Assembly (NCBI GenBank): GCA_021107855.1
Contig: JAIORZ010000011.1
Span: 71,686 to 135,685 of the forward strand
DNA: 64,000 nt
Origin: an archaeon
GTDB lineage: Archaea > Nanobdellota > Nanobdellia > Pacearchaeales > GW2011-AR1
Reading direction: 5' to 3'
Shown: piece after piece, positions 1 to 64,000 of the stretch
Layout of the letters: each line of letters begins with the position of its first letter
How positions within the stretch are numbered: position 1 is the first letter of the stretch
Program-made: the position numbers and the translations under genes
Notes under the pieces: model-generated
Database searches by the model: none
What the model saw: the letters and a program-made list of their open reading frames with translations, nothing else
What the model was told of the DNA's origin: nothing

Positions 1-2
1 CT

Positions 3-3000
3 TTGCTTGGAGACCCCGTATCGACTAATATTGGGTATGTTGTGATTATTTTGAAGCAGGAGAAGGTTGAGGCAAATATGGAAGAGTGGGTTGCTGGGAA
101 TTTGACGGCGACGGTTAGGTTTGATGCGGAGGATGTTTATGGGACGGGGAAGGGGGAATATTATTTGCAGGATGTGAGCGATAAAGACTGGGATAAACAT
201 GCGGCGGTTTCTTCTTTTTGGAATGGGAGGGGTTATTTGAGGGCGTCGGATATTGATGGAGGTAGTGCGAAAATTGATGTTATGAGTTCGCCGGATAATG
301 TTGTTAGGAGTTTTGATTTGGAAGTTGGGGAGACTAGTTCGCTTACTTATTTGCCTGGGTTTTATTGTAGGGCGGGGTTGAAGGTGAAGTTGAATAAGAT
401 TGTTGGTCCGGAGGATATGGCGTTGTTGAATGTTGATGGCGAGGAGATTTGGGTTAGGAAGGGGAGTAAGTTCTTGAATGGGAAGTGCTCTGTGAGGAAG
501 TTGGAAGTGAATTCGAATAATGAGGGAAGTATTGAGATTAAGTGTTCAGGGACGGGGAAGAGTGTGAAGTTGGAGCTGAAAGGGAAAGGGGGACAGTTTA
601 AGATTAATTCTATAGATGAAGAAGTGAAGTTAGATGAAGAAGTTGATGATGGTTGGTATTTGGCTTATGTCGGGCATTATCCGAAGAGTTTTGATGAGGA
701 GATGGGGGAGATTGCGGTTTTAGTTAAGGGGGCTGGATATTCTGGTGCTGTTTATTCTGCAGTTGATAAGGTAGCGGTAGGGACTGGGAATAAGGGTGAT
801 TTTAAGGCGGAACTTAGGAAACTTGTGAAGGATTCAAATGGGAAAGAGAGGGAGCTTGAGGTTGTTGAAGCTGGGTCAGGGCCCGGGAATATTGTTTTTT
901 CGGGTGCTGACGTATCTTTGGAGGATGCGCCTGCTGGTGCTGTTGTTGATAAATATTTTCAGAAGTCGGTTGATGTCGTTGTGGATGAGTTGATTGAGGA
1001 TTATCGACTTGAGAAACAGGAAAGTGGGGAGCCTTATGGTGAAGGTGAGTTGTGGGAGGAGATTGTTTTGGCTGGGAAGTTAGGGAAATTTAAGACTCAA
1101 GGTGATTTGTTGGATAAGTTTACGGAGACTTATCCGTTGTCTCCGATTATTGATGAGGTTAGGAAGATGAGACAGAAGTTGGATGGGGCGGATTTTAGTG
1201 ATTCGTTTGCGAGTGTTTATGTTGGGGATTCTTTTGAGTCGATTAGTGTTGTGGATTTTAAGGTTGCCGACGAAGGAGAGAGGAAAGTTGATTTGAGAGT
1301 TGGGGCGGTGAATTTTAATGGTTTGGTTGAGGGACAGAATAAAAGCATGGGCGACAAGAAATTATTGAAGATTCTGGAGATTAATCCTGGAAATGTGAAG
1401 ATTTATTTTAAGAGTGATAATAAGAAGGTGAAGGATAAGACGGTGACGATTAAGGAGGGAGGGACGGAGGTTTTTGATGGGGTTGAGGTTTATGTTGATG
1501 GGGTCGAGGTGGATGAGGTTGCGTTTGTGGATTTGATTCCGGAGGTTAAGAATACTAAGAGTGATGCGAATTTTACTTTTAGGATTGGGATTGAGCAGAG
1601 GGCTATTGAGTTGACGCCTGAGAAGACGAATGAGATGTTGAAGAATTTGAATGCGTCGATTAAGAAATGGGAGGAGAGGATTGAGAAGTTGGGGAAGGTT
1701 GTGAAGGGGCTTAAGGCTGTGTGTTTTGCGACTTCAGCGGTTTTGATGATTAAGAATATGGCGAGTGGGATGAGTGGGGGGGCGGTTGCTAGGCAGAAGG
1801 TGATGGAGAGGTATAAGGTTGAGTGTGATACTAATTATTCTGAGATGTCGAGGACGGAGTGTTATAATCATTTGGAGAGTAATATTGAAGATGATATTGA
1901 GGCGTTGACTGCGAGTTATGATGCAGCGAATAGTAAGATAAAGAATGCGCAGGAGGATAATATTGTGTCGAGTGGTGGGCTGTTGGGGGGAGAGGCTATT
2001 GGGGATGATAATAAGTATAAGGGTGATTTGAGGGATGAGATTGACGAGAGTCCGGTTCCTGTTAATGCTGGGGGGAGTAATCCAATTATTAATGTTCCTA
2101 AAAGTGATTTGACTACAGAATCGCAGTTGCGGGCGGTGATTTTATGGGAGGATGCTAAGAAGAAGGGGGGGGTTACTGAGGAGATTGCGGAGGCGGAAAA
2201 GGACGCGGCATTGAGGAATATTGCTTTGACTTTGAAGGAGAGAGAGGATAGTAAGATTGCTTCTGCTGAGTTGGAAAAGATGGGAGTTAAAGATGCGGAT
2301 GTTATTAGTTATGTTAGTAAAGATGCGGTTTTACTTCAATGGAAGGGGAAGTATGATGATGACGGGAAGACAAAGATTCAGGATATTAATTATGATGGTA
2401 AAACGTATAGGTTGATTTTGGATGGAGCAAGAGGTGGGAATTTGGGGGTTAAGAGTGTTTTTGTGCGTTCCAATGTGGGGGGTTCATATAGGTGGGTTTA
2501 TTTTACTGACATCGACGATGAAGACTATGATGCTAATGATGAGAGCTATAATACTGGATATGATGAGGATATGATTACAAGAAGGAAGCTTGGTAAACTT
2601 ATTTTTTCTTCCGAGGCTGTGATGAGTTCTGGGGATTGTGTTAACCCGTGGCCGAAGGGGAAAGCGAAGGTTAGTTATTATGAGTCTGGGGGGAATAAGG
2701 GGTTGCCTGCGCTTGTGCCGTTTGATTTGGATAAGGGGTGGTATGCGATGGTTGCGAATTCGGGGGGGACTTTTATTGATGATTCTCCTGCAGGATATGA
2801 AGCTTCGGGGAATGTTAATCATTTTAAGATTTGTAATATTGGTTCTAATGGTGTGATGCAGACTGGAACGGGAGATGATTTGTGTCAGACTTTTAATGCG
2901 AATACTGTTGGGAAGGTAGATAGATTTGTCCCGTGTCCGACGATGGATAAGAAGGCTGTTGATAATCTTTATGGGAAGGCGCGGGAGGCGATTCGTAGGG

Positions 3001-5816
3001 CGTCACAACAGTATGGGAAGAAGTCGGTTAATATTTTTGATAAGATGATTGAGGTCGGGAGACCGATGAGTGAGGTCGGTGGGTTTGAGTGTCAGGATTT
3101 TATGAGTGCTACGGATTGTAAATTGATGTTTAATGTTTGTGACCCGGTGATTTGTCCGCCGTCGCGTTGTGATTTGGGAGGGAAGTATCCTGTGGCTGAT
3201 GTGATTCAGACGGGAGTTATTGGGAGTTTGGTTTTGTGTTTGCCAAATGCGAGAGATGGGGTTATTATTCCGATTTGTTTGAGTGGGGTTCATGCTGGGT
3301 TGGATGCTTATTTGTCTATTCTGAAAAGTGAGAGGGATTGTTTGCAGCATAGTTTGGATACGGGGGAGTTGGTTGGAATTTGTGATGAGATTAGTGCTAT
3401 TTACAAGTGTGAGTTTTTCTGGAAGCAGTTGTCGCCGTTGATGGACCAGGTGTTGCCTGCGCTTGTCGGGGGATTTTTTGGTTCGGGGGACAAGGTTCGG
3501 GGGGGTGGGGAGTATGCTTCGACTGAGCAGTCCTGGGAAGTCGTGGGACAGGGGATTGATTACTATAAGGATTCTTATGCGAAGAATGCCCTTAAGGCGT
3601 TTAATATTAAGAGCACGGAGGAAGTTGGAAGTACATTTTGCAAGGCGTTTCTTGGGACAAGTGTGCCGGGCTCTGCAAGTTTTTTAGATGCCTTGTTGGA
3701 GCCGGAGAGTCCAGACCAGTTTTTTGCGAGTTTTAGCGAGAAGGTTTTTAGTGATGCGACTGTTCCGGCGACTTCGCAATATAAGGTTTATTTTCATATT
3801 TATGCGGGGAAGGATGAAGGGGCACAATATAAAGTTTATTTAAAAGACCCGCCTGCGACGAGTTATTATAGGTCGAATCCGACGGTGATGGTAAAGAATG
3901 GTTATATTGCTCGTGGGGAATCTGCGGATGAGTCTATTGATTTTACGGCTCCGGCTGGGTATAAGGAACTTTGTGTTGTTGTAAACACGAAGGAGGAGTG
4001 TGGGTTTAAGTCGGCCACTACAGATTTTGGGGTAAATTATGTTAAGGACAAGTATGTTGAGGACCAGGCTGAGGAGGATGATATTAAGACTGAGAGCGAT
4101 TGTATTTCGGGGACTCCTTCGGCTTTATCGATGCTTGATTTGAATTTGCAGGATGGGGTAGAAGATACTTTGAATCCGGAAATTGCGATGAGTGGGATTG
4201 TAAGGATTTGTGCGAATGCGAACCCCGAGGCCGGGGTGACTTCTGAGGATTTTGTTTTCTGTAAGGGTGATGATTATGTGCCTGAGAAAGCTGGAGATAA
4301 GGAGTGTGGGGAAGGATTTGTTTGTGAAAATGGGAAGTGTAAAGGTAAGAGTGATGGGGAATATGCTGGGACGTTTCAGAAGAAGGGGTCGCGATGGAAA
4401 GATGTTGGTTATTGTGGGGACATTAATCTTAGGTGTTGGTTAGATACTGATAGCGTGGAGGATAGTTTGTTGAATCTTGAGGCGATTGACGGGACGACTA
4501 GTTCTATTTTGAATGAGAGGAGGGGATTGATTGATAATGAGAGGTTGAGCTTGGAGGCGGTGCAGGTGTTGCTTAGTGGGGTGCGGTCAAGGATTAAGGC
4601 CTTGTTGCCTAAGGATTTGATTGTTGTTAATGATACATTTAGTGTAAAAGTTAAGGAAATTATTGATGATTTGGATAGGGTGATTGGGAAGTCGAGTTTG
4701 GATGAGGGTGTGATTGAGGATGTTGTCGGGGCGGGGACGAATAATGATAGGGCGGAGGCGTTGTCTTTGGAGGCGAGTGTTTATCGGATGTTGGTTGGTG
4801 AGGGGTTGAGGGAAGGGAAGAAGGCTATTCCGGAGAAGACTGATGAGTATTTTGATGATGAGTATTTTGATTTTGATGGTGATAAGGACGACGACAACGA
4901 ACCGGAAACAATTGGCGAGCGTGATGAGAATTGTAGAGACGAGATTGGGAAAAGAATTATTGAGCTTGCTAAGGAGGTTAAGGCAGAAAATGGGATTAGT
5001 GATGCGTCAATTAAATCGGATGGCGTTGCAGATTGTTTTGAAGAGTTGGCGTTGATGATTGGGATGCAGGAGAGTGGGCTTAGGCATTGTGAGGATGAGA
5101 GTAATGGTTGTTTTGATTGTGGAGGGGGTAAGTTGATAACTGGTTCTGATGGAAAATCAACAGGGGTGATGCAGCTTAATATTGATGCGCATGATGTTGA
5201 TTATAAGGATTTTGATAAGAGTGTGACTTATGCGCTTGAATGGGTTTTGTGGAAGTGGGGTTATAAGTTGTGGAAGAATGGGAAGGAGTTTAATGGGGTG
5301 ACGTATAAAGGGTGGAAGGCTGCGATTCGGTCTTATAATGGATGGGGTGTTGGGGGGGATGATAATTTTGTTGAGAATGTTTTGAGGCGGAGAGGGGAGA
5401 TTGAGGGGATGTTTCCTGATGCTTGTGAGGAAGGTGGAGTGGAAGAGGTAGATGAAGAGATTCCTGTTCCAAAAACTGATATTTCGGAACTTCGTTCTTT
5501 TGATGGAATTGTAGGGATGAAGGTGACTTTTAGAGAGGGTGTGGATGATTTTTTCGAATATAGATGGAAGAATGGGGATGTCGAGGCTAAAATAATAACT
5601 AGGGGTTCTTTTGGTGTTGGGTATAGGACTATTTGTGATTGGGGACCTAATTGTGATATTACGGGGGAGGATGCTGATGGAGTTGAGATTTTGATGCATA
5701 AGGGCATTATGGAGCAAGAGTCTTGGGAAGATGCTGTTTCGTATGCGAGGATGAAAGGGGCTCTTTCCGAGAAGAATAATTTTGTGATTGAGTATTTGAA
5801 AGTTTCTGTTTCTTAA
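3..5816 (+). CDS. Giant Cys-rich secreted-type protein with C-terminal lysozyme-like (SLT) domain, 5' truncated
   Basis: The frame is open at the left edge, so the true start is outside the window; residue numbers here count from base 3. I do not recognise most of the protein. Visible parts are a charged helical stretch followed by a hydrophobic segment (about residues 535-600), a Cys-rich conserved-looking block containing FNVCDPVICPPSRC and hydrophobic stretches (about 1030-1160), a second Cys-rich patch (CGEGFVCENGKC, about 1435), and an acidic DDEYFDFDGDKDDD linker. Residues about 1640-1810 look like a lytic transglycosylase/goose-lysozyme fold: MQES with candidate catalytic Glu1690, STGVMQLN at 1719-1726, then a SYNGWG motif. 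Known members cleave peptidoglycan glycan strands. Whether this archaeal copy is active is unknown. Codons are strongly T/G-rich and C-poor. A tRNA gene on the other strand follows ten bases after the stop. Confidence 0.85.
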   Translation: MLGDPVSTNIGYVVIILKQEKVEANMEEWVAGNLTATVRFDAEDVYGTGKGEYYLQDVSDKDWDKHAAVSSFWNGRGYLRASDIDGGSAKIDVMSSPDNVVRSFDLEVGETSSLTYLPGFYCRAGLKVKLNKIVGPEDMALLNVDGEEIWVRKGSKFLNGKCSVRKLEVNSNNEGSIEIKCSGTGKSVKLELKGKGGQFKINSIDEEVKLDEEVDDGWYLAYVGHYPKSFDEEMGEIAVLVKGAGYSGAVYSAVDKVAVGTGNKGDFKAELRKLVKDSNGKERELEVVEAGSGPGNIVFSGADVSLEDAPAGAVVDKYFQKSVDVVVDELIEDYRLEKQESGEPYGEGELWEEIVLAGKLGKFKTQGDLLDKFTETYPLSPIIDEVRKMRQKLDGADFSDSFASVYVGDSFESISVVDFKVADEGERKVDLRVGAVNFNGLVEGQNKSMGDKKLLKILEINPGNVKIYFKSDNKKVKDKTVTIKEGGTEVFDGVEVYVDGVEVDEVAFVDLIPEVKNTKSDANFTFRIGIEQRAIELTPEKTNEMLKNLNASIKKWEERIEKLGKVVKGLKAVCFATSAVLMIKNMASGMSGGAVARQKVMERYKVECDTNYSEMSRTECYNHLESNIEDDIEALTASYDAANSKIKNAQEDNIVSSGGLLGGEAIGDDNKYKGDLRDEIDESPVPVNAGGSNPIINVPKSDLTTESQLRAVILWEDAKKKGGVTEEIAEAEKDAALRNIALTLKEREDSKIASAELEKMGVKDADVISYVSKDAVLLQWKGKYDDDGKTKIQDINYDGKTYRLILDGARGGNLGVKSVFVRSNVGGSYRWVYFTDIDDEDYDANDESYNTGYDEDMITRRKLGKLIFSSEAVMSSGDCVNPWPKGKAKVSYYESGGNKGLPALVPFDLDKGWYAMVANSGGTFIDDSPAGYEASGNVNHFKICNIGSNGVMQTGTGDDLCQTFNANTVGKVDRFVPCPTMDKKAVDNLYGKAREAIRRASQQYGKKSVNIFDKMIEVGRPMSEVGGFECQDFMSATDCKLMFNVCDPVICPPSRCDLGGKYPVADVIQTGVIGSLVLCLPNARDGVIIPICLSGVHAGLDAYLSILKSERDCLQHSLDTGELVGICDEISAIYKCEFFWKQLSPLMDQVLPALVGGFFGSGDKVRGGGEYASTEQSWEVVGQGIDYYKDSYAKNALKAFNIKSTEEVGSTFCKAFLGTSVPGSASFLDALLEPESPDQFFASFSEKVFSDATVPATSQYKVYFHIYAGKDEGAQYKVYLKDPPATSYYRSNPTVMVKNGYIARGESADESIDFTAPAGYKELCVVVNTKEECGFKSATTDFGVNYVKDKYVEDQAEEDDIKTESDCISGTPSALSMLDLNLQDGVEDTLNPEIAMSGIVRICANANPEAGVTSEDFVFCKGDDYVPEKAGDKECGEGFVCENGKCKGKSDGEYAGTFQKKGSRWKDVGYCGDINLRCWLDTDSVEDSLLNLEAIDGTTSSILNERRGLIDNERLSLEAVQVLLSGVRSRIKALLPKDLIVVNDTFSVKVKEIIDDLDRVIGKSSLDEGVIEDVVGAGTNNDRAEALSLEASVYRMLVGEGLREGKKAIPEKTDEYFDDEYFDFDGDKDDDNEPETIGERDENCRDEIGKRIIELAKEVKAENGISDASIKSDGVADCFEELALMIGMQESGLRHCEDESNGCFDCGGGKLITGSDGKSTGVMQLNIDAHDVDYKDFDKSVTYALEWVLWKWGYKLWKNGKEFNGVTYKGWKAAIRSYNGWGVGGDDNFVENVLRRRGEIEGMFPDACEEGGVEEVDEEIPVPKTDISELRSFDGIVGMKVTFREGVDDFFEYRWKNGDVEAKIITRGSFGVGYRTICDWGPNCDITGEDADGVEILMHKGIMEQESWEDAVSYARMKGALSEKNNFVIEYLKVSVS

Positions 5817-5825
5817 AATTATGTA

Positions 5826-5908
5826 TGAGGGAAGGAGGATTTGAACCCCCGTAGGAATAAACCACTAGGTCCTAAGCCTAGCCCGTTTGACCGCTCCGGC
5901 ATTCCCTC
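5826..5908 (-). tRNA. tRNA-Leu (anticodon UAG)
   Basis: On the minus strand the acceptor stem GAGGGAA (5908-5902) pairs with TTCCCTC (5833-5827), followed by discriminator A at 5826. The D stem is CCG/CGG. The anticodon stem CTAGG/CCTAG encloses loop CTTAGGA, giving anticodon TAG. A long variable arm of about 15 bases marks a class II tRNA, and the T arm is GGGGG-TTCAAAT-CCTCC with one G-T pair. The long arm, anticodon UAG and A73 all fit leucine. No intron is present, and CCA is not encoded. Confidence 0.96.
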
Positions 5909-5934
5909 TTGGAATGTTAATGGTTGATTTTTTT

Positions 5935-5945
5935 GGTATAAAAGG
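5935..5945 (-). promoter_or_regulatory. TATA box for tRNA-Leu
   Basis: The minus-strand sequence CCTTTTATACC is centred about 32 bases before the tRNA 5' end. That is a normal distance for an archaeal promoter with a short leader. It lies in the gap just after the TFB stop codon, so the tRNA has its own promoter. Confidence 0.6.
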
Positions 5946-5957
5946 CTGTTGGTAGAA

Positions 5958-6890
5958 TTATTCTTGAATCTTCTTTTTTCGTCGTTCGTTTTCTTTAATC
6001 TTAAGTTTGTCTTCTAAATCCAATCTTTCCAAAAGTTCTTTATACCTATTTCGGATTGTTACTTCAGTGATTCCTGCTACGTCGGCTACTTCTCGTTGCG
6101 TTTTCTTTTCGTCGTTAATTAATGCGGCGACATAGAGCGCTGCTGCTGCGATTCCGGCTGGTCCTCGCCCTGATGTTAGTTCGGAGACTTCGGCTTTTCT
6201 TAGTATTTTTAGGGCTTCGTTTTGAGCTTGTGAGGAAAGGTGTAGGGTTGAGGAGAATCTTGAGATGTAGTCTTTTGGCGAGGAGGGTGTTACTTTTAGT
6301 CCGATTTTTCTGATGATGAATCTGTAGGTTCGTCCGATTTCTTTTCTTTCGACTTCGGAGGCGTTTGAAATTTCGTCGAGTGTTCGTGGGATGTTGTAGG
6401 ACCGGCATGCGGCGTAGATACAGGCTGCTATTACGGATTCCATGCTTCGTCCTCTTACTAATCCTCTTTGTAATACGAAGTTGTAGATTCTTGCGGATTC
6501 GTCTCGGACTACGGATGGGAGGTCTAGGAAAGATGCGACTCTTCGGAGTTCGGACATTGCTAGTCGGAGGTTTCTTTCAATTGATGTTGATACTCGTTCT
6601 TGCCATTTTTTTAGACGTAGGTATTTTCTGGTTTGTTGTGTTGAGTCGAGTCTGTAGATGTCGGAGATTTCTCCTACGTTGGTTGTTAGTCCTTTGTCGA
6701 ATTTTTGGAGGGAGATTGGTGCTCCGCCTCGGGATTTGTTTCCGGATTTGTTGAAGCTTCTAAGTTCGTGTGAGGTGTCGACCATGTTTTCTTCTACAAG
6801 GAGTCCGCAGGACCCGCAAATTACTTCCCCTTTTGTTTCGTCAGATATTAGTTTAGAACTATTGCACTCTGGACATTTTTTGACCGCCAT
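5958..6890 (-). CDS. tfb: Transcription initiation factor B (TFB)
   Basis: This is the archaeal TFIIB homologue, which binds the TBP-TATA complex and recruits RNA polymerase. At 310 residues it has normal length. The N-terminal zinc ribbon uses C6, C9, C25 and C28 (CPEC and CGSC). A linker with SRGGAPIS follows, corresponding to the B-reader region. Two cyclin repeats cover about residues 103-197 and 203-293; the second contains GRGPAGIAAAALYVAA and a helix-turn-helix (TQREVADVAGITEVTIRNRY) that reads the BRE. The start is ATG with a TATA box about 27 bases upstream, so the message is probably leaderless. The promoter lies directly beside the left direct repeat of the accessory island. Confidence 0.97.
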   Translation of the reverse strand: MAVKKCPECNSSKLISDETKGEVICGSCGLLVEENMVDTSHELRSFNKSGNKSRGGAPISLQKFDKGLTTNVGEISDIYRLDSTQQTRKYLRLKKWQERVSTSIERNLRLAMSELRRVASFLDLPSVVRDESARIYNFVLQRGLVRGRSMESVIAACIYAACRSYNIPRTLDEISNASEVERKEIGRTYRFIIRKIGLKVTPSSPKDYISRFSSTLHLSSQAQNEALKILRKAEVSELTSGRGPAGIAAAALYVAALINDEKKTQREVADVAGITEVTIRNRYKELLERLDLEDKLKIKENERRKKKIQE

Positions 6891-6913
6891 AGTAAGGTTT
6901 AAAAAAGGAATGC

Positions 6914-6922
6914 TTTTTTAAA
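6914..6922 (-). promoter_or_regulatory. TATA box for tfb
   Basis: The minus-strand sequence TTTAAAAAA, preceded by CGAAACC as a possible BRE, is centred about 27 bases before the TFB start codon. This predicts transcription starting at or next to the ATG. Confidence 0.6.
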
Positions 6923-6928
6923 GGTTTC

Positions 6929-6967
6929 GGTTGGGGTGGTTTTGCACAAATCAGCGTCGGTGCACAA
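6929..6967. repeat. Left copy of 39-bp direct repeat bounding the island
   Basis: This matches bases 13382-13420 in the same orientation at 37 of 39 positions. The shared core includes TGCACAAATCAGCGTCGGTG. The motif TGCACAA occurs at 6943, 6961 and again just outside at 6981. The repeat begins seven bases from the tfb TATA box. It could be an attachment-type duplication, a leftover element end, or a repeated protein-binding site; no integrase is visible. Confidence 0.8.
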
Positions 6968-7020
6968 TTTTTTGGAATGTTGCACAATTAAAAATACAAT
7001 TAGTCCCTAATATAACCTCC

Positions 7021-8481
7021 TTAACAAATCATACAAAATAACCAATGTGGCAAAAAAAGAATTTCTTTATCAACATCAAGCTGATTTCCACATGCTACAA
7101 TTCCAAATATTTTATATTTTTTACAAAAGGATTTAAGCCCATTCAAATCTGATGTATTTGGAGCATCGGCTTTTTTTACCTCAATGCCTATTTTATCTAT
7201 TCCACTTTTTAACACTATATCTACTTCTTCGCCTCGTTTATTTTTCCAATAGCTTACACGTGAAGTAGGATTTATCTTATATAATAGACGAACAGCATGA
7301 TCATATATCACTGTTTCAATTGCATATCCTGTTTGTATTTGATCCTTAGACAACAAGTTATTCATTAGTCCCATCAACATATTTCTAACAGCGACATCTA
7401 TTAAATATATTTTAAATGAATTACTTGTCTTTGATGCTGCATTTGTCATAAGATGGGATTCTTTAACAAGAAAAGAATATTGTAAATGATATAAATATTT
7501 TTTCAACATTCCAGTATTTGTCGTAGCTCCACTTTTTTTCATTAGGGCGGTATAATTTGTTTCAGACGAAGATATTGATGCTATATATTCTACAAGATTG
7601 CCCATTCCTTGTGGGTCCCCAATGCCTTTTCCAAGCATTAAGTCTTTATGAAATCCTAGCCTAAATGTTTGATTGAGTTCCGTAGAAGCACTCATATAAT
7701 CTGCTTCTAGAAACCCAGGATAACCTCCCCTTATTAGATAGTCTTGAAATAATAATTCTATTTTTGTTTGCCAAGGTTTTAAGTCGTTATAGAATTGTAG
7801 AAAGGTGTCATATATTTTTGATATATTATTTTCTTTTATAGCCTCGAATAAGATGTCCCTTATTGTTTTTCCATATAGGATAAATTTTTCTAAATCTGGA
7901 TCGTTTGGAATTTTGAATCTTAAGAAGTCACAGAATTTTAGAGGATGCATAGAATAAAGATAAAATCTTCTAGCTCCCTTAGAGGCTTCGTCCACCATAG
8001 ACACGCTAGAGGATCCACTAACTACAAATTTTATGGGATAATCTAAATCTTTTATTACCTTTAATTGGTCCCCCCAACTTTTAACATTCTGAATTTCATC
8101 AAAAAAGACATATATTTTTTTATCTAAATTTGCGATGTCTTCCTTAAGGATATATTTTGAATACATTTTAAGAAGATCGAGTAACTCAATTTTATTAATA
8201 CTTGGCTGTTCAAAAGTTATGTATAATATTCTTTTTTTATCGACAACTTCTGGTTCAGTAGTATTTATTAAATCTTTCATCATTTCAAAAATCGTCGTGG
8301 ATTTTCCTACACCTCTTGGACCTACTAGAACTAGAACTTTTTCATTTTGGGTACAATTGGAGTTTAAAAAATAAAAGTCGCTCCTTCTTATATCATAAGT
8401 CTTACTATCTGGGAAGTCTTCTTTCTTGTACCACCACTTATTTTGAAGTGATAGAAAATCAATTACTGTTTTTTCGTTCAT
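7021..8481 (-). CDS. AAA+ ATPase of the DUF4143 type
   Basis: This is an archaeal/bacterial ATPase of the family with an N-terminal AAA domain and a C-terminal DUF4143 domain, 486 residues, near the family's usual length. Walker A is GPRGVGKST (residues 54-62) and Walker B ends FFDE with D128 and E129. An SGSSS sensor-type motif and the HPLKFCDFLRF segment typical of the family follow. The C-terminal part contains EEVDIVLKSG...IGIEVKKAD, a PD-(D/E)XK-like core. The cellular role of this family is not settled. It is often found in variable numbers and in accessory regions. Low GC and A-rich codons separate it from the flanking core genes. A TATA box lies 27 bases upstream, flanked by strong palindromes. 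Confidence 0.88.
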   Translation of the reverse strand: MNEKTVIDFLSLQNKWWYKKEDFPDSKTYDIRRSDFYFLNSNCTQNEKVLVLVGPRGVGKSTTIFEMMKDLINTTEPEVVDKKRILYITFEQPSINKIELLDLLKMYSKYILKEDIANLDKKIYVFFDEIQNVKSWGDQLKVIKDLDYPIKFVVSGSSSVSMVDEASKGARRFYLYSMHPLKFCDFLRFKIPNDPDLEKFILYGKTIRDILFEAIKENNISKIYDTFLQFYNDLKPWQTKIELLFQDYLIRGGYPGFLEADYMSASTELNQTFRLGFHKDLMLGKGIGDPQGMGNLVEYIASISSSETNYTALMKKSGATTNTGMLKKYLYHLQYSFLVKESHLMTNAASKTSNSFKIYLIDVAVRNMLMGLMNNLLSKDQIQTGYAIETVIYDHAVRLLYKINPTSRVSYWKNKRGEEVDIVLKSGIDKIGIEVKKADAPNTSDLNGLKSFCKKYKIFGIVACGNQLDVDKEILFLPHWLFCMIC

Positions 8482-8484
8482 TAT

Positions 8485-8565
8485 ACTAAACTAAGTTAGT
8501 AAGCACTTATAAAGGTTACTAATCTAGATTAGTAATAAAGATCTAATTTACTAACTTAGTTTAGT
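8485..8565 (-). promoter_or_regulatory. Promoter with three palindromic operator elements
   Basis: Three elements cover the ATPase promoter. ACTAAACTAAGTTAGTAA (8485-8502) and its exact inverse TTACTAACTTAGTTTAGT (8548-8565) flank a perfect 20-bp palindrome, TTACTAATCTAGATTAGTAA (8516-8535). The TATA box CTTTATAAG lies at about 8505-8513 on the minus strand, between the first and second elements. The first element therefore overlaps the expected transcription start, and the palindrome sits where TFB would contact DNA. This looks like tight repression by an unidentified dimeric regulator, possibly the ATPase itself. Confidence 0.7.
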
Positions 8566-8588
8566 GTCGCATGGGTTAAAATTTTGTC

Positions 8589-8804
8589 TTACCACTTAAA
8601 AAAACTATAATAGAACTTCCAGAGAGGATTATTTAAACTTCTATTTAATCTTCTAATCGCTTTTTCCAAATCTTTCATACTTTTCATTGTCCAGAAATAT
8701 TCATCATCTTTTTTGATTATATGCTTCTTCTCGATTAAACTATTCCTCAATCCTTGCGCTAAGGGGTCGTCCAAATTCACATCTGTCCCGTGTAATTTTG
8801 CCAT
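8589..8804 (-). CDS. Small protein of unknown function in nuclease operon
   Basis: I do not recognise this 71-residue protein. It is basic, has no membrane segment, and ends in an aromatic patch (LWKFYYSFFKW). The chosen ATG at 8804 lies six bases after the stop of the upstream nuclease gene; an in-frame TTG at 8813 overlaps that stop and would add three residues. The tight spacing suggests co-transcription with the nuclease and a related job, for example as an accessory or specificity subunit. That role is inferred only from position. Confidence 0.6.
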   Translation of the reverse strand: MAKLHGTDVNLDDPLAQGLRNSLIEKKHIIKKDDEYFWTMKSMKDLEKAIRRLNRSLNNPLWKFYYSFFKW

Positions 8805-8809
8805 TTTTA

Positions 8810-9427
8810 TCAATTAATATTTTTCCAATTTTCTTTATATTTAAAAAGTTTACTTAATGAGATATTGTTTTTGAATTTTTTTAAATCTTTGGCTGGAATT
8901 ACATAACAAATTGCGCTTTCCTTAGCCATTCCAATTAATAAATCACAATCATTTTTATTTAATTTTCTTTGTCTGCTTGGAACATTTCTGTTAATTTGTC
9001 GACCAGCTCTACCGCCACAGGTTAAATCCAAACTGTTTCCACCAGTTGCCTTTATTTGAACTCTTAAAAGTTTCCCATCTCTATCTATTACTGCATCATA
9101 TTTAGAGTTTGTAACATCAACTCTTGAGCAATTAAATCCCATCTTAATTAATTTGCCAACCACAATCATTTCATCTGCATTTCCTTCCATTGTTCTATAA
9201 GAGCCAAGTTCGATACCTAATAAGTTTCTTGTAAATAGTGGACGATTATCAAGAAATATCACGATTTCTCTTAGAAGGTCAATTTCTTTTAGATTAGAAT
9301 TCTTTTTTTTCTTTATGGCTTTAAGAAGTTCTTTTTTTTCTGATGATGGTAAATTTAAATTTGGTAATACTTTTGTAATATAGTTCCTTATCTCACTAAC
9401 TTTTGTAAATTTTTTATTTATTGGCAT
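8810..9427 (-). CDS. PD-(D/E)XK nuclease, probable restriction endonuclease
   Basis: This 205-residue protein has a lysine-rich helical N-terminus and a nuclease core with YDAVIDRDGKLLRVQIKAT, where D111, Q124 and K126 form the D...QxK variant of the PD-(D/E)XK site. The segment LNKNDCDLLIGMA and a CYVIPA strand resemble the group I intron-associated and restriction-type branches of the fold. It would cut double-stranded DNA. It starts on the minus strand opposite a second nuclease of the same fold, both from one TATA box, and near a C5-cytosine methyltransferase, which suggests a restriction role. The recognition sequence cannot be read from the sequence. Confidence 0.75.
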   Translation of the reverse strand: MPINKKFTKVSEIRNYITKVLPNLNLPSSEKKELLKAIKKKKNSNLKEIDLLREIVIFLDNRPLFTRNLLGIELGSYRTMEGNADEMIVVGKLIKMGFNCSRVDVTNSKYDAVIDRDGKLLRVQIKATGGNSLDLTCGGRAGRQINRNVPSRQRKLNKNDCDLLIGMAKESAICYVIPAKDLKKFKNNISLSKLFKYKENWKNIN

Positions 9428-9448
9428 GCTATAACCAATTAAAAATAG

Positions 9449-9456
9449 TTTAAATA
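9449..9456. promoter_or_regulatory. Single symmetric TATA box serving two divergent nuclease genes
   Basis: TTTAAATA contains the palindrome TTTAAA (9449-9454). Its centre is about 25 bases from the minus-strand ATG at 9427 and 26-27 bases from the plus-strand ATG at 9478. These are the standard distances for leaderless archaeal genes in both directions. No second box is apparent in the 50-base gap. Confidence 0.6.
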
Positions 9457-9477
9457 AGTTGTTTTCTTTATTTTAGT

Positions 9478-10065
9478 ATGGAAAAAAGGATTTATTTAGA
9501 TCAAGATGAATATTCTAAATGTAAAGATTTTTCTGAACAATCGGCAAAAACACAGAGAGAAACTAGATCTGGCGGGAGTGATTTTAGAACAGTTTATTTA
9601 ATAGAACAAGATACTATGAGAGGTAAAGTAGCTGAAGTTTTAGTCAAAAAATTTTTAGAACAAGGGGCGTTGGGTTTTGGGGATATAAGTTTAGATTTCG
9701 AGATTTATCCAAGGGGGAAATGGGATGATCAAGACATAATATTAAACAATAAAAATATATCTATAAAATCAGCAAAATGGTTTTCTAATTGGCTATTGCT
9801 TGAATCTAAGGATATTGTAAGAGGAGATGTTTATGATTATTATATTTTTGTTACAGTGGATAAAGATAATATGGCTGGAAATATTAGGGGCTTTGTGAGA
9901 AGAATAGAGATATTAGAATGTCCAAAAACATATAAGATAAAGAAAGGTAATTTTATACCAAATACTAGAACTGTATTAGATGCGGATAATCATGCGAGAC
10001 ATGCTTCTGATATGAACAACATAGAATCGGACTGGATAGAATTTGTTAAGGAAGTAAATAATTAA
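9478..10065 (+). CDS. Second PD-(D/E)XK nuclease-like protein
   Basis: This is a 195-residue protein with a restriction-endonuclease-like core: GKVAEVLVKKFL with E53, DDQDI with D86, then ISIKSAKW with S95 and K97, matching E...D-X(n)-(E/S)-X-K. Compared with the commonest arrangement, the acidic residue before the lysine is replaced by serine. It is the only island gene besides the transposase on the plus strand. Its stop overlaps the stop of the convergent methyltransferase gene by four bases, an arrangement seen in restriction-modification pairs, so it is a candidate cognate endonuclease. Which of the two nucleases matches the methyltransferase cannot be decided from sequence. Confidence 0.7.
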   Translation: MEKRIYLDQDEYSKCKDFSEQSAKTQRETRSGGSDFRTVYLIEQDTMRGKVAEVLVKKFLEQGALGFGDISLDFEIYPRGKWDDQDIILNNKNISIKSAKWFSNWLLLESKDIVRGDVYDYYIFVTVDKDNMAGNIRGFVRRIEILECPKTYKIKKGNFIPNTRTVLDADNHARHASDMNNIESDWIEFVKEVNN

Positions 10066-11003
10066 CCCTTTAATGCTTTCTTTATTTCTTTGGCTATTCT
10101 AGCAACCACTGGAACTGTTACACTATTACCTGCCTGGTGATAAAGTACGTTGTCTGATAATGGCGGTAACTTAAATTTTCTTGGAAAACCCTGTAATAGA
10201 AAACATTCTTTTGGAGTTAGTTTTCTAATCCCTTTGTGATTTTTTATTATAGGAACATTGTGTCCTCCAAGTCCCATATTAGCGGTGAGAGTCGGGCATA
10301 CACCTTTTTTGTTTGCTCTAACATATTTTCTTCTCCATTGATAAACTGTTAGTTCTGAGTCAATATCATTTTTTATTCTTTCATAGAGAGGTTTGTCGTT
10401 ATAATAATATTTGTCCTCTGCTTCATTAGATGTAAATTGTCTAAAATTTCTAGTTAACTTGATTTCTTTTGGGAATGTAAATTTTTTATAACTTTTCTCA
10501 CTTAAAAATCCAACAATAAATATTCTTTCTCTGTTTTGTGGCATATTCCCGTGCGTTGTGCTATTTAGAATTTCGTACTTGATATGATATCCAAAACCTC
10601 TTAGTGTTTTCTTTATGATATCGAAAGTTTTACCTCCATCATGTCCCTTAAGATTTTTCACATTTTCTAATAACAGCGCCTTGGGTCTTTTTCTTTCAAG
10701 AATTTCAGCTATTCTAAAGAATAAATTTCCTTTATATTTATCCTTAAAGCCTTTTCTGTAACCAGCGATAGAAAAGGCTTGACATGGAAATCCTCCAAGT
10801 AATATATCAAATTTTGGGAGAGTATCAATATCAACTTTCCAAATATCTTCAACTAATAGTTTCGGTTTCGGAAAATTTAAATCATAGGTTTCCTTGCATT
10901 TTCTTTCAAAATCATTAGCAAAGACAGTCTTAAAACCAGCTTTTTCAAATCCAAGTCTAATTCCACCAACACCTGCAAATAAGTCAATTGTTTTTAATAC
11001 CAT
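10062..11003 (-). CDS. C5-cytosine DNA methyltransferase
   Basis: This 313-residue enzyme transfers a methyl group from S-adenosylmethionine to C5 of cytosine. The M.HhaI-type motifs appear in order: DLFAGVGG (motif I, residues 8-14), GGFPCQAFS with nucleophile C74 (IV), ENV at 113-115 (VI), QNRERIFIVG from 156 (VIII), a short target-recognition region around TLTANMGLGGHNVP, and QAGNSVTVPV near the end (X). All catalytic motifs are intact. The start is ATG with a strong Shine-Dalgarno sequence inside the end of the upstream gene. It is probably the modification half of a type II system with one of the neighbouring nucleases. Confidence 0.96.
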   Translation of the reverse strand: MVLKTIDLFAGVGGIRLGFEKAGFKTVFANDFERKCKETYDLNFPKPKLLVEDIWKVDIDTLPKFDILLGGFPCQAFSIAGYRKGFKDKYKGNLFFRIAEILERKRPKALLLENVKNLKGHDGGKTFDIIKKTLRGFGYHIKYEILNSTTHGNMPQNRERIFIVGFLSEKSYKKFTFPKEIKLTRNFRQFTSNEAEDKYYYNDKPLYERIKNDIDSELTVYQWRRKYVRANKKGVCPTLTANMGLGGHNVPIIKNHKGIRKLTPKECFLLQGFPRKFKLPPLSDNVLYHQAGNSVTVPVVARIAKEIKKALKG

Positions 11004-11006
11004 TTA

Positions 11007-11657
11007 TCACCTCCCTACGCACCACTCGCAGGTATCTTGAGGGCATTCACTATTTAATAACTTAATGGCATTTAACCAAATGTTTTCGGCACTTTCAACA
11101 TCAGTCCTCATTTTAACCAATTCAGTATCAAAAACAACTTCACCAGTTACTGTAACTTCTTTTGGAATATAGAAAAGTAAGAATCCATAGTCTTCCGTCT
11201 CGTACCCATTCTTTCTAAGAAGAAAATTATAAGTGTCCAATTGATTTTGGGAATACTGTGCAGTATCTTCTTTTAGTGGATAGCCACGAGTTTTATAGTC
11301 GAGGACAACAAGTTTTTCGTTCTTTACTAAAATATTATCTACAGCTCCTCGGAGCATATTGCCATCCTCATCCGTGAATTGGATTCCTTTAAAATTATTC
11401 TGCCAAACTATCATTTTTTCTTTATCATCAAATATTTTCATATTAGTACATTCTATATTTTCACATAATTCTGGAGGCATTTTACCTTGTTCCATGAATT
11501 TGTCAAAATGAATTTTTAGAATTCTGTCCATTCCACTTGGAAGACTTGGGAATATTCCAGAAGGTCTTTTCCAAACCTTATGTTGATGAAGCCAAAAGCA
11601 TCTAGGACATTCTTTCATCAGGTTTAATGCACTTGGTGATAATTTGTATGTTGCCAT
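11007..11657 (-). CDS. Cas4/RecB-like PD-(D/E)XK nuclease with Fe-S-type cysteines
   Basis: This is a 216-residue protein of the PDDEXK_1/Cas4-like superfamily. It begins LSPSALNLMKECPRCFWL, giving C17 and C20. The nuclease core is RGAVDNILVKNEKLVVLDYKT with D107, D120 and K122, then the QxxxY-type motif around Q139 (QLDTYNFLL). The C-terminal CPQDTCEWC (C205, C210, C213) would complete an iron-sulphur cluster with the N-terminal cysteines. Known relatives are 5'-3' exonucleases or DNA-end processors. No cas genes or CRISPR array are present here. It is flanked by the winged-helix gene three bases upstream and the methyltransferase three bases downstream, so the set is probably one operon. 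Confidence 0.82.
   Translation of the reverse strand: MATYKLSPSALNLMKECPRCFWLHQHKVWKRPSGIFPSLPSGMDRILKIHFDKFMEQGKMPPELCENIECTNMKIFDDKEKMIVWQNNFKGIQFTDEDGNMLRGAVDNILVKNEKLVVLDYKTRGYPLKEDTAQYSQNQLDTYNFLLRKNGYETEDYGFLLFYIPKEVTVTGEVVFDTELVKMRTDVESAENIWLNAIKLLNSECPQDTCEWCVGR
11008..11015 (-). promoter_or_regulatory. Strong Shine-Dalgarno site for methyltransferase
   Basis: GGGAGGTG on the minus strand ends four bases before the methyltransferase ATG and lies within the last codons and stop of the nuclease gene. It supports translation of an internal gene of a polycistronic message. Most first genes in this window instead look leaderless. Confidence 0.6.
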
Positions 11658-11660
11658 GAA

Positions 11661-11825
11661 TTAAAACCCCCTAATTACCCAATGTCTTCTGCCATTGAAT
11701 GTTTTTGTAGATACAACTTTTTTCCTATGTAGTCTCATCAATATATGCTTCGCAGTATTCCAGCTCATTCCATCTGCCCATTGCGCAATTTCGTTTGCGG
11801 TTGCCCACCTATTAAGTCTATACAT
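11661..11825 (-). CDS. Small winged-helix DNA-binding protein, start uncertain
   Basis: Read on the minus strand, this frame encodes MYRLNRWATANEIAQWADGM followed by SWNTAKHILMRLHRKK and ends HWVIRGF. That is a winged helix-turn-helix of the kind found in small archaeal and viral regulators. The ATG at 11825 gives 54 residues but cuts into the first helix; upstream in frame the sequence continues ARTFTGTEKRVIRA back to an ATT at 11870, with no ATG, GTG or TTG and a stop codon above it. That ATT overlaps the stop region of the AbrB-like gene (11863), so a non-standard start or coupled reinitiation is possible. The stop is three bases before the Cas4-like gene. Confidence 0.65.
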   Translation of the reverse strand: MYRLNRWATANEIAQWADGMSWNTAKHILMRLHRKKVVSTKTFNGRRHWVIRGF

Positions 11826-11862
11826 AGCCCTAATTACTCTTTTCTCTGTGCCTGTAAATGTC

Positions 11863-12126
11863 CTAGCAATTTTCAGATACCTCGAATGTGATTTTATGAT
11901 TTTCCTTGTCCAGCACCACCTCTACTTTTATTTTTTTCTTATCAAATTCTAAAAAATCTGCGAACTTTTTTGGTACGTTTATTTTATACTGATTCACTTG
12001 TTTGCCGCCTGACTTATAGATGTTTTTTACAAGCGGAACAATTTTTGTTTCCGTCGCTGGGTCTTTTATTTCTTTCTGAATTTTCTTCAGTTCTTTTATT
12101 TCTTTGTCAGTTAATTTATCAGCCAT
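11863..12126 (-). CDS. AbrB-like small DNA-binding protein
   Basis: This 87-residue protein begins with a charged helical stretch (LTDKEIKELKKIQKEI). Its C-terminal half, YKINVPKKFADFLEFDKK then VEVVLDKENHKITFEV, reads like an AbrB/SpoVT swapped-hairpin domain, in which a dimer binds AT-rich palindromes. It is the first gene of the winged-helix, Cas4-like nuclease and methyltransferase run. Its own promoter is covered by TTAGTACTAA-type sites, so autoregulation is plausible. The AbrB assignment is from motif appearance only; MazE-like antitoxins share this fold, but no toxin partner is evident beside it. Confidence 0.65.
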   Translation of the reverse strand: MADKLTDKEIKELKKIQKEIKDPATETKIVPLVKNIYKSGGKQVNQYKINVPKKFADFLEFDKKKIKVEVVLDKENHKITFEVSENC

Positions 12127-12139
12127 CTTTTATGTTTAA

Positions 12140-12267
12140 TTAGTACTTATAATTAAGTATCAGTACTAATATATAAACTTATCTATTATTAAAAAGTACT
12201 AATAATTATTCTTTAGTACTAATAGCCCATAACTTTATAAACTACGATGATGTTTAATTAGTACTAA
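12140..12267. promoter_or_regulatory. Array of five TTAGTACTAA-type operators between AbrB-like and transposase genes
   Basis: The perfect palindrome TTAGTACTAA occurs at 12213-12222 and 12258-12267. One-mismatch copies lie at 12140-12149 (TTAGTACTTA), 12160-12169 (TCAGTACTAA) and 12193-12202 (AAAGTACTAA, two changes). Two pairs are spaced exactly 20 bases apart, about two helical turns. The minus-strand TATA (AATTATAAG, about 12147-12155) for the AbrB-like gene overlaps the first site. The plus-strand TATA (TTTATAAA, 12234-12241) lies between the last two sites, and the final site covers the expected start of the transposase message. A regulator, possibly the AbrB-like protein, could control both directions. 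Confidence 0.7.
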
Positions 12268-12277
12268 TAACTCATTA

Positions 12278-13366
12278 GTGCAGGAGATTATGGGGCTCTT
12301 GTTGGTGGTCGGTATGGGACGACCGCCAATTAAACTCATGGAGAAAAACAAAATGGAAGAATACCAAAGTAAATTATACGACTACAAAGAAACGGGCATA
12401 AAGCCGTTTGACTGGGGCAACTATAACGAGAGTCAGACTAAGGAGAAATTTTTATTTTTCCATTTATTGAAAGAATTACTTGAAACCGTCGATAAAACCT
12501 CAGACCAACACCTAAGCAAAGCGGGTACAGCGAGGAGTTATTATAATCAAATTTTTACCATGTGCCTCAAGGTTTACACTCAGCAGTCTTCTAGGAGATT
12601 AATATCAGATTTGAGAATATACAGGCAGTTAGGATTTATCAATAAGAGTTGCCATTTTAATACTATCACCAACTATTTTAACAATAGAGATTTGAGGGTT
12701 GTCTTGCAATATTTAATAGAATTGTCAGCAATTCCATTAGCACAACTAGAAAGAAAATTTGCAGTAGATGCAAGTGGAATCGGGGCACATCAATATGAAA
12801 AGTGGAGTGACATCCGTTCAGTTCATAAAAAACATAGGATGTATAAAAAAGTCCATATTATTTATGGAGTGCTAAGTAACGTCGCTGTTTCTTGTAGGGT
12901 GACTAAAGGAACTGCGAATGATTCTCCGCAGTTTGAAACTTTGTTAAAGAGATGTGCAGATAATTTTGATATAGAGGAATGTTCGGCTGATATGGCGTAT
13001 AGCAGTAAAAAGAACCTTCAAGCTGTTATAGATGTTGGCGGAATGCCATATATTCCGTTTAAAAGTAATGCAGTTGGTGGAGGACTTGGAACATGGAGGA
13101 AGATGTACAAATATTTCAAGCGAAATCAGGATGAATTTTATAGGCATTATCATCTTAGGTCAAATGCTGAGACTGGATTTTTTATGATTAAGAAAAAGTT
13201 TGGGGAATTTGTAAGTTTCAAAAGTGAGATTGCACAGGAGAATGAGATTTTATGTAAGGTTTTGTGCCATAATATTTGTTGCTTGATTCAGGAGATGTTT
13301 TTGCAGAAATTAGATGTAGATTTTTTATCTGCTATCAAGAAGTTCTCTGCACAATCCCAGCGTTAA
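12278..13366 (+). CDS. DDE transposase (IS4/IS5-like)
   Basis: This 362-residue transposase has an apparent DDE triad: VDASG with D164, CSADMAYSSK with D238, and SNAETGFFMIKKKFGE with E298, the last in the H-R-x2-x-E-x6-K arrangement usual for IS4/IS5-type enzymes. An N-terminal zone with MGRPPIKL precedes the catalytic core. The GTG at 12278 is the first start; ATG at 12290 or at 12314 (just before GRPP) may be the real one. The gene is intact. I could not find terminal inverted repeats or a target duplication tightly around it, so the element boundaries are not defined. The right 39-bp island repeat lies 16 bases past its stop. Confidence 0.9.
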   Translation: MQEIMGLLLVVGMGRPPIKLMEKNKMEEYQSKLYDYKETGIKPFDWGNYNESQTKEKFLFFHLLKELLETVDKTSDQHLSKAGTARSYYNQIFTMCLKVYTQQSSRRLISDLRIYRQLGFINKSCHFNTITNYFNNRDLRVVLQYLIELSAIPLAQLERKFAVDASGIGAHQYEKWSDIRSVHKKHRMYKKVHIIYGVLSNVAVSCRVTKGTANDSPQFETLLKRCADNFDIEECSADMAYSSKKNLQAVIDVGGMPYIPFKSNAVGGGLGTWRKMYKYFKRNQDEFYRHYHLRSNAETGFFMIKKKFGEFVSFKSEIAQENEILCKVLCHNICCLIQEMFLQKLDVDFLSAIKKFSAQSQR

Positions 13367-13381
13367 TAATTGTGCAAGACT

Positions 13382-13420
13382 GGTTGGGGTAGCTTTGCAC
13401 AAATCAGCGTCGGTGCACAA
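13382..13420. repeat. Right copy of 39-bp direct repeat bounding the island
   Basis: This is the partner of 6929-6967, in the same orientation with two mismatches. TGCACAA occurs inside at 13396 and 13414, and further copies lie just upstream at 13348 (within the transposase end) and, inverted, at 13370. Another inverted copy is at 13908. The distance between equivalent points of the two repeats is 6453 bases. Confidence 0.8.
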
Positions 13421-13448
13421 ACAGATGATATAGTAAATATTTTTAGTT

Positions 13449-13859
13449 TTACTTACAGCATAGATAAGCCCAACGGTTAGTTGCTGGATAAGTTCCGGAA
13501 CAGCCGCCACCGTAAGCACCTTGTGGCGCATAATAACTGTATATTCTTCCTGAAGGAGTAGGCCATAAGCCACCGCAGCTGAGGCAAAATGTGCAGGCTT
13601 TAGATATTCCTCCTCCGCCGGCAGCAACAATCTGAGCCGCAGTCAAACAACTCCCATCCCCATCCAAAAATTGATTGTTCGGACAAGCAGTCACAGCGTT
13701 AGTATTAGTATCAACAATTTCCAATTCCCCAGCACTATGTCCCATAATAGCAGGATTACCACCGCCATAAGCATACCCAAAACCAACACCCAACAAAACC
13801 ACAATCAACCCAACCCAAATAAAATCTTTTTTATTCACTTTAATTTTTAAACTTACCAC
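13449..13859 (-). CDS. Small membrane-tethered Cys-rich protein
   Basis: This 136-residue protein has a basic N-terminus, one transmembrane helix (about residues 13-31) and an exported part with GHSAGELE soon after the membrane. The C-terminal half is Cys- and Gly-rich (CTFCLSCGG, CSGTYP, YLCCK), which suggests disulphide-bonded folding outside the cell. The start is GTG at 13859 with a TATA box 25 bases upstream. I do not recognise a family. The layout resembles small surface or fibre-tip proteins of uncultured archaea, but that is an impression. It lies just outside the right island repeat. Confidence 0.7.
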   Translation of the reverse strand: MVSLKIKVNKKDFIWVGLIVVLLGVGFGYAYGGGNPAIMGHSAGELEIVDTNTNAVTACPNNQFLDGDGSCLTAAQIVAAGGGGISKACTFCLSCGGLWPTPSGRIYSYYAPQGAYGGGCSGTYPATNRWAYLCCK

Positions 13860-13880
13860 AGTAGCATTAGCGATATAATA

Positions 13881-13888
13881 TATATAAA
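13881..13888 (-). promoter_or_regulatory. TATA box for small Cys-rich protein gene
   Basis: TTTATATA on the minus strand is centred about 25 bases before the GTG start, which supports that start and a leaderless message. Confidence 0.5.
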
Positions 13889-13934
13889 TCTTGCTTATGG
13901 CTTGAATTTGTGCAATTTTTTGTTAGATTTCAGA

Positions 13935-14294
13935 TTATGCTACTAAAGTCGCTTGGACATTTCCTTCTTGGGAAGGTCGATTCGTTATCCTTGCCTTTCC
14001 TAGTTCTGTTTCTATGATTGCTCCTTTTACTAGGATATTTTGTCTTGCGAGAAAAATATTGGATGGTGTTTCTAAGACGTTTTTTATTGTGGATTTTTTC
14101 CCTTTCCCTTTTATTATAATGTTTGCCTTGTCGCTTAAGAAAGATACGAGTTTTGTGGTTTTTCCTCTACCTTTCAGTAGCTTGGTTTTTCTATTTCCGA
14201 TTTTTACGGTTCTTGTTTGACCCTGTCTTCCCGACAGTTTCTTTTTCTTTGGCTTTTTGTATCTACCACCGGATGTTTTTCTTCCTGATTTCAT
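13935..14294 (-). CDS. rps8e: Ribosomal protein S8e
   Basis: This is the archaeal small-subunit protein eS8, 119 residues. The family signatures are the N-terminal GRKTSGGRYK with a basic tail binding rRNA, NRKTKLLKG, VLETPSNIFLARQNILVKGAIIETELGKARITNRPSQEG, and a short hydrophobic end. Length is normal for archaea. The start ATG is 26 bases after the TATA centre, so the transcript is probably leaderless. It is a core gene, showing that normal chromosome resumes right of the island. Confidence 0.96.
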   Translation of the reverse strand: MKSGRKTSGGRYKKPKKKKLSGRQGQTRTVKIGNRKTKLLKGRGKTTKLVSFLSDKANIIIKGKGKKSTIKNVLETPSNIFLARQNILVKGAIIETELGKARITNRPSQEGNVQATLVA

Positions 14295-14316
14295 AACGAG
14301 GGAAGAAAATTTTGGT

Positions 14317-14324
14317 TTAAATAG
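14317..14324 (-). promoter_or_regulatory. TATA box for rps8e
   Basis: TATTTAAA on the minus strand, preceded by CC as part of a possible BRE, is centred 26 bases before the S8e ATG. Confidence 0.55.
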
Positions 14325-14353
14325 GTTTGGTTCGAGAGGTTGGTGGGTTCAAA

Positions 14354-15115
14354 TTACCTAATTCTTATTCTTTGTTTAGGGTAAATCTTGGTTGGAGCTA
14401 TTTTCGGATTGAGTTTTTTGAGCTCCTGTTGTGAAAGATTGTTCCTTTCCCCTATATTCCAAAAGGTGTCTCCTCTTTTTACTGTGTGATAACTATTTGT
14501 TTTGGAGGTTCTTTTAGTTTTGGAGGTTTTTCCGTCTATAATTTCTCTTGCGCTACAATCATATTCGTTTCCTAAGTCGTCTAAGGAAATTTTTTCCATT
14601 CTGTCTACGTATTTATGATAAAAAATTAGTTTGCCGTCATTTCTTTTTCCTACGAAGGTTGCTGTATGAGTATATCCTGCCCCTTCTTTTTTTGCTTTCT
14701 CATTGTAGTCACTGTGTGGGTTGTAGAATCCGACAATCATCCCAGGTTCTAGTGTTTTATCTGCCAGTTCCCTTAGGTCTTTATTCCCGTTAACTTGGGC
14801 TATAACTTTGTTTTTGTCTCCAAGCTTCCAGGCTTCCGCATAAATCATATCTTTTTTATTAAATGCGTCTATTGCAGCAAGAACTGAATAGCCTGTACAG
14901 TTGGCTCCATATCCTTCGTATCTTGTATATTGCGGTGCTCTTCGGAATTCCTCTGCAGGTTTTTCCCTGTTTGTTGATTGTATTAGGGGTTTTTCTACAT
15001 ATCTTTCGATACCTGTAGGGGCTGGCTGTATTCTTATTTGTCGATAAGGGGAACAACTTAGAAAAGTCGCAGCTACGACAGGGATTGCCAGTAGAGATAA
15101 TAGCTTATTTTTCAT
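14354..15115 (-). CDS. Lipoprotein with NlpC/P60-like domain and LysM
   Basis: This is a 253-residue exported protein. The chosen ATG at 15115 starts a signal peptide (MKNKLLSLLAIPVVAATFLSC) with a lipobox-like end at C21; a longer frame from 15163 would hide it. Residues about 65-185 look like a papain-fold cysteine hydrolase of the NlpC/P60/CHAP group: GANCTGYS with candidate nucleophile C73, YTHTATFVG with H150, and FYHK with H167. Residues 208-253 form a LysM domain (YHTVKRGDTFWNIGERNNLS...), which binds N-acetylglucosamine polymers. Known relatives cut peptidoglycan stem peptides, which archaea lack. The substrate is therefore open: bacterial wall, or a surface polymer of this cell. A TATA box 26 bases upstream supports the start. 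Confidence 0.8.
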   Translation of the reverse strand: MKNKLLSLLAIPVVAATFLSCSPYRQIRIQPAPTGIERYVEKPLIQSTNREKPAEEFRRAPQYTRYEGYGANCTGYSVLAAIDAFNKKDMIYAEAWKLGDKNKVIAQVNGNKDLRELADKTLEPGMIVGFYNPHSDYNEKAKKEGAGYTHTATFVGKRNDGKLIFYHKYVDRMEKISLDDLGNEYDCSAREIIDGKTSKTKRTSKTNSYHTVKRGDTFWNIGERNNLSQQELKKLNPKIAPTKIYPKQRIRIR

Positions 15116-15135
15116 GTTGTTATTAGGGGCTTCTA

Positions 15136-15145
15136 GTTTATAAAG
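15136..15145 (-). promoter_or_regulatory. TATA box for LysM lipoprotein gene
   Basis: CTTTATAAAC on the minus strand is centred about 26 bases before the ATG at 15115, which fits leaderless transcription from that codon and argues against the upstream in-frame start at 15163. Confidence 0.6.
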
Positions 15146-15251
15146 TTTACTATTTGTTGTCACTCTGCTGTAGTATCTTTTAAATAAATTTTGTGGAACA
15201 ACTGATTTTGAAAAGTTATTTTTTATGCAAAAATCCGACGGGAGTAATAAT

Positions 15252-15260
15252 GTTTATAAG
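15252..15260 (+). promoter_or_regulatory. TATA box for giant protein A gene
   Basis: GTTTATAAG is centred about 32 bases before the ATG at 15288. It lies after the in-frame ATG at 15225, so that earlier codon would not be in the message. Confidence 0.5.
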
Positions 15261-15287
15261 TTGGTTGTTCTACAAATTTGTAGTCTT

Positions 15288-18200
15288 ATGAGTTATAAAA
15301 GAGTGGTGAAAAAAAATGGGAAAGTTTACGGACCTTATGTTTATGAGAGTTATCGGGATGAGGATGGGAATGTTAAGAAAAGGTATTTAGGGAAGCAGAA
15401 AGTTAAGAAGAGTTTTTCTTTGGTGAGTGCTTTTGTGGTGGGTGTTTTTGCTTTTTTGCTTTTGCTGGGGGTTGGTTATACCACAGATTTTTACTTGAAT
15501 GATGGGCAATCTTTTGGGAGATTAACGGGGTTTGTTGTTGATACACCTGAGGAATCTATTATTTCAGAAGTTGAGCCTGAGCCTGAAATTGTTGGAGTGG
15601 TTGAACCGGAATTGGATGAAGAGGTTGTTGAGGATGAGAGCGGAGAAAGTTCTGTTGAGGATGTTGTTGAAGAAGTTGAATCGGAGACTGTTGAGGCGTT
15701 GCTTGAAAATGGGAGTGCTGATGAAGAAGTTAATGAATCTGTTGAGGTGATTGAAAATGTTTCAGAAGTCGTTGAGGAAATTAATGAAAGTGTTGTTCCT
15801 ATTGTGAATGAAAGTTTTGTGAATGAAAGTTTGGTAAATGAATCTGTTGAGAATGTTTCGGAAATTAATGAAAGTGTTATTCCTATTCTGAATGATAGTT
15901 TGATGAATGAAAGCGTCTTGAATGTTTCTGTGATTTCTACTTTGCAATATAAGGCTGTGATTGGGCGGCCGGTTAAGTGGATTAAGAGGGTTGATGTTGA
16001 TGGGGATTTGTCGGTTGAGTTGCCTAAGGGTTCGATTAATATTTCGGTTTTGACTGATGAAGAAGTTGAGGAGGCGGAGAGGGAACTTGAAGATTTTGAA
16101 GGCGTTGTTGAGAAGGTGAATCGTGAGGATTTGAGCGAGGGGGTTGTTTTAACTGGGAATGTTGCTTTGGATCTGGAGGAAGGCGATGGGATTTTGGTTC
16201 GGTTTTGGGAATGGTTGACTGGGTTTACAATTACTGGGAATGTTGTCTTTGAAGAGGAGCTCGGGGATGATATTGTGGAATTAGAAAATGTTACGATTGT
16301 GGAGCTTGGGGGGGTTGTCAATAAGACAAATGCTAGTGAGGTTGCGGTTGAGTATTATACTCCTGGTCCTGTTGCGAATGAGAGTGTTTTGGCGAATGGG
16401 AAGCGGATTGTGGTTTCGGGGAATGGTGATTTTAATTATACCGAGATTTTGGCTTATAGTTTGGTTGATGCTGAGATTGGGATGGATGATTCGAAACTTA
16501 GGCTTTATTGGTATGAAGGTGAGGACGAGGATTATGATTTAGTTGGGTTGTTGGAGAATGGGGTTTCTGGTGATAGGAAGGCTGTTGATTTTGTTCGTTA
16601 TGATTTTGATGGTGATGGATTTGTTGATTATGTTGAGTGGGTTGTTCCGCATCTGTCGGCGCAGGTTTATGAGTTGATTTATATTGTGAAGGCTGAGCAT
16701 TTGGATGAGAATCGGAGTTTTGTCGCGGATGTTTATGATTGGGTAAAGGCGCAGGATGATAATTATACTAATATAGGGGATGGAGAGTTTTTGAGGGTGA
16801 CGTTCGAGAGGGAGTTGGATAGTTCTAGGGATATTACTTTGTATGCTCGTGGTTCTGAGAATTCGAGTGTTGAGGTTTTCGTCGTTGATAGAAATGAGAG
16901 CTTGGCTGTTTTTGGGAATGTTTTTGAGGAGGATTGGTATAAGATTTATTTGACTGAGCTTGTTGGGGTTGAGGATGTGTTTGACTTGAGAGTGAGTGGG
17001 GATGTTTGGTTTGATTATGTTGTTGATCCTACATATACTTGTTCTAGCTGTTCTTCTTGTTCTGAGTATATTCAGAATTCTTCTGCTGGTGATATTGTTA
17101 GGCTTACGGCGAATATTTCTGGGCAGGATGGGCATTGTATAGAGTTTGCTGGAAAGGATAATATAATTTTTGATTGTGATGGATATGAGATAGTTGGGGA
17201 TGGGGATAATAATGGGCGTGGGATTTATCTGGATACAGATTCAGATAATAATACAATCAAAGGTTGTACAAATGTAAGTGGTTTTCAAACTGGCGTTTTT
17301 GTTTATTATTCTGATAATAATACTTTAACAAACATCGCTGTGAGTGATAATTCTTATACTGGTTTTTATTTCATTTATTCTGATAATAACAATTTTACAA
17401 ACAGTGTTGCCAATGATAATAGTTTTAATGGTCTCTATTTCACTTATTCTGAAGGTAATAATTTATCTAATCTAACTTTGCAGGAAAATGGTCAGAATGA
17501 TTTTCAGATAAGTGCCAACGTGGTTTCTTATTGTAACAATATAGTTGAAAATATCACGGGCTCAGGAGGTAGAGCAATTGAATATTATAATTATTCTGTT
17601 AATCTTCAGGATAAAGTTTTATCCCAGCTGATTCTTTGTAATGCAGACTCATCCAATATCACCAATGTAACGGTTATCGGTTCAGACACTCTTGATAATA
17701 ATGGGATTATTCTCTCTTTAGTGGACGATGTAAACTTTACAGATATAAATTCCTCAGAAAATTATGATGGCATTTATACATATGCTTCTGACAATAATAT
17801 CTTTACTGATATTACTACCAACTCCAATGCTCAAGATGGTATAGATATGACTTCTAGTCATAATACCCTTATTAATATTATTGCTAATAATAATGATATG
17901 CGTGGAATTTATCAAGGCCCTAACTCTCTAAATAATACCTATATTAATCTGACTCTACAGGAAAACACCAATTATGATTTTTACATATCTACCAATACAG
18001 AAGCCAGATGTAACAATATAGTCGAGAATATCACAGGCTCAGGAGGTAGAGCAATTGAATATTATAACTATTCTGTTAATCTCGAAGACAAAGTGTTATC
18101 ACAATTAATTCTTTGCAATGCAGATTCATCCAATCTTACCAATATAACTATTAAAGGCTCAGATAGTCTTGATAATAATGTGCTTTCTCTTGTTCTAACA

Positions 18201-21200
18201 GATAATGCAAACCTTACAAATATTAATTCTTCAGGAAATTATCATGGTTTTCATTTCTATCATTCTGATAATAATATCTTTACCGATATCATTACTAATG
18301 ATAATTATCATGGTCTTTACTTCGATTCTTCTGATAATAATACCTTTACCAGTGCCACTGCTAATGACAATGATTACTATGGTTTCATGTTAACTCAAAA
18401 CAACAACAACAACATTTTCTTTGATTGTATTGCTAATGATAATCGCTACGGTTTCTATCTTTCTTCTTCTTCTAATAATAATATTACTAATGCCACTGCC
18501 AATGATAATACATATCATGGTATTAATTTTTGGGGGGGATCTCAATATAATATAATAAATGATTCCCATATAGAAAGCAATTCTCAATATGGAGTTTATT
18601 TGCGGGTAGCAGGTTCAAATTATCCGAGGTATAATACTTTTTATAATAACTATTTTAACAACACGGTGAATATTTACTCTGATAATATTAATAATAGTAA
18701 TTACTGGAACATAGAACATAACGTGGTCACGAATCCTAGTTTTGAGTCGGGGGCGGGTGCTATTGCTGCTTCTTGGACAAATAGTACTGCGGCGGAGAGG
18801 GCAAGTGATAAGTCTAAGGTGGATTCTTATTCCATGAAATTTGTGGCACCGACTTCTGCTCAGGCCACTACGCAGGCTGGTATTCCGGTAGATGCTAGTA
18901 CAAATTATACGCTTTCAGGTTGGGCCTGGAACAGTCTGAATTCAAGTACTTCTGCATATCTTGACTTGGCTGATATAGCGGAGGAATGTCATGCATTTTC
19001 AACTCAGGGAAATGACGATTGGGAGTATGTAAGTTGTGAGTTCACGACAGGTGTAGCAACAACTTCTCTTACTGTGAGGATGGTTACTGATGGGGGGAGT
19101 ATAGGGAGTAATACGGGCGATGTTTGGTTTGACCATATTAGAATTGAGCCAAAACTTGATTGTTCTTCGGGTCCTAATATTATAGGTGGTTCTTGCATAG
19201 CTGGGAATTATTGGACTGACCCTTCGGGTGGGAATTTCTCTGACACATGTAATGATTTTAATGGTGATGGTATTTGTGATTCTCCTTATACTCCGACTAC
19301 AAATAATACAGATTATCTTCCGTTGATAAATGATGTTGATGCTCCGTTGATAACTTGGGAAAACCCTACTCCTTCTGATGGCAACATAACTACTAACGAT
19401 TGGGTTTATCTCAATGCGACGGTGACGGATAATTCTATGACGTCCGGTTTTTTTGATTGGGATTATTCTCTTGTTGGTTATTGGCCGATGGATTATTATA
19501 ATTCTTCTGGGGTTTTTGATAATTCTAGTTATGGTCATTTTGGAACTTTTGAGGGAGAGGTGGGTGTTGACAATTTGACGGCGGGTAAATATGGCAAGGG
19601 ATTTGAGTTTGATGGGACTAGCGATTATCTTTCGGTAGCTGACCATTCGTCGTTAGGTGGTATGAGTTCGTTGACAGTTATGGCATGGGTAAATTATGGT
19701 GGGTTGACTGCGGCACACAATGATGTTGTCCAGAAGGAGAATACGTATAATCTTAGGATGAGTTCTACGGAGATAGAATTGTATGTTTATGATGCTGGTG
19801 GTTGGGTTAGGGTGGCTTATGCTCCTATAAGTGCGCTTTCTACAGGCGAATGGGCGCATGTCGCGGCTGTTTGGACTGCAAATTCTGCGGGGAGTATATA
19901 TGTGAATGGTGAAGATGTGACTTCTGGTGGGACTTCTCAAGAAGGACCTGCAGCGGATAATTCAAATGCATTTACGATTGGGGGCAGGGGTGGGACTGAG
20001 TTTTTTAATGGTTCTATGGATGAGGTTAGTGTACATTCTCGTGTTCTCTCTCCAGAGGAAATCAATGCTTCTTACAACAACAATGTTTATCGTCTCGAGG
20101 GTAATATTACTGGGTTAGCAGGGGGAGAATATAATTATTCTGCTTATGTGATTGATTCTGCGGGGAATTTGAATATTACTGGTTATCGGGAGATTGAGGT
20201 TTGGGACCTTGATGCTTTTAAATCTCAATGGAATACGAGTAAAAATTCTACGGGTTCGTCTAATGTTACTACAATTAGTTTGCCGTTGGAGGATGGAGGA
20301 AATTATAATTTTACTATTGATTGGGGAGATGGGAACATTACAACTGTCACCGCATACGATAGTGTGAATGCGACGCACGATTATTTGACGGAGGGAGTTT
20401 ATGATATTTCTATTTCGGGAGTTATTGAGGGGTTCAGATTTTATAATGGGGGGGACAAATTGAAGATTATAGACATAAGTCAGTGGGGGGCGTTGAGGTT
20501 GGGGAATGGTGGTGACTATTTTCGTGGTTGTGGGAATTTGGATTCGAGTGCGACGGATGTTTTGAATTTGAGTGGGACGACTGATTTGAATAATATGTTT
20601 GGTTCCGCTACGACTTTTAATGGTAACATATCAAATTGGGATACATCAGATGTTACAGACATGGGTTATATGTTTCATACTGCCTCGTCTTTCAATAGTG
20701 ACTTATCCAACTGGAACACATCAAGTGTTACAGTTATAGATCACATGTTTACTTATGCCTCAGTTTTTAATAGCGATTTGTCAAATTGGGACACATCAAA
20801 TATTATAGATTTGGGTGGTCTGTTTAATTATGCCTCGTCTTTCAATGGCAACATATCAAGCTGGAACACATCAAATGTCGTGTACATGGATTATATGTTT
20901 GACCATGCCTTTGACTTTAATGGCAGTATGTCCAACTGGGACACATCAAATGTTGCAGATATGTATTATATGTTCGGTTATAGCTCGGATTTTAATCAAG
21001 ATATATCAAACTGGAACACATCAAATGTTATAACTATGGGGTCTATGTTTAGTAATGCAGAAAATTTTAATGGTAATTTATCCAACTGGGATACATCAAA
21101 CGTCGCAACTATGAGTTATATGTTTCGTTCTGCTTCAGATTTCAATGGCAACCTATCAAACTGGGACACATCAAATGTTACAACCATGTATGGTATGTTT

Positions 21201-24200
21201 CGTTCTGCCTCATCTTTTAATAGTAGTCTAGCAAGCTGGAACACGTCAAAAGTTGAGACCATGGCTTACATGTTTTCTTCCGCTTCAGACTTCAACGGCA
21301 ATATATCAAACTGGGATACATCAAGTGTCATGAGTATGAGTTCTATGTTTTCTTCCGCCTCAGATTTCAATAGAAACCTATCCAACTGGAACACATCAAG
21401 TGTTACAAGTATGTATATTATGTTCGAATCCGCTACATCCTTCAACGGCAACATATCAAACTGGGACACATCAAACGTCACAGATATGAGGAGTATGTTC
21501 CGTTCCGCCACATCTTTCGGTGGCGACCTATCAAGCTGGAACACATCAAAAATTTGGAGTATGAGTTGGATGTTTTATTCCGCTTCTTCCTTTAATAGCG
21601 ACCTATCAAATTGGGACGTCTCGAGTGTTACGACTATGGAACGTATGTTTAATTCTGCTTTGGTCTTCAATAGTAACCTATCAAATTGGGACGTCTCGAG
21701 TGTTACGACTATGGATTATATTTTCAGTTATGCTTCGGACTTTAATGGCAATATATCAAATTGGAATACATCAAATGTTGAAGACATGAGTACTGCGTTC
21801 TTCCGAGCCACATCCTTCAATGGGGATATATCCAACTGGAACACATCAAGCGTCACAACTATGTATTATATGTTTCATTCTGCCTCATCCTTCAATCAAG
21901 ATATAGGGGACTGGGACGTTTCAAATGTCACGACTATGGTTCGTATGTTCGATAATGCTACGTCCTTTGACCAAGACATAGGGGATTGGAATGTTTCGAA
22001 GGTTGGAGATATGAGTTATATGTTTGAGGATATTGCTTTATCGCCGGAGAATTACGACTCTTTGCTTATTGGCTGGGAGGGTTTGTCGAGTTTGCAGAGT
22101 TCTGTTGTGTTTGATGGTGGGGATAGTCAGTATTGTTTAGGAGAAAGTGCCCGGACTAGTCTTGATACTGGGGCTTATGATTGGACGATTACGGATGGGG
22201 GGCTGAATTGCACTTTCCCAAATATTACGGATATTATTGTTATTAATGAATCGGATGTTACAGATGGAATTATTATGAGGGGGGATAATGTGACGATTAA
22301 TGTGACCTTGGAGGATGATTATGGGATTGATAAGGTTTGGGTGAAGGTTTGGGAGGGAGTTGTTGGGGCGAGTAGTGTGCTTTATGAGGGGTTCTTGACT
22401 TTGATTGGGGCGATTTGGACTGTGACATTTGGGACGAATTCGAATTTTAATTTTGGGGAGGTTAATTATACAATTTATGTTAATAACAGCGAGGGGGAGG
22501 AGGTTAATGAGAGTGGGAATTTTACTCTTAGTGACTCATCGATTACTTGTGTTAATTGTTCGGATTGTAGTGATAAGATAGCGAGTGCGGGGGCGGGAGA
22601 TACGGTTAGACTTACGGCGAATATCACTAATTATGCAGGACTTGACGATGATACCGATCCTGGGGAAACTTGTATAAAATTTGGAGGAAAAGACAACATA
22701 ACATTTGATTGTGATGGGCATGCTATAAGTGGGGATGGGGATAATGACGGATATGGTATTTGGTTGAATGAGTCTGGTGGGGGCTCAAATGGAAACACGA
22801 TTAAGGATTGTGTTGATATAAGTGATTTTGATAATGGGATTTACGTTCGAGAGTCTGATAATAATAATTTAACGAATATAAATACTTCAGATAATGCTTA
22901 TTCTGGGGTTAATCTTTATTATGCGGATAATAGTAATTTAACGGATATAACTTCTGATAGAAATGTTTATGGGTTTTATCTATATCAGTCAAATGGAAAT
23001 ACACTGAAAGATATAAATGCTTCGAATAATGATCCTTATGGAATTTCTCTTGCTTATGGCTCTGGAAACAATAGTATAATTAACGCAAATATAACTCCTG
23101 GATATAGAGAAGAAGGAATCCACACGAGTCTTGCTTCAACGATACAGCGTAATAGTGTAGCTAGTTCTGTTTATGTAAATAATAAACCAGTTCAATATTT
23201 TGATGGATATTATAAGGTTTGCCCCGACAATCAAATTCTTGATTATAATGATACTTATTCCCAAATTATGTTTGTTGGTTGTAATAATATAACTCTCAAT
23301 TCGGCGGAGCCAGGAGATGGGCTTAAACTTTGGCATACTGATAATTCAAGTATAAATAATATAAATTCGGTGGATGCACGTTACGGCTTAGAATCTTATC
23401 ATTCCGACAATAATAATTTCTCCAATTTAACTTTTCCGGGCGCTGAGTATGGATTGGCGTTAAGTTATAGTGAAGGAAATATATTTAGCGATATGACTTT
23501 AACTTCTAATGTTTTTGGGATAATGATTGTCCGAATTAATGATAATTCTTTTAGTGATGCTATTATTTCGAGCGCTAACAGTAGAGCAATTACTTCTCAG
23601 AATGCCCCATATAATAATTTTACTAACTTTACTATTTCAAATAATGAGTATGGAGTTTATTTTTTAGGAAATTGTAGTTGGAATTACTTGTCTGATTCTG
23701 TTATAAGTGGCTCTACTGCGGCAGGGATTTATTTTTATAAGAGTAGTGGGATTTCCCCTCTTTATAGTAGATTTTATAATAATCATTTTAATAATAGTGT
23801 GAATGTTCTTTCGAATAATGATTCTAATGAGAACTACTGGAATACTACTAAAACTTTGGGAACGAATATCCTCGGGGGAGCTTATGTTGGTGGGAATTAT
23901 TGGACTGACCCTTCTGGTGGGAATTTCTCGGATGATTGTTCCGATATCGATGGTGACGGTATTTGTGATTCTCCTTATACTCCGACTACAAATAATACAG
24001 ACTATTTGCCACTGACTGATGTTGCTCCGGGGCATCCTTGTGATTCTTGTGATTCTTGTTCGGAATATATTCAGAATTCTTCTGCGGGGGATGTGGTTCG
24101 ACTTGTCGCAAATCTTACTGCTACCGGTTCTTGTATAAATTTCAATGGTTCGGATGAGATTACATTAGATTGTGATGGTTTTAAAATAGTTGGGCCTAAT

Positions 24201-27200
24201 ATTAATACTGACCCACCTCATAAAGGTATTTATTCTAATATTACTGACGGTGCTGACGGTTCCACTATTAGAAATTGTCTCAATATATCTTACTTTGAGA
24301 ATGGTATTGAGATTCAATATACGGATAACTTTACTATATTCAATACTTCGCCTTCTAACAACGCAGTAGGAGGTGGTTATGGAATTCTTCTCAGGCACAC
24401 AGATAATTCGAATATCACAAATATAACGTCTTTTGATAATCGTTATGGTATCAGAACCGACCAGTCAGATAACAATACTATTAGTGAGAGTAATTTTTCT
24501 TATAATAATTATTATGGGGTGTCAGTTGAAGTTTGTGAAAATAATATATTTACGGATATATTCTCACAAGAAAATGGTTTTGGGGATTTTTCTACGTTAA
24601 ATTTTGCGGGGGATGACCAATGTAACCATATCCTGACAAATGTTACTGGTTCAGGTGGAAATCCGATAGCGCTTTATAATTATACTGCGACTATTGAGGA
24701 TGAGGTTTTTTCTCATTTAATACTTTGTGATGCAGATAATTCAACGGTTGATAATGTTACGATAGAGGGGTCGGCGACTCTCGACAATAATCGATTTTAT
24801 ATTAGATATACAGAAAATGTTATAGTTTCAGACATTATATCGAGTAATAATAATTATGGAATATATCTATCAAGCAATGAAAATTTGACGATAAGAGACT
24901 CAATGCTTTTTGATAATTATAACTATGGAATCTACGCTTCCAGTTCAGACAATGGTAAATTTATCAACGTAACTGCTTCGGAGAATAGTAGGGGTATTTA
25001 TCTCTCGAATGCACATAATAATACGCTTATTAATATAACAACTAATTCAAACTCGGGTTACGGAATCTTTGTTGGTTATTCGGAAAATAATATAATCACG
25101 GGTGCTACAGCCAAATCTAACGTAAATGGCATAGGTCTTTATTCGTCTGCTTATTATAATACTATAAATGATTCCAGGATAGAAAGTAATAGTCAATATG
25201 GTATTTGGCTTGACTGGACAAGCAGCACTAATTATCCTCACGATAATACTCTCTATAATAATTATTTTAACAATACCGTGAACGTCTATTCGGATAATGA
25301 CTCAAATGAGAATTACTGGAATACTACAAAAACCTTGGGGACAAATATTATTGGGGGAGCTTATGTTGGTGGGAATTATTGGACTGACCCTTCTGGTGGG
25401 AATTTCTCGGATGATTGTTCCGATATCGATGGTGATGGTATTTGTGATTCTAGTTATAGTCCTGTTACGAACAATACGGATTCTTTACCTCTAACTGATG
25501 TTACTCCGGGACATCCTTGCGATTCTTGCGATTCTTGTTCGGAATATATTCAGAATTCTTCTACTGGTTCTTTCGTGAGACTTACGGTTAATATTACTAA
25601 CTATGCGGGGCTTGATGATGATACTCATTCTGGGGAGACCTGTATAAGTTTTGGGGGGAAGGATAATATAACATTCAACTGTGATGGAAAGATTATTTCT
25701 GGGGATGGGAATAACTATGGATATGGTATTTGGTTGAATAATTCTGATGGGGGTTCCAATGAAAATACGATTTTGGGCTGTGTTAATGTAAGCGAGTTTT
25801 ATAGAGGAGTTTATTTAGAATATTCTGATAATAATACTCTTATTAATATAACTACTTCAGATAATGCTTACTCGGGAGTTATGTTAAGTAATTCCGACGG
25901 GAACGCTTTAACAAATATAACTCTTTCATATAGTATATGGAATTTATATTTGTCTGGTTCCCATAAAAATAATTTAACAAATATAATTACTTCAGATGCT
26001 AGTCAAACCAATATTGTTTTAAGTGCTTCAGGCAATAATACATTAGACGATATTGCCATTAGTAAGGATATTTCTCAAAGGCGGGATGGTCTTCGTACTA
26101 CTTTATATTCAACAATTCTTCGTAACAATGTAAGTAATAGTGTTACTGTAAATGGTAAACCGATTCAGTATTTCGATGGATATTATAAGGCTTGTCCAGA
26201 TAATCAAATTCTTGATTATAATGATACTTATTCTCAGGTTACTTTCGTTGGTTGTGATAATGTGACTCTTTATGCTACGGAAGCTACAGACGCTACTCAT
26301 ATTTTACATACTCACAATTCAAAAATATATGATATAAATTCAAGTAATAATTATTGTGGTTTTAGGGTTCAATATTCCGATAATAACACTTTTTATAATC
26401 TGACCTCTTCAAATAATTATTTTGGCTTCAGTACTAGGTATGTTGATTATAATAATTTCAGTAAAATAATATTTAAAGAAGGGTCTACTCCTATAACCTT
26501 AGATAATTCCGATAATAATACTTTTGCAGATATAATTTCATCAGAATGTACTTCTTCTGGAGTATATTTAGATGCTTCCGATAATAATACTTTTATTAAT
26601 TTAACCCTATTAGGTCTAAGTTATGGGTTTAATTTTTATACGGCATCTTATTATAATATAATTTCTGATTCTAAAATAGAGGGTTCTTCTTCGCGTGGGG
26701 TTAATTTTTATGGGAGCGGAACATCATTACCTCTTTATAATAAATTTTATAATAATTATTTTAATAACACAGTAAATGTTTTTTCTAATAATGATTCCAA
26801 TAAGAATTACTGGAACACAACAAAAACTTTAGGGACAAATATTATTGGAGGGAGGTATATTAGTGGTAATTATTGGACTGACCCTTCGGGTGGGAATTTT
26901 TCTGATACATGTACTGATAGTGATAATGATGGTATTTGTGATGCCACCTATACTCCTACTACGAATAATACGGACTACCTTCCTCTTTTCCCAGATGTGA
27001 TTTATCCTCAATTAAATTTCACACCACCGACGTCTGATGATGGCAAGACTACTACAAATACAAGTGTCGAGATTAATGTGACGATAGAGGAATTGAATTT
27101 GGATGAGGTTATTTATAATTGGAATGGGGCGAATTATAGTGTTATGAATGATTCGTTGGTTTTGATGTATAATTTTGATAATGTGTCGGCGTTGGGGGAG

Positions 27201-30200
27201 AATGATACGTATGTTGTGGATGTGAGTGGGAGTGGGAATGACGGGACGGTTTACAATGGGACTGTAATGAATATGACAGGTGGAAAATATGGTGGGGCAT
27301 TTGAGTTTGATGGGACTGATGATTATATTAATTGTGGGAATGATTCAAGTTTGGATATTACTGACGAGATTACGATTAGTATGTGGCTGTATCAGGAAGC
27401 CGAATCAACTGCTGGTGGAAATGGGGTAACGAAAGAAGCTGCGTATAAGGTTGGTCCCCAGAGCAGTGGGAAATATATGTTAAGGATGGAAACTACGGGG
27501 GGAAGTTGGGCGGACCAGAATATAACAAGTAGCTCGTCGACGATTCTTGATGAATGGGTTTATCTGGCAGCAACATATGATTCGGTGATAAACAATTCGA
27601 GAATTTATATAAATGGAGATTTGGATACTGAGAGTAGCATACTAATAAATGGGACAATAGAGACAAGTAGTGATATGCTGTGGATTGGTAGAGGAGGGGC
27701 TCCGTATTTCAATGGCTCAATTGATGAGGTTCGTATTTGGGACCGTTCGCTATCGGCAGACGAAGTCTATCAGCAATATGTTTCAAACTTAAATAAATAC
27801 GACACAGACAAATGGTTGTTTTATGTTAATCAGTCAAAGAATTCGACGGAGGGTTTGGGCGCAGAGACTTATACATATCAAGTATTTGCGAGCGATGGGA
27901 GAGGGAATTGGAATTCGACGGAGGAGAGGAGTATAACCACAAATACTTCTGTAATTAGTTTGAGCAATTGTAGTGAATTAGATGAACCCGGGAATTATCG
28001 TTTGACTCAAGATATTGTTAATTTTACTTTAGATGTTTGTATGAATATTACGGCTGATAATGTGACTTTGGATTGTCAAGGGTATATGATTGATGGAGAT
28101 GATAATGGTGACTATGGTATATATACGAGCCAGGCTGTCCAGGCTTATAGAAATTTAACGATTAATAATTGTTCTGTTAGTGACTGGGATACTGGCATCT
28201 ATGCTTATAGGTCCAATTATATCCAACTTGATTATTCCAATTTTAGTTCGAATGTTTATGGGATACATCTTTACTATGCTGATTATGCTACGATTACGGA
28301 TGTTATATCGGAGAATAATACGGATTTTGGTCTTTATGAGGTTGCTTCGGGATATCAGAATATTTCGGATTCTAAATTTAGAAATAATTTAGGGGATGTG
28401 AGGTATTCATGGGGAGTAGAGTGTAATTCGAATTTTAGTAATGTAACAGGAACTGGGGATTTGCCAATTGTATATTATAATTCACAAGTTACTTTAGAGA
28501 ATTGGGATAATAATTTTTCTGAGATGATTTTATGTGGCGCGGACAATTCGGTTTTGAATAATATTTCGTTGAGTAGGAATAATAATCTTGGGTCGTCGAT
28601 ATTTGTGTATACTTCAGATAACGTAAATGTTTCGAATGTTTCTATTAATAACGTAGGGACTAGTCTTCGTGTATATGATTCTAACTATTTGAATCTGACA
28701 AATTCTACGTTTACAAATATGTCGTCGAGTCGTGGTGTTTATGTGGCTAGTTCTGATGATTTGTATGTAGATAATATAACTGTTTCTGGTTCATCCGGAC
28801 TCATTATATCTGATACAAATGATGCCGTTGTTAAAGATAGTTATTTTATTAATAATACCGATACTGGACTTGATGTTGTTTCGTGGGGTAGTAGTTTTAA
28901 TAATTCAATTTATAATAATTTTTTCAACAATAGTGATAATGTGGATTTAGCGGGTAATGAAAATTATAATTTTTGGAATACTACGAATCAAATTGGAGCG
29001 AAAATTTATGGGAATGGGGCGAACATCGGTGGTAATTTTTATGCTGGTTTAAGCGGGATTGGATTTTCGGAAACATGTCAGGATTTTGATAAAGATGGTT
29101 TTTGTGATTCGGCTTTTAATATAACTAATGAAGTTGAATGTACGGCGGGGGTTGATTGTTTTGTTAATGCTACGGATTATTTACCTTTGAGTTCGTATGA
29201 TAGTGATAGCCCACTTATAATTTCAATTAATGAAAGTGTTTCTACTTATACGGCTATCATTTCTGTTGTTTCTAATGAGTATGTTAATTTGACGGTGTCG
29301 TATGGGAAAACGGTGAGCTTGGGGGATGTCTCTAATGATTCTGAATTTAGTTTGAGTCCTGATGCTTCGTTAAGTGACCTTGAGATGCTCACGCTTTATT
29401 ATTATAATGTGACGATTTGTGATTTATATTCTAATTGTAATGAAAGTGGTCCTCATAATTTTACTACGGAGAATTCTTCTTTGACGGAAGGGCTGATTGT
29501 CTATATAGATTTTGAGGAGGGGAATGGAAGTCTTGGGGCGACTTTTGAGGATAAGAGTGGACATGGGAATAATGGGACGGTTACTACGTCGAGTGTTCCG
29601 ATAACCACGGGGATGGTAGGAGATTATGCCTTGGATTTGTTGCCGTCGGGGTATGTGAATATTCCATATGATAGTTCTCTTGATTCTTCAAATATGACCC
29701 TTTCTGTTTGGTTGACTAATAATGATAGTGCTTCCAACACGTATGCCTATTTGAGAAAGACTGGTGAGTGGCATTTGAGAAAGGGAGGTGGGGATTGGGA
29801 TTTTGATGGGGAAGGTGGGTTGTCGAATTATGCTCCTCATGATTGGGATTTTACGACTAATCAGAATGAATGGCATATGCATACCATTACTATAGATAGC
29901 ACGAATTTGGAGTTGAGATTTTATGTTGATGGTGAGCAATTGGGTTCGACAAACACAATGAATATTGCTAAGCCGATTAGTAGCGATGGGATAATGATTG
30001 GAATGTTCTCTTCTAGTTTTAGATGGATAGGGAAATTGGATGATGTGAGGGTTTACAATAGGAGTCTTTCTAATGCGGAGGTGCTGGAGTTGTATGAATA
30101 TAGTATTGCTGATTCGGTTATTCCGAACATAACGTTTGTTTCGCCGACGCCTGAAAATGACACGATAACTCCAAACACGAGTATTGGAATTAATGTTTCG

Positions 30201-33200
30201 ATAATTGAGGCTAATCTTGACGAGGTTATTTGGGATTGGGACGGGACGAATTATAGTGTTATGAATGATAGTCTTGTGGGGATGTGGAACTTTGATAATG
30301 TATCGTCGCTGGGGGAGAATAATAGTTATGTTGTTGATTCGAGTGGATATGGAAATGATGGGACTTGGGGAAATTCGACTACTGGGGATATTAATTGGAC
30401 AACGGGGAAATATGATTTGGGAATTGAATTTGATGGGCTTGATGACTATATTGATTGTGGGAATGATTCAAGTTTAAGTTTACCTATTGCTTATACTATT
30501 TCAGCATGGGTCAAACCGGAAGATTTGTCTCCAAGTGGGGCGATAGCTGGGAAAGGTGAGGAGACTGATTCCCCATACGCAGGTTATGGTATGCTTATGG
30601 ATGCTGATGGGGGGGAATTTAGATGTGTGACTATAAGTAGTGCTGGTATAGGCTCAGCTTATGGCGATGTCGTAAGTACGACTACTTTTACAAATGGAAT
30701 ATGGTATTATGTTACTTGTCGTTCAACTGCTTCATCACTTGAGATATATGTTGATGGAGTAAGTGAAGCAATAGATAATACGCAAGCAGCTAATACTGGT
30801 TCTGCTTCTGGTTCTGAGTGGATTGGATTGACAGTGCAAGACGGAACTTCTTATTATCTTAACGGTTCGATAGATGAAGTTAGAATCTGGAATCGTTCGT
30901 TGTCGACGGAGGAAATCCAACAGCAGTATATGGCTAATTTGAATAAATACGATACGGATAAATGGTTGCTTTATATTAACCAATCGAAGAATGCTACGGA
31001 CGGTTTGGATGATGGAGCGTATACGTATCAGGCATTTGCGGGGGATGAGAGTGATAATTGGAATTCGACGGAGGAGAGAGAGATAATTGTTAATACGTCG
31101 ATTTGTACGACCTGTTCAAATTGTAATAGTAAGATAGTTAGTGCGGGGTCGGGGGATACGGTTAAGCTTGCGGCGGATATTTTTGGGCAGGATGGGAATT
31201 GTATAAATTTTAGTGGTAAGGACAATGTGACGTTTGATTGTGATGGGTATGATATAGGGGGGGATGGGGATGATACTGGGTATGGAATTTATCTTTCTAG
31301 CGGATCGGATTATAATACAATTAAAGATTGTACGAATGTTAGTGGGTTTGGGAATGGGCTTCGTGCTGTAGGTTCGGATAGCAATACTTTAGTTAATAAT
31401 AGTGTGACTGGCGAGGTGTATGGGATGTATTTTGGTTCTGCATCGAATTATAATAATTTAACTAATAATTTAATAAATTGTACAGGAAGTTATGTTTCGG
31501 GGAGAGCCGGAATTAGATTGGATAATGCTGATCATAGCAATCTTACGAATAATATGATAGATGCGGCTAACAATTATGGAATTTATTTTTATAATGGAGC
31601 CACTGGTAATACGTTGGTTAATAATAGTGTGACGACTGTTTCTAGAGCGGGGGTTTATCTTTATTCTGGATCTGGTGATAGTAATTTAATTAATAATACT
31701 GTTATAAGTACTTCGAGTAATGGGATTGTTGTTGCTTCGGATGATAATACGTTAATTTCTAATATCGGCTGGGTTGCTGGTTCGGGTGGCGGGATTTATC
31801 TTAATGGGGCTTCGAATATTAATTTAACTGGTAATAATGGAACAAGTAATTTGGGTTCTGGGATTTATATTAGTTCTTCTTCAAATTATAATAATTTGAC
31901 TAATAATGTTGGGGTTAGTAATTCATCTGTTGGGATAAGGGTTTATTCTTCTTGGAATAATACTTTAACTAATAATACTGGAATGAGTAATTCAAGTTCT
32001 GGGATTTATATTCATTATGGAGGTGGCCATAATTTAACTGATAATATTGTAAGGTCGGAAACTAATGTGGGGTTACAAATTCGAGACGCAGATTATAATT
32101 CGATTTCGAGATTGAATTCAAGTGTGACTTCTGGAGGTTTAGGGATATTTATTTATGATGGGCTTTATAACAATTTCACTGATTGCGTTTATTTGGATGC
32201 AGAAATAGATGCCCATATTGACGATTCTATTTTTGATGGCTATTCTACTGGTAATATTTTTTTAAATTGTTCTTATGATAGCGAATTGGTAAATGGAACA
32301 GAAAGTAGTTTGATTCGTAAATGGTATTTTGAGGAGAGGGTTAATAACTCGGTTGGTTATTTGAGTGGGGCTGGTGTTAATGTTACGAATTCTAGTTCGG
32401 TGAATATTTTTTCGGAGTTGACGAATTCGAGTGGGGAGGTTTCTAGGGCGGAGTTGGTTGAGTATATTAATCTTGGGGGGACTAAGACTTTTGCGACGCC
32501 GCATGTTGTGAATACGTCTAAAGCTGATTATACAACGAATTCTAGTTCGTATAATTTGAGTGTTGAGGAAAATGTTTTTGTGTGGGTTATTTTGGGGGAG
32601 TATATTGAATGTGTTAATTGTTCGGATTGTAATAGTAAGATAGCGAGTGCGAGTTCGGGGGATATAGTTTATCTTGCAGAGGATATTGTCGGACATGATA
32701 GTACGTGTCTTGAGTTTAATGGCGCTGATAATTTCACGTTTGATTGTAATGGACATATAATAAATGGTGATGATTCTTCGGGTAGTCGTGCAGTACGAAG
32801 TAATAATTCAAATGGTGGCTCGGATAATATAATAATTCAGAACTGCCATAATATTTCAAGCTTCCGAAGGGGGATGGTTTTTGATGATTCGCAGAATATA
32901 ACAATTTACAATGTTACTTTGTCGGATATGTCTGATGGTATATGGGGTTATGGAATAGATATCGAAGATAGTAGTTCTGTGACAATAAATAATTCAAGAA
33001 TATATAATGTAGGGGATGGTTTAAGTATCGATTCAAGTTCACAGAATGTTGAAGTTTATAATTCGAATTTTTCGGGTAATTTGGCCCAAGCTGTTTCTAT
33101 AAGTTCTTCAGGCACAAATTGTTATCATAAGTTTGTTAATGTTAGTGTAGGTAGTGGCAATCCGTTAGTATATTATAATAATACTCAGGGATTGTTAATT

Positions 33201-36200
33201 GAGAATAATGATTCTATTGGTCAACTTATTTTATGTGAAGTTGATAATTCTACGATAAGAAATATCACGATGCAGAATCAGGATGGTATCACACTATCGT
33301 CTTCGGATAATAATACAATAAATGATTCGATAATTAATGGTAGTGGTTTTACAAATCTTCATTTGGTAAGATATTCTAAACTGAATAATATTACGGATTC
33401 TTACTTTGGTTATGCATACAGAAATATGATACTTGATAATTCAGAGAATAGTACATTTGATGATTTGATAATTGATAGTGCAACTAATTTGAATGTTGAA
33501 ATATTAAGCTGGAACGATGGCGGTGAATATAATTTATTCGATAATGTAACAGTTAAGCATGGTACTTTCAATATACAGGGATGTGATTATAATACGATAA
33601 AAAATTCTAGGTTTACAGATAGCACGATTTCTCTTAATTCGGCGGGGAGTTATGACCCTGAAAATAATACTTTTTATAATAATATTTTTAATAGCACTAA
33701 TAATGTTGAGAATCTAGATAATATAACTAATTTCTGGAATATATCGAAGACTGCTGGAACGAATATTATCGGCGGAGCATATCTTGGGGGGAATTTTTGG
33801 ACAAACCCTGTTGGCACTGGCTGGTCGGATAATTGTACGGACAGTGATGGGGATGGGATTTGTCAGATTGAGTATAATATTACTGGTAATAATACTGATT
33901 GGTTGCCTCTTTATTTAGATGCAATTTATCCTCAATTAAATTTTACGCCACCGACGCCTGATAATGACACGACGACGCCAAATGCAAGTATCGAGATTAA
34001 TGTGACGATAGAGGAATTGAATTTGGACGAGGTTGTTTGGAATTGGGATGGGACGAATTATAGTGTTATGAATAATAGTTTGGTTCTGATGATGAATTTT
34101 GATAATGTTTCGGCGTTGGGGGAGAATGATACGCTTGTTGTTGATGTTAGTGGGAGTGGGAATGATGGGACGGTGACTAATGCTGTAGTTAATACAACTG
34201 ATTGTAAGTTTGGGAATTGCTTTAGTTTTGATGGGAACGAGGATAGAGTTGATTTAGGTTCATTTGATGAACAAGAAAATATAAGTGAGTTTTCTATTAG
34301 TCTTTGGATTAAGCCATTTACTACTATCCCTTCCGAAATAGTAGATACTATATTTTATAAATCTGGCTCAGGAGATGATTGCATGTTTTTGAGGTGGGAA
34401 GATAACCAGAACATTGAGTTTAGAGTGTATGCCCCAGGGAATGTGGCTTATACGGGATCTTTTACAGATGGTATAACAGATACAAATTGGTATCATGTTG
34501 TAGGAGTATTAGACGGTACGAATGTTTCTATATATGTAAATGGTGTTAAGGGAGACGTAAGTCCTGCATGGCCAACTGGTAATAAAACCCAAACATGTTC
34601 ACATAATCTTATAATTGGGGAAGAAGGAACTGGAGGATTCAACGGTTCTATAGATGAAGTCAGGGCTTGGAATCGTTCTTTGTCGGCATCAGAAATTCAA
34701 CAGCAGTATATGTCTAATCTAAATAAATACGACACAGACAAATGGTTGCTTTATGTTAATCAGTCGAAGAATGCTACGGACGGTTTGGATGATGGAGCGT
34801 ATACGTATCAGGCATTTGCGGGGGATGAGAGTGGGAATTGGAATTCGACGGAGAAGAGAGTGATTACGATTCAGGAAGATATAACATATCCCCAATTAAA
34901 TTTTACGCCACCGACGCCTGATAATGACACGACGACGCCAAATGCAAGTATCGAGATTAATGTGACGATAGAGGAATTGAATTTGGACGAGGTTGTTTGG
35001 AATTGGGATGGGACGAATTATAGTGTTATGAATAATAGTTTGGTTCTGATGATGAATTTTGATAATGTTTCGGCGTTGGGGGAGAATGATACGCTTGTTG
35101 TTGATGTTTCGGGGAGTGGGAATGATGGGGCTTGTAGTAGCAATTGTCCAGCGTTGAATAGTTCTGGCAGATTTGGTTCTTCGTTTGAATATAGCAGTTC
35201 ATCTGGAACAGCTATCTCAATTGACCATAGTAGTTCTCTTAACATCACAGATAACATCACAATATCTGCTTGGATATATCCTGTGGGCTGGGGGGAGAAT
35301 GAACAGGGCAGTATAGTCGATAAAGCATATGATACAGCATATGCTTTTTACATGGATAACAATACGGGCGGAGAGAGAGTTAAGTTTGCTAGTGATAATA
35401 TCGGAATCGCTCAAGTGTCTACATCCAATTCTATTGACCTTAATGAATGGCAGCATGTAGTTGTTACATATAATCGTTCATATGTGCAGTTTTATCTTGA
35501 CGGAGAAACCAATGGTGGCGGAGCAGAAACTGCAGCTATGGGTACAAATAGTATAGACCTGTTAATTGGAGCTGATATTAATGGATATTCATATGGGTTT
35601 GACGGCCTGATAGATGAAGTAAAGATTTGGAATCGTTCACTGTCGGCAGAAGAAGTTAGGCAATTATATTTTATAAATTTAAATAAATACGACACAGACA
35701 AATGGTTGCTTTATGTTAATCAGTCGAAGAATGCTACGGACGGTTTGGATGATGGAGCGTATACGTATCAGGCATTTGCGGGGGATGAGAGTGGGAATTG
35801 GAATTCGACGGAGAAGAGAATGATTACGATTCAGGATGAGTCAAGTTATTTTAATTCTCAGTGGAATACTGCTAATCCTGGCACGTCTAATAGCACTACG
35901 ATTGAGTTGCCTTTGGAAGTTGATGGGAATTATAATTTTACTGTTGATTGGGGAGATGGGAATAGTACGACTGTTCTCGCATATGATAGCGTGAATGCGA
36001 CGCATGATTATTTAGTGGAGGGGACATATAATGTTTCCATATCGGGGACGATTGAAGGATTTAGATTTAATAGCGGGGGAGATAGGCGGAAAATTATAGA
36101 TATAAGTCAGTGGGGGAATTTGAATGTTGGGAATAATAGTGCTTATTTTTATGGTTGTAGTAATTTGGATGTGAGTGCGACAGATGTTTTGGATTTAACT

Positions 36201-39200
36201 GGGACAACTGATTTGAATTATATGTTTGGTTCCGCCTCGGCCTTTAACGGCAACATTTCAACTTGGAATGTGTCAAGTGTTACGGACATGAGTTTTATGT
36301 TCCAGTATGCCTCGTCTTTCAATGGTAGTTTGTCGAGTTGGGATGTATCAAGTGTTACAACTATGAATAGTATGTTTTATGCTGCCAATTCCTTTAATAG
36401 TAGCTTGTCAAACTGGGACACATCAAGTGTCATAAATATGAATAATATGTTTACCAATAATCCAATCTTCAACGGCAACATATCAACTTGGAATGTTTCG
36501 AGCGCCACAATCATGAGTGGTATGTTCTATAATGCCGATGCTTTCAATGGTGATATGTCAAACTGGGATACCTCGAGTGTTACGACTATGGCTTCTATGT
36601 TTCACTCTAATTCAGGTTTCAATGGAGACATATCAAGCTGGGATACCTCAAGCGTCATAGCCATGAATTCTATGTTTCAGTCTGCCTCAGCCTTCAATGG
36701 TAATTTGTCAAATTGGAATACGTCGAATGTTTCAACCATGCTTTCTATGTTTGAATCCGCCACAGCCTTTAATGGCAGTTTGTCAAATTGGAATACGTCA
36801 AATGTTACAACGATGTATAGGATGTTTTATGGCACTCCGGTCTTCAATAGTAACATATCAAATTGGGATACCTCAAAGGTCGAGAACATGGATTCTATGT
36901 TCCGCTCTACTTCAGCATTCAATAGTAACATATCAAACTGGGATGTATCAGGTGTCACAGATATGGATTATATGTTTTATTCTGCCTCAGCTTTCAACGG
37001 TGATATATCAGATTGGAATACTTCAAGTCTTATGTATATGAGCGGCATGTTCTATAACACCTTGGTCTTTAATAGTAGTTTATCAAACTGGGATATTTCA
37101 GGCGTTGTAAACATGAATGATTTATTTCGTTCTACCTCAGCCTTTAATAATAACATATCAAGCTGGAATGTATCAAAAATTGGAAGTATGCATTCTATGT
37201 TTCGTGATGCTACGGCCTTTAATGGTGACATATCAAATTGGGACACCTCAAGTCTTACAACCCCGGGCGCCATGTTCTATGGCGCTACAACCTTCAACGG
37301 CAACATATCAAATTGGAATATGTCAAAAGTTGGAAGTTTTGATTATATGTTCTATGGCGCTACAACCTTCAACGGCAATATATCAAACTGGGACACGTCG
37401 GGTGCTACAGGTATGAGTTATATGTTTCAATCTGCCACGGCTTTTGACCAAGACATAGGGGGCTGGAATGTTTCGGGGGTTACAACTATGACAAATATGT
37501 TTCTCAATGTCAAGTTGTCTCCTGCTAATTATGACTCTTTGCTTATCGGTTGGGACAATTTGTCGAGTTTGCAGAATACTGTTACATTTGATGCTGGGAA
37601 TAGTCAATATTGTTTAGGGAATGATTCTAAGCAAAATATTATTGGGAATTATAGTTGGGTAATAACAGATGGAGGGATGAATTGCACTCTTCCTAATATC
37701 ACGGATATCATCATCATCAACGAATCGGGTGTTGTGGATGGAACTATTGGTAGAGGAGATAACGTGACGATTAACGTGACTTTGGAAGATGAGTATGGGA
37801 TTGATAAGGTTTGGGTGAAGGTTTGGGAGGGAGCTGTTGGGATTTCGAGTGTGCTTTATGAGGGTTTCTTGACTTTGATTGGGGCGTTTTGGACTGTGAC
37901 ATTTGGGACGAATTCGAGTTTTAATTTAGGGGAGGTTAATTATACGATTTATGTTAATAACAGCGAGGGGGAGGAGGTTAATGAAAGTGGGAATTTTACT
38001 CTTAGTGATTTGTCATGTGATTATTCTTGTGTTAATTGTTCAGATTGTACGGCTAAAATAGCGGCAGCGAGTGCGGGTGAGACGGTTTGTCTTTCTCAGG
38101 ATATTAATGATGCGACGACTTCTGATTGTATTGATATTGATACTAATGGCATAGAATTTAATTGTCAGGGTAATTTGATAGATGGTAATGATGCGGCTGA
38201 CCGGGCGATAAATGTCCAGAGGGGTTCAAATGAAAATACAAGTGTTACTATTGCAAACTGTGTGTTTTCTGGCTGGGATACTTCAACCATCCAACTTTAT
38301 TATGCGTGGAATAATACCTTGAGAGATATCGATATTATTAGGCAGGCAACGACTAATTATGAGTATGGGATATATCTTTATTATGCCTGGGATAATTTGA
38401 TTGAGGATTTTGATATTAATGAAACATACGGGGGAATCAGTATCACACGGAGCGAAAATAATGATATTAGGAATGGAACTATCAGGGATTCGGGGGCAGG
38501 AATAGGAATAGGAAGTCTTTCCGACTACAATAATATCACGGATGTCTCATTTGAAAATTGTAGCGAAAATGGTATAACAATATCTAGCGGTTGTGATTAT
38601 ATTAATATTGTGAATGCAACGATTAGTGATAGTCAGCAGTATGGTATTAATATTGCGTCGGTTGGTTCGCTAATTGCTAATTCAACGATTACCGGTAGTG
38701 GTTGGGCTGGAATCAGAAATGACCCAGGTGCTTCGTCGAGCATTTATAATAATTATTTAAACAATTCCAATAATATTTTTAATTATGATGGATCGGCAGT
38801 AACCAATTATAATAGTAGTGGGGCAGGAACAAATATTATTGGCAATTCGGGTATAGGTGGGAACTTTTATGCGAATCCTTCCGGGACAGGATTTTCGGAA
38901 ACATGTAATGATAGCAATAGCGATGGTTTTTGTGATATTGCGTTCGTTCATGAATATAATAATTATGACTTGTTGCCGTTGACTTCTGTTGGGAATAATC
39001 CTACGATTAATTATTCTGTTGATGGATGTTATGTTGTGAGCCAGTCTGGTTATTATAATTTGACAGGAAATATAACTAATTCGTATTTTTCAAATTGTAT
39101 TAATCTGCAGTCGGATAATGTGACGTTTGATTGTAAAGGTTTTTATGTGAATGGAAATATTGGGGCGCAATCTCGTTATGGAATGCTTTTCGCAAGGGAT

Positions 39201-42200
39201 AATTATGATTATGCGAATGTGACTATAAAGAATTGTAATTTCAGTGGATGGGCTGTGAGTGCGATAAGGATAGTATATATGGGGGGGGTAGAGATTGAGG
39301 ATTCAAATTTTTATGAACCTGCTAGTGGCGATATGACAATAGATTTACGGTATGGGAATAATATTACATTTGATAATGTCTGGGCTGAAAACCAGTGGTA
39401 TCCGCTCTATTCAGATTATGCTGATAACATAGTTATAAGAAACAGTAGATTTAATTCAAGTAGCTCTGGACTTAGGTTTAATAGTGCTGATAATTTGACA
39501 ATAGATAATACGACTTTCTATGATTCGTCTAGGGGAATATATCTAAGTGGCGGTGATAATATCATTGTGAACCATAGTAATTTCACAAATTGCGCAGGGA
39601 ATGCGATAGAAAAAACATCGGGCAAGATTGAAGTTCATGATACGCATTTTGAAAATAATGGGCGTGCATTTAGAACAGGAGGTGTGATGGAGGGCTCAAT
39701 CTTTGAATCCAACCATATTCTCAACAGTACTTTCCAGGGGGTTAGTTATGGGACAACCAGCGGAACGCAAGATTCATGGCATAATAATTATTTTAATAAT
39801 TCCCAAAATTTTTATTTTACAAGTTATTCATCGGAGTTTCAATTAAATACTTCTAACCAATCGAAATTAAATATTATAGGAAACATGAGTTATGGGGGGA
39901 ATTTTTGGGCCCAGCCAAATGGTCTTGGATTTTCGGAGACTTGTAGTAATTTGGATGGAGATGGTTTTTGTGATGATGATTATTGGATACAGGGCACTGC
40001 GGTGGATATGTTAGCTTTAGTAAATAAGTCCCAGAACCAGACGACAAATTTGACGGGGTGTATGGCGATTCAAACTCCAGGTTATTATACCCTTGCGAAT
40101 GATATAGATAGTGATGCGGCGGAGATATGTATTGATATTGCGTCTGATGATGTAATATTAGATTGTAAGGGTCATTCCCTTGATGGAAATGGAGTTGGGC
40201 TGAAAGGAATTTATGCGTCAAGAGCGGTGCAAGTTTCGGCAAATATTACAATTATGAATTGTACTTTATCGTCATGGACGCAAGAAAATATATATTTAGG
40301 AAGGGTAGATGATGTTGGAATTTTTGATGTGGTGAGTGCCAATACGTCGGGGGGTTCTGATGAGTGTATTTATTTAGCATTTTCAGATAACCTTATTTTA
40401 GAGAATGTAGATTTGGATGATTGTTATATAGGTCTGCTTACTCAGTATAGTGAATCGCAAAATATTACTAATGTCAATATTAGTGCAACTTATATAGGAT
40501 TATATCTGGCATCACCCTCGACAAATCATTATATCGATTCGGTTAATACTGAAGGGGGGACATATGGTATTTGGGCCTATGGGGATAATCATGTTCTCAA
40601 GAACGTCAAAATAAATGGTTCGACAACTGGTTTTAGGATGCAAACAGCAGATAATATTTTGTTGGATAATCTGACGATATACGATTGTACCACGGGGTTA
40701 TATTATTATTCTAATATTGATAATGCAACGCTTGCGAATAGTACGATAATGGATTGTTCTTCGTGGGGTGTTTACATAGCTACTTCTGGGGCGACTAATC
40801 CGAACATATTTACAAACAACTTTTTCAATAACACTAATAATGTTCAGTTTGCCGGAACAATTTATAATAATACATGGAATCAGAGTAAAACTTTAGGAAC
40901 TAATATATTTGACGGTCCTTATCTTGGGGGGAATTATTATGCGACGCCTAGTGGGACGGGACATTCTGAGGTTTGTAATGACACTAGTCTGGTGGATGGT
41001 ATCTGTGATGAGTATTATAATTTGTCTGCTGGCGGGAATAAGTCGATTGATTGGTTGCCGTTGACTAACTATACTAACGTTCCTCCGAATATTACGGATA
41101 TCATCATCATCAACGAATCGGGTGTTGTGGATGGGACAATTTTACAGGGAGACAATGTGACGATTAATGTGACTCTGGAGAGTGAGTATGGAATTGAGAA
41201 GGTTTGGGTGAAGGTTTGGGAGGGGGTTGTTGGAGCGAGTAGTGTTCTTTATGAGGGGTTCTTGACTTTGGTTGGGGCATTTTGGACTGTGACGTTTGGG
41301 ACGAATTCGAGTTTTGGTCCTGGAGAGGTTAATTATACGATTTATGTTAATAATAGTGGAGCGGAGGAGGTGAATCAGAGTGGGAATTTTACTATTAGTA
41401 CTGATAATTTTGCGCCGAATGATGTGACACTGGTCTTAGTTTCTGTTGATGATTTAAATTTGACGACGAGTGATTTGAATTGTTCTGGGGTCGTTAGCGA
41501 TGATGATGGTGATAGTTTGAATGTTTCAGTGAGGTGGTATAAGAATTCAGTTTTGAATTTGTCGGTTAGTTATAATAATGATTATACGAATGGGACGGAG
41601 TTTAGTGCGATTTTGAATTCTGGGAATACGAGCAAGGGAGAGGATTGGAATTGTTCTGTTCGGGTTTATGATGGAGTGGGATATGGTAATTGGAGTAATT
41701 CTAGTGAATTGGAAATTTTAAATACTTTACCGACGGTGAGTTTGGATATTCCTGATGATTGGAATTCGACAACGAATAGGACGCCGGAATTTAGTTGGAT
41801 GGGTTATGATGCGGATGGGGACAGTATGACTTATGAGATTAATATTAGTGAGCATTTGTTTGCGGGGGCTAAGTTCTGTAATGACGATAGGTCGAATGAT
41901 AGTTTAAGTTCGGAATCCCATATCCCTTCTAGTGATTTGCTTTGTTTGCATGATAATGGTTATTATTATAATTGGTCGGTTAGGGCGCATGATGGGACTG
42001 GCTGGGGAGAGTGGTCGAGTATTTGGCATCTGAATGTGACGGCTGAAATTGATGTGAATTTGAGTGTTAATGATGTTAGTTTTGGTTCGTTAGATTTGGG
42101 GGAGATTGAGAATACGAGTGATGATAACCCGGGTCCTTTTGTGTTGGATAATGATGGTAATGTCGTCGTGAATATTTCTATTAATTCGTCGCAGTTGTGG

Positions 42201-42461
42201 AGCACTCAGTCTAGTGATAGTTCTTATTACCAGTTTAAAGCGGATAATGTAACTGGGGAGGAAGGGGCGTTTAGTTGGTTGCTTTCGATTGTGAGTTGGT
42301 TTAATATGCCGATTACTGGCGAAGTTGTTGCCGTGGGTGAGTTGAATTATGCCGACGGGGATGATAGTGTTGAGGCTGATATTCGGTTGGAGGTTCCTCC
42401 TGCTGAAGCGCCTGGGGTTAAGAATGCGACGATTATATTTACGGGGGTGCTGGCAGAATGA
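15288..42461 (+). CDS. Giant modular surface protein A (9057 residues)
   Basis: The uninterrupted frame starts at the ATG at 15288, chosen because of the TATA box and the motif MSYKRVVKKNGKVYGPY. A cytoplasmic basic segment precedes one transmembrane helix (residues 43-65). Then comes an acidic stretch rich in NES sequons. Modules in order by base: beta-helix 17.0-19.3 kb with an inserted carbohydrate-binding-like domain; LamG 19.4-20.2; 19 BspA repeats 20.6-22.0; Ig-like 22.2-22.5; beta-helices 22.5-27.0; LamG 27.0-27.9; beta-helix 28.0-29.2; LamG 29.5-30.1 and 30.1-31.1; beta-helices 31.1-33.9; LamG 33.9-34.9 and 34.9-35.8; 17 BspA repeats 36.2-37.5; Ig-like 37.7-38.0; beta-helices 38.0-41.1; Ig-like 41.1-42.0; conserved C-terminal domain. 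It has no C-terminal membrane helix. The role is likely attachment or cell contact, inferred from the modules. Confidence 0.9.
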   Translation: MSYKRVVKKNGKVYGPYVYESYRDEDGNVKKRYLGKQKVKKSFSLVSAFVVGVFAFLLLLGVGYTTDFYLNDGQSFGRLTGFVVDTPEESIISEVEPEPEIVGVVEPELDEEVVEDESGESSVEDVVEEVESETVEALLENGSADEEVNESVEVIENVSEVVEEINESVVPIVNESFVNESLVNESVENVSEINESVIPILNDSLMNESVLNVSVISTLQYKAVIGRPVKWIKRVDVDGDLSVELPKGSINISVLTDEEVEEAERELEDFEGVVEKVNREDLSEGVVLTGNVALDLEEGDGILVRFWEWLTGFTITGNVVFEEELGDDIVELENVTIVELGGVVNKTNASEVAVEYYTPGPVANESVLANGKRIVVSGNGDFNYTEILAYSLVDAEIGMDDSKLRLYWYEGEDEDYDLVGLLENGVSGDRKAVDFVRYDFDGDGFVDYVEWVVPHLSAQVYELIYIVKAEHLDENRSFVADVYDWVKAQDDNYTNIGDGEFLRVTFERELDSSRDITLYARGSENSSVEVFVVDRNESLAVFGNVFEEDWYKIYLTELVGVEDVFDLRVSGDVWFDYVVDPTYTCSSCSSCSEYIQNSSAGDIVRLTANISGQDGHCIEFAGKDNIIFDCDGYEIVGDGDNNGRGIYLDTDSDNNTIKGCTNVSGFQTGVFVYYSDNNTLTNIAVSDNSYTGFYFIYSDNNNFTNSVANDNSFNGLYFTYSEGNNLSNLTLQENGQNDFQISANVVSYCNNIVENITGSGGRAIEYYNYSVNLQDKVLSQLILCNADSSNITNVTVIGSDTLDNNGIILSLVDDVNFTDINSSENYDGIYTYASDNNIFTDITTNSNAQDGIDMTSSHNTLINIIANNNDMRGIYQGPNSLNNTYINLTLQENTNYDFYISTNTEARCNNIVENITGSGGRAIEYYNYSVNLEDKVLSQLILCNADSSNLTNITIKGSDSLDNNVLSLVLTDNANLTNINSSGNYHGFHFYHSDNNIFTDIITNDNYHGLYFDSSDNNTFTSATANDNDYYGFMLTQNNNNNIFFDCIANDNRYGFYLSSSSNNNITNATANDNTYHGINFWGGSQYNIINDSHIESNSQYGVYLRVAGSNYPRYNTFYNNYFNNTVNIYSDNINNSNYWNIEHNVVTNPSFESGAGAIAASWTNSTAAERASDKSKVDSYSMKFVAPTSAQATTQAGIPVDASTNYTLSGWAWNSLNSSTSAYLDLADIAEECHAFSTQGNDDWEYVSCEFTTGVATTSLTVRMVTDGGSIGSNTGDVWFDHIRIEPKLDCSSGPNIIGGSCIAGNYWTDPSGGNFSDTCNDFNGDGICDSPYTPTTNNTDYLPLINDVDAPLITWENPTPSDGNITTNDWVYLNATVTDNSMTSGFFDWDYSLVGYWPMDYYNSSGVFDNSSYGHFGTFEGEVGVDNLTAGKYGKGFEFDGTSDYLSVADHSSLGGMSSLTVMAWVNYGGLTAAHNDVVQKENTYNLRMSSTEIELYVYDAGGWVRVAYAPISALSTGEWAHVAAVWTANSAGSIYVNGEDVTSGGTSQEGPAADNSNAFTIGGRGGTEFFNGSMDEVSVHSRVLSPEEINASYNNNVYRLEGNITGLAGGEYNYSAYVIDSAGNLNITGYREIEVWDLDAFKSQWNTSKNSTGSSNVTTISLPLEDGGNYNFTIDWGDGNITTVTAYDSVNATHDYLTEGVYDISISGVIEGFRFYNGGDKLKIIDISQWGALRLGNGGDYFRGCGNLDSSATDVLNLSGTTDLNNMFGSATTFNGNISNWDTSDVTDMGYMFHTASSFNSDLSNWNTSSVTVIDHMFTYASVFNSDLSNWDTSNIIDLGGLFNYASSFNGNISSWNTSNVVYMDYMFDHAFDFNGSMSNWDTSNVADMYYMFGYSSDFNQDISNWNTSNVITMGSMFSNAENFNGNLSNWDTSNVATMSYMFRSASDFNGNLSNWDTSNVTTMYGMFRSASSFNSSLASWNTSKVETMAYMFSSASDFNGNISNWDTSSVMSMSSMFSSASDFNRNLSNWNTSSVTSMYIMFESATSFNGNISNWDTSNVTDMRSMFRSATSFGGDLSSWNTSKIWSMSWMFYSASSFNSDLSNWDVSSVTTMERMFNSALVFNSNLSNWDVSSVTTMDYIFSYASDFNGNISNWNTSNVEDMSTAFFRATSFNGDISNWNTSSVTTMYYMFHSASSFNQDIGDWDVSNVTTMVRMFDNATSFDQDIGDWNVSKVGDMSYMFEDIALSPENYDSLLIGWEGLSSLQSSVVFDGGDSQYCLGESARTSLDTGAYDWTITDGGLNCTFPNITDIIVINESDVTDGIIMRGDNVTINVTLEDDYGIDKVWVKVWEGVVGASSVLYEGFLTLIGAIWTVTFGTNSNFNFGEVNYTIYVNNSEGEEVNESGNFTLSDSSITCVNCSDCSDKIASAGAGDTVRLTANITNYAGLDDDTDPGETCIKFGGKDNITFDCDGHAISGDGDNDGYGIWLNESGGGSNGNTIKDCVDISDFDNGIYVRESDNNNLTNINTSDNAYSGVNLYYADNSNLTDITSDRNVYGFYLYQSNGNTLKDINASNNDPYGISLAYGSGNNSIINANITPGYREEGIHTSLASTIQRNSVASSVYVNNKPVQYFDGYYKVCPDNQILDYNDTYSQIMFVGCNNITLNSAEPGDGLKLWHTDNSSINNINSVDARYGLESYHSDNNNFSNLTFPGAEYGLALSYSEGNIFSDMTLTSNVFGIMIVRINDNSFSDAIISSANSRAITSQNAPYNNFTNFTISNNEYGVYFLGNCSWNYLSDSVISGSTAAGIYFYKSSGISPLYSRFYNNHFNNSVNVLSNNDSNENYWNTTKTLGTNILGGAYVGGNYWTDPSGGNFSDDCSDIDGDGICDSPYTPTTNNTDYLPLTDVAPGHPCDSCDSCSEYIQNSSAGDVVRLVANLTATGSCINFNGSDEITLDCDGFKIVGPNINTDPPHKGIYSNITDGADGSTIRNCLNISYFENGIEIQYTDNFTIFNTSPSNNAVGGGYGILLRHTDNSNITNITSFDNRYGIRTDQSDNNTISESNFSYNNYYGVSVEVCENNIFTDIFSQENGFGDFSTLNFAGDDQCNHILTNVTGSGGNPIALYNYTATIEDEVFSHLILCDADNSTVDNVTIEGSATLDNNRFYIRYTENVIVSDIISSNNNYGIYLSSNENLTIRDSMLFDNYNYGIYASSSDNGKFINVTASENSRGIYLSNAHNNTLINITTNSNSGYGIFVGYSENNIITGATAKSNVNGIGLYSSAYYNTINDSRIESNSQYGIWLDWTSSTNYPHDNTLYNNYFNNTVNVYSDNDSNENYWNTTKTLGTNIIGGAYVGGNYWTDPSGGNFSDDCSDIDGDGICDSSYSPVTNNTDSLPLTDVTPGHPCDSCDSCSEYIQNSSTGSFVRLTVNITNYAGLDDDTHSGETCISFGGKDNITFNCDGKIISGDGNNYGYGIWLNNSDGGSNENTILGCVNVSEFYRGVYLEYSDNNTLINITTSDNAYSGVMLSNSDGNALTNITLSYSIWNLYLSGSHKNNLTNIITSDASQTNIVLSASGNNTLDDIAISKDISQRRDGLRTTLYSTILRNNVSNSVTVNGKPIQYFDGYYKACPDNQILDYNDTYSQVTFVGCDNVTLYATEATDATHILHTHNSKIYDINSSNNYCGFRVQYSDNNTFYNLTSSNNYFGFSTRYVDYNNFSKIIFKEGSTPITLDNSDNNTFADIISSECTSSGVYLDASDNNTFINLTLLGLSYGFNFYTASYYNIISDSKIEGSSSRGVNFYGSGTSLPLYNKFYNNYFNNTVNVFSNNDSNKNYWNTTKTLGTNIIGGRYISGNYWTDPSGGNFSDTCTDSDNDGICDATYTPTTNNTDYLPLFPDVIYPQLNFTPPTSDDGKTTTNTSVEINVTIEELNLDEVIYNWNGANYSVMNDSLVLMYNFDNVSALGENDTYVVDVSGSGNDGTVYNGTVMNMTGGKYGGAFEFDGTDDYINCGNDSSLDITDEITISMWLYQEAESTAGGNGVTKEAAYKVGPQSSGKYMLRMETTGGSWADQNITSSSSTILDEWVYLAATYDSVINNSRIYINGDLDTESSILINGTIETSSDMLWIGRGGAPYFNGSIDEVRIWDRSLSADEVYQQYVSNLNKYDTDKWLFYVNQSKNSTEGLGAETYTYQVFASDGRGNWNSTEERSITTNTSVISLSNCSELDEPGNYRLTQDIVNFTLDVCMNITADNVTLDCQGYMIDGDDNGDYGIYTSQAVQAYRNLTINNCSVSDWDTGIYAYRSNYIQLDYSNFSSNVYGIHLYYADYATITDVISENNTDFGLYEVASGYQNISDSKFRNNLGDVRYSWGVECNSNFSNVTGTGDLPIVYYNSQVTLENWDNNFSEMILCGADNSVLNNISLSRNNNLGSSIFVYTSDNVNVSNVSINNVGTSLRVYDSNYLNLTNSTFTNMSSSRGVYVASSDDLYVDNITVSGSSGLIISDTNDAVVKDSYFINNTDTGLDVVSWGSSFNNSIYNNFFNNSDNVDLAGNENYNFWNTTNQIGAKIYGNGANIGGNFYAGLSGIGFSETCQDFDKDGFCDSAFNITNEVECTAGVDCFVNATDYLPLSSYDSDSPLIISINESVSTYTAIISVVSNEYVNLTVSYGKTVSLGDVSNDSEFSLSPDASLSDLEMLTLYYYNVTICDLYSNCNESGPHNFTTENSSLTEGLIVYIDFEEGNGSLGATFEDKSGHGNNGTVTTSSVPITTGMVGDYALDLLPSGYVNIPYDSSLDSSNMTLSVWLTNNDSASNTYAYLRKTGEWHLRKGGGDWDFDGEGGLSNYAPHDWDFTTNQNEWHMHTITIDSTNLELRFYVDGEQLGSTNTMNIAKPISSDGIMIGMFSSSFRWIGKLDDVRVYNRSLSNAEVLELYEYSIADSVIPNITFVSPTPENDTITPNTSIGINVSIIEANLDEVIWDWDGTNYSVMNDSLVGMWNFDNVSSLGENNSYVVDSSGYGNDGTWGNSTTGDINWTTGKYDLGIEFDGLDDYIDCGNDSSLSLPIAYTISAWVKPEDLSPSGAIAGKGEETDSPYAGYGMLMDADGGEFRCVTISSAGIGSAYGDVVSTTTFTNGIWYYVTCRSTASSLEIYVDGVSEAIDNTQAANTGSASGSEWIGLTVQDGTSYYLNGSIDEVRIWNRSLSTEEIQQQYMANLNKYDTDKWLLYINQSKNATDGLDDGAYTYQAFAGDESDNWNSTEEREIIVNTSICTTCSNCNSKIVSAGSGDTVKLAADIFGQDGNCINFSGKDNVTFDCDGYDIGGDGDDTGYGIYLSSGSDYNTIKDCTNVSGFGNGLRAVGSDSNTLVNNSVTGEVYGMYFGSASNYNNLTNNLINCTGSYVSGRAGIRLDNADHSNLTNNMIDAANNYGIYFYNGATGNTLVNNSVTTVSRAGVYLYSGSGDSNLINNTVISTSSNGIVVASDDNTLISNIGWVAGSGGGIYLNGASNINLTGNNGTSNLGSGIYISSSSNYNNLTNNVGVSNSSVGIRVYSSWNNTLTNNTGMSNSSSGIYIHYGGGHNLTDNIVRSETNVGLQIRDADYNSISRLNSSVTSGGLGIFIYDGLYNNFTDCVYLDAEIDAHIDDSIFDGYSTGNIFLNCSYDSELVNGTESSLIRKWYFEERVNNSVGYLSGAGVNVTNSSSVNIFSELTNSSGEVSRAELVEYINLGGTKTFATPHVVNTSKADYTTNSSSYNLSVEENVFVWVILGEYIECVNCSDCNSKIASASSGDIVYLAEDIVGHDSTCLEFNGADNFTFDCNGHIINGDDSSGSRAVRSNNSNGGSDNIIIQNCHNISSFRRGMVFDDSQNITIYNVTLSDMSDGIWGYGIDIEDSSSVTINNSRIYNVGDGLSIDSSSQNVEVYNSNFSGNLAQAVSISSSGTNCYHKFVNVSVGSGNPLVYYNNTQGLLIENNDSIGQLILCEVDNSTIRNITMQNQDGITLSSSDNNTINDSIINGSGFTNLHLVRYSKLNNITDSYFGYAYRNMILDNSENSTFDDLIIDSATNLNVEILSWNDGGEYNLFDNVTVKHGTFNIQGCDYNTIKNSRFTDSTISLNSAGSYDPENNTFYNNIFNSTNNVENLDNITNFWNISKTAGTNIIGGAYLGGNFWTNPVGTGWSDNCTDSDGDGICQIEYNITGNNTDWLPLYLDAIYPQLNFTPPTPDNDTTTPNASIEINVTIEELNLDEVVWNWDGTNYSVMNNSLVLMMNFDNVSALGENDTLVVDVSGSGNDGTVTNAVVNTTDCKFGNCFSFDGNEDRVDLGSFDEQENISEFSISLWIKPFTTIPSEIVDTIFYKSGSGDDCMFLRWEDNQNIEFRVYAPGNVAYTGSFTDGITDTNWYHVVGVLDGTNVSIYVNGVKGDVSPAWPTGNKTQTCSHNLIIGEEGTGGFNGSIDEVRAWNRSLSASEIQQQYMSNLNKYDTDKWLLYVNQSKNATDGLDDGAYTYQAFAGDESGNWNSTEKRVITIQEDITYPQLNFTPPTPDNDTTTPNASIEINVTIEELNLDEVVWNWDGTNYSVMNNSLVLMMNFDNVSALGENDTLVVDVSGSGNDGACSSNCPALNSSGRFGSSFEYSSSSGTAISIDHSSSLNITDNITISAWIYPVGWGENEQGSIVDKAYDTAYAFYMDNNTGGERVKFASDNIGIAQVSTSNSIDLNEWQHVVVTYNRSYVQFYLDGETNGGGAETAAMGTNSIDLLIGADINGYSYGFDGLIDEVKIWNRSLSAEEVRQLYFINLNKYDTDKWLLYVNQSKNATDGLDDGAYTYQAFAGDESGNWNSTEKRMITIQDESSYFNSQWNTANPGTSNSTTIELPLEVDGNYNFTVDWGDGNSTTVLAYDSVNATHDYLVEGTYNVSISGTIEGFRFNSGGDRRKIIDISQWGNLNVGNNSAYFYGCSNLDVSATDVLDLTGTTDLNYMFGSASAFNGNISTWNVSSVTDMSFMFQYASSFNGSLSSWDVSSVTTMNSMFYAANSFNSSLSNWDTSSVINMNNMFTNNPIFNGNISTWNVSSATIMSGMFYNADAFNGDMSNWDTSSVTTMASMFHSNSGFNGDISSWDTSSVIAMNSMFQSASAFNGNLSNWNTSNVSTMLSMFESATAFNGSLSNWNTSNVTTMYRMFYGTPVFNSNISNWDTSKVENMDSMFRSTSAFNSNISNWDVSGVTDMDYMFYSASAFNGDISDWNTSSLMYMSGMFYNTLVFNSSLSNWDISGVVNMNDLFRSTSAFNNNISSWNVSKIGSMHSMFRDATAFNGDISNWDTSSLTTPGAMFYGATTFNGNISNWNMSKVGSFDYMFYGATTFNGNISNWDTSGATGMSYMFQSATAFDQDIGGWNVSGVTTMTNMFLNVKLSPANYDSLLIGWDNLSSLQNTVTFDAGNSQYCLGNDSKQNIIGNYSWVITDGGMNCTLPNITDIIIINESGVVDGTIGRGDNVTINVTLEDEYGIDKVWVKVWEGAVGISSVLYEGFLTLIGAFWTVTFGTNSSFNLGEVNYTIYVNNSEGEEVNESGNFTLSDLSCDYSCVNCSDCTAKIAAASAGETVCLSQDINDATTSDCIDIDTNGIEFNCQGNLIDGNDAADRAINVQRGSNENTSVTIANCVFSGWDTSTIQLYYAWNNTLRDIDIIRQATTNYEYGIYLYYAWDNLIEDFDINETYGGISITRSENNDIRNGTIRDSGAGIGIGSLSDYNNITDVSFENCSENGITISSGCDYINIVNATISDSQQYGINIASVGSLIANSTITGSGWAGIRNDPGASSSIYNNYLNNSNNIFNYDGSAVTNYNSSGAGTNIIGNSGIGGNFYANPSGTGFSETCNDSNSDGFCDIAFVHEYNNYDLLPLTSVGNNPTINYSVDGCYVVSQSGYYNLTGNITNSYFSNCINLQSDNVTFDCKGFYVNGNIGAQSRYGMLFARDNYDYANVTIKNCNFSGWAVSAIRIVYMGGVEIEDSNFYEPASGDMTIDLRYGNNITFDNVWAENQWYPLYSDYADNIVIRNSRFNSSSSGLRFNSADNLTIDNTTFYDSSRGIYLSGGDNIIVNHSNFTNCAGNAIEKTSGKIEVHDTHFENNGRAFRTGGVMEGSIFESNHILNSTFQGVSYGTTSGTQDSWHNNYFNNSQNFYFTSYSSEFQLNTSNQSKLNIIGNMSYGGNFWAQPNGLGFSETCSNLDGDGFCDDDYWIQGTAVDMLALVNKSQNQTTNLTGCMAIQTPGYYTLANDIDSDAAEICIDIASDDVILDCKGHSLDGNGVGLKGIYASRAVQVSANITIMNCTLSSWTQENIYLGRVDDVGIFDVVSANTSGGSDECIYLAFSDNLILENVDLDDCYIGLLTQYSESQNITNVNISATYIGLYLASPSTNHYIDSVNTEGGTYGIWAYGDNHVLKNVKINGSTTGFRMQTADNILLDNLTIYDCTTGLYYYSNIDNATLANSTIMDCSSWGVYIATSGATNPNIFTNNFFNNTNNVQFAGTIYNNTWNQSKTLGTNIFDGPYLGGNYYATPSGTGHSEVCNDTSLVDGICDEYYNLSAGGNKSIDWLPLTNYTNVPPNITDIIIINESGVVDGTILQGDNVTINVTLESEYGIEKVWVKVWEGVVGASSVLYEGFLTLVGAFWTVTFGTNSSFGPGEVNYTIYVNNSGAEEVNQSGNFTISTDNFAPNDVTLVLVSVDDLNLTTSDLNCSGVVSDDDGDSLNVSVRWYKNSVLNLSVSYNNDYTNGTEFSAILNSGNTSKGEDWNCSVRVYDGVGYGNWSNSSELEILNTLPTVSLDIPDDWNSTTNRTPEFSWMGYDADGDSMTYEINISEHLFAGAKFCNDDRSNDSLSSESHIPSSDLLCLHDNGYYYNWSVRAHDGTGWGEWSSIWHLNVTAEIDVNLSVNDVSFGSLDLGEIENTSDDNPGPFVLDNDGNVVVNISINSSQLWSTQSSDSSYYQFKADNVTGEEGAFSWLLSIVSWFNMPITGEVVAVGELNYADGDDSVEADIRLEVPPAEAPGVKNATIIFTGVLAE
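18721..19155 (+). other. Carbohydrate-binding-like domain inserted in a beta-helix module
   Basis: Within giant protein A, the segment VTNPSFESGAGAIAASWTN through GDVWFDHIRIEP reads like a CBM4/9-type jelly roll: a start of the form NxSFE, a Trp, and a final DVWFDxxRIE strand. It sits between the usual YWN motif and the NIIGG...GNYW cap that are adjacent in sister modules, so it is an insertion into the module end. Confidence 0.6.
20595..22019 (+). repeat. 19 tandem 75-bp units (BspA/DUF285-type), giant protein A, first array
   Basis: Each unit encodes 25 residues of the form MFxxAxxFNxxxSNWxTSxVxxMxx. Counting from the ATG at 20595, 19 units of exactly 75 bases reach 22019 without any length change. 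A capping segment (SPENYDSLLIGW) follows. Units commonly contain an N-glycosylation sequon at NVT/NTS or N-x-S. Confidence 0.93.
33932..34148 (+). repeat. 217-bp block duplicated at 34892-35108
   Basis: This encodes the start of a LamG module (QLNFTPPTPDNDTTTPN to the VSALGEN segment). It appears identical to 34892-35108, exactly 960 bases later. The following LamG core differs strongly between the two copies, and identity resumes near 34720/35680. Confidence 0.88.
34892..35108 (+). repeat. Second copy of the 217-bp block from 33932-34148
   Basis: This is the same sequence at an offset of 960 bases. A further identical stretch covers the end of each module (34720-34859 and 35680-35819), with a related copy near 30950-31080. 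Confidence 0.88.
36222..37496 (+). repeat. 17 tandem 75-bp units (BspA/DUF285-type), giant protein A, second array
   Basis: Seventeen 25-residue units run without length variation, ending at a truncated unit (MFLNVKLSP) and the NYDSLLIGW cap. Units here favour FNGNIS and FNSSLS variants. The array follows a segment of the form TVDWGDGNSTTV that also precedes the other three arrays. Confidence 0.93.
42031..42461 (+). other. Conserved C-terminal domain of giant protein A
   Basis: About 140 residues from TAEIDVNLSV through FGSLDLGEI, SWLLSIVSWF, ITGEVVAVGELNYADG to the final GVLAE. It is nearly the same as the end of giant protein B and is followed, as there, by an overlapping downstream gene. 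It looks like a beta-sandwich and contains no membrane helix. It is a candidate docking or sorting domain. Confidence 0.75.
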
Positions 42462-44665
42462 TGCGAAAGCTTTGCTTTTTTATATTAGCAATTGGATTAG
42501 TAGTGGGTTTTAGTGGGAGTGTAAATGCCGTTACTATTAATTTAAATGTCTCAAAAACATCAGGAGTTGCACCCTTGGCGGTTTTTTTTGATGCGGTGAA
42601 TACAACGTCCATAATTACAGATAAACCATTTCATCATTTGGATTATACCTGGGATTTCGGCGATGATGATTCTGTAATTTGGGCAATATCTGGAAAAAAG
42701 AAAAATTTCGCAAAGGGAGCTATGACTGCTCATGTTTTTGAAGAGGCTGGAACCTATAATATTTTATTGACGGTCAAAGATGCGGATGGGAATATTGATA
42801 CGGAAACGGTTCAGGTAGTTGTTAGTGACCCTGAGGTTGTGTTTGCTGGGACTAAAACTATTTGTTTTTCTAATGATTTGGATTTTACTGGATGTCCAAA
42901 TGATGCACAGCAAGTTACAACTTCTGATTTTGTAACCGCAATGTCAAATGTTGGGACCGGGAGGAGGTTATTGTTTGCTCGAGGAGATACATTTACTGCT
43001 ACGGGTAGGGGCTATATTAATGTCGCTGGTCCTGGATTAGTTGGTGCATTTGGAGGTTGTACTTCTCCAGATGGTCGTGGAATTTGTCAGAATGCTCCAC
43101 GTATACTTTCTAATCATGCCGGAGATGGGATTGGTGTGACTTCAACGGGGGATGCTCCTGATTGGAGAATTACTAATCTTGAAATAACTAGCTTGGGAAT
43201 TACTGGTTCAAGAGGAATTAGTGCAAGGGGAATTCAAAATCATCTTTTAATTTCCCGAATGGAACTTATTAATTTCCATGGAGGAATATATAATTTTCAG
43301 GATTCAAATAATTTCTTTGTTTATAATTCTGTTATTAGGGATAACGCTGGCGGACAAGGAGGCAATCTCGCGTATTTGGGAGGATATCATTTGGCTTTGT
43401 TGGGCAATAGCATGAGAAATTCTACCCAAGTAGAGCATGTTTTAAGGCTTTTTCATATTGACAATTCCATTATTATTAATAATTATTTTGGAATTCAAGC
43501 CACAGATAAACATGTGGTTAAATTACATAATGGTCTATGGACTTATGAGCCGGGTAATTATGCAGAAAATATTATTCTTTCAGACAATGTAATTGAAAAT
43601 AGTGATATTTCTGGTGCATCTTGGACTGTTGGCATAGGTACTTCCTCCTCTTCTAGAGATGAAGAATTGCGTGAAATTATTGTTGAGAGAAATCATTTAA
43701 TTCAGGGGACGGGGGGGCAAGTATTGCTTAATATTTGGTCAAAAAACACTACTATTAGAAATAATATTTTTGATGTCTCAAGGGGGACTTCAAATTATGC
43801 AATTTCTGTCACGAGGAGAGGTCCAGTTGAGAGTCCAAAGAATGTTGAAGTGCATGGGAATACGGCTTATGGATCTTTGAGTGGTATTGATTCAGGGGTT
43901 AGATTTTTAGGAATAGGTGAGGATGCTAGGAATATTATTGCGAGAAATAATTTAGTAACCTCTGATAATGTGAATGAAGCCACGCTTTTTTCCGGAACTT
44001 CTACATTTTTAACAGAGAGCAATAATCTAGTTGCTGATACGTCTGTTTTTGTCAACTTAAATCCCGTCGATGTCGAAGATTTTATATTAGTGGAGGGGAG
44101 TAGTCCTATTGATACGGGAGCGGCAGTATCTGTGTTTAATGATTTCGCGGGTAATAGTATTCCCCAGAATTCTGTTTGGGATATTGGAGCATATGAATAT
44201 ATCCAAACAGGTCCAGACACGGTTCCTCCAATTCTCTCGACTCCCTTTCCAACCGCTAATCTGTCATCGGGAACAACAAACACAACAATATCTTTAACAA
44301 CAAGCGAAATAGCAAACTGTAGATATTCAACAACTTCTGGGGTTTCGTATTCATTAATGTTAAATACTTTTTCGGCAACAGATTCGATAGCACATTCTGA
44401 ATTAGTTACAGGACTTCAAGACGGAAATAATTATAGTTATTATGTAAAGTGTAATGATATTTTTGGGAACTATAATGAAGATGACAGCTTTGTGATTAGT
44501 TTTGGCGTTGACTTAGTTTCAACAACTTGTGGAGCAGCAGACCTGGATTCGGATGGGGATATCACTGTTGAAGAAATTACAGATTATATTGCCCAATGGA
44601 GATTGGGGGATGTTACGATGGGGGAGATAATGATTGGAATTAGGGAGTGGAAAGATGGGTGTTAG
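42458..44665 (+). CDS. Secreted PKD/beta-helix protein with dockerin-like tail
   Basis: This 735-residue protein overlaps the end of giant protein A by four bases (ATGATG junction). A signal peptide (residues 1-24) is followed by a PKD domain (about 25-128; YTWDFGDDDS, HVFEEAGTYNILLTVKD), a right-handed parallel beta-helix of the pectate-lyase/polysaccharide-lyase type (about 130-585), a fibronectin-like domain (about 590-690) and a short tail with DLDSDGDITVEEI...REWK resembling half a dockerin. No catalytic residues can be assigned. It may bind or trim a polysaccharide. Base use is more A/C-rich than in the partner genes, consistent with later arrival between giant A and its partner. Confidence 0.85.
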   Translation: MMRKLCFFILAIGLVVGFSGSVNAVTINLNVSKTSGVAPLAVFFDAVNTTSIITDKPFHHLDYTWDFGDDDSVIWAISGKKKNFAKGAMTAHVFEEAGTYNILLTVKDADGNIDTETVQVVVSDPEVVFAGTKTICFSNDLDFTGCPNDAQQVTTSDFVTAMSNVGTGRRLLFARGDTFTATGRGYINVAGPGLVGAFGGCTSPDGRGICQNAPRILSNHAGDGIGVTSTGDAPDWRITNLEITSLGITGSRGISARGIQNHLLISRMELINFHGGIYNFQDSNNFFVYNSVIRDNAGGQGGNLAYLGGYHLALLGNSMRNSTQVEHVLRLFHIDNSIIINNYFGIQATDKHVVKLHNGLWTYEPGNYAENIILSDNVIENSDISGASWTVGIGTSSSSRDEELREIIVERNHLIQGTGGQVLLNIWSKNTTIRNNIFDVSRGTSNYAISVTRRGPVESPKNVEVHGNTAYGSLSGIDSGVRFLGIGEDARNIIARNNLVTSDNVNEATLFSGTSTFLTESNNLVADTSVFVNLNPVDVEDFILVEGSSPIDTGAAVSVFNDFAGNSIPQNSVWDIGAYEYIQTGPDTVPPILSTPFPTANLSSGTTNTTISLTTSEIANCRYSTTSGVSYSLMLNTFSATDSIAHSELVTGLQDGNNYSYYVKCNDIFGNYNEDDSFVISFGVDLVSTTCGAADLDSDGDITVEEITDYIAQWRLGDVTMGEIMIGIREWKDGC

Positions 44666-44724
44666 GAAGTTTTTCAGGGATGGGGACGGAAGGGCTTGGC
44701 GATTAAACATTGAGGAGATGGAAA

Positions 44725-45282
44725 ATGAATAAACATATTTTGGGTCGCTCGGCAGACTACAGATTGCTTGATGGCTCTGCGCACCCCAAATTGCGGAGTA
44801 AGGGGGCGAGCTCTGTGGCCAAGATTGATGTGATTGTCGTCGTCGTTAGTTTGGTGGTTTTGATGGGGTTAGTAGGCTATGCTCGACCGTTGGTGATCGC
44901 GCCGATTAATGATTTCGAGAGTTTGGATGGGAATATTTTATTTAGTTTTGAGCGGGCTGATATTTTGTTGGTTGATGATAATTTGGATTTTACGACGCCG
45001 GATGAGTATCGAGTTGTTGCGGGTGAAAAAATTAAGTTGGAGCCTGGTGTTTATTATTGGAAAGTAAGTGGGGTCTTGGGGAGTGAAATTCGTAAGTTGA
45101 CGATTAAGTCTAGGGTTGAGCTGGAGTTGGTTGAGACAGAAGAGGGGATGGCGGTTGTTAATTCTGGGAATGTCAGGTTGAATGTGGATGTTTATGATGG
45201 GGACGAGTTGGTTGAGAACAAGAAGCTGGGTGTTGGCGAGATTAGTGGCGAGGGAGATAAATTTGTTGGTGAGATGGAATGA
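44725..45282 (+). CDS. Small membrane-anchored beta-rich protein
   Basis: This 185-residue protein starts at the ATG at 44725, about eight bases after GGAG. The N-terminal 33 residues are basic and cytoplasmic, one transmembrane helix spans about 34-53, and the exported part is beta-rich with LEPGVYYWKVSG and a VVNSGNVRLNV segment, similar to fibronectin/Ig-like folds. Its stop overlaps the start of the 395-residue gene by four bases, so the two are probably translated together. I do not recognise a named family. The nearby surface genes suggest a role in assembly or anchoring. Confidence 0.75.
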   Translation: MNKHILGRSADYRLLDGSAHPKLRSKGASSVAKIDVIVVVVSLVVLMGLVGYARPLVIAPINDFESLDGNILFSFERADILLVDDNLDFTTPDEYRVVAGEKIKLEPGVYYWKVSGVLGSEIRKLTIKSRVELELVETEEGMAVVNSGNVRLNVDVYDGDELVENKKLGVGEISGEGDKFVGEME

Positions 45283-46466
45283 GGGAGTTTTTGATTTTGC
45301 TGATTGGGATTTTTATGGTCGGAGGTGTTTTGGCTTTAGGTATTACGCCGGCTCGGACGACGCTTGATTTTGAGAAGAAGATGGAGAAGAGTGTTGGATT
45401 TGATATTTTGAATGCTGGTGGGAATGATATTAAGGTCGTGTTTTCGGCGCAGGGTGATTTGGCTGAGTATATTTCGTTGCCGGTGAAGGAGTCTGAGATT
45501 TTGGGGAGCGAGAAGAGCAAGAGTTTTAGTTATGAGTTGAATTTGCCGTCGGAGCTTGAGCCTGGACTTCATACGGGTGAGATTTTTGCGATGCAGTTGC
45601 CAAGTGGGGCGAGTAGTGAGGGGTCGCAGATTTTAGCGACGCTGGCTGTTGTTACGCAGGTTCATATTTATGTTCCTTATCCTGGGAAGTATGCGAGCGC
45701 GAAGTTGTATGTTTATAGTGCGAATGTTGGCGAGGAGGTTAAGTTTGTTATTCCGGTTATTAGTGCGGGGAAGTTTGATTTGAGTTCGGTTAGGGCGAAT
45801 GTTGATATTTATAATAAGATGGGGGAGAAGTTGGAGAGTTTCGGAACGGATTCTGTTAGTGTTACGAGTGGGACTAGGAAGGAATTGGTGTATAACTGGA
45901 GGGCGAATGTTGCGGTTGGGGAATATCTTGCTAAAGCCGTGATAGTTTATGACGACGGGACGATTTCGTTGGAAGAGAAATTTAGTGTTGGAAGCGAGGA
46001 GTTGGAGTTGCAGGAGATTGTAGTTGGTGGGTTTAGTTTGGGTGAGATTGCGAAGTTGGAGATGTTGGTTGAGAATAAGTGGGGAGAGACGATTAGTGGG
46101 GCGTATATTGAGACAAAGATTAAAGATGATGAGGGGGATGTTGTTTCGAGCTTTGAATCGGCTGCTCAGAATATTGCGGCGTTGAGTAAAGAGATTTTTG
46201 TTTCGTATTGGGATACTGCGGGAGTTCGTGAGGGAGATTATGATGCTGAGGTTTCGATTAATTATGGGGAGAAGACGAGTAAGAAGAATTTGAGGTTTGA
46301 GGTTAGTGAGAATGAGTTGATTATTATTGGTTTGGGTTATGTGATTTCTGCGGATGGAAACGGAAGTTCTGATGCGATTATTGTTGTCTTGGTGATTGTC
46401 ATCGTGTTGTTGGTTTTGTTGAATTTACTGTGGTTCTTTTTGCTGAGGAAGAGGCTGAAAAGGTAG
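45279..46466 (+). CDS. C-terminally anchored Ig-like partner protein (copy 1)
   Basis: This 395-residue protein has a signal peptide (about 1-19) ending before GITPARTTLDF, two or three Ig-like beta domains (FSYELNLPSELEPGLHTGEI, VHIYVPYPGKYASAKLYVYSANVGE, EISLGEIAKLEMLVENKW-type segments), a C-terminal transmembrane helix (about 368-390) and a basic cytoplasmic tail RKRLKR. It is a clear paralogue of the 396-residue gene at 57890. The order of a lipid-facing anchor behind extracellular Ig-like domains recalls bacterial DUF916/DUF3324 proteins that display WxL proteins; this is an analogy, not a database match. It ends the giant-A operon. Confidence 0.8.
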   Translation: MREFLILLIGIFMVGGVLALGITPARTTLDFEKKMEKSVGFDILNAGGNDIKVVFSAQGDLAEYISLPVKESEILGSEKSKSFSYELNLPSELEPGLHTGEIFAMQLPSGASSEGSQILATLAVVTQVHIYVPYPGKYASAKLYVYSANVGEEVKFVIPVISAGKFDLSSVRANVDIYNKMGEKLESFGTDSVSVTSGTRKELVYNWRANVAVGEYLAKAVIVYDDGTISLEEKFSVGSEELELQEIVVGGFSLGEIAKLEMLVENKWGETISGAYIETKIKDDEGDVVSSFESAAQNIAALSKEIFVSYWDTAGVREGDYDAEVSINYGEKTSKKNLRFEVSENELIIIGLGYVISADGNGSSDAIIVVLVIVIVLLVLLNLLWFFLLRKRLKR

Positions 46467-46470
46467 GAAG

Positions 46471-46480
46471 TTATTTAAAT
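46471..46480 (+). promoter_or_regulatory. TATA box for 90-residue membrane protein gene
   Basis: TTATTTAAAT is centred about 26 bases before the ATG at 46501, giving a predicted leaderless message separate from the giant-A operon. Confidence 0.55.
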
Positions 46481-46500
46481 GAGTTTGCTCTGAATTTGAT

Positions 46501-46773
46501 ATGGCGAAGAAAAATGATTTGGTTGTGATTGTCCTTGTTGTTGCTCTAATCTTGACTATTGGATATATTGGTGTTGATAAATATAGTGCTTGGAAGATGG
46601 AGAAAAATTTAGAGGAGAATAGGGCGATTTATCAAGAGGGTGCGAACTATGGGTATGAACAGGCGATTATTGGGGTTGCGAGTGGGGCCGTTTCGTGTCA
46701 AGAGGTTCCTTTGGTCGTTGGTAATGAGACGATTAATGTTATTTGGACGGAATGTTTGAAGCAGGTTGGTTAA
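46501..46773 (+). CDS. Small single-pass membrane protein
   Basis: This 90-residue protein has an N-terminal transmembrane helix (about residues 6-25), then a charged helix (KMEKNLEENRAIYQEG) and a segment with two cysteines (SCQEVP and TECLKQVG) that could pair outside the cell. I do not recognise a family. It stands alone between the two giant-protein units with its own TATA box. Confidence 0.7.
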   Translation: MAKKNDLVVIVLVVALILTIGYIGVDKYSAWKMEKNLEENRAIYQEGANYGYEQAIIGVASGAVSCQEVPLVVGNETINVIWTECLKQVG

Positions 46774-46797
46774 AGTATATAATGGATTTTGATATAT

Positions 46798-46807
46798 TTT
46801 ATAAATA
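46798..46807 (+). promoter_or_regulatory. TATA box for giant protein B gene
   Basis: TTTATAAATA is centred about 25 bases before the ATG at 46827, which supports that start and a leaderless message for the giant-B operon. Confidence 0.6.
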
Positions 46808-46826
46808 AGTTTTTATTTGTTTAGGA

Positions 46827-49800
46827 ATGAAAGAGCGTGGATATTTTTTGTTATTTGTAGGGTTTTTGTTGGCTGGTTTGTTGTTCGTTTCTGGTGGGAT
46901 TAGTAGCACTAATTATAATATTGATTCTTTGGTTGTTTCGAGTGGGGGAGATAATGTTTCTTCTAGTGGCTTTAGTTTGAAAACGATTGTTGGGATGATT
47001 TCGGGGGCTTTGAGTTCTATTAATTTTTTGAATGATATTGGGTTTTATTATGCGACTACTATTGCTGGTGGTTCGGGATGTACTAGTTGTTCGGGTTGTA
47101 ATAGCGAGATAGCTGCTGCGGGCTCGGGGGATACGGTGACGCTTGGTGCGGATATTTCTGGGCAGGATGGGAATTGTATAGAATTCGCGGGGAAGGATGA
47201 TGTGACGTTTGATTGTGATGGGTATGCGATAGGGGGAGATGGGGATGGCAGTGGAGTGGGCGTGTATTTTGATTTTAATTCGGAGAATGATACTCTTAAA
47301 AATTGTATAAATATTAGCGGGTTTTATCGTGGAATCCATTTGTATGGTTCCCCAAATAACACCCTAATTAATAACACGGTAGCAAATAATTCGGGTCATG
47401 GAATCTATGTTGAAGGTTCTTATGACAATATTCTAATTAATAACACAGTAACAAATAATTCGGGGCAGGAGATTCGTCTTGATTCTTCTCAAAGGAATAA
47501 TTTAACTAACAATACTGCTATAAGTGATTCAAGTATTGGAATCTATCTTTCCTCTTCCTCAAACTACAACATTTTAATATCTAATACCGGAACAAGCAAT
47601 TCAAACTATGGAATTTATATTTATTCTTCCTCAAATTATAATAATTTAACCAACAACATCGGGATAAGTGATTCAAGTTATGGAATTTATGTTAATTCTT
47701 ACTCGAATTATAACAATCTAACTAATAACAACGGAACAAGCAATTCGGGTCGTGGAATTACTCTTGGTACCTCCTCAAATTATAATACCCTAACCAACAA
47801 CACCGGAACGAGTGATATAGATTGGGGGATCTATCTTTATTCTTCTTCAAATAATAATCTGACTAACAATACAGGTATAAGTAATTCAAATATTGGGGTT
47901 ATTCTTTCTACTTCTTCAAATAACAATATTTTAATTGGCAATAATGGAACAAGTGATTCAAATATTGGAATTTATCTTTCTACTTCTTCAAACAACACCC
48001 TAACCAACAACACCGGGATAAGTAATTCAAGTCATGGGATTTATCTCTCTACTTCTTCGGATAATAATTTAACGGATAATAATGGAACGAGTAATTCAAA
48101 TAGTGGAATCTATCTTGCTACTTCTTCAAGTTATAATAATCTAATCAATAATACCGGAACAAGTAACGCAAGTTATGGAATTTACATTCGAAGTTCTTCA
48201 AATTACAATGTTTTAACCAATAACACCGGAATAAGTGATTTAAATCATGGAATCTATCTCGAAACTGTTTCAAATAATGTATTGTTTTCTAATACGGGAA
48301 ATTGCACGGGAAGTGTCTTTGCTGCGAAAAGTGGGATAAGATTAAATGGTGCTAATTATAATAATCTTACAAATAATATTGGGGATACGGTTGATAATCA
48401 GGGAATATATATTATTGGGTCTTTGAATAATACTCTAACTAACAACATCGGGAGGGCTGATACAAGCTATGGAATTTATGTCCATTCCTCTTCGGGCAAT
48501 AATCTAACTAACAACACCGGGACGAGCAATTCGGGTGAGGGAATTTATCTTGCTTCATCTGCGAACGACAATATCTTAACTAATAATACCGGGACAAGTG
48601 ATTCAGATTATGGTATTTATATTCTTTCCTCTTCGGGCAATGTATTAATTGATAATGTTGCAAGGTCGGAAAGTTATAGAGGATTAGGACTTTCAGTTTC
48701 AGATTATAATTCAATTTCAGGATTAAATGCGAGTGTGACTTCTGGAGGTTATGGGGTATATTTTAATGATGCTGCTTATAATAATTTTAGTGACTCCGTT
48801 TTTATTAATGCGTCGACGGATGTTTATGTTGAGTCTGCTGCCTCTTCCGTTGATAATATTTTCCTGAATTGTTCTTATGATACGGAGTCGGTAGCTGGGG
48901 CGGCGAATTCTTTGATTAGGCAGTGGTGGTTTGGGGTTTATGTTAATGATTCAGTTGGGGCGGCGGTGAATGGGGCGAATGTTAGTGGGTTTAATTCGAG
49001 TGAGGATTTGCAATTTTCGGTTTTGACTAATTCGAGTGGCTGGATAGATAAGTTGGGGATTACTGAGTATGTTAATATTGGGGGGAGTGTTTCTTCTTAT
49101 TCGAATTATAAGATTAACGCGTCGGAGGGGGCGAAGACTGGTGAGTTGACTGGGTATAATGTGAGTGAGGTTTTGAACAAACTTGATAACGTGATTACGA
49201 TTGAGGACCTTTCTGCTTATTTTAATTCTCGATGGGATACTACTGAAACTTCTACGGGTTCATCTAATAGCACTTCGATTAAATTGCCGTTGGAAGATGG
49301 GGGGAATTATGATTTTGTTGTTGATTGGGGAGATGGGAATAGCACGACCGTTACTACGTATGATAGTGTGAATGCGACGCATGATTATTTAGTGGAGGGA
49401 ACGTATAATGTTTCTATTTCGGGGACCATTGAAGGATTTAGGTTTAATAATGGGGGGGATAGGCAGAAGATTATGGATATAAGTCAGTGGGGGGATTTAA
49501 GGGTGGGGAATAATAATGGTTATTTCTATGGGTGTGATAATTTAGTTGGAACTGCTGAAGATGTTTTGAATTTGAGTGGGACGACAGATTTAAGTTATAT
49601 GTTCTGTGGCGCATCAATCTTCAACAGCAATCTATCAACCTGGAACACATCAAATGTTACAAATATGAATTATATGTTTGCTTCTGCCTCAGCCTTCAAT
49701 GGCAACATATCCAACTGGGATGCTTCAAGTGTCACAAATATGAGTTATATGTTCTATGGTGCCTCAGTCTTCAATGACGATTTATCAACTTGGAACACAT

Positions 49801-52800
49801 CAAGTGTTACAGAGATGGATTATATGTTTCGTGGTGCCTCAGCCTTCAATGGTAATTTATCAACCTGGAACACATCAAGTGTTACAACCATGCGAACTAT
49901 GTTTTATTTCGCCACAGCCTTCAATAGCGACATATCAACCTGGGACACATCAAGCGTCACAACCATGAGAGAGATGTTTCGTGGTGCCTCAGCCTTCAAC
50001 GGCAATATATCAAACTGGGACACATCAAGCGTTACGACTATGAATCAGATGTTTGTTTCTGCCTCAGCCTTCAACGGCAATCTACCCAACTGGAACACAT
50101 CAAGTGTTGAAGATATGTATGCTATGTTTTATTTAGCCACCTCTTTTAATGGCAATCTATCAAACTGGGAGACATCAAGTGTTGAAGATATGTATGCTAT
50201 GTTTTATTCCGCCACAGCCTTCAATGGCAATATATCAAACTGGGATACCTCAAGTGTTATGACTATGTATTATATGTTTGGTTCCGCCACAGCCTTCAAT
50301 GGCAATATATCAACCTGGAACACATCAAGCGTCACAAATATGGATTATATGTTTCATTCCGCCACCTCTTTCAATCAAAATATTAGTTCCTGGGATGTCT
50401 CGGGTGTTACAACTATGTCTTCTATGTTTTATGGCGTTACTTTGTCCCTAGAGAATTATGATTCGTTGCTTATTGGTTGGGAAAGTTTGCCTTCTTTACA
50501 GAATTCTGTGAATTTTCATGGTGGGAATAGTCAGTATTGTTTGGGGGCTGATGCGAGGCAGGGGCTGAATGACAGTTGGGATTGGGTGATAACGGATGGG
50601 GGGATGAATTGTACGCTTCCGAATATTACAGATATCATTGTTATTAACGAATCAGGCGTCGTGGATGGGGATATTGTTAGGGGGGATAACGTGACTATCA
50701 ATGTGACCCTGGAAGACAATTACGGGATTGATAAGGTTTGGGTGAAGGTTTGGGAGGGGATTGTCGGGGCGAGTAGTGTGCTTTATGAGGGGTTCTTGAC
50801 TTTGATTGGGGCGATTTGGACTGTGACGTTTGGGACGAATTCGAGTTTTAATTTGGGGGAGGTTAATTATACAGTTTATGTTAACAACAGCGAGGGGGAG
50901 GAGGTTAATGAGAGTGGGAATTTTACTATCATTCCTGTTTCTTGTGTCAATTGTTCGGATTGTAATAGTAAGATAGCTGCTGTGGGCTCGGGAGATACGG
51001 TGACGCTTGGTGCGGATATTTCTGGGCAGAATGATAATTGTATAGAGTTCGCGGGGAAGGATGATGTGACTTTTGATTGCGATGGGCATAAGATAGTAGG
51101 GGATTGGGATAGTACTGGAAATGGAATTTATTTGTCTACTGACTCGGATAATAATATTATTAAAAACTGTGTCAATATCAGTGGATTTCGGCGTGGAATC
51201 TATTTTTATTTTTCCGATAACGGCACCCTAACCAACAACACCGCAACAAATAATTCAAATATTGGATTTTCTTTTTATTATTCCGATAACGGCACCCTAA
51301 CCAACAACACTGTAAATAATTCAAATACTGGAATCTATTTTGGTTATTCTCCAAACAGCACTCTAACCAACAACACCGTAATAAGCACTTCGGGTTATGG
51401 AATTAGTTTTGTCTCTTCTTCAGACAGCACTCTAATTAACAACACCGCAACGAGTAATACAAGTTCTGGAATTTATTTTTCCACTTCTTCAAATATTATT
51501 TTAACCAATAATATCATAACAGGTAATTCGGCAAGTCCTGGAGTTGGCTTTACCACTTCTTCAAATAACACTTTAATCGACAACACCGTAACAAGCTCAG
51601 GTATTGGGATTCAGCTCGCTACTCCCTCAGACAGCACACTAACCAACAACACAATAGACAGTTCAAGTTATGGAATTCATTTTACTAGTGCTTCGAATGT
51701 CACCCTAACTAACAATATTGTAACAAGTAGTTCAAGTTATGGAATTCTTCTTCAAACTGCTTCAAATATGACACTAACCAACAACACCGTAACGGCTAGT
51801 TCGCAAGCAGGAATGTATCTTGACGGATTGTCTGACAGTATCCTAACCAATAACACCGCAACGAGTAATACAAATTATGGGGTTTATCTTATTTCCTCCT
51901 CAAATAATGTATTAGTTGACAGCACTGTAAAATCGGAGAGTAATCATGGATTTTTAATTCATGCTTCAGATTATAATTCAATTTCAGGATTAAATGCAAG
52001 TACAACTTCTGGAGGTTTTGGAATATATTTCCAGGATGCCGCTTATAATAATTTTACCGATTGTGTTTTTATTAATGCGTCTACGGATGTCTATATTGAT
52101 ATTACTGCTGGTTCTAATGACAATATTTTTCTGAATTGTTCTTATGATACAGAGTCGGTGAGTGGGGCGGCGAATTCTTTGATTAGGCAGTGGTGGTTTG
52201 GGGTTTATGTTAATGATTCAGTTGGGGCGGCGGTGAATGGGGCGAATGTTAGTGGGTTTAATTCGAGTGAGGATTTGCAATTTTCGGTTTTGACTAATTC
52301 GAGTGGCTGGATAGATAAGTTGGGGATTACTGAGTATGTTAATATTGGGGGGAGTGTTTCTTCTTATTCGAATTATAAGATTAACGCGTCGGAGGGGGCG
52401 AAGACTGGTGAGTTGACTGGGTATAATGTGAGTGAGGTTTTGAACAAACTTGATAACGTGATTACGATTGAGGACCTTTCTGCTTATTTTAATTCTCGAT
52501 GGGATACTACCAAGGTTGGTGTGTCCAATAGCACTACAATTAAATTGCCATTGGAGAATGGCGGGAATTATGATTTTGTTGTTGATTGGGGAGATGGTTC
52601 GGATGATACGATTACTGCATATGATCAGGCTGAGGTTACACATAATTACGGAGTGGAGGGAACGTATAATGTTTCTATTTCGGGGACAATAGAGGGATTT
52701 AGATTTAATAACGGGGGGGATAGGTTGAAGATTTTGGATATAACCCAGTGGGGAGATTTAAGGATTGGAAATAATAGTCGTTATTTTTATGGTTGTAGTA

Positions 52801-55800
52801 ATTTGGATGTGAGTGCGACGGACGCTCTTGATTTGAATGGAACGACTGATTTGAGTTATATGTTTTATTCTGCCACATCTTTCAATGGTAATCTATCAAA
52901 CTGGAATACATCAAAAGTCACAGACATGAGTTATATGTTTTATTATACTCTGGCTTTCAATAATGACATATCAGGTTGGGACACCTCAAGTGTTACAACT
53001 ATGAATCATATGTTTTATATTGCCGCAGCTTTCAACGGAGATTTATCAAACTGGAATACATCAAAAGTCACAGACATGAGTTATGCGTTTACTTCTGCCA
53101 CATCTTTCAATGGTAATCTATCAAACTGGGATACTTCAAGCGTCACGACTATGAATTCTATGCTCCGTGATGCTCCAGGCTTTAGTGGTGATATATCAGG
53201 TTGGAACACATCGAAAGTCACAGACATGAGCCGTATGTTTTATTGCGATCCTTCCTCATACTTCAATAGCGACATATCAGCCTGGGACACATCAAGCGTC
53301 ACAGACATGAGTTATATGTTTTATAAGGCCGACAGATTCAATCGCAACCTATCAAACTGGGACACATCAAGCGTCACGACCATGACTGGTATGTTCAATT
53401 CTGCCTTAGTCTTCAACGGTGATTTATCAAACTGGAGCACTTCAAATGTTACAACTATGTATGCTATGTTTTATGATGCTGCAGATTTCAATCGCAACTT
53501 ATCAAACTGGGATACTTCAAGTGTTGAAGATATGTATGGTGTGTTTTATGGTGCCTCAGACTTCAATGGCGACGTATCCAACTGGAACACATCAAACGTC
53601 ACAAGCATGAATCGCATGTTCGGTCAGACTACAGTCTTTAATGGTAACTTATCAAACTGGGACACTTCAAATGTCGTAGATATGCGATGGATGTTTTATC
53701 TTGCTACATCCTTCAATAGTAGTATATCAAATTGGAATACCTCAAATGTTGCGTATATGAGCTATATGTTTTCTTCTGCCGTAGCTTTCAGTAGCGATTT
53801 ATCTAACTGGAATACCTCAAATGTCACAAATATGGATTCTATGTTTTCTTCTGCCACAGTCTTCAATGGTAATATATCAAACTGGGATGTGTCAAACGTT
53901 GAAAGTATGTATCAGATGTTTCATTCTGCCATAGCTTTTGACCAGGACATAGGGGATTGGAATGTTTCGAAAGTCACAGCTATGACCAATATGTTTAACA
54001 GCGTTGCTCTGTCGACGGAAAATTATGATTCGTTGCTTATTGGTTGGAATAACTTATCTCTTTTGCAGAATGATACCGTTTTTAGTGGCGGAGATAGTTA
54101 CTATTGTTTGGGGGGTGATGCGAGGCAGGGCTTGAATGATAGTTGGGATTGGACGGTGACGGATGGGGGTTATAATTGTACTCTTCCCAATATTACAGAT
54201 GTTATTGTTATTAACGAATCGGGTGTTGTGGATGGAACTATTATCAGGGGGGACAATGTGACTATTAACGTGACCCTGGAGGATGAGTATGGGATTGATA
54301 AGGTTTGGATAAAAGTTTGGGAGGGGGTTGTCGGAGCGAGTAGTGTTCTTTATGAGGGGTTCTTGACTTTGGTTGGGGCATTTTGGACTGTGACGTTTGG
54401 GACGAATTCGAGTTTTAATTTGGGGGAGGTTAATTATACGATTTATGTTAATAATAGCGAGGGGGAGGAGGTTAATGAAAGTGGGAATTTTACTATTGAG
54501 AATTTTGCGCCGGTTATCAATTCTTCGAGGATTTATTCTGTTTCGAATACGACGACTCATGATTTGCTTGGATATTGTAATGGGTCGGATCCTGAAGGTG
54601 AGAATTTTACATATTATTATAAGTGGTATAAGAATGATGTGGTCAATACGACGGGGGATGTGATAAATGATTCGGACTCGGAGGTCAATGTTGATAATAT
54701 TTCGTCTAGCTTGCTTGGCATTGGTGATAATTGGACGTTGTCTTGTCTCGTGGGAGATGGTTCAGAAAATTCTAGTTGGCTTAATAGTTCGGAAGTTCAT
54801 ATTCATCAGGGCTGTGCTGTGTTCAATGAACCTGGAGTGTATGCGCTGACAAAGAATCTTAGTTCGTCTGGGACGTGTTTTGAGATAAATGTTAGCAATG
54901 TAACGCTTGACTGTCAGGATTATGCTATTGCTGGGAACAGTACGGGGTCAGCAGTTTGGATGCATGGGGTGTATGGGAATAATTTGTTTAATGTAACAGT
55001 TAGTAATTGTCTTATGGAGAATTTTAGTTATGGACTTAGGGTTGATTATACTAATGATTCGTTGGGGGAATTTATTGATGTATCTTCTATGGATTATCCT
55101 ATTTATTTGTATGCTGGTGGCGACAATAGGATAGTAAATGTAAGTTTGAATGCTAGTTCGTATGGTATCCAGATTGGTTCATCCCGTAGCAACAATATTA
55201 CTAATATGACATGTTATGGTGCCAGTGCTACTTATGGTGTGTATTTGAACGGTGCTGACCTGAACAGATTTAATGGGATAATAATGATTGATTCGTCGAG
55301 GGGGTTGTTTATATTCGGAAATTCGGGACAGAACATATTTGAGAATTTTATAATTTCCGATGCTACTGTATATGGAATTAAGGTAGATGCTACTGGTAGC
55401 ACGCAGAATATTTTTAGGAATGGTACTATCTTAAGGGCTGAATGGGGTATAGCTATCGATTATCTGGCAAATGAGAATGAGTTTTATAATATAAATATTA
55501 GTGACAGTACTGGCTATGGGGTATACTTTGAGCATCCTTCTTCGGGTGATAATATATTCTATAACAACTACTTCGAAAATGATTTCAACTTCAGAATGGT
55601 CTCTGGTTCGGACCATTACTGGAATACATCAAACACAACAGGACCCAACATTGTTGGCGGTGCAAATATCGGGGGGAATTATTGGACGGTTCCGGGTGGA
55701 TTAGGATATTCGGATGTATGTGATGATGATGACAGCGACGGGTTTTGTGATAACCCATATGTTATGGAACAAGGGGAGACTGATTATTTGCCTTTGGCTG

Positions 55801-57893
55801 GCACAGGGGATACTAATCTTAGTAGTTGTACGATAATTGCGACACCCGGATTGTTTAATCTTACAGATGATATCGATAATGCATCAGATACCTGCATGAT
55901 AATAAGGAGCAGTGATGTTGTGTTTGATTGTCTTGGGCATTATATTGATGGAGAGGATACAGGAGATGGTATATTCGTTGATGGAGAGTACGAATCCGAG
56001 TGGAGTAATATTACTATTGGGAATTGTGAGATTAGGGAATTTAGTAGGGGTATGTACGTAGAATATGCTCAGGATTCGAGATTCGAGAATATAACTATAT
56101 ATGATAATCCGTCCCAGGGTCTATCAACATCAAGTACAGTTAATGTAAACTATACTAATATTACAGCTAGCGGAGGTTCATATCCAGGATATTTCACCGC
56201 TGATTCGAATATTATAGTGAGAGAATCTGAGTTTTATAACGGGGGAGGTGCAGCTGTGGTCATCACTTCTGACGATTCAGAATTCAGAGATTCTACGTTT
56301 AAGAGTTGTTCAGGCACATGCTTAACTGGCAATATCTATCTAAATAGTGCAGATGGTAATTTGTTTTACAATATTACTGTATCGAATAGTACAGACAGAA
56401 ACTTTTATTGGTTTGCTTCAGATAATAATAATATGACCAAGTCATACATATCCGACGGGGCGGACGGTATTTATATGAGGGGCGGTTCCGTTGGTAATAA
56501 TTTTTATGAGAATAATTTTTCGGACCACAGCTCATATTCGATTGAGTTTAGGAATGAAGGTAGTAATGATAATAATAAATTCTACAATAATTACTTTTGG
56601 AATACCGGTAATAATTTTGTTTATGCTCCGATAGCTGGAAATGACAATGATTGGAATGTGAGCAAACAATCTGGTACAAACATAATGGATGGAATTTATA
56701 TTGCTGGTAACTTCTGGGACAATTCAACAGGTGGATATTCTACATTATGTACGGACAGCGAAGGTGACGGCTTGTGCGATGATTCCTATTTACTTGATAA
56801 CGACCAGACTGATTATTTGCCGTTGACTTATTATACTAATAGTCCTCCGAATAATGTAACGGTGAGTTTACTTTCAACGGATGGTTTGAATTTGACGACG
56901 AGTGATTTGAATTGTTCGGGGGTTATTAGTGATGAGGATGGAGATGATTTGAATGTTTCTGTGAGATGGTATAAGAATTCGATTTTGAATTTGTCGTTTA
57001 GTTATAATGATTCTTATACGAATGGGACGGAGTTTAGTGCGATTTTGGATTCTGGGAATACGACTAAGAATGAGGTTTGGAATTGTTCGATTCGTGTTTA
57101 TGATAGTCAAGTGTATAGTGGTTGGGGGAATTCTAGTGAATTGGAGGTTTTGAATAGTTTGCCGACGGTGATATTGGTTGCTCCGACTGACTGGAATGAT
57201 AGTACGAATCGGAGTTTGGAGTTTAATTGGAATGGGAGTGATGATGATGGGGATAGTTTGACTTTTGAAATTACTATTGGGGAATATAAATTTGAGGGGA
57301 GTGATGTTTGTAGCGATGATAGGTTGAATAGTAGTTTGAATGAGGAGAGCTATGTTCCTTCGAGTGATTTGTATTGTTTGCATGATAATGGGTTTTATTA
57401 TAATTGGTCGGTTAGGGCGCATGATGGGGTCGGATGGGGAGTGTCGTCGGATGTTTGGCATTTTAATGTGACGGCTGAAATTGACATAAATTTAGATATT
57501 GACGAGGTTAATTTTGGGTCGCTTTCGCCTGGGAATATTAATGATAGTAGTGATGATAATCCGAGTCCGTTTGTGATTGATAATAATGGGAATGTCGTGA
57601 CGAATATTAGTTTGAATTCTTCGGCGATTTGGAATACGGAGTCTGGTGATAGTTCGTATTATCAGTTTAAGGTGGATAATGTGACGGGGGAAGAGGGGGC
57701 GTTTGATTGGTTGCTTTCGATTGTGAGTTGGTTTGATGTTCCGATTACTGGTGAGGTTGTTGCTGTGGGTGAGTTGAATTATGCCGACGGGGATGATAGT
57801 GCTGAGGTTGATATTAGGTTGGAGGTTCCTGGTGATGAGAGTCCTGGGGCTAAAAATGGGGCGATTGTGTTTAAGGGGGTGTTGGCGGAATGA
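46827..57893 (+). CDS. Giant modular surface protein B (3688 residues)
   Basis: A signal peptide of about 26 residues is followed by a short exported domain (YNIDSLVVSSGG...GFYYATT). Modules by base: beta-helix 47.1-48.9 kb made of roughly 23-residue TNNTGTSxSxxGIYL repeats; Ig-like 48.9-49.2; 11 BspA repeats 49.6-50.4; Ig-like 50.6-50.9; beta-helix 50.9-52.1; Ig-like 52.15-52.5; 15 BspA repeats 52.9-54.0; Ig-like 54.2-54.8; two beta-helices 54.8-56.8, each with a CxDxDGxCD cap; Ig-like 56.8-57.5; the shared C-terminal domain. It lacks the LamG modules and N-terminal anchor of protein A. Sequons are very dense, so heavy N-glycosylation is likely. The stop overlaps the start of the partner gene by four bases. 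Confidence 0.92.
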   Translation: MKERGYFLLFVGFLLAGLLFVSGGISSTNYNIDSLVVSSGGDNVSSSGFSLKTIVGMISGALSSINFLNDIGFYYATTIAGGSGCTSCSGCNSEIAAAGSGDTVTLGADISGQDGNCIEFAGKDDVTFDCDGYAIGGDGDGSGVGVYFDFNSENDTLKNCINISGFYRGIHLYGSPNNTLINNTVANNSGHGIYVEGSYDNILINNTVTNNSGQEIRLDSSQRNNLTNNTAISDSSIGIYLSSSSNYNILISNTGTSNSNYGIYIYSSSNYNNLTNNIGISDSSYGIYVNSYSNYNNLTNNNGTSNSGRGITLGTSSNYNTLTNNTGTSDIDWGIYLYSSSNNNLTNNTGISNSNIGVILSTSSNNNILIGNNGTSDSNIGIYLSTSSNNTLTNNTGISNSSHGIYLSTSSDNNLTDNNGTSNSNSGIYLATSSSYNNLINNTGTSNASYGIYIRSSSNYNVLTNNTGISDLNHGIYLETVSNNVLFSNTGNCTGSVFAAKSGIRLNGANYNNLTNNIGDTVDNQGIYIIGSLNNTLTNNIGRADTSYGIYVHSSSGNNLTNNTGTSNSGEGIYLASSANDNILTNNTGTSDSDYGIYILSSSGNVLIDNVARSESYRGLGLSVSDYNSISGLNASVTSGGYGVYFNDAAYNNFSDSVFINASTDVYVESAASSVDNIFLNCSYDTESVAGAANSLIRQWWFGVYVNDSVGAAVNGANVSGFNSSEDLQFSVLTNSSGWIDKLGITEYVNIGGSVSSYSNYKINASEGAKTGELTGYNVSEVLNKLDNVITIEDLSAYFNSRWDTTETSTGSSNSTSIKLPLEDGGNYDFVVDWGDGNSTTVTTYDSVNATHDYLVEGTYNVSISGTIEGFRFNNGGDRQKIMDISQWGDLRVGNNNGYFYGCDNLVGTAEDVLNLSGTTDLSYMFCGASIFNSNLSTWNTSNVTNMNYMFASASAFNGNISNWDASSVTNMSYMFYGASVFNDDLSTWNTSSVTEMDYMFRGASAFNGNLSTWNTSSVTTMRTMFYFATAFNSDISTWDTSSVTTMREMFRGASAFNGNISNWDTSSVTTMNQMFVSASAFNGNLPNWNTSSVEDMYAMFYLATSFNGNLSNWETSSVEDMYAMFYSATAFNGNISNWDTSSVMTMYYMFGSATAFNGNISTWNTSSVTNMDYMFHSATSFNQNISSWDVSGVTTMSSMFYGVTLSLENYDSLLIGWESLPSLQNSVNFHGGNSQYCLGADARQGLNDSWDWVITDGGMNCTLPNITDIIVINESGVVDGDIVRGDNVTINVTLEDNYGIDKVWVKVWEGIVGASSVLYEGFLTLIGAIWTVTFGTNSSFNLGEVNYTVYVNNSEGEEVNESGNFTIIPVSCVNCSDCNSKIAAVGSGDTVTLGADISGQNDNCIEFAGKDDVTFDCDGHKIVGDWDSTGNGIYLSTDSDNNIIKNCVNISGFRRGIYFYFSDNGTLTNNTATNNSNIGFSFYYSDNGTLTNNTVNNSNTGIYFGYSPNSTLTNNTVISTSGYGISFVSSSDSTLINNTATSNTSSGIYFSTSSNIILTNNIITGNSASPGVGFTTSSNNTLIDNTVTSSGIGIQLATPSDSTLTNNTIDSSSYGIHFTSASNVTLTNNIVTSSSSYGILLQTASNMTLTNNTVTASSQAGMYLDGLSDSILTNNTATSNTNYGVYLISSSNNVLVDSTVKSESNHGFLIHASDYNSISGLNASTTSGGFGIYFQDAAYNNFTDCVFINASTDVYIDITAGSNDNIFLNCSYDTESVSGAANSLIRQWWFGVYVNDSVGAAVNGANVSGFNSSEDLQFSVLTNSSGWIDKLGITEYVNIGGSVSSYSNYKINASEGAKTGELTGYNVSEVLNKLDNVITIEDLSAYFNSRWDTTKVGVSNSTTIKLPLENGGNYDFVVDWGDGSDDTITAYDQAEVTHNYGVEGTYNVSISGTIEGFRFNNGGDRLKILDITQWGDLRIGNNSRYFYGCSNLDVSATDALDLNGTTDLSYMFYSATSFNGNLSNWNTSKVTDMSYMFYYTLAFNNDISGWDTSSVTTMNHMFYIAAAFNGDLSNWNTSKVTDMSYAFTSATSFNGNLSNWDTSSVTTMNSMLRDAPGFSGDISGWNTSKVTDMSRMFYCDPSSYFNSDISAWDTSSVTDMSYMFYKADRFNRNLSNWDTSSVTTMTGMFNSALVFNGDLSNWSTSNVTTMYAMFYDAADFNRNLSNWDTSSVEDMYGVFYGASDFNGDVSNWNTSNVTSMNRMFGQTTVFNGNLSNWDTSNVVDMRWMFYLATSFNSSISNWNTSNVAYMSYMFSSAVAFSSDLSNWNTSNVTNMDSMFSSATVFNGNISNWDVSNVESMYQMFHSAIAFDQDIGDWNVSKVTAMTNMFNSVALSTENYDSLLIGWNNLSLLQNDTVFSGGDSYYCLGGDARQGLNDSWDWTVTDGGYNCTLPNITDVIVINESGVVDGTIIRGDNVTINVTLEDEYGIDKVWIKVWEGVVGASSVLYEGFLTLVGAFWTVTFGTNSSFNLGEVNYTIYVNNSEGEEVNESGNFTIENFAPVINSSRIYSVSNTTTHDLLGYCNGSDPEGENFTYYYKWYKNDVVNTTGDVINDSDSEVNVDNISSSLLGIGDNWTLSCLVGDGSENSSWLNSSEVHIHQGCAVFNEPGVYALTKNLSSSGTCFEINVSNVTLDCQDYAIAGNSTGSAVWMHGVYGNNLFNVTVSNCLMENFSYGLRVDYTNDSLGEFIDVSSMDYPIYLYAGGDNRIVNVSLNASSYGIQIGSSRSNNITNMTCYGASATYGVYLNGADLNRFNGIIMIDSSRGLFIFGNSGQNIFENFIISDATVYGIKVDATGSTQNIFRNGTILRAEWGIAIDYLANENEFYNINISDSTGYGVYFEHPSSGDNIFYNNYFENDFNFRMVSGSDHYWNTSNTTGPNIVGGANIGGNYWTVPGGLGYSDVCDDDDSDGFCDNPYVMEQGETDYLPLAGTGDTNLSSCTIIATPGLFNLTDDIDNASDTCMIIRSSDVVFDCLGHYIDGEDTGDGIFVDGEYESEWSNITIGNCEIREFSRGMYVEYAQDSRFENITIYDNPSQGLSTSSTVNVNYTNITASGGSYPGYFTADSNIIVRESEFYNGGGAAVVITSDDSEFRDSTFKSCSGTCLTGNIYLNSADGNLFYNITVSNSTDRNFYWFASDNNNMTKSYISDGADGIYMRGGSVGNNFYENNFSDHSSYSIEFRNEGSNDNNKFYNNYFWNTGNNFVYAPIAGNDNDWNVSKQSGTNIMDGIYIAGNFWDNSTGGYSTLCTDSEGDGLCDDSYLLDNDQTDYLPLTYYTNSPPNNVTVSLLSTDGLNLTTSDLNCSGVISDEDGDDLNVSVRWYKNSILNLSFSYNDSYTNGTEFSAILDSGNTTKNEVWNCSIRVYDSQVYSGWGNSSELEVLNSLPTVILVAPTDWNDSTNRSLEFNWNGSDDDGDSLTFEITIGEYKFEGSDVCSDDRLNSSLNEESYVPSSDLYCLHDNGFYYNWSVRAHDGVGWGVSSDVWHFNVTAEIDINLDIDEVNFGSLSPGNINDSSDDNPSPFVIDNNGNVVTNISLNSSAIWNTESGDSSYYQFKVDNVTGEEGAFDWLLSIVSWFDVPITGEVVAVGELNYADGDDSAEVDIRLEVPGDESPGAKNGAIVFKGVLAE
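48897..49243 (+). repeat. 347-bp block duplicated at 52164-52510
   Basis: The sequence encoding GAANSLIRQWWFGVYVNDSV through the start of the next BspA module (AYFNSRWDTT) appears identical, base for base, to 52164-52510, at a constant offset of 3267. The modules on both sides differ. Recent duplication or gene conversion is the simplest explanation. Confidence 0.9.
49599..50423 (+). repeat. 11 tandem 75-bp units (BspA/DUF285-type), giant protein B, first array
   Basis: Eleven 25-residue units of exactly 75 bases each, starting at the ATG at 49599 and ending before MFYGVTLSLENYDS. Several neighbouring units are close copies at the DNA level, so the number may change by unequal recombination. 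Confidence 0.93.
52164..52510 (+). repeat. Second copy of the 347-bp block from 48897-49243
   Basis: This is the Ig-like linker between the second beta-helix and the second BspA array of giant protein B, apparently identical to the linker before the first array. Confidence 0.9.
52860..53990 (+). repeat. 15 tandem units (BspA/DUF285-type), giant protein B, second array
   Basis: Fourteen units of 75 bases plus one of 81 bases (the unit MFYCDPSSYFNSD, two residues longer and carrying a cysteine). The sum reaches 53990 exactly. This is the only length variant seen in the four arrays. Confidence 0.92.
57472..57893 (+). other. Conserved C-terminal domain of giant protein B
   Basis: This runs from TAEIDINLDI through VNFGSLSPG, NNGNVVTNISLNSS, DWLLSIVSWFDVPITGEVV to GVLAE. 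It aligns without large gaps with the end of giant protein A, while the modules before it differ. The following ATGATGAGAAAG start of the partner gene overlaps its last codons. Confidence 0.75.
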
Positions 57894-59080
57894 TGAGAAA
57901 GTTTCTTATTTTGTTGGTTGGGGTTTTTATGATGAGTGGGGTTTTAGGGTTTGGGATTAGTCCGGCTCGGACTACTTTAGATTTTAAGGCTGGGATGGAG
58001 AGAGATGTTTCGTTTGATGTTATTAATTCGGAAGGGGAGGATATTTCGTTTGTGTTTTTGGCGCAGGGAGATTTGGCTGAGTATATTTTTTCGGATGTTA
58101 GTAGTGGGTCGATTTTGGCGTCGGAGAAGAGTAAGAGTTTCAGTTATAGTTTGAAGTTGCCGGAGCTTTTGGAACCTGGGCTTCATAAGGGGGAGGTTGT
58201 TGTTATGCAGTTGCCAGATGAAGGGAGTGGTCAGGGGTCACAGGTGTTGGCGACGCTGGCTGTTGCGACGCAGATTTATCTTTATGTTCCGTATCCCGGG
58301 AAGTATGCGAATGCGAAGTTGTATGTTTATAGTGCGAATGTTGGCGAGGTGGTGAAGTTTGTTATTCCGGTTAGTAGTGCTGGTGAGTTTGATTTGACTT
58401 CGGTTAGGGCGAATGTTGATGTTTATGATAAGGCGGGAGAGGTTGTGGATAGTTTTAATGTTGGTCCGATTGCTATTCCGAGTGGACAGCAGAGGGAGTT
58501 GGTTTATGATTGGGATGCGGATGTTCCTATCGGGGATTATGTCGCGAAGTCGACGGTTGTTTATGGCGATGGGACGGTTTCGCTGGAAGAGAAGTTTAGT
58601 GTGGGGAGTGAGAAATTGGTTTTGCAGGAAATTTGGGTTGATGATTTTAGTTTGGGCGAGATTGCGAAGTTGGAGATGTTGGTTGAGAATAAGTGGAGTG
58701 AGAAGATTGCTGATGTTCTTATTAAGACTAAGATTTCGAACGAGAGGGGAGGAGTTGTTTCTGAGTTTAAGTCGTCGGATTATGATGTTGGTGGGTTTTC
58801 GAAAGAGGTTTTTGTTTCGTATTGGGATACGGCGGGGGTTATTGAGGGGGATTATGATGCGGAGGTTTCGATTAAATATGGAGATAAGGAGAGCAGGGAG
58901 AATTTGAAGTTTGAGGTTAGTGAGAATGAGTTGGTTGTTATTGGTTTGGGTTATGTGATTTCGGCTGATGACGGGGTTGGTCCTGATGCGATTGTTGTTG
59001 TGTTGATGAGTGCTGTTGTGTTGCTGATTTTGTTGAATTTGTTGTGGTTTTTGTTGTTGAGGAAGAGGTTGGGGAAGTAG
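57890..59080 (+). CDS. C-terminally anchored Ig-like partner protein (copy 2)
   Basis: This 396-residue paralogue of the gene at 45279 has the same order: signal peptide (MMRKFLILLVGVFMMSGVLG), FGISPARTTLDF, Ig-like domains with YVPYPGKYANAKLYVYSANVGE and SLGEIAKLEMLVENKW, a C-terminal membrane helix and basic tail RKRLGK. It overlaps the giant-B gene by four bases, so the two proteins should be made in a coupled way. This immediate pairing suggests that it holds or escorts giant protein B at the cell surface through its C-terminal domain. That function is inferred from the arrangement and from analogy with WxL-binding DUF916 proteins. Confidence 0.82.
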   Translation: MMRKFLILLVGVFMMSGVLGFGISPARTTLDFKAGMERDVSFDVINSEGEDISFVFLAQGDLAEYIFSDVSSGSILASEKSKSFSYSLKLPELLEPGLHKGEVVVMQLPDEGSGQGSQVLATLAVATQIYLYVPYPGKYANAKLYVYSANVGEVVKFVIPVSSAGEFDLTSVRANVDVYDKAGEVVDSFNVGPIAIPSGQQRELVYDWDADVPIGDYVAKSTVVYGDGTVSLEEKFSVGSEKLVLQEIWVDDFSLGEIAKLEMLVENKWSEKIADVLIKTKISNERGGVVSEFKSSDYDVGGFSKEVFVSYWDTAGVIEGDYDAEVSIKYGDKESRENLKFEVSENELVVIGLGYVISADDGVGPDAIVVVLMSAVVLLILLNLLWFLLLRKRLGK

Positions 59081-59135
59081 TGGTAAAATATTTAACTAGC
59101 TGAGTATTATGATTTGAGATGGGAAAGGTGGTATT

Positions 59136-61607
59136 ATGACGAATGTAAATAGTAAAAAGTCATGTGTTACGATAATTCTTTTTTTCTCATTTTTTAGTTT
59201 GTCTTTTGTAGCGGGGGATTGCAGTCTGATTTTTTACGAGTCGTTTGAGAGCGAGGTGGGAGTAACAGAAAACACTGGCTTATATTCGGATACAGAGATT
59301 GTTCAGCAGGGTAAGAATGATAAAGGCATTTTAATTGATGGGGAGGATACTCTTTCTTATTCTAGAGATAATAATCTTGATCTTGAAAAAGGTAGTATTG
59401 AGATGTGGGTAAAGCCAGAGTGGGATGGCAATGATAATGAGAGGCATTTCTTTTTTCACTATTGGGTTAGTGACGAAGCGATGTTGGCTCTGCTCAAGGG
59501 AGAAAGCGACAATGAACTTGCATTTTACATGTATCATAACAAAGCAGGTGACCCAGACGATGCTATTGAGTACGTTATTGATGACTGGAATGCAGGAGAG
59601 TGGCACCATGTTGCTGCTACCTGGAGAACGGATACTAGCAACTCAGATTTTTTGAAGCTTTATATTGATAAAGAATTGGTTGCAGAACTGACTGGTCAGG
59701 ATTTTCCTTCACTGAATTCCTCATCTGAATTGTTTAAGATTGGCCATGAAGATTATGGTTGGACACAGCAGGCTAGAGCTGATTCTGTAATTGATGAATT
59801 GAGGATTTTTGATTATGTGATTGATTATGAACAGGCGCAGCCTGGGTTTGATGATAGTTTTGATGGATATCCTTTTGGAGCAGTCCCAGCATCTATTATA
59901 TCTGAGATGAGCTTATTGGATTTTAGTCTTGCTGAGGAGGTAGGAATCAAGAGAACGAAAGGAGATTTATCTTGGGGCGATATTGAAAAGACAAAAGGTG
60001 TATACTCCTGGGATGATGATACTAGTGGTATACATGGTGGGCTTTTTGACACTAATATATTAAATGCCCAGTCAAAAAACATAATAATGGACCATTTGAC
60101 TATTGGGGCTAGGAAGCCGTATTATCTTGACTGCAAAGACCCTTTATGTCCATCAGAGGAATCTCCGACGGCTGAAGTTGGATGTCTTTATGAGGATAAA
60201 AATAAAAATGATTTTAAGAGATTTGTCTATAATGCAGTTGAACGATATGATGGTGATGGTATCTGCGATATGCCTGGTTTGCAGGAGGGGATAAGATACT
60301 GGAGATTTGGCACAGAAATGGGGGAACGCACTTGGTGTGGTACCGGCGAGGAATTCCTTGTTGTTTATGAGGATATCTATGATGCTGTTAAATCTGCTGA
60401 TACCAATGCGAAACTGATTTTTGGGGGGCTACATGGTGGTATTTTTGGCTGTGTTGTTGATCATGAGTGCAGTGATTGGATTCGTGATAATGCTTGGTAC
60501 GGTGTTGAGTTGTTTGATTACATCTACTCTAACATCGACAGTGAGCACGTTGACGCCTTTGGCACACATCCCTATGACAAATGGTATCAGAATCCAGGAA
60601 AAATCGATGCCATGAATAATTACCTTGCAGGCAAAGGTCTTGATAATAAACAGCTTTGGGTAATAGAAGAAGGTGAAATTCTGGAGCATGAGGTAATAAA
60701 TGCAAAATCAGACCAAAGACAGGCAGAAGAGGTCATAAAGAGATTTGTAATTTCTATGTCAAGAGGGATAGAGCACATATATTGGTTTGATCTTTACTGG
60801 TACCATGGATGTCTTAATGTGGATTGTTCTTGTGCCTTAGGAGAACCAGTTGGAGGTTGCGAGCCTGCTCCTTGTTGTTATGGTCAAGATGATAGCGGTA
60901 AATATGTTAACTGTCCGATGCTGGAACAATGTGAGGAATGCGCCTTTGCAGGCTATCATTGTTACGGTCCGTATAACGATCCGTGCGGAGAAACTTGTAT
61001 TGGAACTAAAAACAGTAACCATGAGAATATGGCATTATTGGAATATGATGAGTTTGAATCACCTCCTGAAACAAATAAGTATAAGAAAAGACCGGGGTTC
61101 TACACTTACAAACTTATGACAGAAAAACTTGGTGGCTATGATTCTGTTGAGGTAATTTCTGAAAATCTTGCTACTTATTACGGGTATAAATTTTTAGTTG
61201 ACGGCAAGCCTGTCTGGGCTTTGTGGACTAATGGTCCAACTTATGAATTGAGCTTGGATACGGGGACTGATGTCTTGGTTAGCCACATTATTACCGAAAG
61301 GGGTTCGACTGAACCAACAGAGCAAATAATACCTAATTCTGCCGGAAGTGTTTTATTGTCATTAAATGAAACTCCAATCTTCGTTGAAGAAATATTGCTA
61401 GTCTGTGGTGATGATATGTGTGAAGGGGGCGAAACTTGTGATAGTTGTTCGATTGATTGTCAGCAGGTTCATGTGTCGGATGATAGTCCGTGCAATGGAG
61501 AGGTGTCTTTAGCTGAACTTGTTTCGCATATTGATAGATGGGAAACGGGTTCTGTTGGGATGGATGATTTGATGGATGCTATTGGGATATGGAAGGCAGA
61601 GCGCTGA
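59136..61607 (+). CDS. Secreted LamG/glycosidase-like protein with dockerin-like tail
   Basis: This 823-residue protein has a signal peptide (about 1-27) and a LamG/concanavalin-like domain (about 30-220; IEMWVKPEW, EWHHVAATWR, DELRIFDYV). Residues about 235-560 resemble a TIM-barrel glycoside hydrolase of clan A (GH39/GH5-like): RYWRFGTEMGE with candidate acid/base E394, DAFGTHPYDKWY, and LWVIEEGE with candidate nucleophile at E511-E514. A Cys-rich insertion (CSCALGEPVGGCEPAPCC) follows the barrel core. The end carries C-x3-C-x4-C-x2-C, then a half-dockerin (NGEVSLAELVSHIDRWETG...IGIWK). It may trim glycans on its own coat or on a partner cell. GGTGG lies seven bases before the ATG, so unlike its neighbours it probably has a short leader. 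Confidence 0.8.
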   Translation: MTNVNSKKSCVTIILFFSFFSLSFVAGDCSLIFYESFESEVGVTENTGLYSDTEIVQQGKNDKGILIDGEDTLSYSRDNNLDLEKGSIEMWVKPEWDGNDNERHFFFHYWVSDEAMLALLKGESDNELAFYMYHNKAGDPDDAIEYVIDDWNAGEWHHVAATWRTDTSNSDFLKLYIDKELVAELTGQDFPSLNSSSELFKIGHEDYGWTQQARADSVIDELRIFDYVIDYEQAQPGFDDSFDGYPFGAVPASIISEMSLLDFSLAEEVGIKRTKGDLSWGDIEKTKGVYSWDDDTSGIHGGLFDTNILNAQSKNIIMDHLTIGARKPYYLDCKDPLCPSEESPTAEVGCLYEDKNKNDFKRFVYNAVERYDGDGICDMPGLQEGIRYWRFGTEMGERTWCGTGEEFLVVYEDIYDAVKSADTNAKLIFGGLHGGIFGCVVDHECSDWIRDNAWYGVELFDYIYSNIDSEHVDAFGTHPYDKWYQNPGKIDAMNNYLAGKGLDNKQLWVIEEGEILEHEVINAKSDQRQAEEVIKRFVISMSRGIEHIYWFDLYWYHGCLNVDCSCALGEPVGGCEPAPCCYGQDDSGKYVNCPMLEQCEECAFAGYHCYGPYNDPCGETCIGTKNSNHENMALLEYDEFESPPETNKYKKRPGFYTYKLMTEKLGGYDSVEVISENLATYYGYKFLVDGKPVWALWTNGPTYELSLDTGTDVLVSHIITERGSTEPTEQIIPNSAGSVLLSLNETPIFVEEILLVCGDDMCEGGETCDSCSIDCQQVHVSDDSPCNGEVSLAELVSHIDRWETGSVGMDDLMDAIGIWKAER

Positions 61608-61668
61608 ATTTTTTTGATGGAAATTATTTTATAGAAGAGTGAATGTTGAATGGCGACTAAATAGAAGA

Positions 61669-61678
61669 TTATATAAAT
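61669..61678 (+). promoter_or_regulatory. TATA box for TSP1-like membrane protein gene
   Basis: TTATATAAAT is centred about 26 bases before the ATG at 61700, predicting a leaderless message. Confidence 0.6.
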
Positions 61679-61699
61679 TATAATTATGATTTATATAAG

Positions 61700-63328
61700 A
61701 TGAAAAGAAGTGTTGTTGTTTTTTTATTTTTGATTATTGTGTTAGGAAGTATTGGTTTTTATTATAGGGGTGGAGATAATATTACGGGGAGTGCTTTAGA
61801 CCCTGGAGATTCTTCTGGTGTTTCTAGGTCTTTTTCTGGAAGTTCGGTTGATGAAGATATTTCGGTTGTGGTTAGTGTTTTGATTGATTCTGGTTTTGTT
61901 CATGAAGTTTATGTGGTTGAGGAGAATGTTCCGAGTGAATTTAGTGTTGTTGATGCTGGGGGGGCTGTTCAGTCTGGGAATGTTTTGAGGTGGTCTGATA
62001 TTGATGATGTTAATGGGGTCGATTCCGTTGATTTGACGTATGTGGTTAGGACTTCGCAGGAGGGGATATATCCCTTTGATGGTTTTTATGGTTTGGATGG
62101 GATGGACTCGGAGGAATTGATTAGTGGTCCGAGTTTAATAGTGGGAGAGGCCAGCGACGACGAGGCTCCGACTTTTAATTATACTAGGAGTGGTCCAGTG
62201 AGTTATTCTGATTCTTTTTTGACGGATATTGATTTTGGTTGGGTTGATAATGTAGGGGTCACTCAAAGTTTTGTCGAGAATAATTTTTCGGGAGGTTTTG
62301 TTAATTTTTCTGGGTCGAGTTGGTCTGGTGTTTTAGGTGCTGGTTCTTATAGTGTTCGAGGTTGGGCTAGGGATGCCGTGGGGAATTGGGGGGTTACTCC
62401 TGTTTACGTTTTTAGTATCTTGAAGAGGGATGCTGATTTGAGTTTGAGCTTGAATGAAGTTGAAGGTGATGTTAGTATTGGGGTTGGTGGGAGCGTGAAT
62501 GTTGAGGTTGAAGCTTTGAAAGATTTTGTTTTGTATGCAGATGGTATTGAAATAGAAGAGGGATTAATATATTGTCCTAGTAGTGGGTTGTTCAATTTAA
62601 CAGCGGTTGTTTTAGAGGATGCGAATTATACTGGTGATAATTTGACTAGGTTTGTGAATGTTGAAGGTGTTTTGGAGGTTGTTGTTACCCTGAATCCTTC
62701 TGGCTGGCTAGAGGGGACCACAGATTTTAGTAATGTTAATTTGAGTAATTTTTTGGGAAGATTTGTTAATGAGTTTGGGGAAATCTTATTTTTGGAGAAT
62801 TTGAATGTTTTAAGAAGCTTGAATTTAGATTCTAAGATTGTTGTCGAAGATAAGAGGATTTTTGTTGATTCTGATTCGTTACCCGAATTTAATTTTTCTT
62901 CTCGTTTGAAGTTTTTTAATGTGAATTTTACTAGTCCGATTGTTTTGAAAGATGGAGTCTTGTGTTCCTCTTGTACTGTTGTCAGTTATGTTGATGGGGT
63001 TTTGGTTGTTGATGTTGATGGGTTTAGTGAGTATCTTATTGTAGAGGAGGGTTATGAGCCTGACCCTGAAGATTGTGTTTCTGATTATTCTTGTGGAGAG
63101 TGGGATTCTTGTTTGAATGGGGTCGGAAAAAGAATTTGTGTTGATTTGAATGGGTGTAGCGATGATAAGGTCGAGGAGGTGAGTTGTGGGAGTAGTGAGG
63201 ATAAAGAGGACAATCGGCCGATATCTAATATTAGGTATTTGATTATTGGTTTTTCAATTTTGGGACTTATAGTTTTGTCTATTTGGACTTGGGTTAAACT
63301 TAAGAAGATTAGAAAAGTGGAAGAATAA
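61700..63328 (+). CDS. Surface protein with TSP1-like domain and C-terminal membrane helix
   Basis: This 542-residue protein has an N-terminal hydrophobic segment (about 4-20) followed by NITGSALDPG, then beta-rich domains including a bacterial Ig-like stretch (APTFNYTRSGPVSYSD...VRGWARDAVGNWGVTPV) and a segment with VVTLNPSGWLEGTTDFSNVNL. Residues about 455-497 look like a thrombospondin type 1 repeat: YSCGEWDSC, GKRICVD, GCSDDKVEEVSC, with six cysteines. A transmembrane helix (about 510-532) and a basic tail (KLKKIRKVEE) close it. It lies 22 bases before a third partner-type gene, so the two probably form one operon. Confidence 0.8.
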   Translation: MKRSVVVFLFLIIVLGSIGFYYRGGDNITGSALDPGDSSGVSRSFSGSSVDEDISVVVSVLIDSGFVHEVYVVEENVPSEFSVVDAGGAVQSGNVLRWSDIDDVNGVDSVDLTYVVRTSQEGIYPFDGFYGLDGMDSEELISGPSLIVGEASDDEAPTFNYTRSGPVSYSDSFLTDIDFGWVDNVGVTQSFVENNFSGGFVNFSGSSWSGVLGAGSYSVRGWARDAVGNWGVTPVYVFSILKRDADLSLSLNEVEGDVSIGVGGSVNVEVEALKDFVLYADGIEIEEGLIYCPSSGLFNLTAVVLEDANYTGDNLTRFVNVEGVLEVVVTLNPSGWLEGTTDFSNVNLSNFLGRFVNEFGEILFLENLNVLRSLNLDSKIVVEDKRIFVDSDSLPEFNFSSRLKFFNVNFTSPIVLKDGVLCSSCTVVSYVDGVLVVDVDGFSEYLIVEEGYEPDPEDCVSDYSCGEWDSCLNGVGKRICVDLNGCSDDKVEEVSCGSSEDKEDNRPISNIRYLIIGFSILGLIVLSIWTWVKLKKIRKVEE

Positions 63329-63349
63329 GGAGTAAAATTTATTTTAAAA

Positions 63350-64000
63350 ATGAAGAGATGTGTATATTTTGTGATTTTGGTTTTTTTATGTAGTGGTGCT
63401 TTGGCTCTCGAGGGGGTTGTGCCTGGGAGTTATGATGTTGAATTTGAGCCTGGGCTTGAGAGGGATTTTGTTTTTGATTTTGTTTTAGATGGCAAGGAAG
63501 AACTGTGGGTTGAGGGGGATTTGAGTGAGTATGTTGAGTTAGATAAGTTGGAGATTATGGGGAGGGGGGATGTTGTTGTGCATATGAAGTTGCCAGAGAG
63601 TTTGGAGAAGATTGGTGCGAATGAGGTTTGGGTTGTTGCGGGGGGTGTTAGAGGTTTGATTAGGGTTAATGTTGCTTATCCTGAGAGGTTTGTTGGGTTG
63701 GAACTTAGTGCGCCTAATGTGAATTTGGGTGAGGATGTTGAATTGAAATTGAAGGTTTTGAATTTAGGGAGGGAACGGGTTTTTGTGAATCCTAGTATTT
63801 TGATTTATAATCCTGACGGGGGATTGATTGAGGATGTTCCTTTCGAGGGTGGTTGGGTTAATATTTCTGGTGTTTTGAATTTTGAGGGAGTTTTAGTGAC
63901 TAGTAATTATTCTGCGGGGGATTATTTGGCTGTCGCTAGGGTTGATTATGGTGATGGGGTGATTAAGGAGGAGAATGTTTTTCGATTGGGGGAGTTTGGG
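63350..64000 (+). CDS. C-terminally truncated third partner-type Ig-like protein
   Basis: The frame is open to the right edge, giving 217 codons. The ATG at 63350 follows the preceding stop by 21 bases. A signal peptide (MKRCVYFVILVFLCSGALAL) leads into VVPGSYDVEFEPGLERDFVFDF, EGDLSEYVELDK, VNVAYPERFVGLELSAPNVNLGEDVELKLKV and GDYLAVARVDYGDG. These match the order of segments in the 395- and 396-residue paralogues (QGDLAEY, YVPYPGKYASAKLYVYSANVGE, VGEYLAKAVIVYDDG), though more divergent. The expected C-terminal membrane helix lies beyond the window. Confidence 0.8.
   Translation, partial: MKRCVYFVILVFLCSGALALEGVVPGSYDVEFEPGLERDFVFDFVLDGKEELWVEGDLSEYVELDKLEIMGRGDVVVHMKLPESLEKIGANEVWVVAGGVRGLIRVNVAYPERFVGLELSAPNVNLGEDVELKLKVLNLGRERVFVNPSILIYNPDGGLIEDVPFEGGWVNISGVLNFEGVLVTSNYSAGDYLAVARVDYGDGVIKEENVFRLGEFG

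Follow-up and report, generated by a model that had tools for sequence, protein, structure and literature searches.

A 9,057-residue surface protein encoded in the window (the whole 64,000-nucleotide stretch of archaeal DNA analysed here) ends in a domain that it shares with a second giant protein encoded close by, and both genes lie upstream of genes for membrane proteins that resemble bacterial WxLIP. Our preferred reading, to which we give a probability of about 0.7, is an archaeal display system of the WxL/WxLIP-like kind, in which a giant multi-module adhesin would be docked by its C-terminal tail on a WxLIP-like membrane partner. The DNA itself shows the open frame with its modules, the tail common to both giants, and how strictly this tail is linked to, and paired with, WxLIP-like genes.

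The host belongs to the Nanoarchaeota and is of the Pacearchaeota type. It is known from a 936-kb MAG that is 85% complete, and the window lies inside a 396-kb contig. Giant surface protein 1 occupies one stop-free frame at 15288-42461 (+), which makes up 2.9% of the assembly and confirms the unbroken 9,057-residue frame of the original prediction. Stops number 529 and 1,371 in the other two frames of the same strand and 306-684 in those of the opposite strand. With all five other frames full of stops (306 to 1,371), a chance open frame is therefore ruled out. Starting instead at ATG 15225 would give a frame of 9,078 aa (15225-42461, +). However, a homology comparison shows that relatives of the N-terminus begin at the equivalent methionine (MSYKRVV/MAYKRY-type), and ATG 15288, with its 9,057-aa product, is therefore the likely better start. 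The protein has a computed mass of ~991 kDa and a pI of ~4.05, and it contains 457 N-x-S/T sequons compared with a mean of 218 and a maximum of 246 in shuffled sequences. Hydropathy reveals a single strong hydrophobic helix, at approximately residues 39-68 of the 9,057-aa protein, with the next peak (1.64) just over the threshold. The proposal of one N-terminal membrane helix in front of the modules thus holds. That the protein would be among the larger ones to be expected was a fair statement, yet other proteins reach this size. Frames of 9,180 and 9,660 aa with the same tail domain at the end exist in two further genomes of the phylum, and a surface protein of 9,409 aa, SVXNc_0300, is known from a nanohaloarchaeon in culture (PMC10266531, excerpt). 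A class-level relative (L102+L103, G076:C23) has a reported open frame that is larger still, at 12,056 aa, and rich in N and T.

Profile searches with Pfam support the beta-helix, LamG and BspA modules claimed for giant 1, with scores far over the cut-off. Specifically, there are two DUF285 arrays, six Laminin_G_3 domains and five blocks of NosD/Beta_helix right-handed beta-helix, so that all three types of adhesin module (BspA/DUF285, NosD-type beta-helix and LamG) are combined in one 9,057-residue chain. The Ig-like units have no Pfam name. The protein starts with a basic cytoplasmic N-terminus (MSYKRVVKKNGKVYGPYVYESYRDEDGNVKKRYLGK) and the membrane helix (15288-15491; all features of giant 1 are on the + strand), delimited by hydropathy and by comparison with relatives. 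This unnamed module, YGPYxYESYRD...YLGK followed by a membrane helix, is borne by many different proteins. Then come an acidic stalk and an unnamed beta-rich region without a Pfam match (15492-17054), a beta-helix block (17055-19427), LamG domain 1 (19611-20066) and the first DUF285 (BspA-like) array (20536-21896). Tandem repeat analysis gives the DUF285 arrays a 75-bp period. An Ig-like unit with the motif NITDIIVINE, recognized by eye and without a Pfam name (22221-22556), leads into a beta-helix block of three modules (22557-27092), LamG domain 2 (27309-27767), another beta-helix block (27969-29387) and LamG domains 3 and 4 (29388-31112). These are followed by a beta-helix block of two modules (31113-34007), LamG domains 5 and 6 with Ig-like lead-ins (34005-35867), the second DUF285 (BspA-like) array (36163-37426) and a last beta-helix block of three modules (38037-41030). 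At the C-terminus lies an unnamed domain of 138 aa, a predicted beta-sandwich, that is common to both giants (42045-42458).

Taken together, Pfam, hydropathy and the named relatives support an archaeal, modular and surface-exposed protein. This part of the original prediction therefore stands, but it overlooked the tail domain, the second giant (46827-57893) and the WxLIP-like genes at 45279-46466 and 57890-59080. Downstream of giant 1 all of the following genes are on the + strand. The gene for a 735-aa secreted protein with a PKD domain, a beta-helix-like part and a dockerin-like end (42458-44665) has a start that overlaps the stop of giant 1. After it comes MID, a name coined here for the conserved single-pass membrane protein whose gene separates the large-cargo and WxLIP-like genes (44725-45282), and then WxLIP-like membrane protein 1, of 395 aa (45279-46466). 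A 90-aa ORF separates the latter from giant surface protein 2 (46827-57893), which has 3,688 aa, a signal-peptide-like start, and DUF285 and beta-helix modules. Giant 2 is without the N-terminal module of giant 1 and has a cleavable-looking signal, and it keeps the same tail (57477-57890). Overlapping its end is the gene for WxLIP-like membrane protein 2 (57890-59080), whose 396-aa product is 66% identical to protein 1. A third WxLIP-like gene, of 345 aa, runs past the end of the window (63350-64000; L104:36-1073).

The surroundings contain several other features. Dockerin-like C-terminal ends are found at 44500-44665 and 61480-61607 of the window (three places in the host genome). Divergent from giant 1, at 14354-15163 (-), is the gene for a LysM-domain protein with a lipoprotein-like start (Pfam LysM E 1.7e-12), and a 1,937-aa protein without a Pfam match, encoded at 3-5816 (+), has an end that by eye resembles a lysozyme/lytic transglycosylase domain. 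Between tRNA-Leu/TFB and the giant locus sits a low-GC island (7021-13366) with an AAA/DUF4143 ATPase, two PDDEXK nucleases, a C5 DNA methylase and a DDE transposase. Just behind the WxLIP-like cluster, L104:7219-10061 (+) presumably holds MoxR-type ATPase, DUF58-like and VWA-like genes, and ~10 kb beyond the window (L104:11109-11726, -) is a gene with a Tat-like signal whose sequence we take to be reminiscent of SleB-type cell wall hydrolases.

The last 138 residues of giants 1 and 2 are the same domain, with 74% identity. Proteins carrying this tail range from ~200 to >9,000 aa, and 22 related tail domains align well, none of these 22 receiving a Pfam name. AlphaFold2 gave a confident beta-sandwich (pLDDT 92.9 and pTM 0.87 for the best of five models, of which two, at 63 and 58, were poor). 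At Z 7-8, the solved structures that come nearest to the model include chaperone-usher pilin domains and PapD-like domains, and as far as the model can tell this pilin-like appearance may reflect only a common beta-sandwich arrangement. Foldseek with the tail model returned no match under E 0.001, and the long WxL of 9i25 was absent among the best 50 rows, which excludes nothing. As with WxL domains, the tail sits at the very C-terminus, in both large and small protein forms. That it is a true WxL domain is ruled out by motif and by profile: only 3 of the 22 tail domains contain any copy of W-x-L, the paired W-x-L motif of WxL domains is missing, and the PF13731 profile matched 0/22 tail domains at E <= 1 and 0/90 genomes, the Lactococcus lactis control being positive. 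Sequence searches of solved structures with profiles of the tail, the small protein and the WxLIP-like protein gave nothing significant, and NCBIfam gave no match over the cut-off for the tail, the WxLIP-like protein, MID or the N-terminus.

Judged by their sequences, the 395-aa protein and its kin appear to be distant relatives of bacterial WxLIP. The Pfam family WxLIP_HBD (DUF3324, PF11797) matches them weakly: E is <= 0.01 in 10 of the 27 members (2e-8 for the strongest), and one member exceeds the cut-off (34.7 vs 28.9 bits). A six-frame search of 90 genomes with the same profile gave 0/90 over the cut-off and 10/90 at E <= 0.001. The second WxLIP family, WxLIP_PGBD (DUF916, PF06030), had no match in the host genome, two control genomes being positive, and is not among the families matched by the 27 members. 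Likewise, the WxLIP motif NQIDKxxxYFDLK near the N-terminus is, by eye, absent from an 11-row alignment of WxLIP-like proteins. All 27 members end in a hydrophobic helix and a basic tail, and 25 of them also have an N-terminal hydrophobic stretch. The model of the 395-aa protein consists of three Ig-like domains and the C-terminal helix (pLDDT 86.1, pTM 0.54). Its best structural row is the E. faecium WxLIP 9i1y_B (Z 13.6, rmsd 10.0, 210 aligned), tied with unrelated Ig-type rows (Z 13.2 and 13.0). In the DALI-like list 9i25_C scores Z 12.1, again alongside tied Ig-type rows, and Foldseek ranked many other Ig-repeat proteins above WxLIP. Named relatives of the partner gene are assigned to Pacearchaeota, Woesearchaeota, other Nanoarchaeota or plain 'archaeon', with 1 of 25 labelled Patescibacteria. 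This one (L083) bears the full archaeal gene set; it is probably a mislabelled bin, with transfer as the alternative.

The tail and the WxLIP-like genes are strictly linked. We searched 90 genomes, including the host's own, and found the tail domain in 24 and WxLIP-like genes in 36, and all 24 genomes with the tail also have a WxLIP-like gene (Fisher p 2.8e-13, a value not corrected for shared ancestry). At 28 of the 31 tail places a WxLIP-like gene follows downstream on the same strand, at a distance of <=3,442 bp, and at the other three the contig ends 141-547 bp away. Sampling of 371 genomes over the whole phylum showed the tail in 147, and in 104 of the 243 good ones. Among 20 distant loci, which were hand-picked from the better matches and longer frames of the 147 positive genomes and do not represent a random sample, the WxLIP-like gene lies downstream of the tail in 20/20, with a second pair in 10 and MID, by profile, in 6. 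At two loci (L080 and L085) the WxLIP-like genes at first seemed to be without a large neighbour. Because the upstream stretch, open in all six frames, looks masked, these were not counted as negatives. MID (~160 aa) also belongs to the conserved arrangement: it lies between the large cargo and the partner in 15/15 named loci where the gap could be read (a fragment only in L076), and its profile finds it in 18 named loci and in the window.

In relatives, a second set made up of a small tail-only protein and its own WxLIP-like partner often follows the first. The small tail-only gene of the host genome does not adjoin a WxLIP-like gene, which counts against the docking reading. The 25 named loci contain 17 large-cargo and 14 small-cargo pairs, to which the window adds one large pair; WxLIP-like rows of <340 aa were excluded from the labelling. 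In a tree of 40 WxLIP-like proteins, from which the doubtful row L093_15519 was excluded, one branch (SH-aLRT 97.6) splits the 18 large-cargo partners from the 14 small-tail-only partners, i.e., the label changes once over 32 labelled rows. The partner of giant 1 (45279-46466) groups with the large type. It was not itself labelled as part of a large-cargo pair, being 2.8 kb downstream of the tail with two genes between (0-0.8 kb in most pairs), where the limit used was 2.5 kb; this wide spacing is another point against docking. Synteny may also have preserved the outcome of a single ancient operon duplication, in which case the split between partner types would not reflect physical specificity.

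We infer the following chain of events. Giant 1 would be exported through its N-terminal signal-anchor and would probably be glycosylated. Its C-terminal beta-sandwich tail would dock onto the membrane-anchored WxLIP-like partner encoded downstream, resulting in retention at the surface, and MID would be a further part of the display set. The same tail and partner would serve cargo from ~400 to >9,000 residues. The beta-helix, LamG and BspA-like modules would then reach out to a partner cell or the matrix and bind sugars or proteins there; attachment to a host or partner cell, as in the original prediction, is suggested by the module types and by the clade. With a docking-type tail and WxLIP-like partner genes present, the one membrane helix probably does not do the anchoring alone, and because the N-terminal signal-anchor module exists besides the tail, giant 1 may be held at both ends. 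Archaea do not have murein, which WxL is said to bind, so the membrane that holds the helix of the partner is most plausibly that of the cell itself.

Other explanations have to be weighed against docking. The uncleaved N-terminal helix could alone anchor giant 1, making it an ordinary signal-anchored modular adhesin, with the tail and the WxLIP-like genes as mere neighbours in a surface island. This would agree with the one clear N-terminal membrane helix and its basic cytoplasmic face, and with the presence of the same N-terminal module in 42 of the 90 genomes, on proteins of widely differing length. However, we find it unlikely, given that the tail and WxLIP-like genes occur together in 24/24 genomes and in 20/20 of the distant loci fetched, and that giant 2 retains the tail without the N-terminal module. 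A doubtful but more elaborate alternative takes both the tail and the small tail-only proteins for pilin-like domains, whose fold would be completed when the WxLIP-like partner, or another of these domains, donates a strand. Giant 1 would then be the giant tip adhesin of a donor-strand fibre for partner-cell contact, in a membrane-anchored chaperone-pilin-like system. The tail model resembles the pilin domains of FimG/FimH (Z up to 7.8) and the first domains of the WxLIP-like model resemble the PapD-like chaperones FimC and Caf1M (Z ~11). The likeness is one of fold only, the scores are within the range of common beta-sandwich matches and, unlike chaperone-usher chaperones, the WxLIP-like partner is membrane-anchored.

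The giants could also be products of assembly, with shorter genes or surplus repeat copies fused in frame over near-identical repeats. Giant 1 does contain exact in-frame direct repeats of 216 and 140 bp, and giant 2 one of 348 bp (48896-49243 and 52163-52510) that is a sign of either recent module duplication or assembly risk. Against such fusion, each of the three longest repeats keeps the reading register (offsets of 960, 960 and 3,267 bp), the start and tail modules sit at opposite ends of the giant 1 frame, and the 9,180- and 9,660-aa frames of other genomes end in the same tail, all of which makes an artefact very improbable. Because the exact repeats exceed many short reads, the module copy number of the giants could still be wrong by whole in-frame units (e.g., 960 bp). 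The nanohaloarchaeal giants (SVXNc_0300, SPEARE) are of the same size class, acidic, from DPANN and presumed to act in cell-cell contact (PMC10266531, excerpt), and a secretion straw as proposed for them would suit the size, low pI and surface modules of giant 1. But those proteins are built mostly from Ig-like repeats and carry a VirB4/TraG-like ATPase close to their end (PMC10266531, excerpt), whereas giant 1 has beta-helix, LamG and BspA modules and ends in a docking-type tail. Pfam scans over the whole protein found no ATPase, including no C-terminal VirB4/TraG-like match, and a straw is rejected on this domain content, with hardly any probability left to it.

The preferred reading, a tail docked on a WxLIP-like partner, can be compared with the bacterial clusters, where genes for large WxL, small WxL and WxLIP proteins occur together and AlphaFold suggests that a strand of WxLIP inserts into WxL (PMC10599100, excerpt). 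The archaeal set likewise combines, in one cluster, a large multi-module surface protein with adhesive modules and a C-terminal beta-rich domain, a small domain-only protein, and a secreted partner of Ig-like domains that ends in a membrane helix. It differs in having neither the WxL motif nor a PF13731 match, in a partner model with three Ig-like domains where bacterial WxLIP has two, in the frequent presence of two partner genes that go with different types of cargo, and in the extra conserved MID gene. Because the WxL motif, the WxL profile and the DUF916 profile all fail, we do not file the archaeal set as a member of WxL/WxLIP. Among the matches listed in a search of the open-licence literature there was no archaeal WxL/WxLIP counterpart.

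Giant DPANN surface proteins were already known (PMC10266531, PMC11573180, excerpts). As a giant, giant 1 is thus a new example of a known thing, and its size alone is not new. On the basis of sequence, the tail system appears to be an archaeal variant of WxL-like display that is spread through the phylum, and binding of tail to partner is its predicted step. If this is true, a type of display whose WxL domains have been described as exclusively bacterial (PMC9772566, excerpt) would extend to archaea. As of 2024, the proteins that make up the attachment organelle of a Nanobdellota archaeon in culture had yet to be identified (PMC11420986, excerpt), and the ways in which DPANN archaea retain and employ their largest surface proteins are poorly understood, hence the interest of the tail and partner set. 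The conserved cargo tail and membrane partner also provide small, expressible pieces with which surface display and attachment to a partner can be tested. If its modules are adhesive as their types suggest, the WxL-like tail set would be a likely way for small archaeal cells to hold on to others.

Follow-up and report, generated by a model that had tools for sequence, protein, structure and literature searches.

A putative WxLIP-like membrane receptor paired with the C-terminal domain of giant secreted proteins in DPANN archaea

Two giant proteins encoded in a 64,000-nucleotide stretch of archaeal DNA (the window) end in a common 140-residue C-terminal domain (CTD), by which a membrane-anchored partner protein with Ig-like domains probably holds them on the cell. 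The partner can be called WxLIP-like, judging from the remote sequence homology of its first two domains, and the pairing of CTD and partner goes beyond chance and recurs across the phylum. The best reading of these data, which we regard as likely, is an archaeal, peptidoglycan-free display system of the WxLIP type in which the partner is a distant WxLIP-type membrane receptor. A recognisable receptor and a likely ligand domain, present in roughly half of the genomes sampled from the phylum, make it possible to test, with two short recombinant proteins, how uncultured DPANN archaea retain very large secreted proteins at their surface and, through this, may hold on to their hosts. Such a system would also carry the WxLIP family, which in bacteria is described as peptidoglycan-linked, over to archaea, which are without such a wall.

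Organization of the locus

The genome that contains the window measures 0.94 Mb, and among named genomes it is most closely related to those of Candidatus Pacearchaeota/Nanoarchaeota (DPANN archaea). The relevant features, in window coordinates, are as follows.

15225..42461, + strand: giant A, 9078 residues; N-terminal membrane segment, LamG, DUF285 and NosD/β-helix arrays, CTD; the start is probably at 15291
42039..42458, + strand: CTD of giant A, 74% identical to the CTD of giant B
44710..45282, + strand: accessory protein, 190 residues as called; N-terminal membrane helix and small β domain
45279..46466, + strand: partner A, 395 residues, 66% identical to partner B; PF11797 E = 2.3e-4
46827..57893, + strand: giant B, 3688 residues; cleavable-looking signal peptide, DUF285 (BspA-type) repeats, NosD/β-helix arrays, C-terminal CTD
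57471..57890, + strand: CTD of giant B, 140 residues; putative ligand of partner B
57890..59080, + strand: partner B, 396 residues, WxLIP-like; signal peptide, domains D1–D3, membrane helix, basic tail
57947..58291, + strand: D1 of partner B, residues 20–134; the family D1 profile matches WxLIP PGBD/DUF916 (hhalign 87%, E = 3.9e-6)
58181..58288, + strand: strand–hairpin–strand in D1 of partner B, residues 98–133, with a disordered tip (113–120); corresponds to the hairpin for which insertion into WxL is predicted in WxLIP
58289..58612, + strand: D2 of partner B, residues 134–241; the family D2 profile matches WxLIP HBD/DUF3324 (hhalign 95.5%, E = 1.4e-8)
58610..58930, + strand: D3 of partner B, residues 241–347; tandem homologue of D2 (99%), with a weak HBD match (74%; PF11797 E = 1.3e-3)
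63350..64000, + strand: partner C, 29% identical to partner B and cut by the window end (345 residues in full, L090); D1 hairpin deleted, no adjoining CTD gene

A preliminary description of the locus had assigned to the giants a shared C-terminal domain that lacks a membrane helix, and this is what was found. The CTD is flush with the C-terminus of both proteins, and the highest 19-residue Kyte–Doolittle mean within the last 300 residues of either giant is 1.5–1.6, with no C-terminal hydrophobic stretch (the partner helix reaches 3.0). Each giant has one CTD, at its very end. Both are built of DUF285 (BspA-type) and NosD/β-helix arrays, to which giant A adds LamG arrays; within the genome, DUF285 is confined to the frames of the two giants. 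With its N-terminal membrane segment, giant A may be held at both ends, by this segment and by the CTD.

The anatomy originally described for the protein overlapping giant B also holds: partner B has a signal peptide, three Ig-like domains, a C-terminal membrane helix and a basic tail (LLRKRLGK), and its start overlaps the stop of giant B by 4 bp. Signal peptide, C-terminal membrane helix and basic tail are likewise features of WxLIP. The AlphaFold2 model (21 sequences, mean pLDDT of 82) comprises a signal helix, three β-sandwich domains and a C-terminal helix (residues 367–395). The two further paralogues reported for the window are present at 45279–46466 (partner A) and 63350–64000 (partner C), and a fourth lies elsewhere in the genome, outside the window. 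Two genes separate giant A from partner A downstream. The locus encodes many Ig-rich proteins.

Remote homology of the partner to WxLIP

Reference WxLIP and WxL proteins were taken from plasmids of food and environmental Bacillota, and the signal peptide and membrane helix were removed before profile–profile comparison with hhalign. The partner D1+D2 profile aligned with DUF916+DUF3324 over 211 collinear columns, in the same domain order (97.1%, E = 7.5e-11), while the separate comparisons gave 87% (D1 with DUF916), 95.5% (D2 with DUF3324) and 74% (D3 with DUF3324). Crossed pairs scored 2.5–9%, and neither reversed profiles nor decoy Ig/Fn3 families taken from the giants exceeded 3%. The identity between partner and WxLIP is about 13%.

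The commonest Pfam match of the partners, a weak one, is PF11797 (WxLIP_HBD, DUF3324), found for 12 of 34; the window partners score 19–21.5 bits against a gathering cut-off of 28.9. Only three matches to this model exceed the cut-off in 279 genomes drawn from the phylum, and all three fall inside partners of other genomes. Pfam scans of the partners gave no match to PF06030 (DUF916), and the WxLIP motif NQIDKxxxYFDLK near the PGBD N-terminus is absent from the aligned partners. A Foldseek search with the partner model placed the WxLIP chains 9i25_C, 9i1y_A and 9i1y_B at ranks 18–22 of 350,542 chains, with many unrelated multi-Ig chains beside or above them. Because Ig folds are generic and the TM scores are low, this result is only consistent with a relation to WxLIP. 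A literature search found no description of WxL or DUF3324 proteins in archaea.

The C-terminal domain

In iterated searches the CTD was found as the sole domain of small secreted proteins of about 190–260 residues as well. These single-domain proteins sometimes occur in tandem (L070), and in them a β-prone segment directly follows the N-terminal membrane helix. Comparison of the CTD with WxL domains by hhalign, using 27- and 91-member profiles and also large-type WxL alone, gave no signal (0.3–1.1%), and neither did our own profile alignment against shuffled nulls. No match to PF13731 (WxL) exceeded the cut-off in the 279 genomes, and the two Trp-x-Leu motifs of the WxL domain are absent from the CTD alignment. 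On the sequence evidence the CTD is not to be called a WxL domain. In Bacteria, too, large WxL proteins score at the margin of the WxL Pfam model or escape it altogether, and the missing signal is therefore compatible with a common fold, though no argument for one.

The AlphaFold model of the CTD (pLDDT of 50) is too poor for fold comparison, and its Foldseek matches were discarded as meaningless; the comparison of folds proposed at the outset was thus informative, weakly, for the partner only. A PDB sequence match to an enterotoxin chain (E of about 0.02) was judged to be due to chance. Pfam and PDB searches detected no relation of the CTD to TasA or pilins. The suggested correspondence to the WxL/DUF916 pair accordingly stands on the partner side, through profile homology to WxLIP, the WxLIP_HBD matches, the gene neighbourhood and, weakly, the fold search, and finds no WxL signal on the CTD side.

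Pairing of CTD and partner across the phylum

Co-occurrence beyond this locus, which had been anticipated, proved to be widespread in the phylum. Among the 279 genomes, profile searches matched the partner in 148 and the CTD in 115; both were present in 113 and neither in 129 (Fisher p = 1.6e-43), such that 113 of the 115 genomes with a CTD also have a partner. The partner was matched without a CTD match in 35 genomes, and many of these matches are weak. For 124 listed CTD genes there was also a listed partner in the genome; 94 of these genes are no more than 1.5 kb from a partner gene, all 94 on the same strand, and in some 20 large loci the gap between the two genes measures −3 to 15 bp. The typical order of a full locus is large-CTD gene, accessory gene, partner, small-CTD gene and second partner, and the accessory gene lies between the large-CTD gene and the partner in many loci. 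The iterated HMM for the accessory gene drifted into CTDs, and its matches were restricted to ORFs that agreed in size and place; a first broad alignment was too diverse for a contig scan.

In a tree of 91 partners, those neighbouring large-CTD and small-CTD genes are split with three changes, compared with about 25 after shuffling. Cognate CTD and partner seem to have stayed together for most of the time over which the group diversified. An apparent natural CTD–partner fusion (L086:4945-6576) was dropped, as its leader is in another frame and it may reflect a frameshift or an assembly error.

The D1 hairpin

In AlphaFold2 complexes of WxLIP with WxL, order is induced in an otherwise disordered DUF916 hairpin, which contributes an additional strand to WxL (PMC10599100); according to its title, PDB entry 9i25 contains WxLIP in complex with long WxL. 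In the archaeal partner a hairpin occupies the position aligned with that of WxLIP, and its residues 113–120 are disordered in the model. All 68 partners encoded directly behind a CTD gene have a hairpin segment of 31 residues or more. Six partners, including partner C, retain only a tight turn of 19 residues, and none of these six has a CTD gene in front. Five of them fall in a single clade, and the sixth (L068:7667) has the appearance of a recombinant between that clade and a large-type partner, so the hairpin was probably lost independently only a few times. From its presence in the CTD-adjacent partners and its truncation in the CTD-less ones, we infer a role for the hairpin in gripping the CTD and for the membrane helix in holding the giant.

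Proposed mechanism and alternatives

For the CTD–partner system we infer binding, hairpin insertion, display and adhesion in the following manner. Giant B, and giant A with partner A, would be exported by Sec. The partner would lie with its C-terminal helix in the membrane and its Ig domains outside, where its flexible D1 hairpin would bind the giant's CTD in the way that the WxLIP hairpin binds WxL. The giant would be held non-covalently at its C-terminus, with the DUF285, β-helix and LamG arrays projecting outwards, probably for adhesion, and the second partner clade would serve the small CTD-only proteins.

The same proteins might instead form a co-expressed surface layer or adhesive coat in which each is attached separately and no dedicated contact is made between CTD and partner. 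The N-terminal membrane segment of giant A would keep that protein on the cell anyway, two partner relatives match the NCBIfam putative S-layer model NF033506 and the locus is rich in Ig-rich proteins. A coat of this kind is nevertheless unlikely given that the pairing is specific, with two partner clades tracking two cargo types, that partners also adjoin small CTD-only proteins and that the hairpin is missing only where there is no CTD neighbour. Tight gene coupling, with the short gaps of the large loci, would fit a one-to-one helper, and DUF916 has been described as requiring stabilisation by WxL (PMC10599100); on these grounds the partner could be a chaperone, tethered to the membrane, that assists the C-terminus of huge exports in folding or secretion and then releases them. 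We consider this very improbable, since the locus contains no enzyme or usher, the nearest relative is WxLIP, for which a complex with WxL has been solved (PDB 9i25, by title), and small CTD proteins of 200 residues would hardly need such help.

The least probable of the alternatives is polymerisation of the CTD proteins through strand exchange of the pilin or TasA kind, in which the small CTD proteins would serve as subunits and the partner as a membrane base or cap. The single-domain architecture and occasional tandem arrangement of the small proteins and the β-prone segment behind their membrane helix are what such subunits might show, but the searches for TasA or pilin relatives were negative and the giants have a single terminal CTD and their own partner clade.

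There is about an even chance that peptidoglycan-independent display of the WxL/WxLIP type is widespread in DPANN archaea, with receptor clades for giant and for small ligands, and is older or more mobile than Gram-positive walls. The CTD would then be the functional counterpart of WxL, either diverged beyond recognition or a replacement for it.

Comparison with known systems

WxLIP (PF06030+PF11797; PDB entries 9i25 and 9i1y; Hassan et al., 2023, PMC10599100) resembles the partner in its signal peptide, its PGBD-like domain followed by an HBD-like Ig domain, its C-terminal membrane helix and basic tail and the flexible hairpin of its first domain, which the alignment puts at the corresponding position. 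Its gene also adjoins those of large and small secreted proteins with a common C-terminal domain, although the archaeal ones are not recognisable as WxL. Besides the low identity and the missing motif, the partner differs in being archaeal, in having a third Ig domain (a second HBD copy), in having no peptidoglycan to bind and in forming two clades dedicated to large and small cargo. WxL proteins (PF13731) similarly carry a C-terminal domain of comparable size in both large multi-repeat and small domain-only proteins, whereas the CTD has neither WxL motifs nor a detectable sequence relation to them. Large WxL proteins can also carry DUF285 repeats, as does a bacterial one adjoining DUF916 (L169); this parallel in cargo is real but not diagnostic. 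The cargo itself is larger in the archaea, with CTD frames of up to 9,660 codons compared with roughly 500–1000 residues for WxL proteins.

The giant membrane-anchored proteins of Nanohaloarchaeota (SPEARE type; PMC10266531) are likewise adhesive surface proteins of 9,000 residues from DPANN archaea. These have their own transmembrane domain and an ATPase domain after the Ig array, whereas giant B lacks a C-terminal helix and apparently depends on a separate anchor.

Proteins encoded beside the giants

A conserved accessory protein of ~160 residues, consisting of an N-terminal membrane helix and a small beta domain, is encoded with a large-CTD gene (CTD, the C-terminal domain of the giants) on one side and a partner gene on the other, both in the window and at other loci. 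The beta domain carries an NxGNVxLNV motif that resembles part of the CTD; the protein is possibly a third component. Two secreted proteins encoded next to the giants have in common a dockerin-like C-terminal end, which may be another sorting or docking domain.

44710-45282 (+), accessory protein, window
L055:8009-8485, L057:12055-12543, L059:13837-14313 and others, accessory counterparts at other loci
42458-44665, secreted protein, PKD/beta-helix, window
59136-61607, secreted protein, LamG, window

Giant A N-terminus and N-glycosylation sequons

Within the region 15225-15420, the true start of giant A is probably 15291 (MSYKRVVKKNGKVYGPYVYES...), which would give ~45 cytoplasmic residues followed by a membrane segment, probably with no cleavable signal peptide. 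N-glycosylation sequons occur at ~5 per 100 residues in the giants (457 in giant A and 193 in giant B), whereas partner B (57890-59080) has none.

Atypical loci

The partner at L068:7667-8773 groups with the large-type clade, yet its D1 domain lacks the hairpin, as in the neighbouring partner. This combination suggests recombination between the adjacent partner genes. At L086:4945-6576, a small CTD and the partner that follows it share a single stop-free frame, but the leader is in a different frame; this may be a fusion, decay or an assembly error. In the window's own genome (G000), unlike in most relatives, ~25 kb separates the small CTD protein from a small-type partner.

Contig C2:121668-122120 and C2:147569-148702 (L088, L089), small CTD protein and small-type partner, G000
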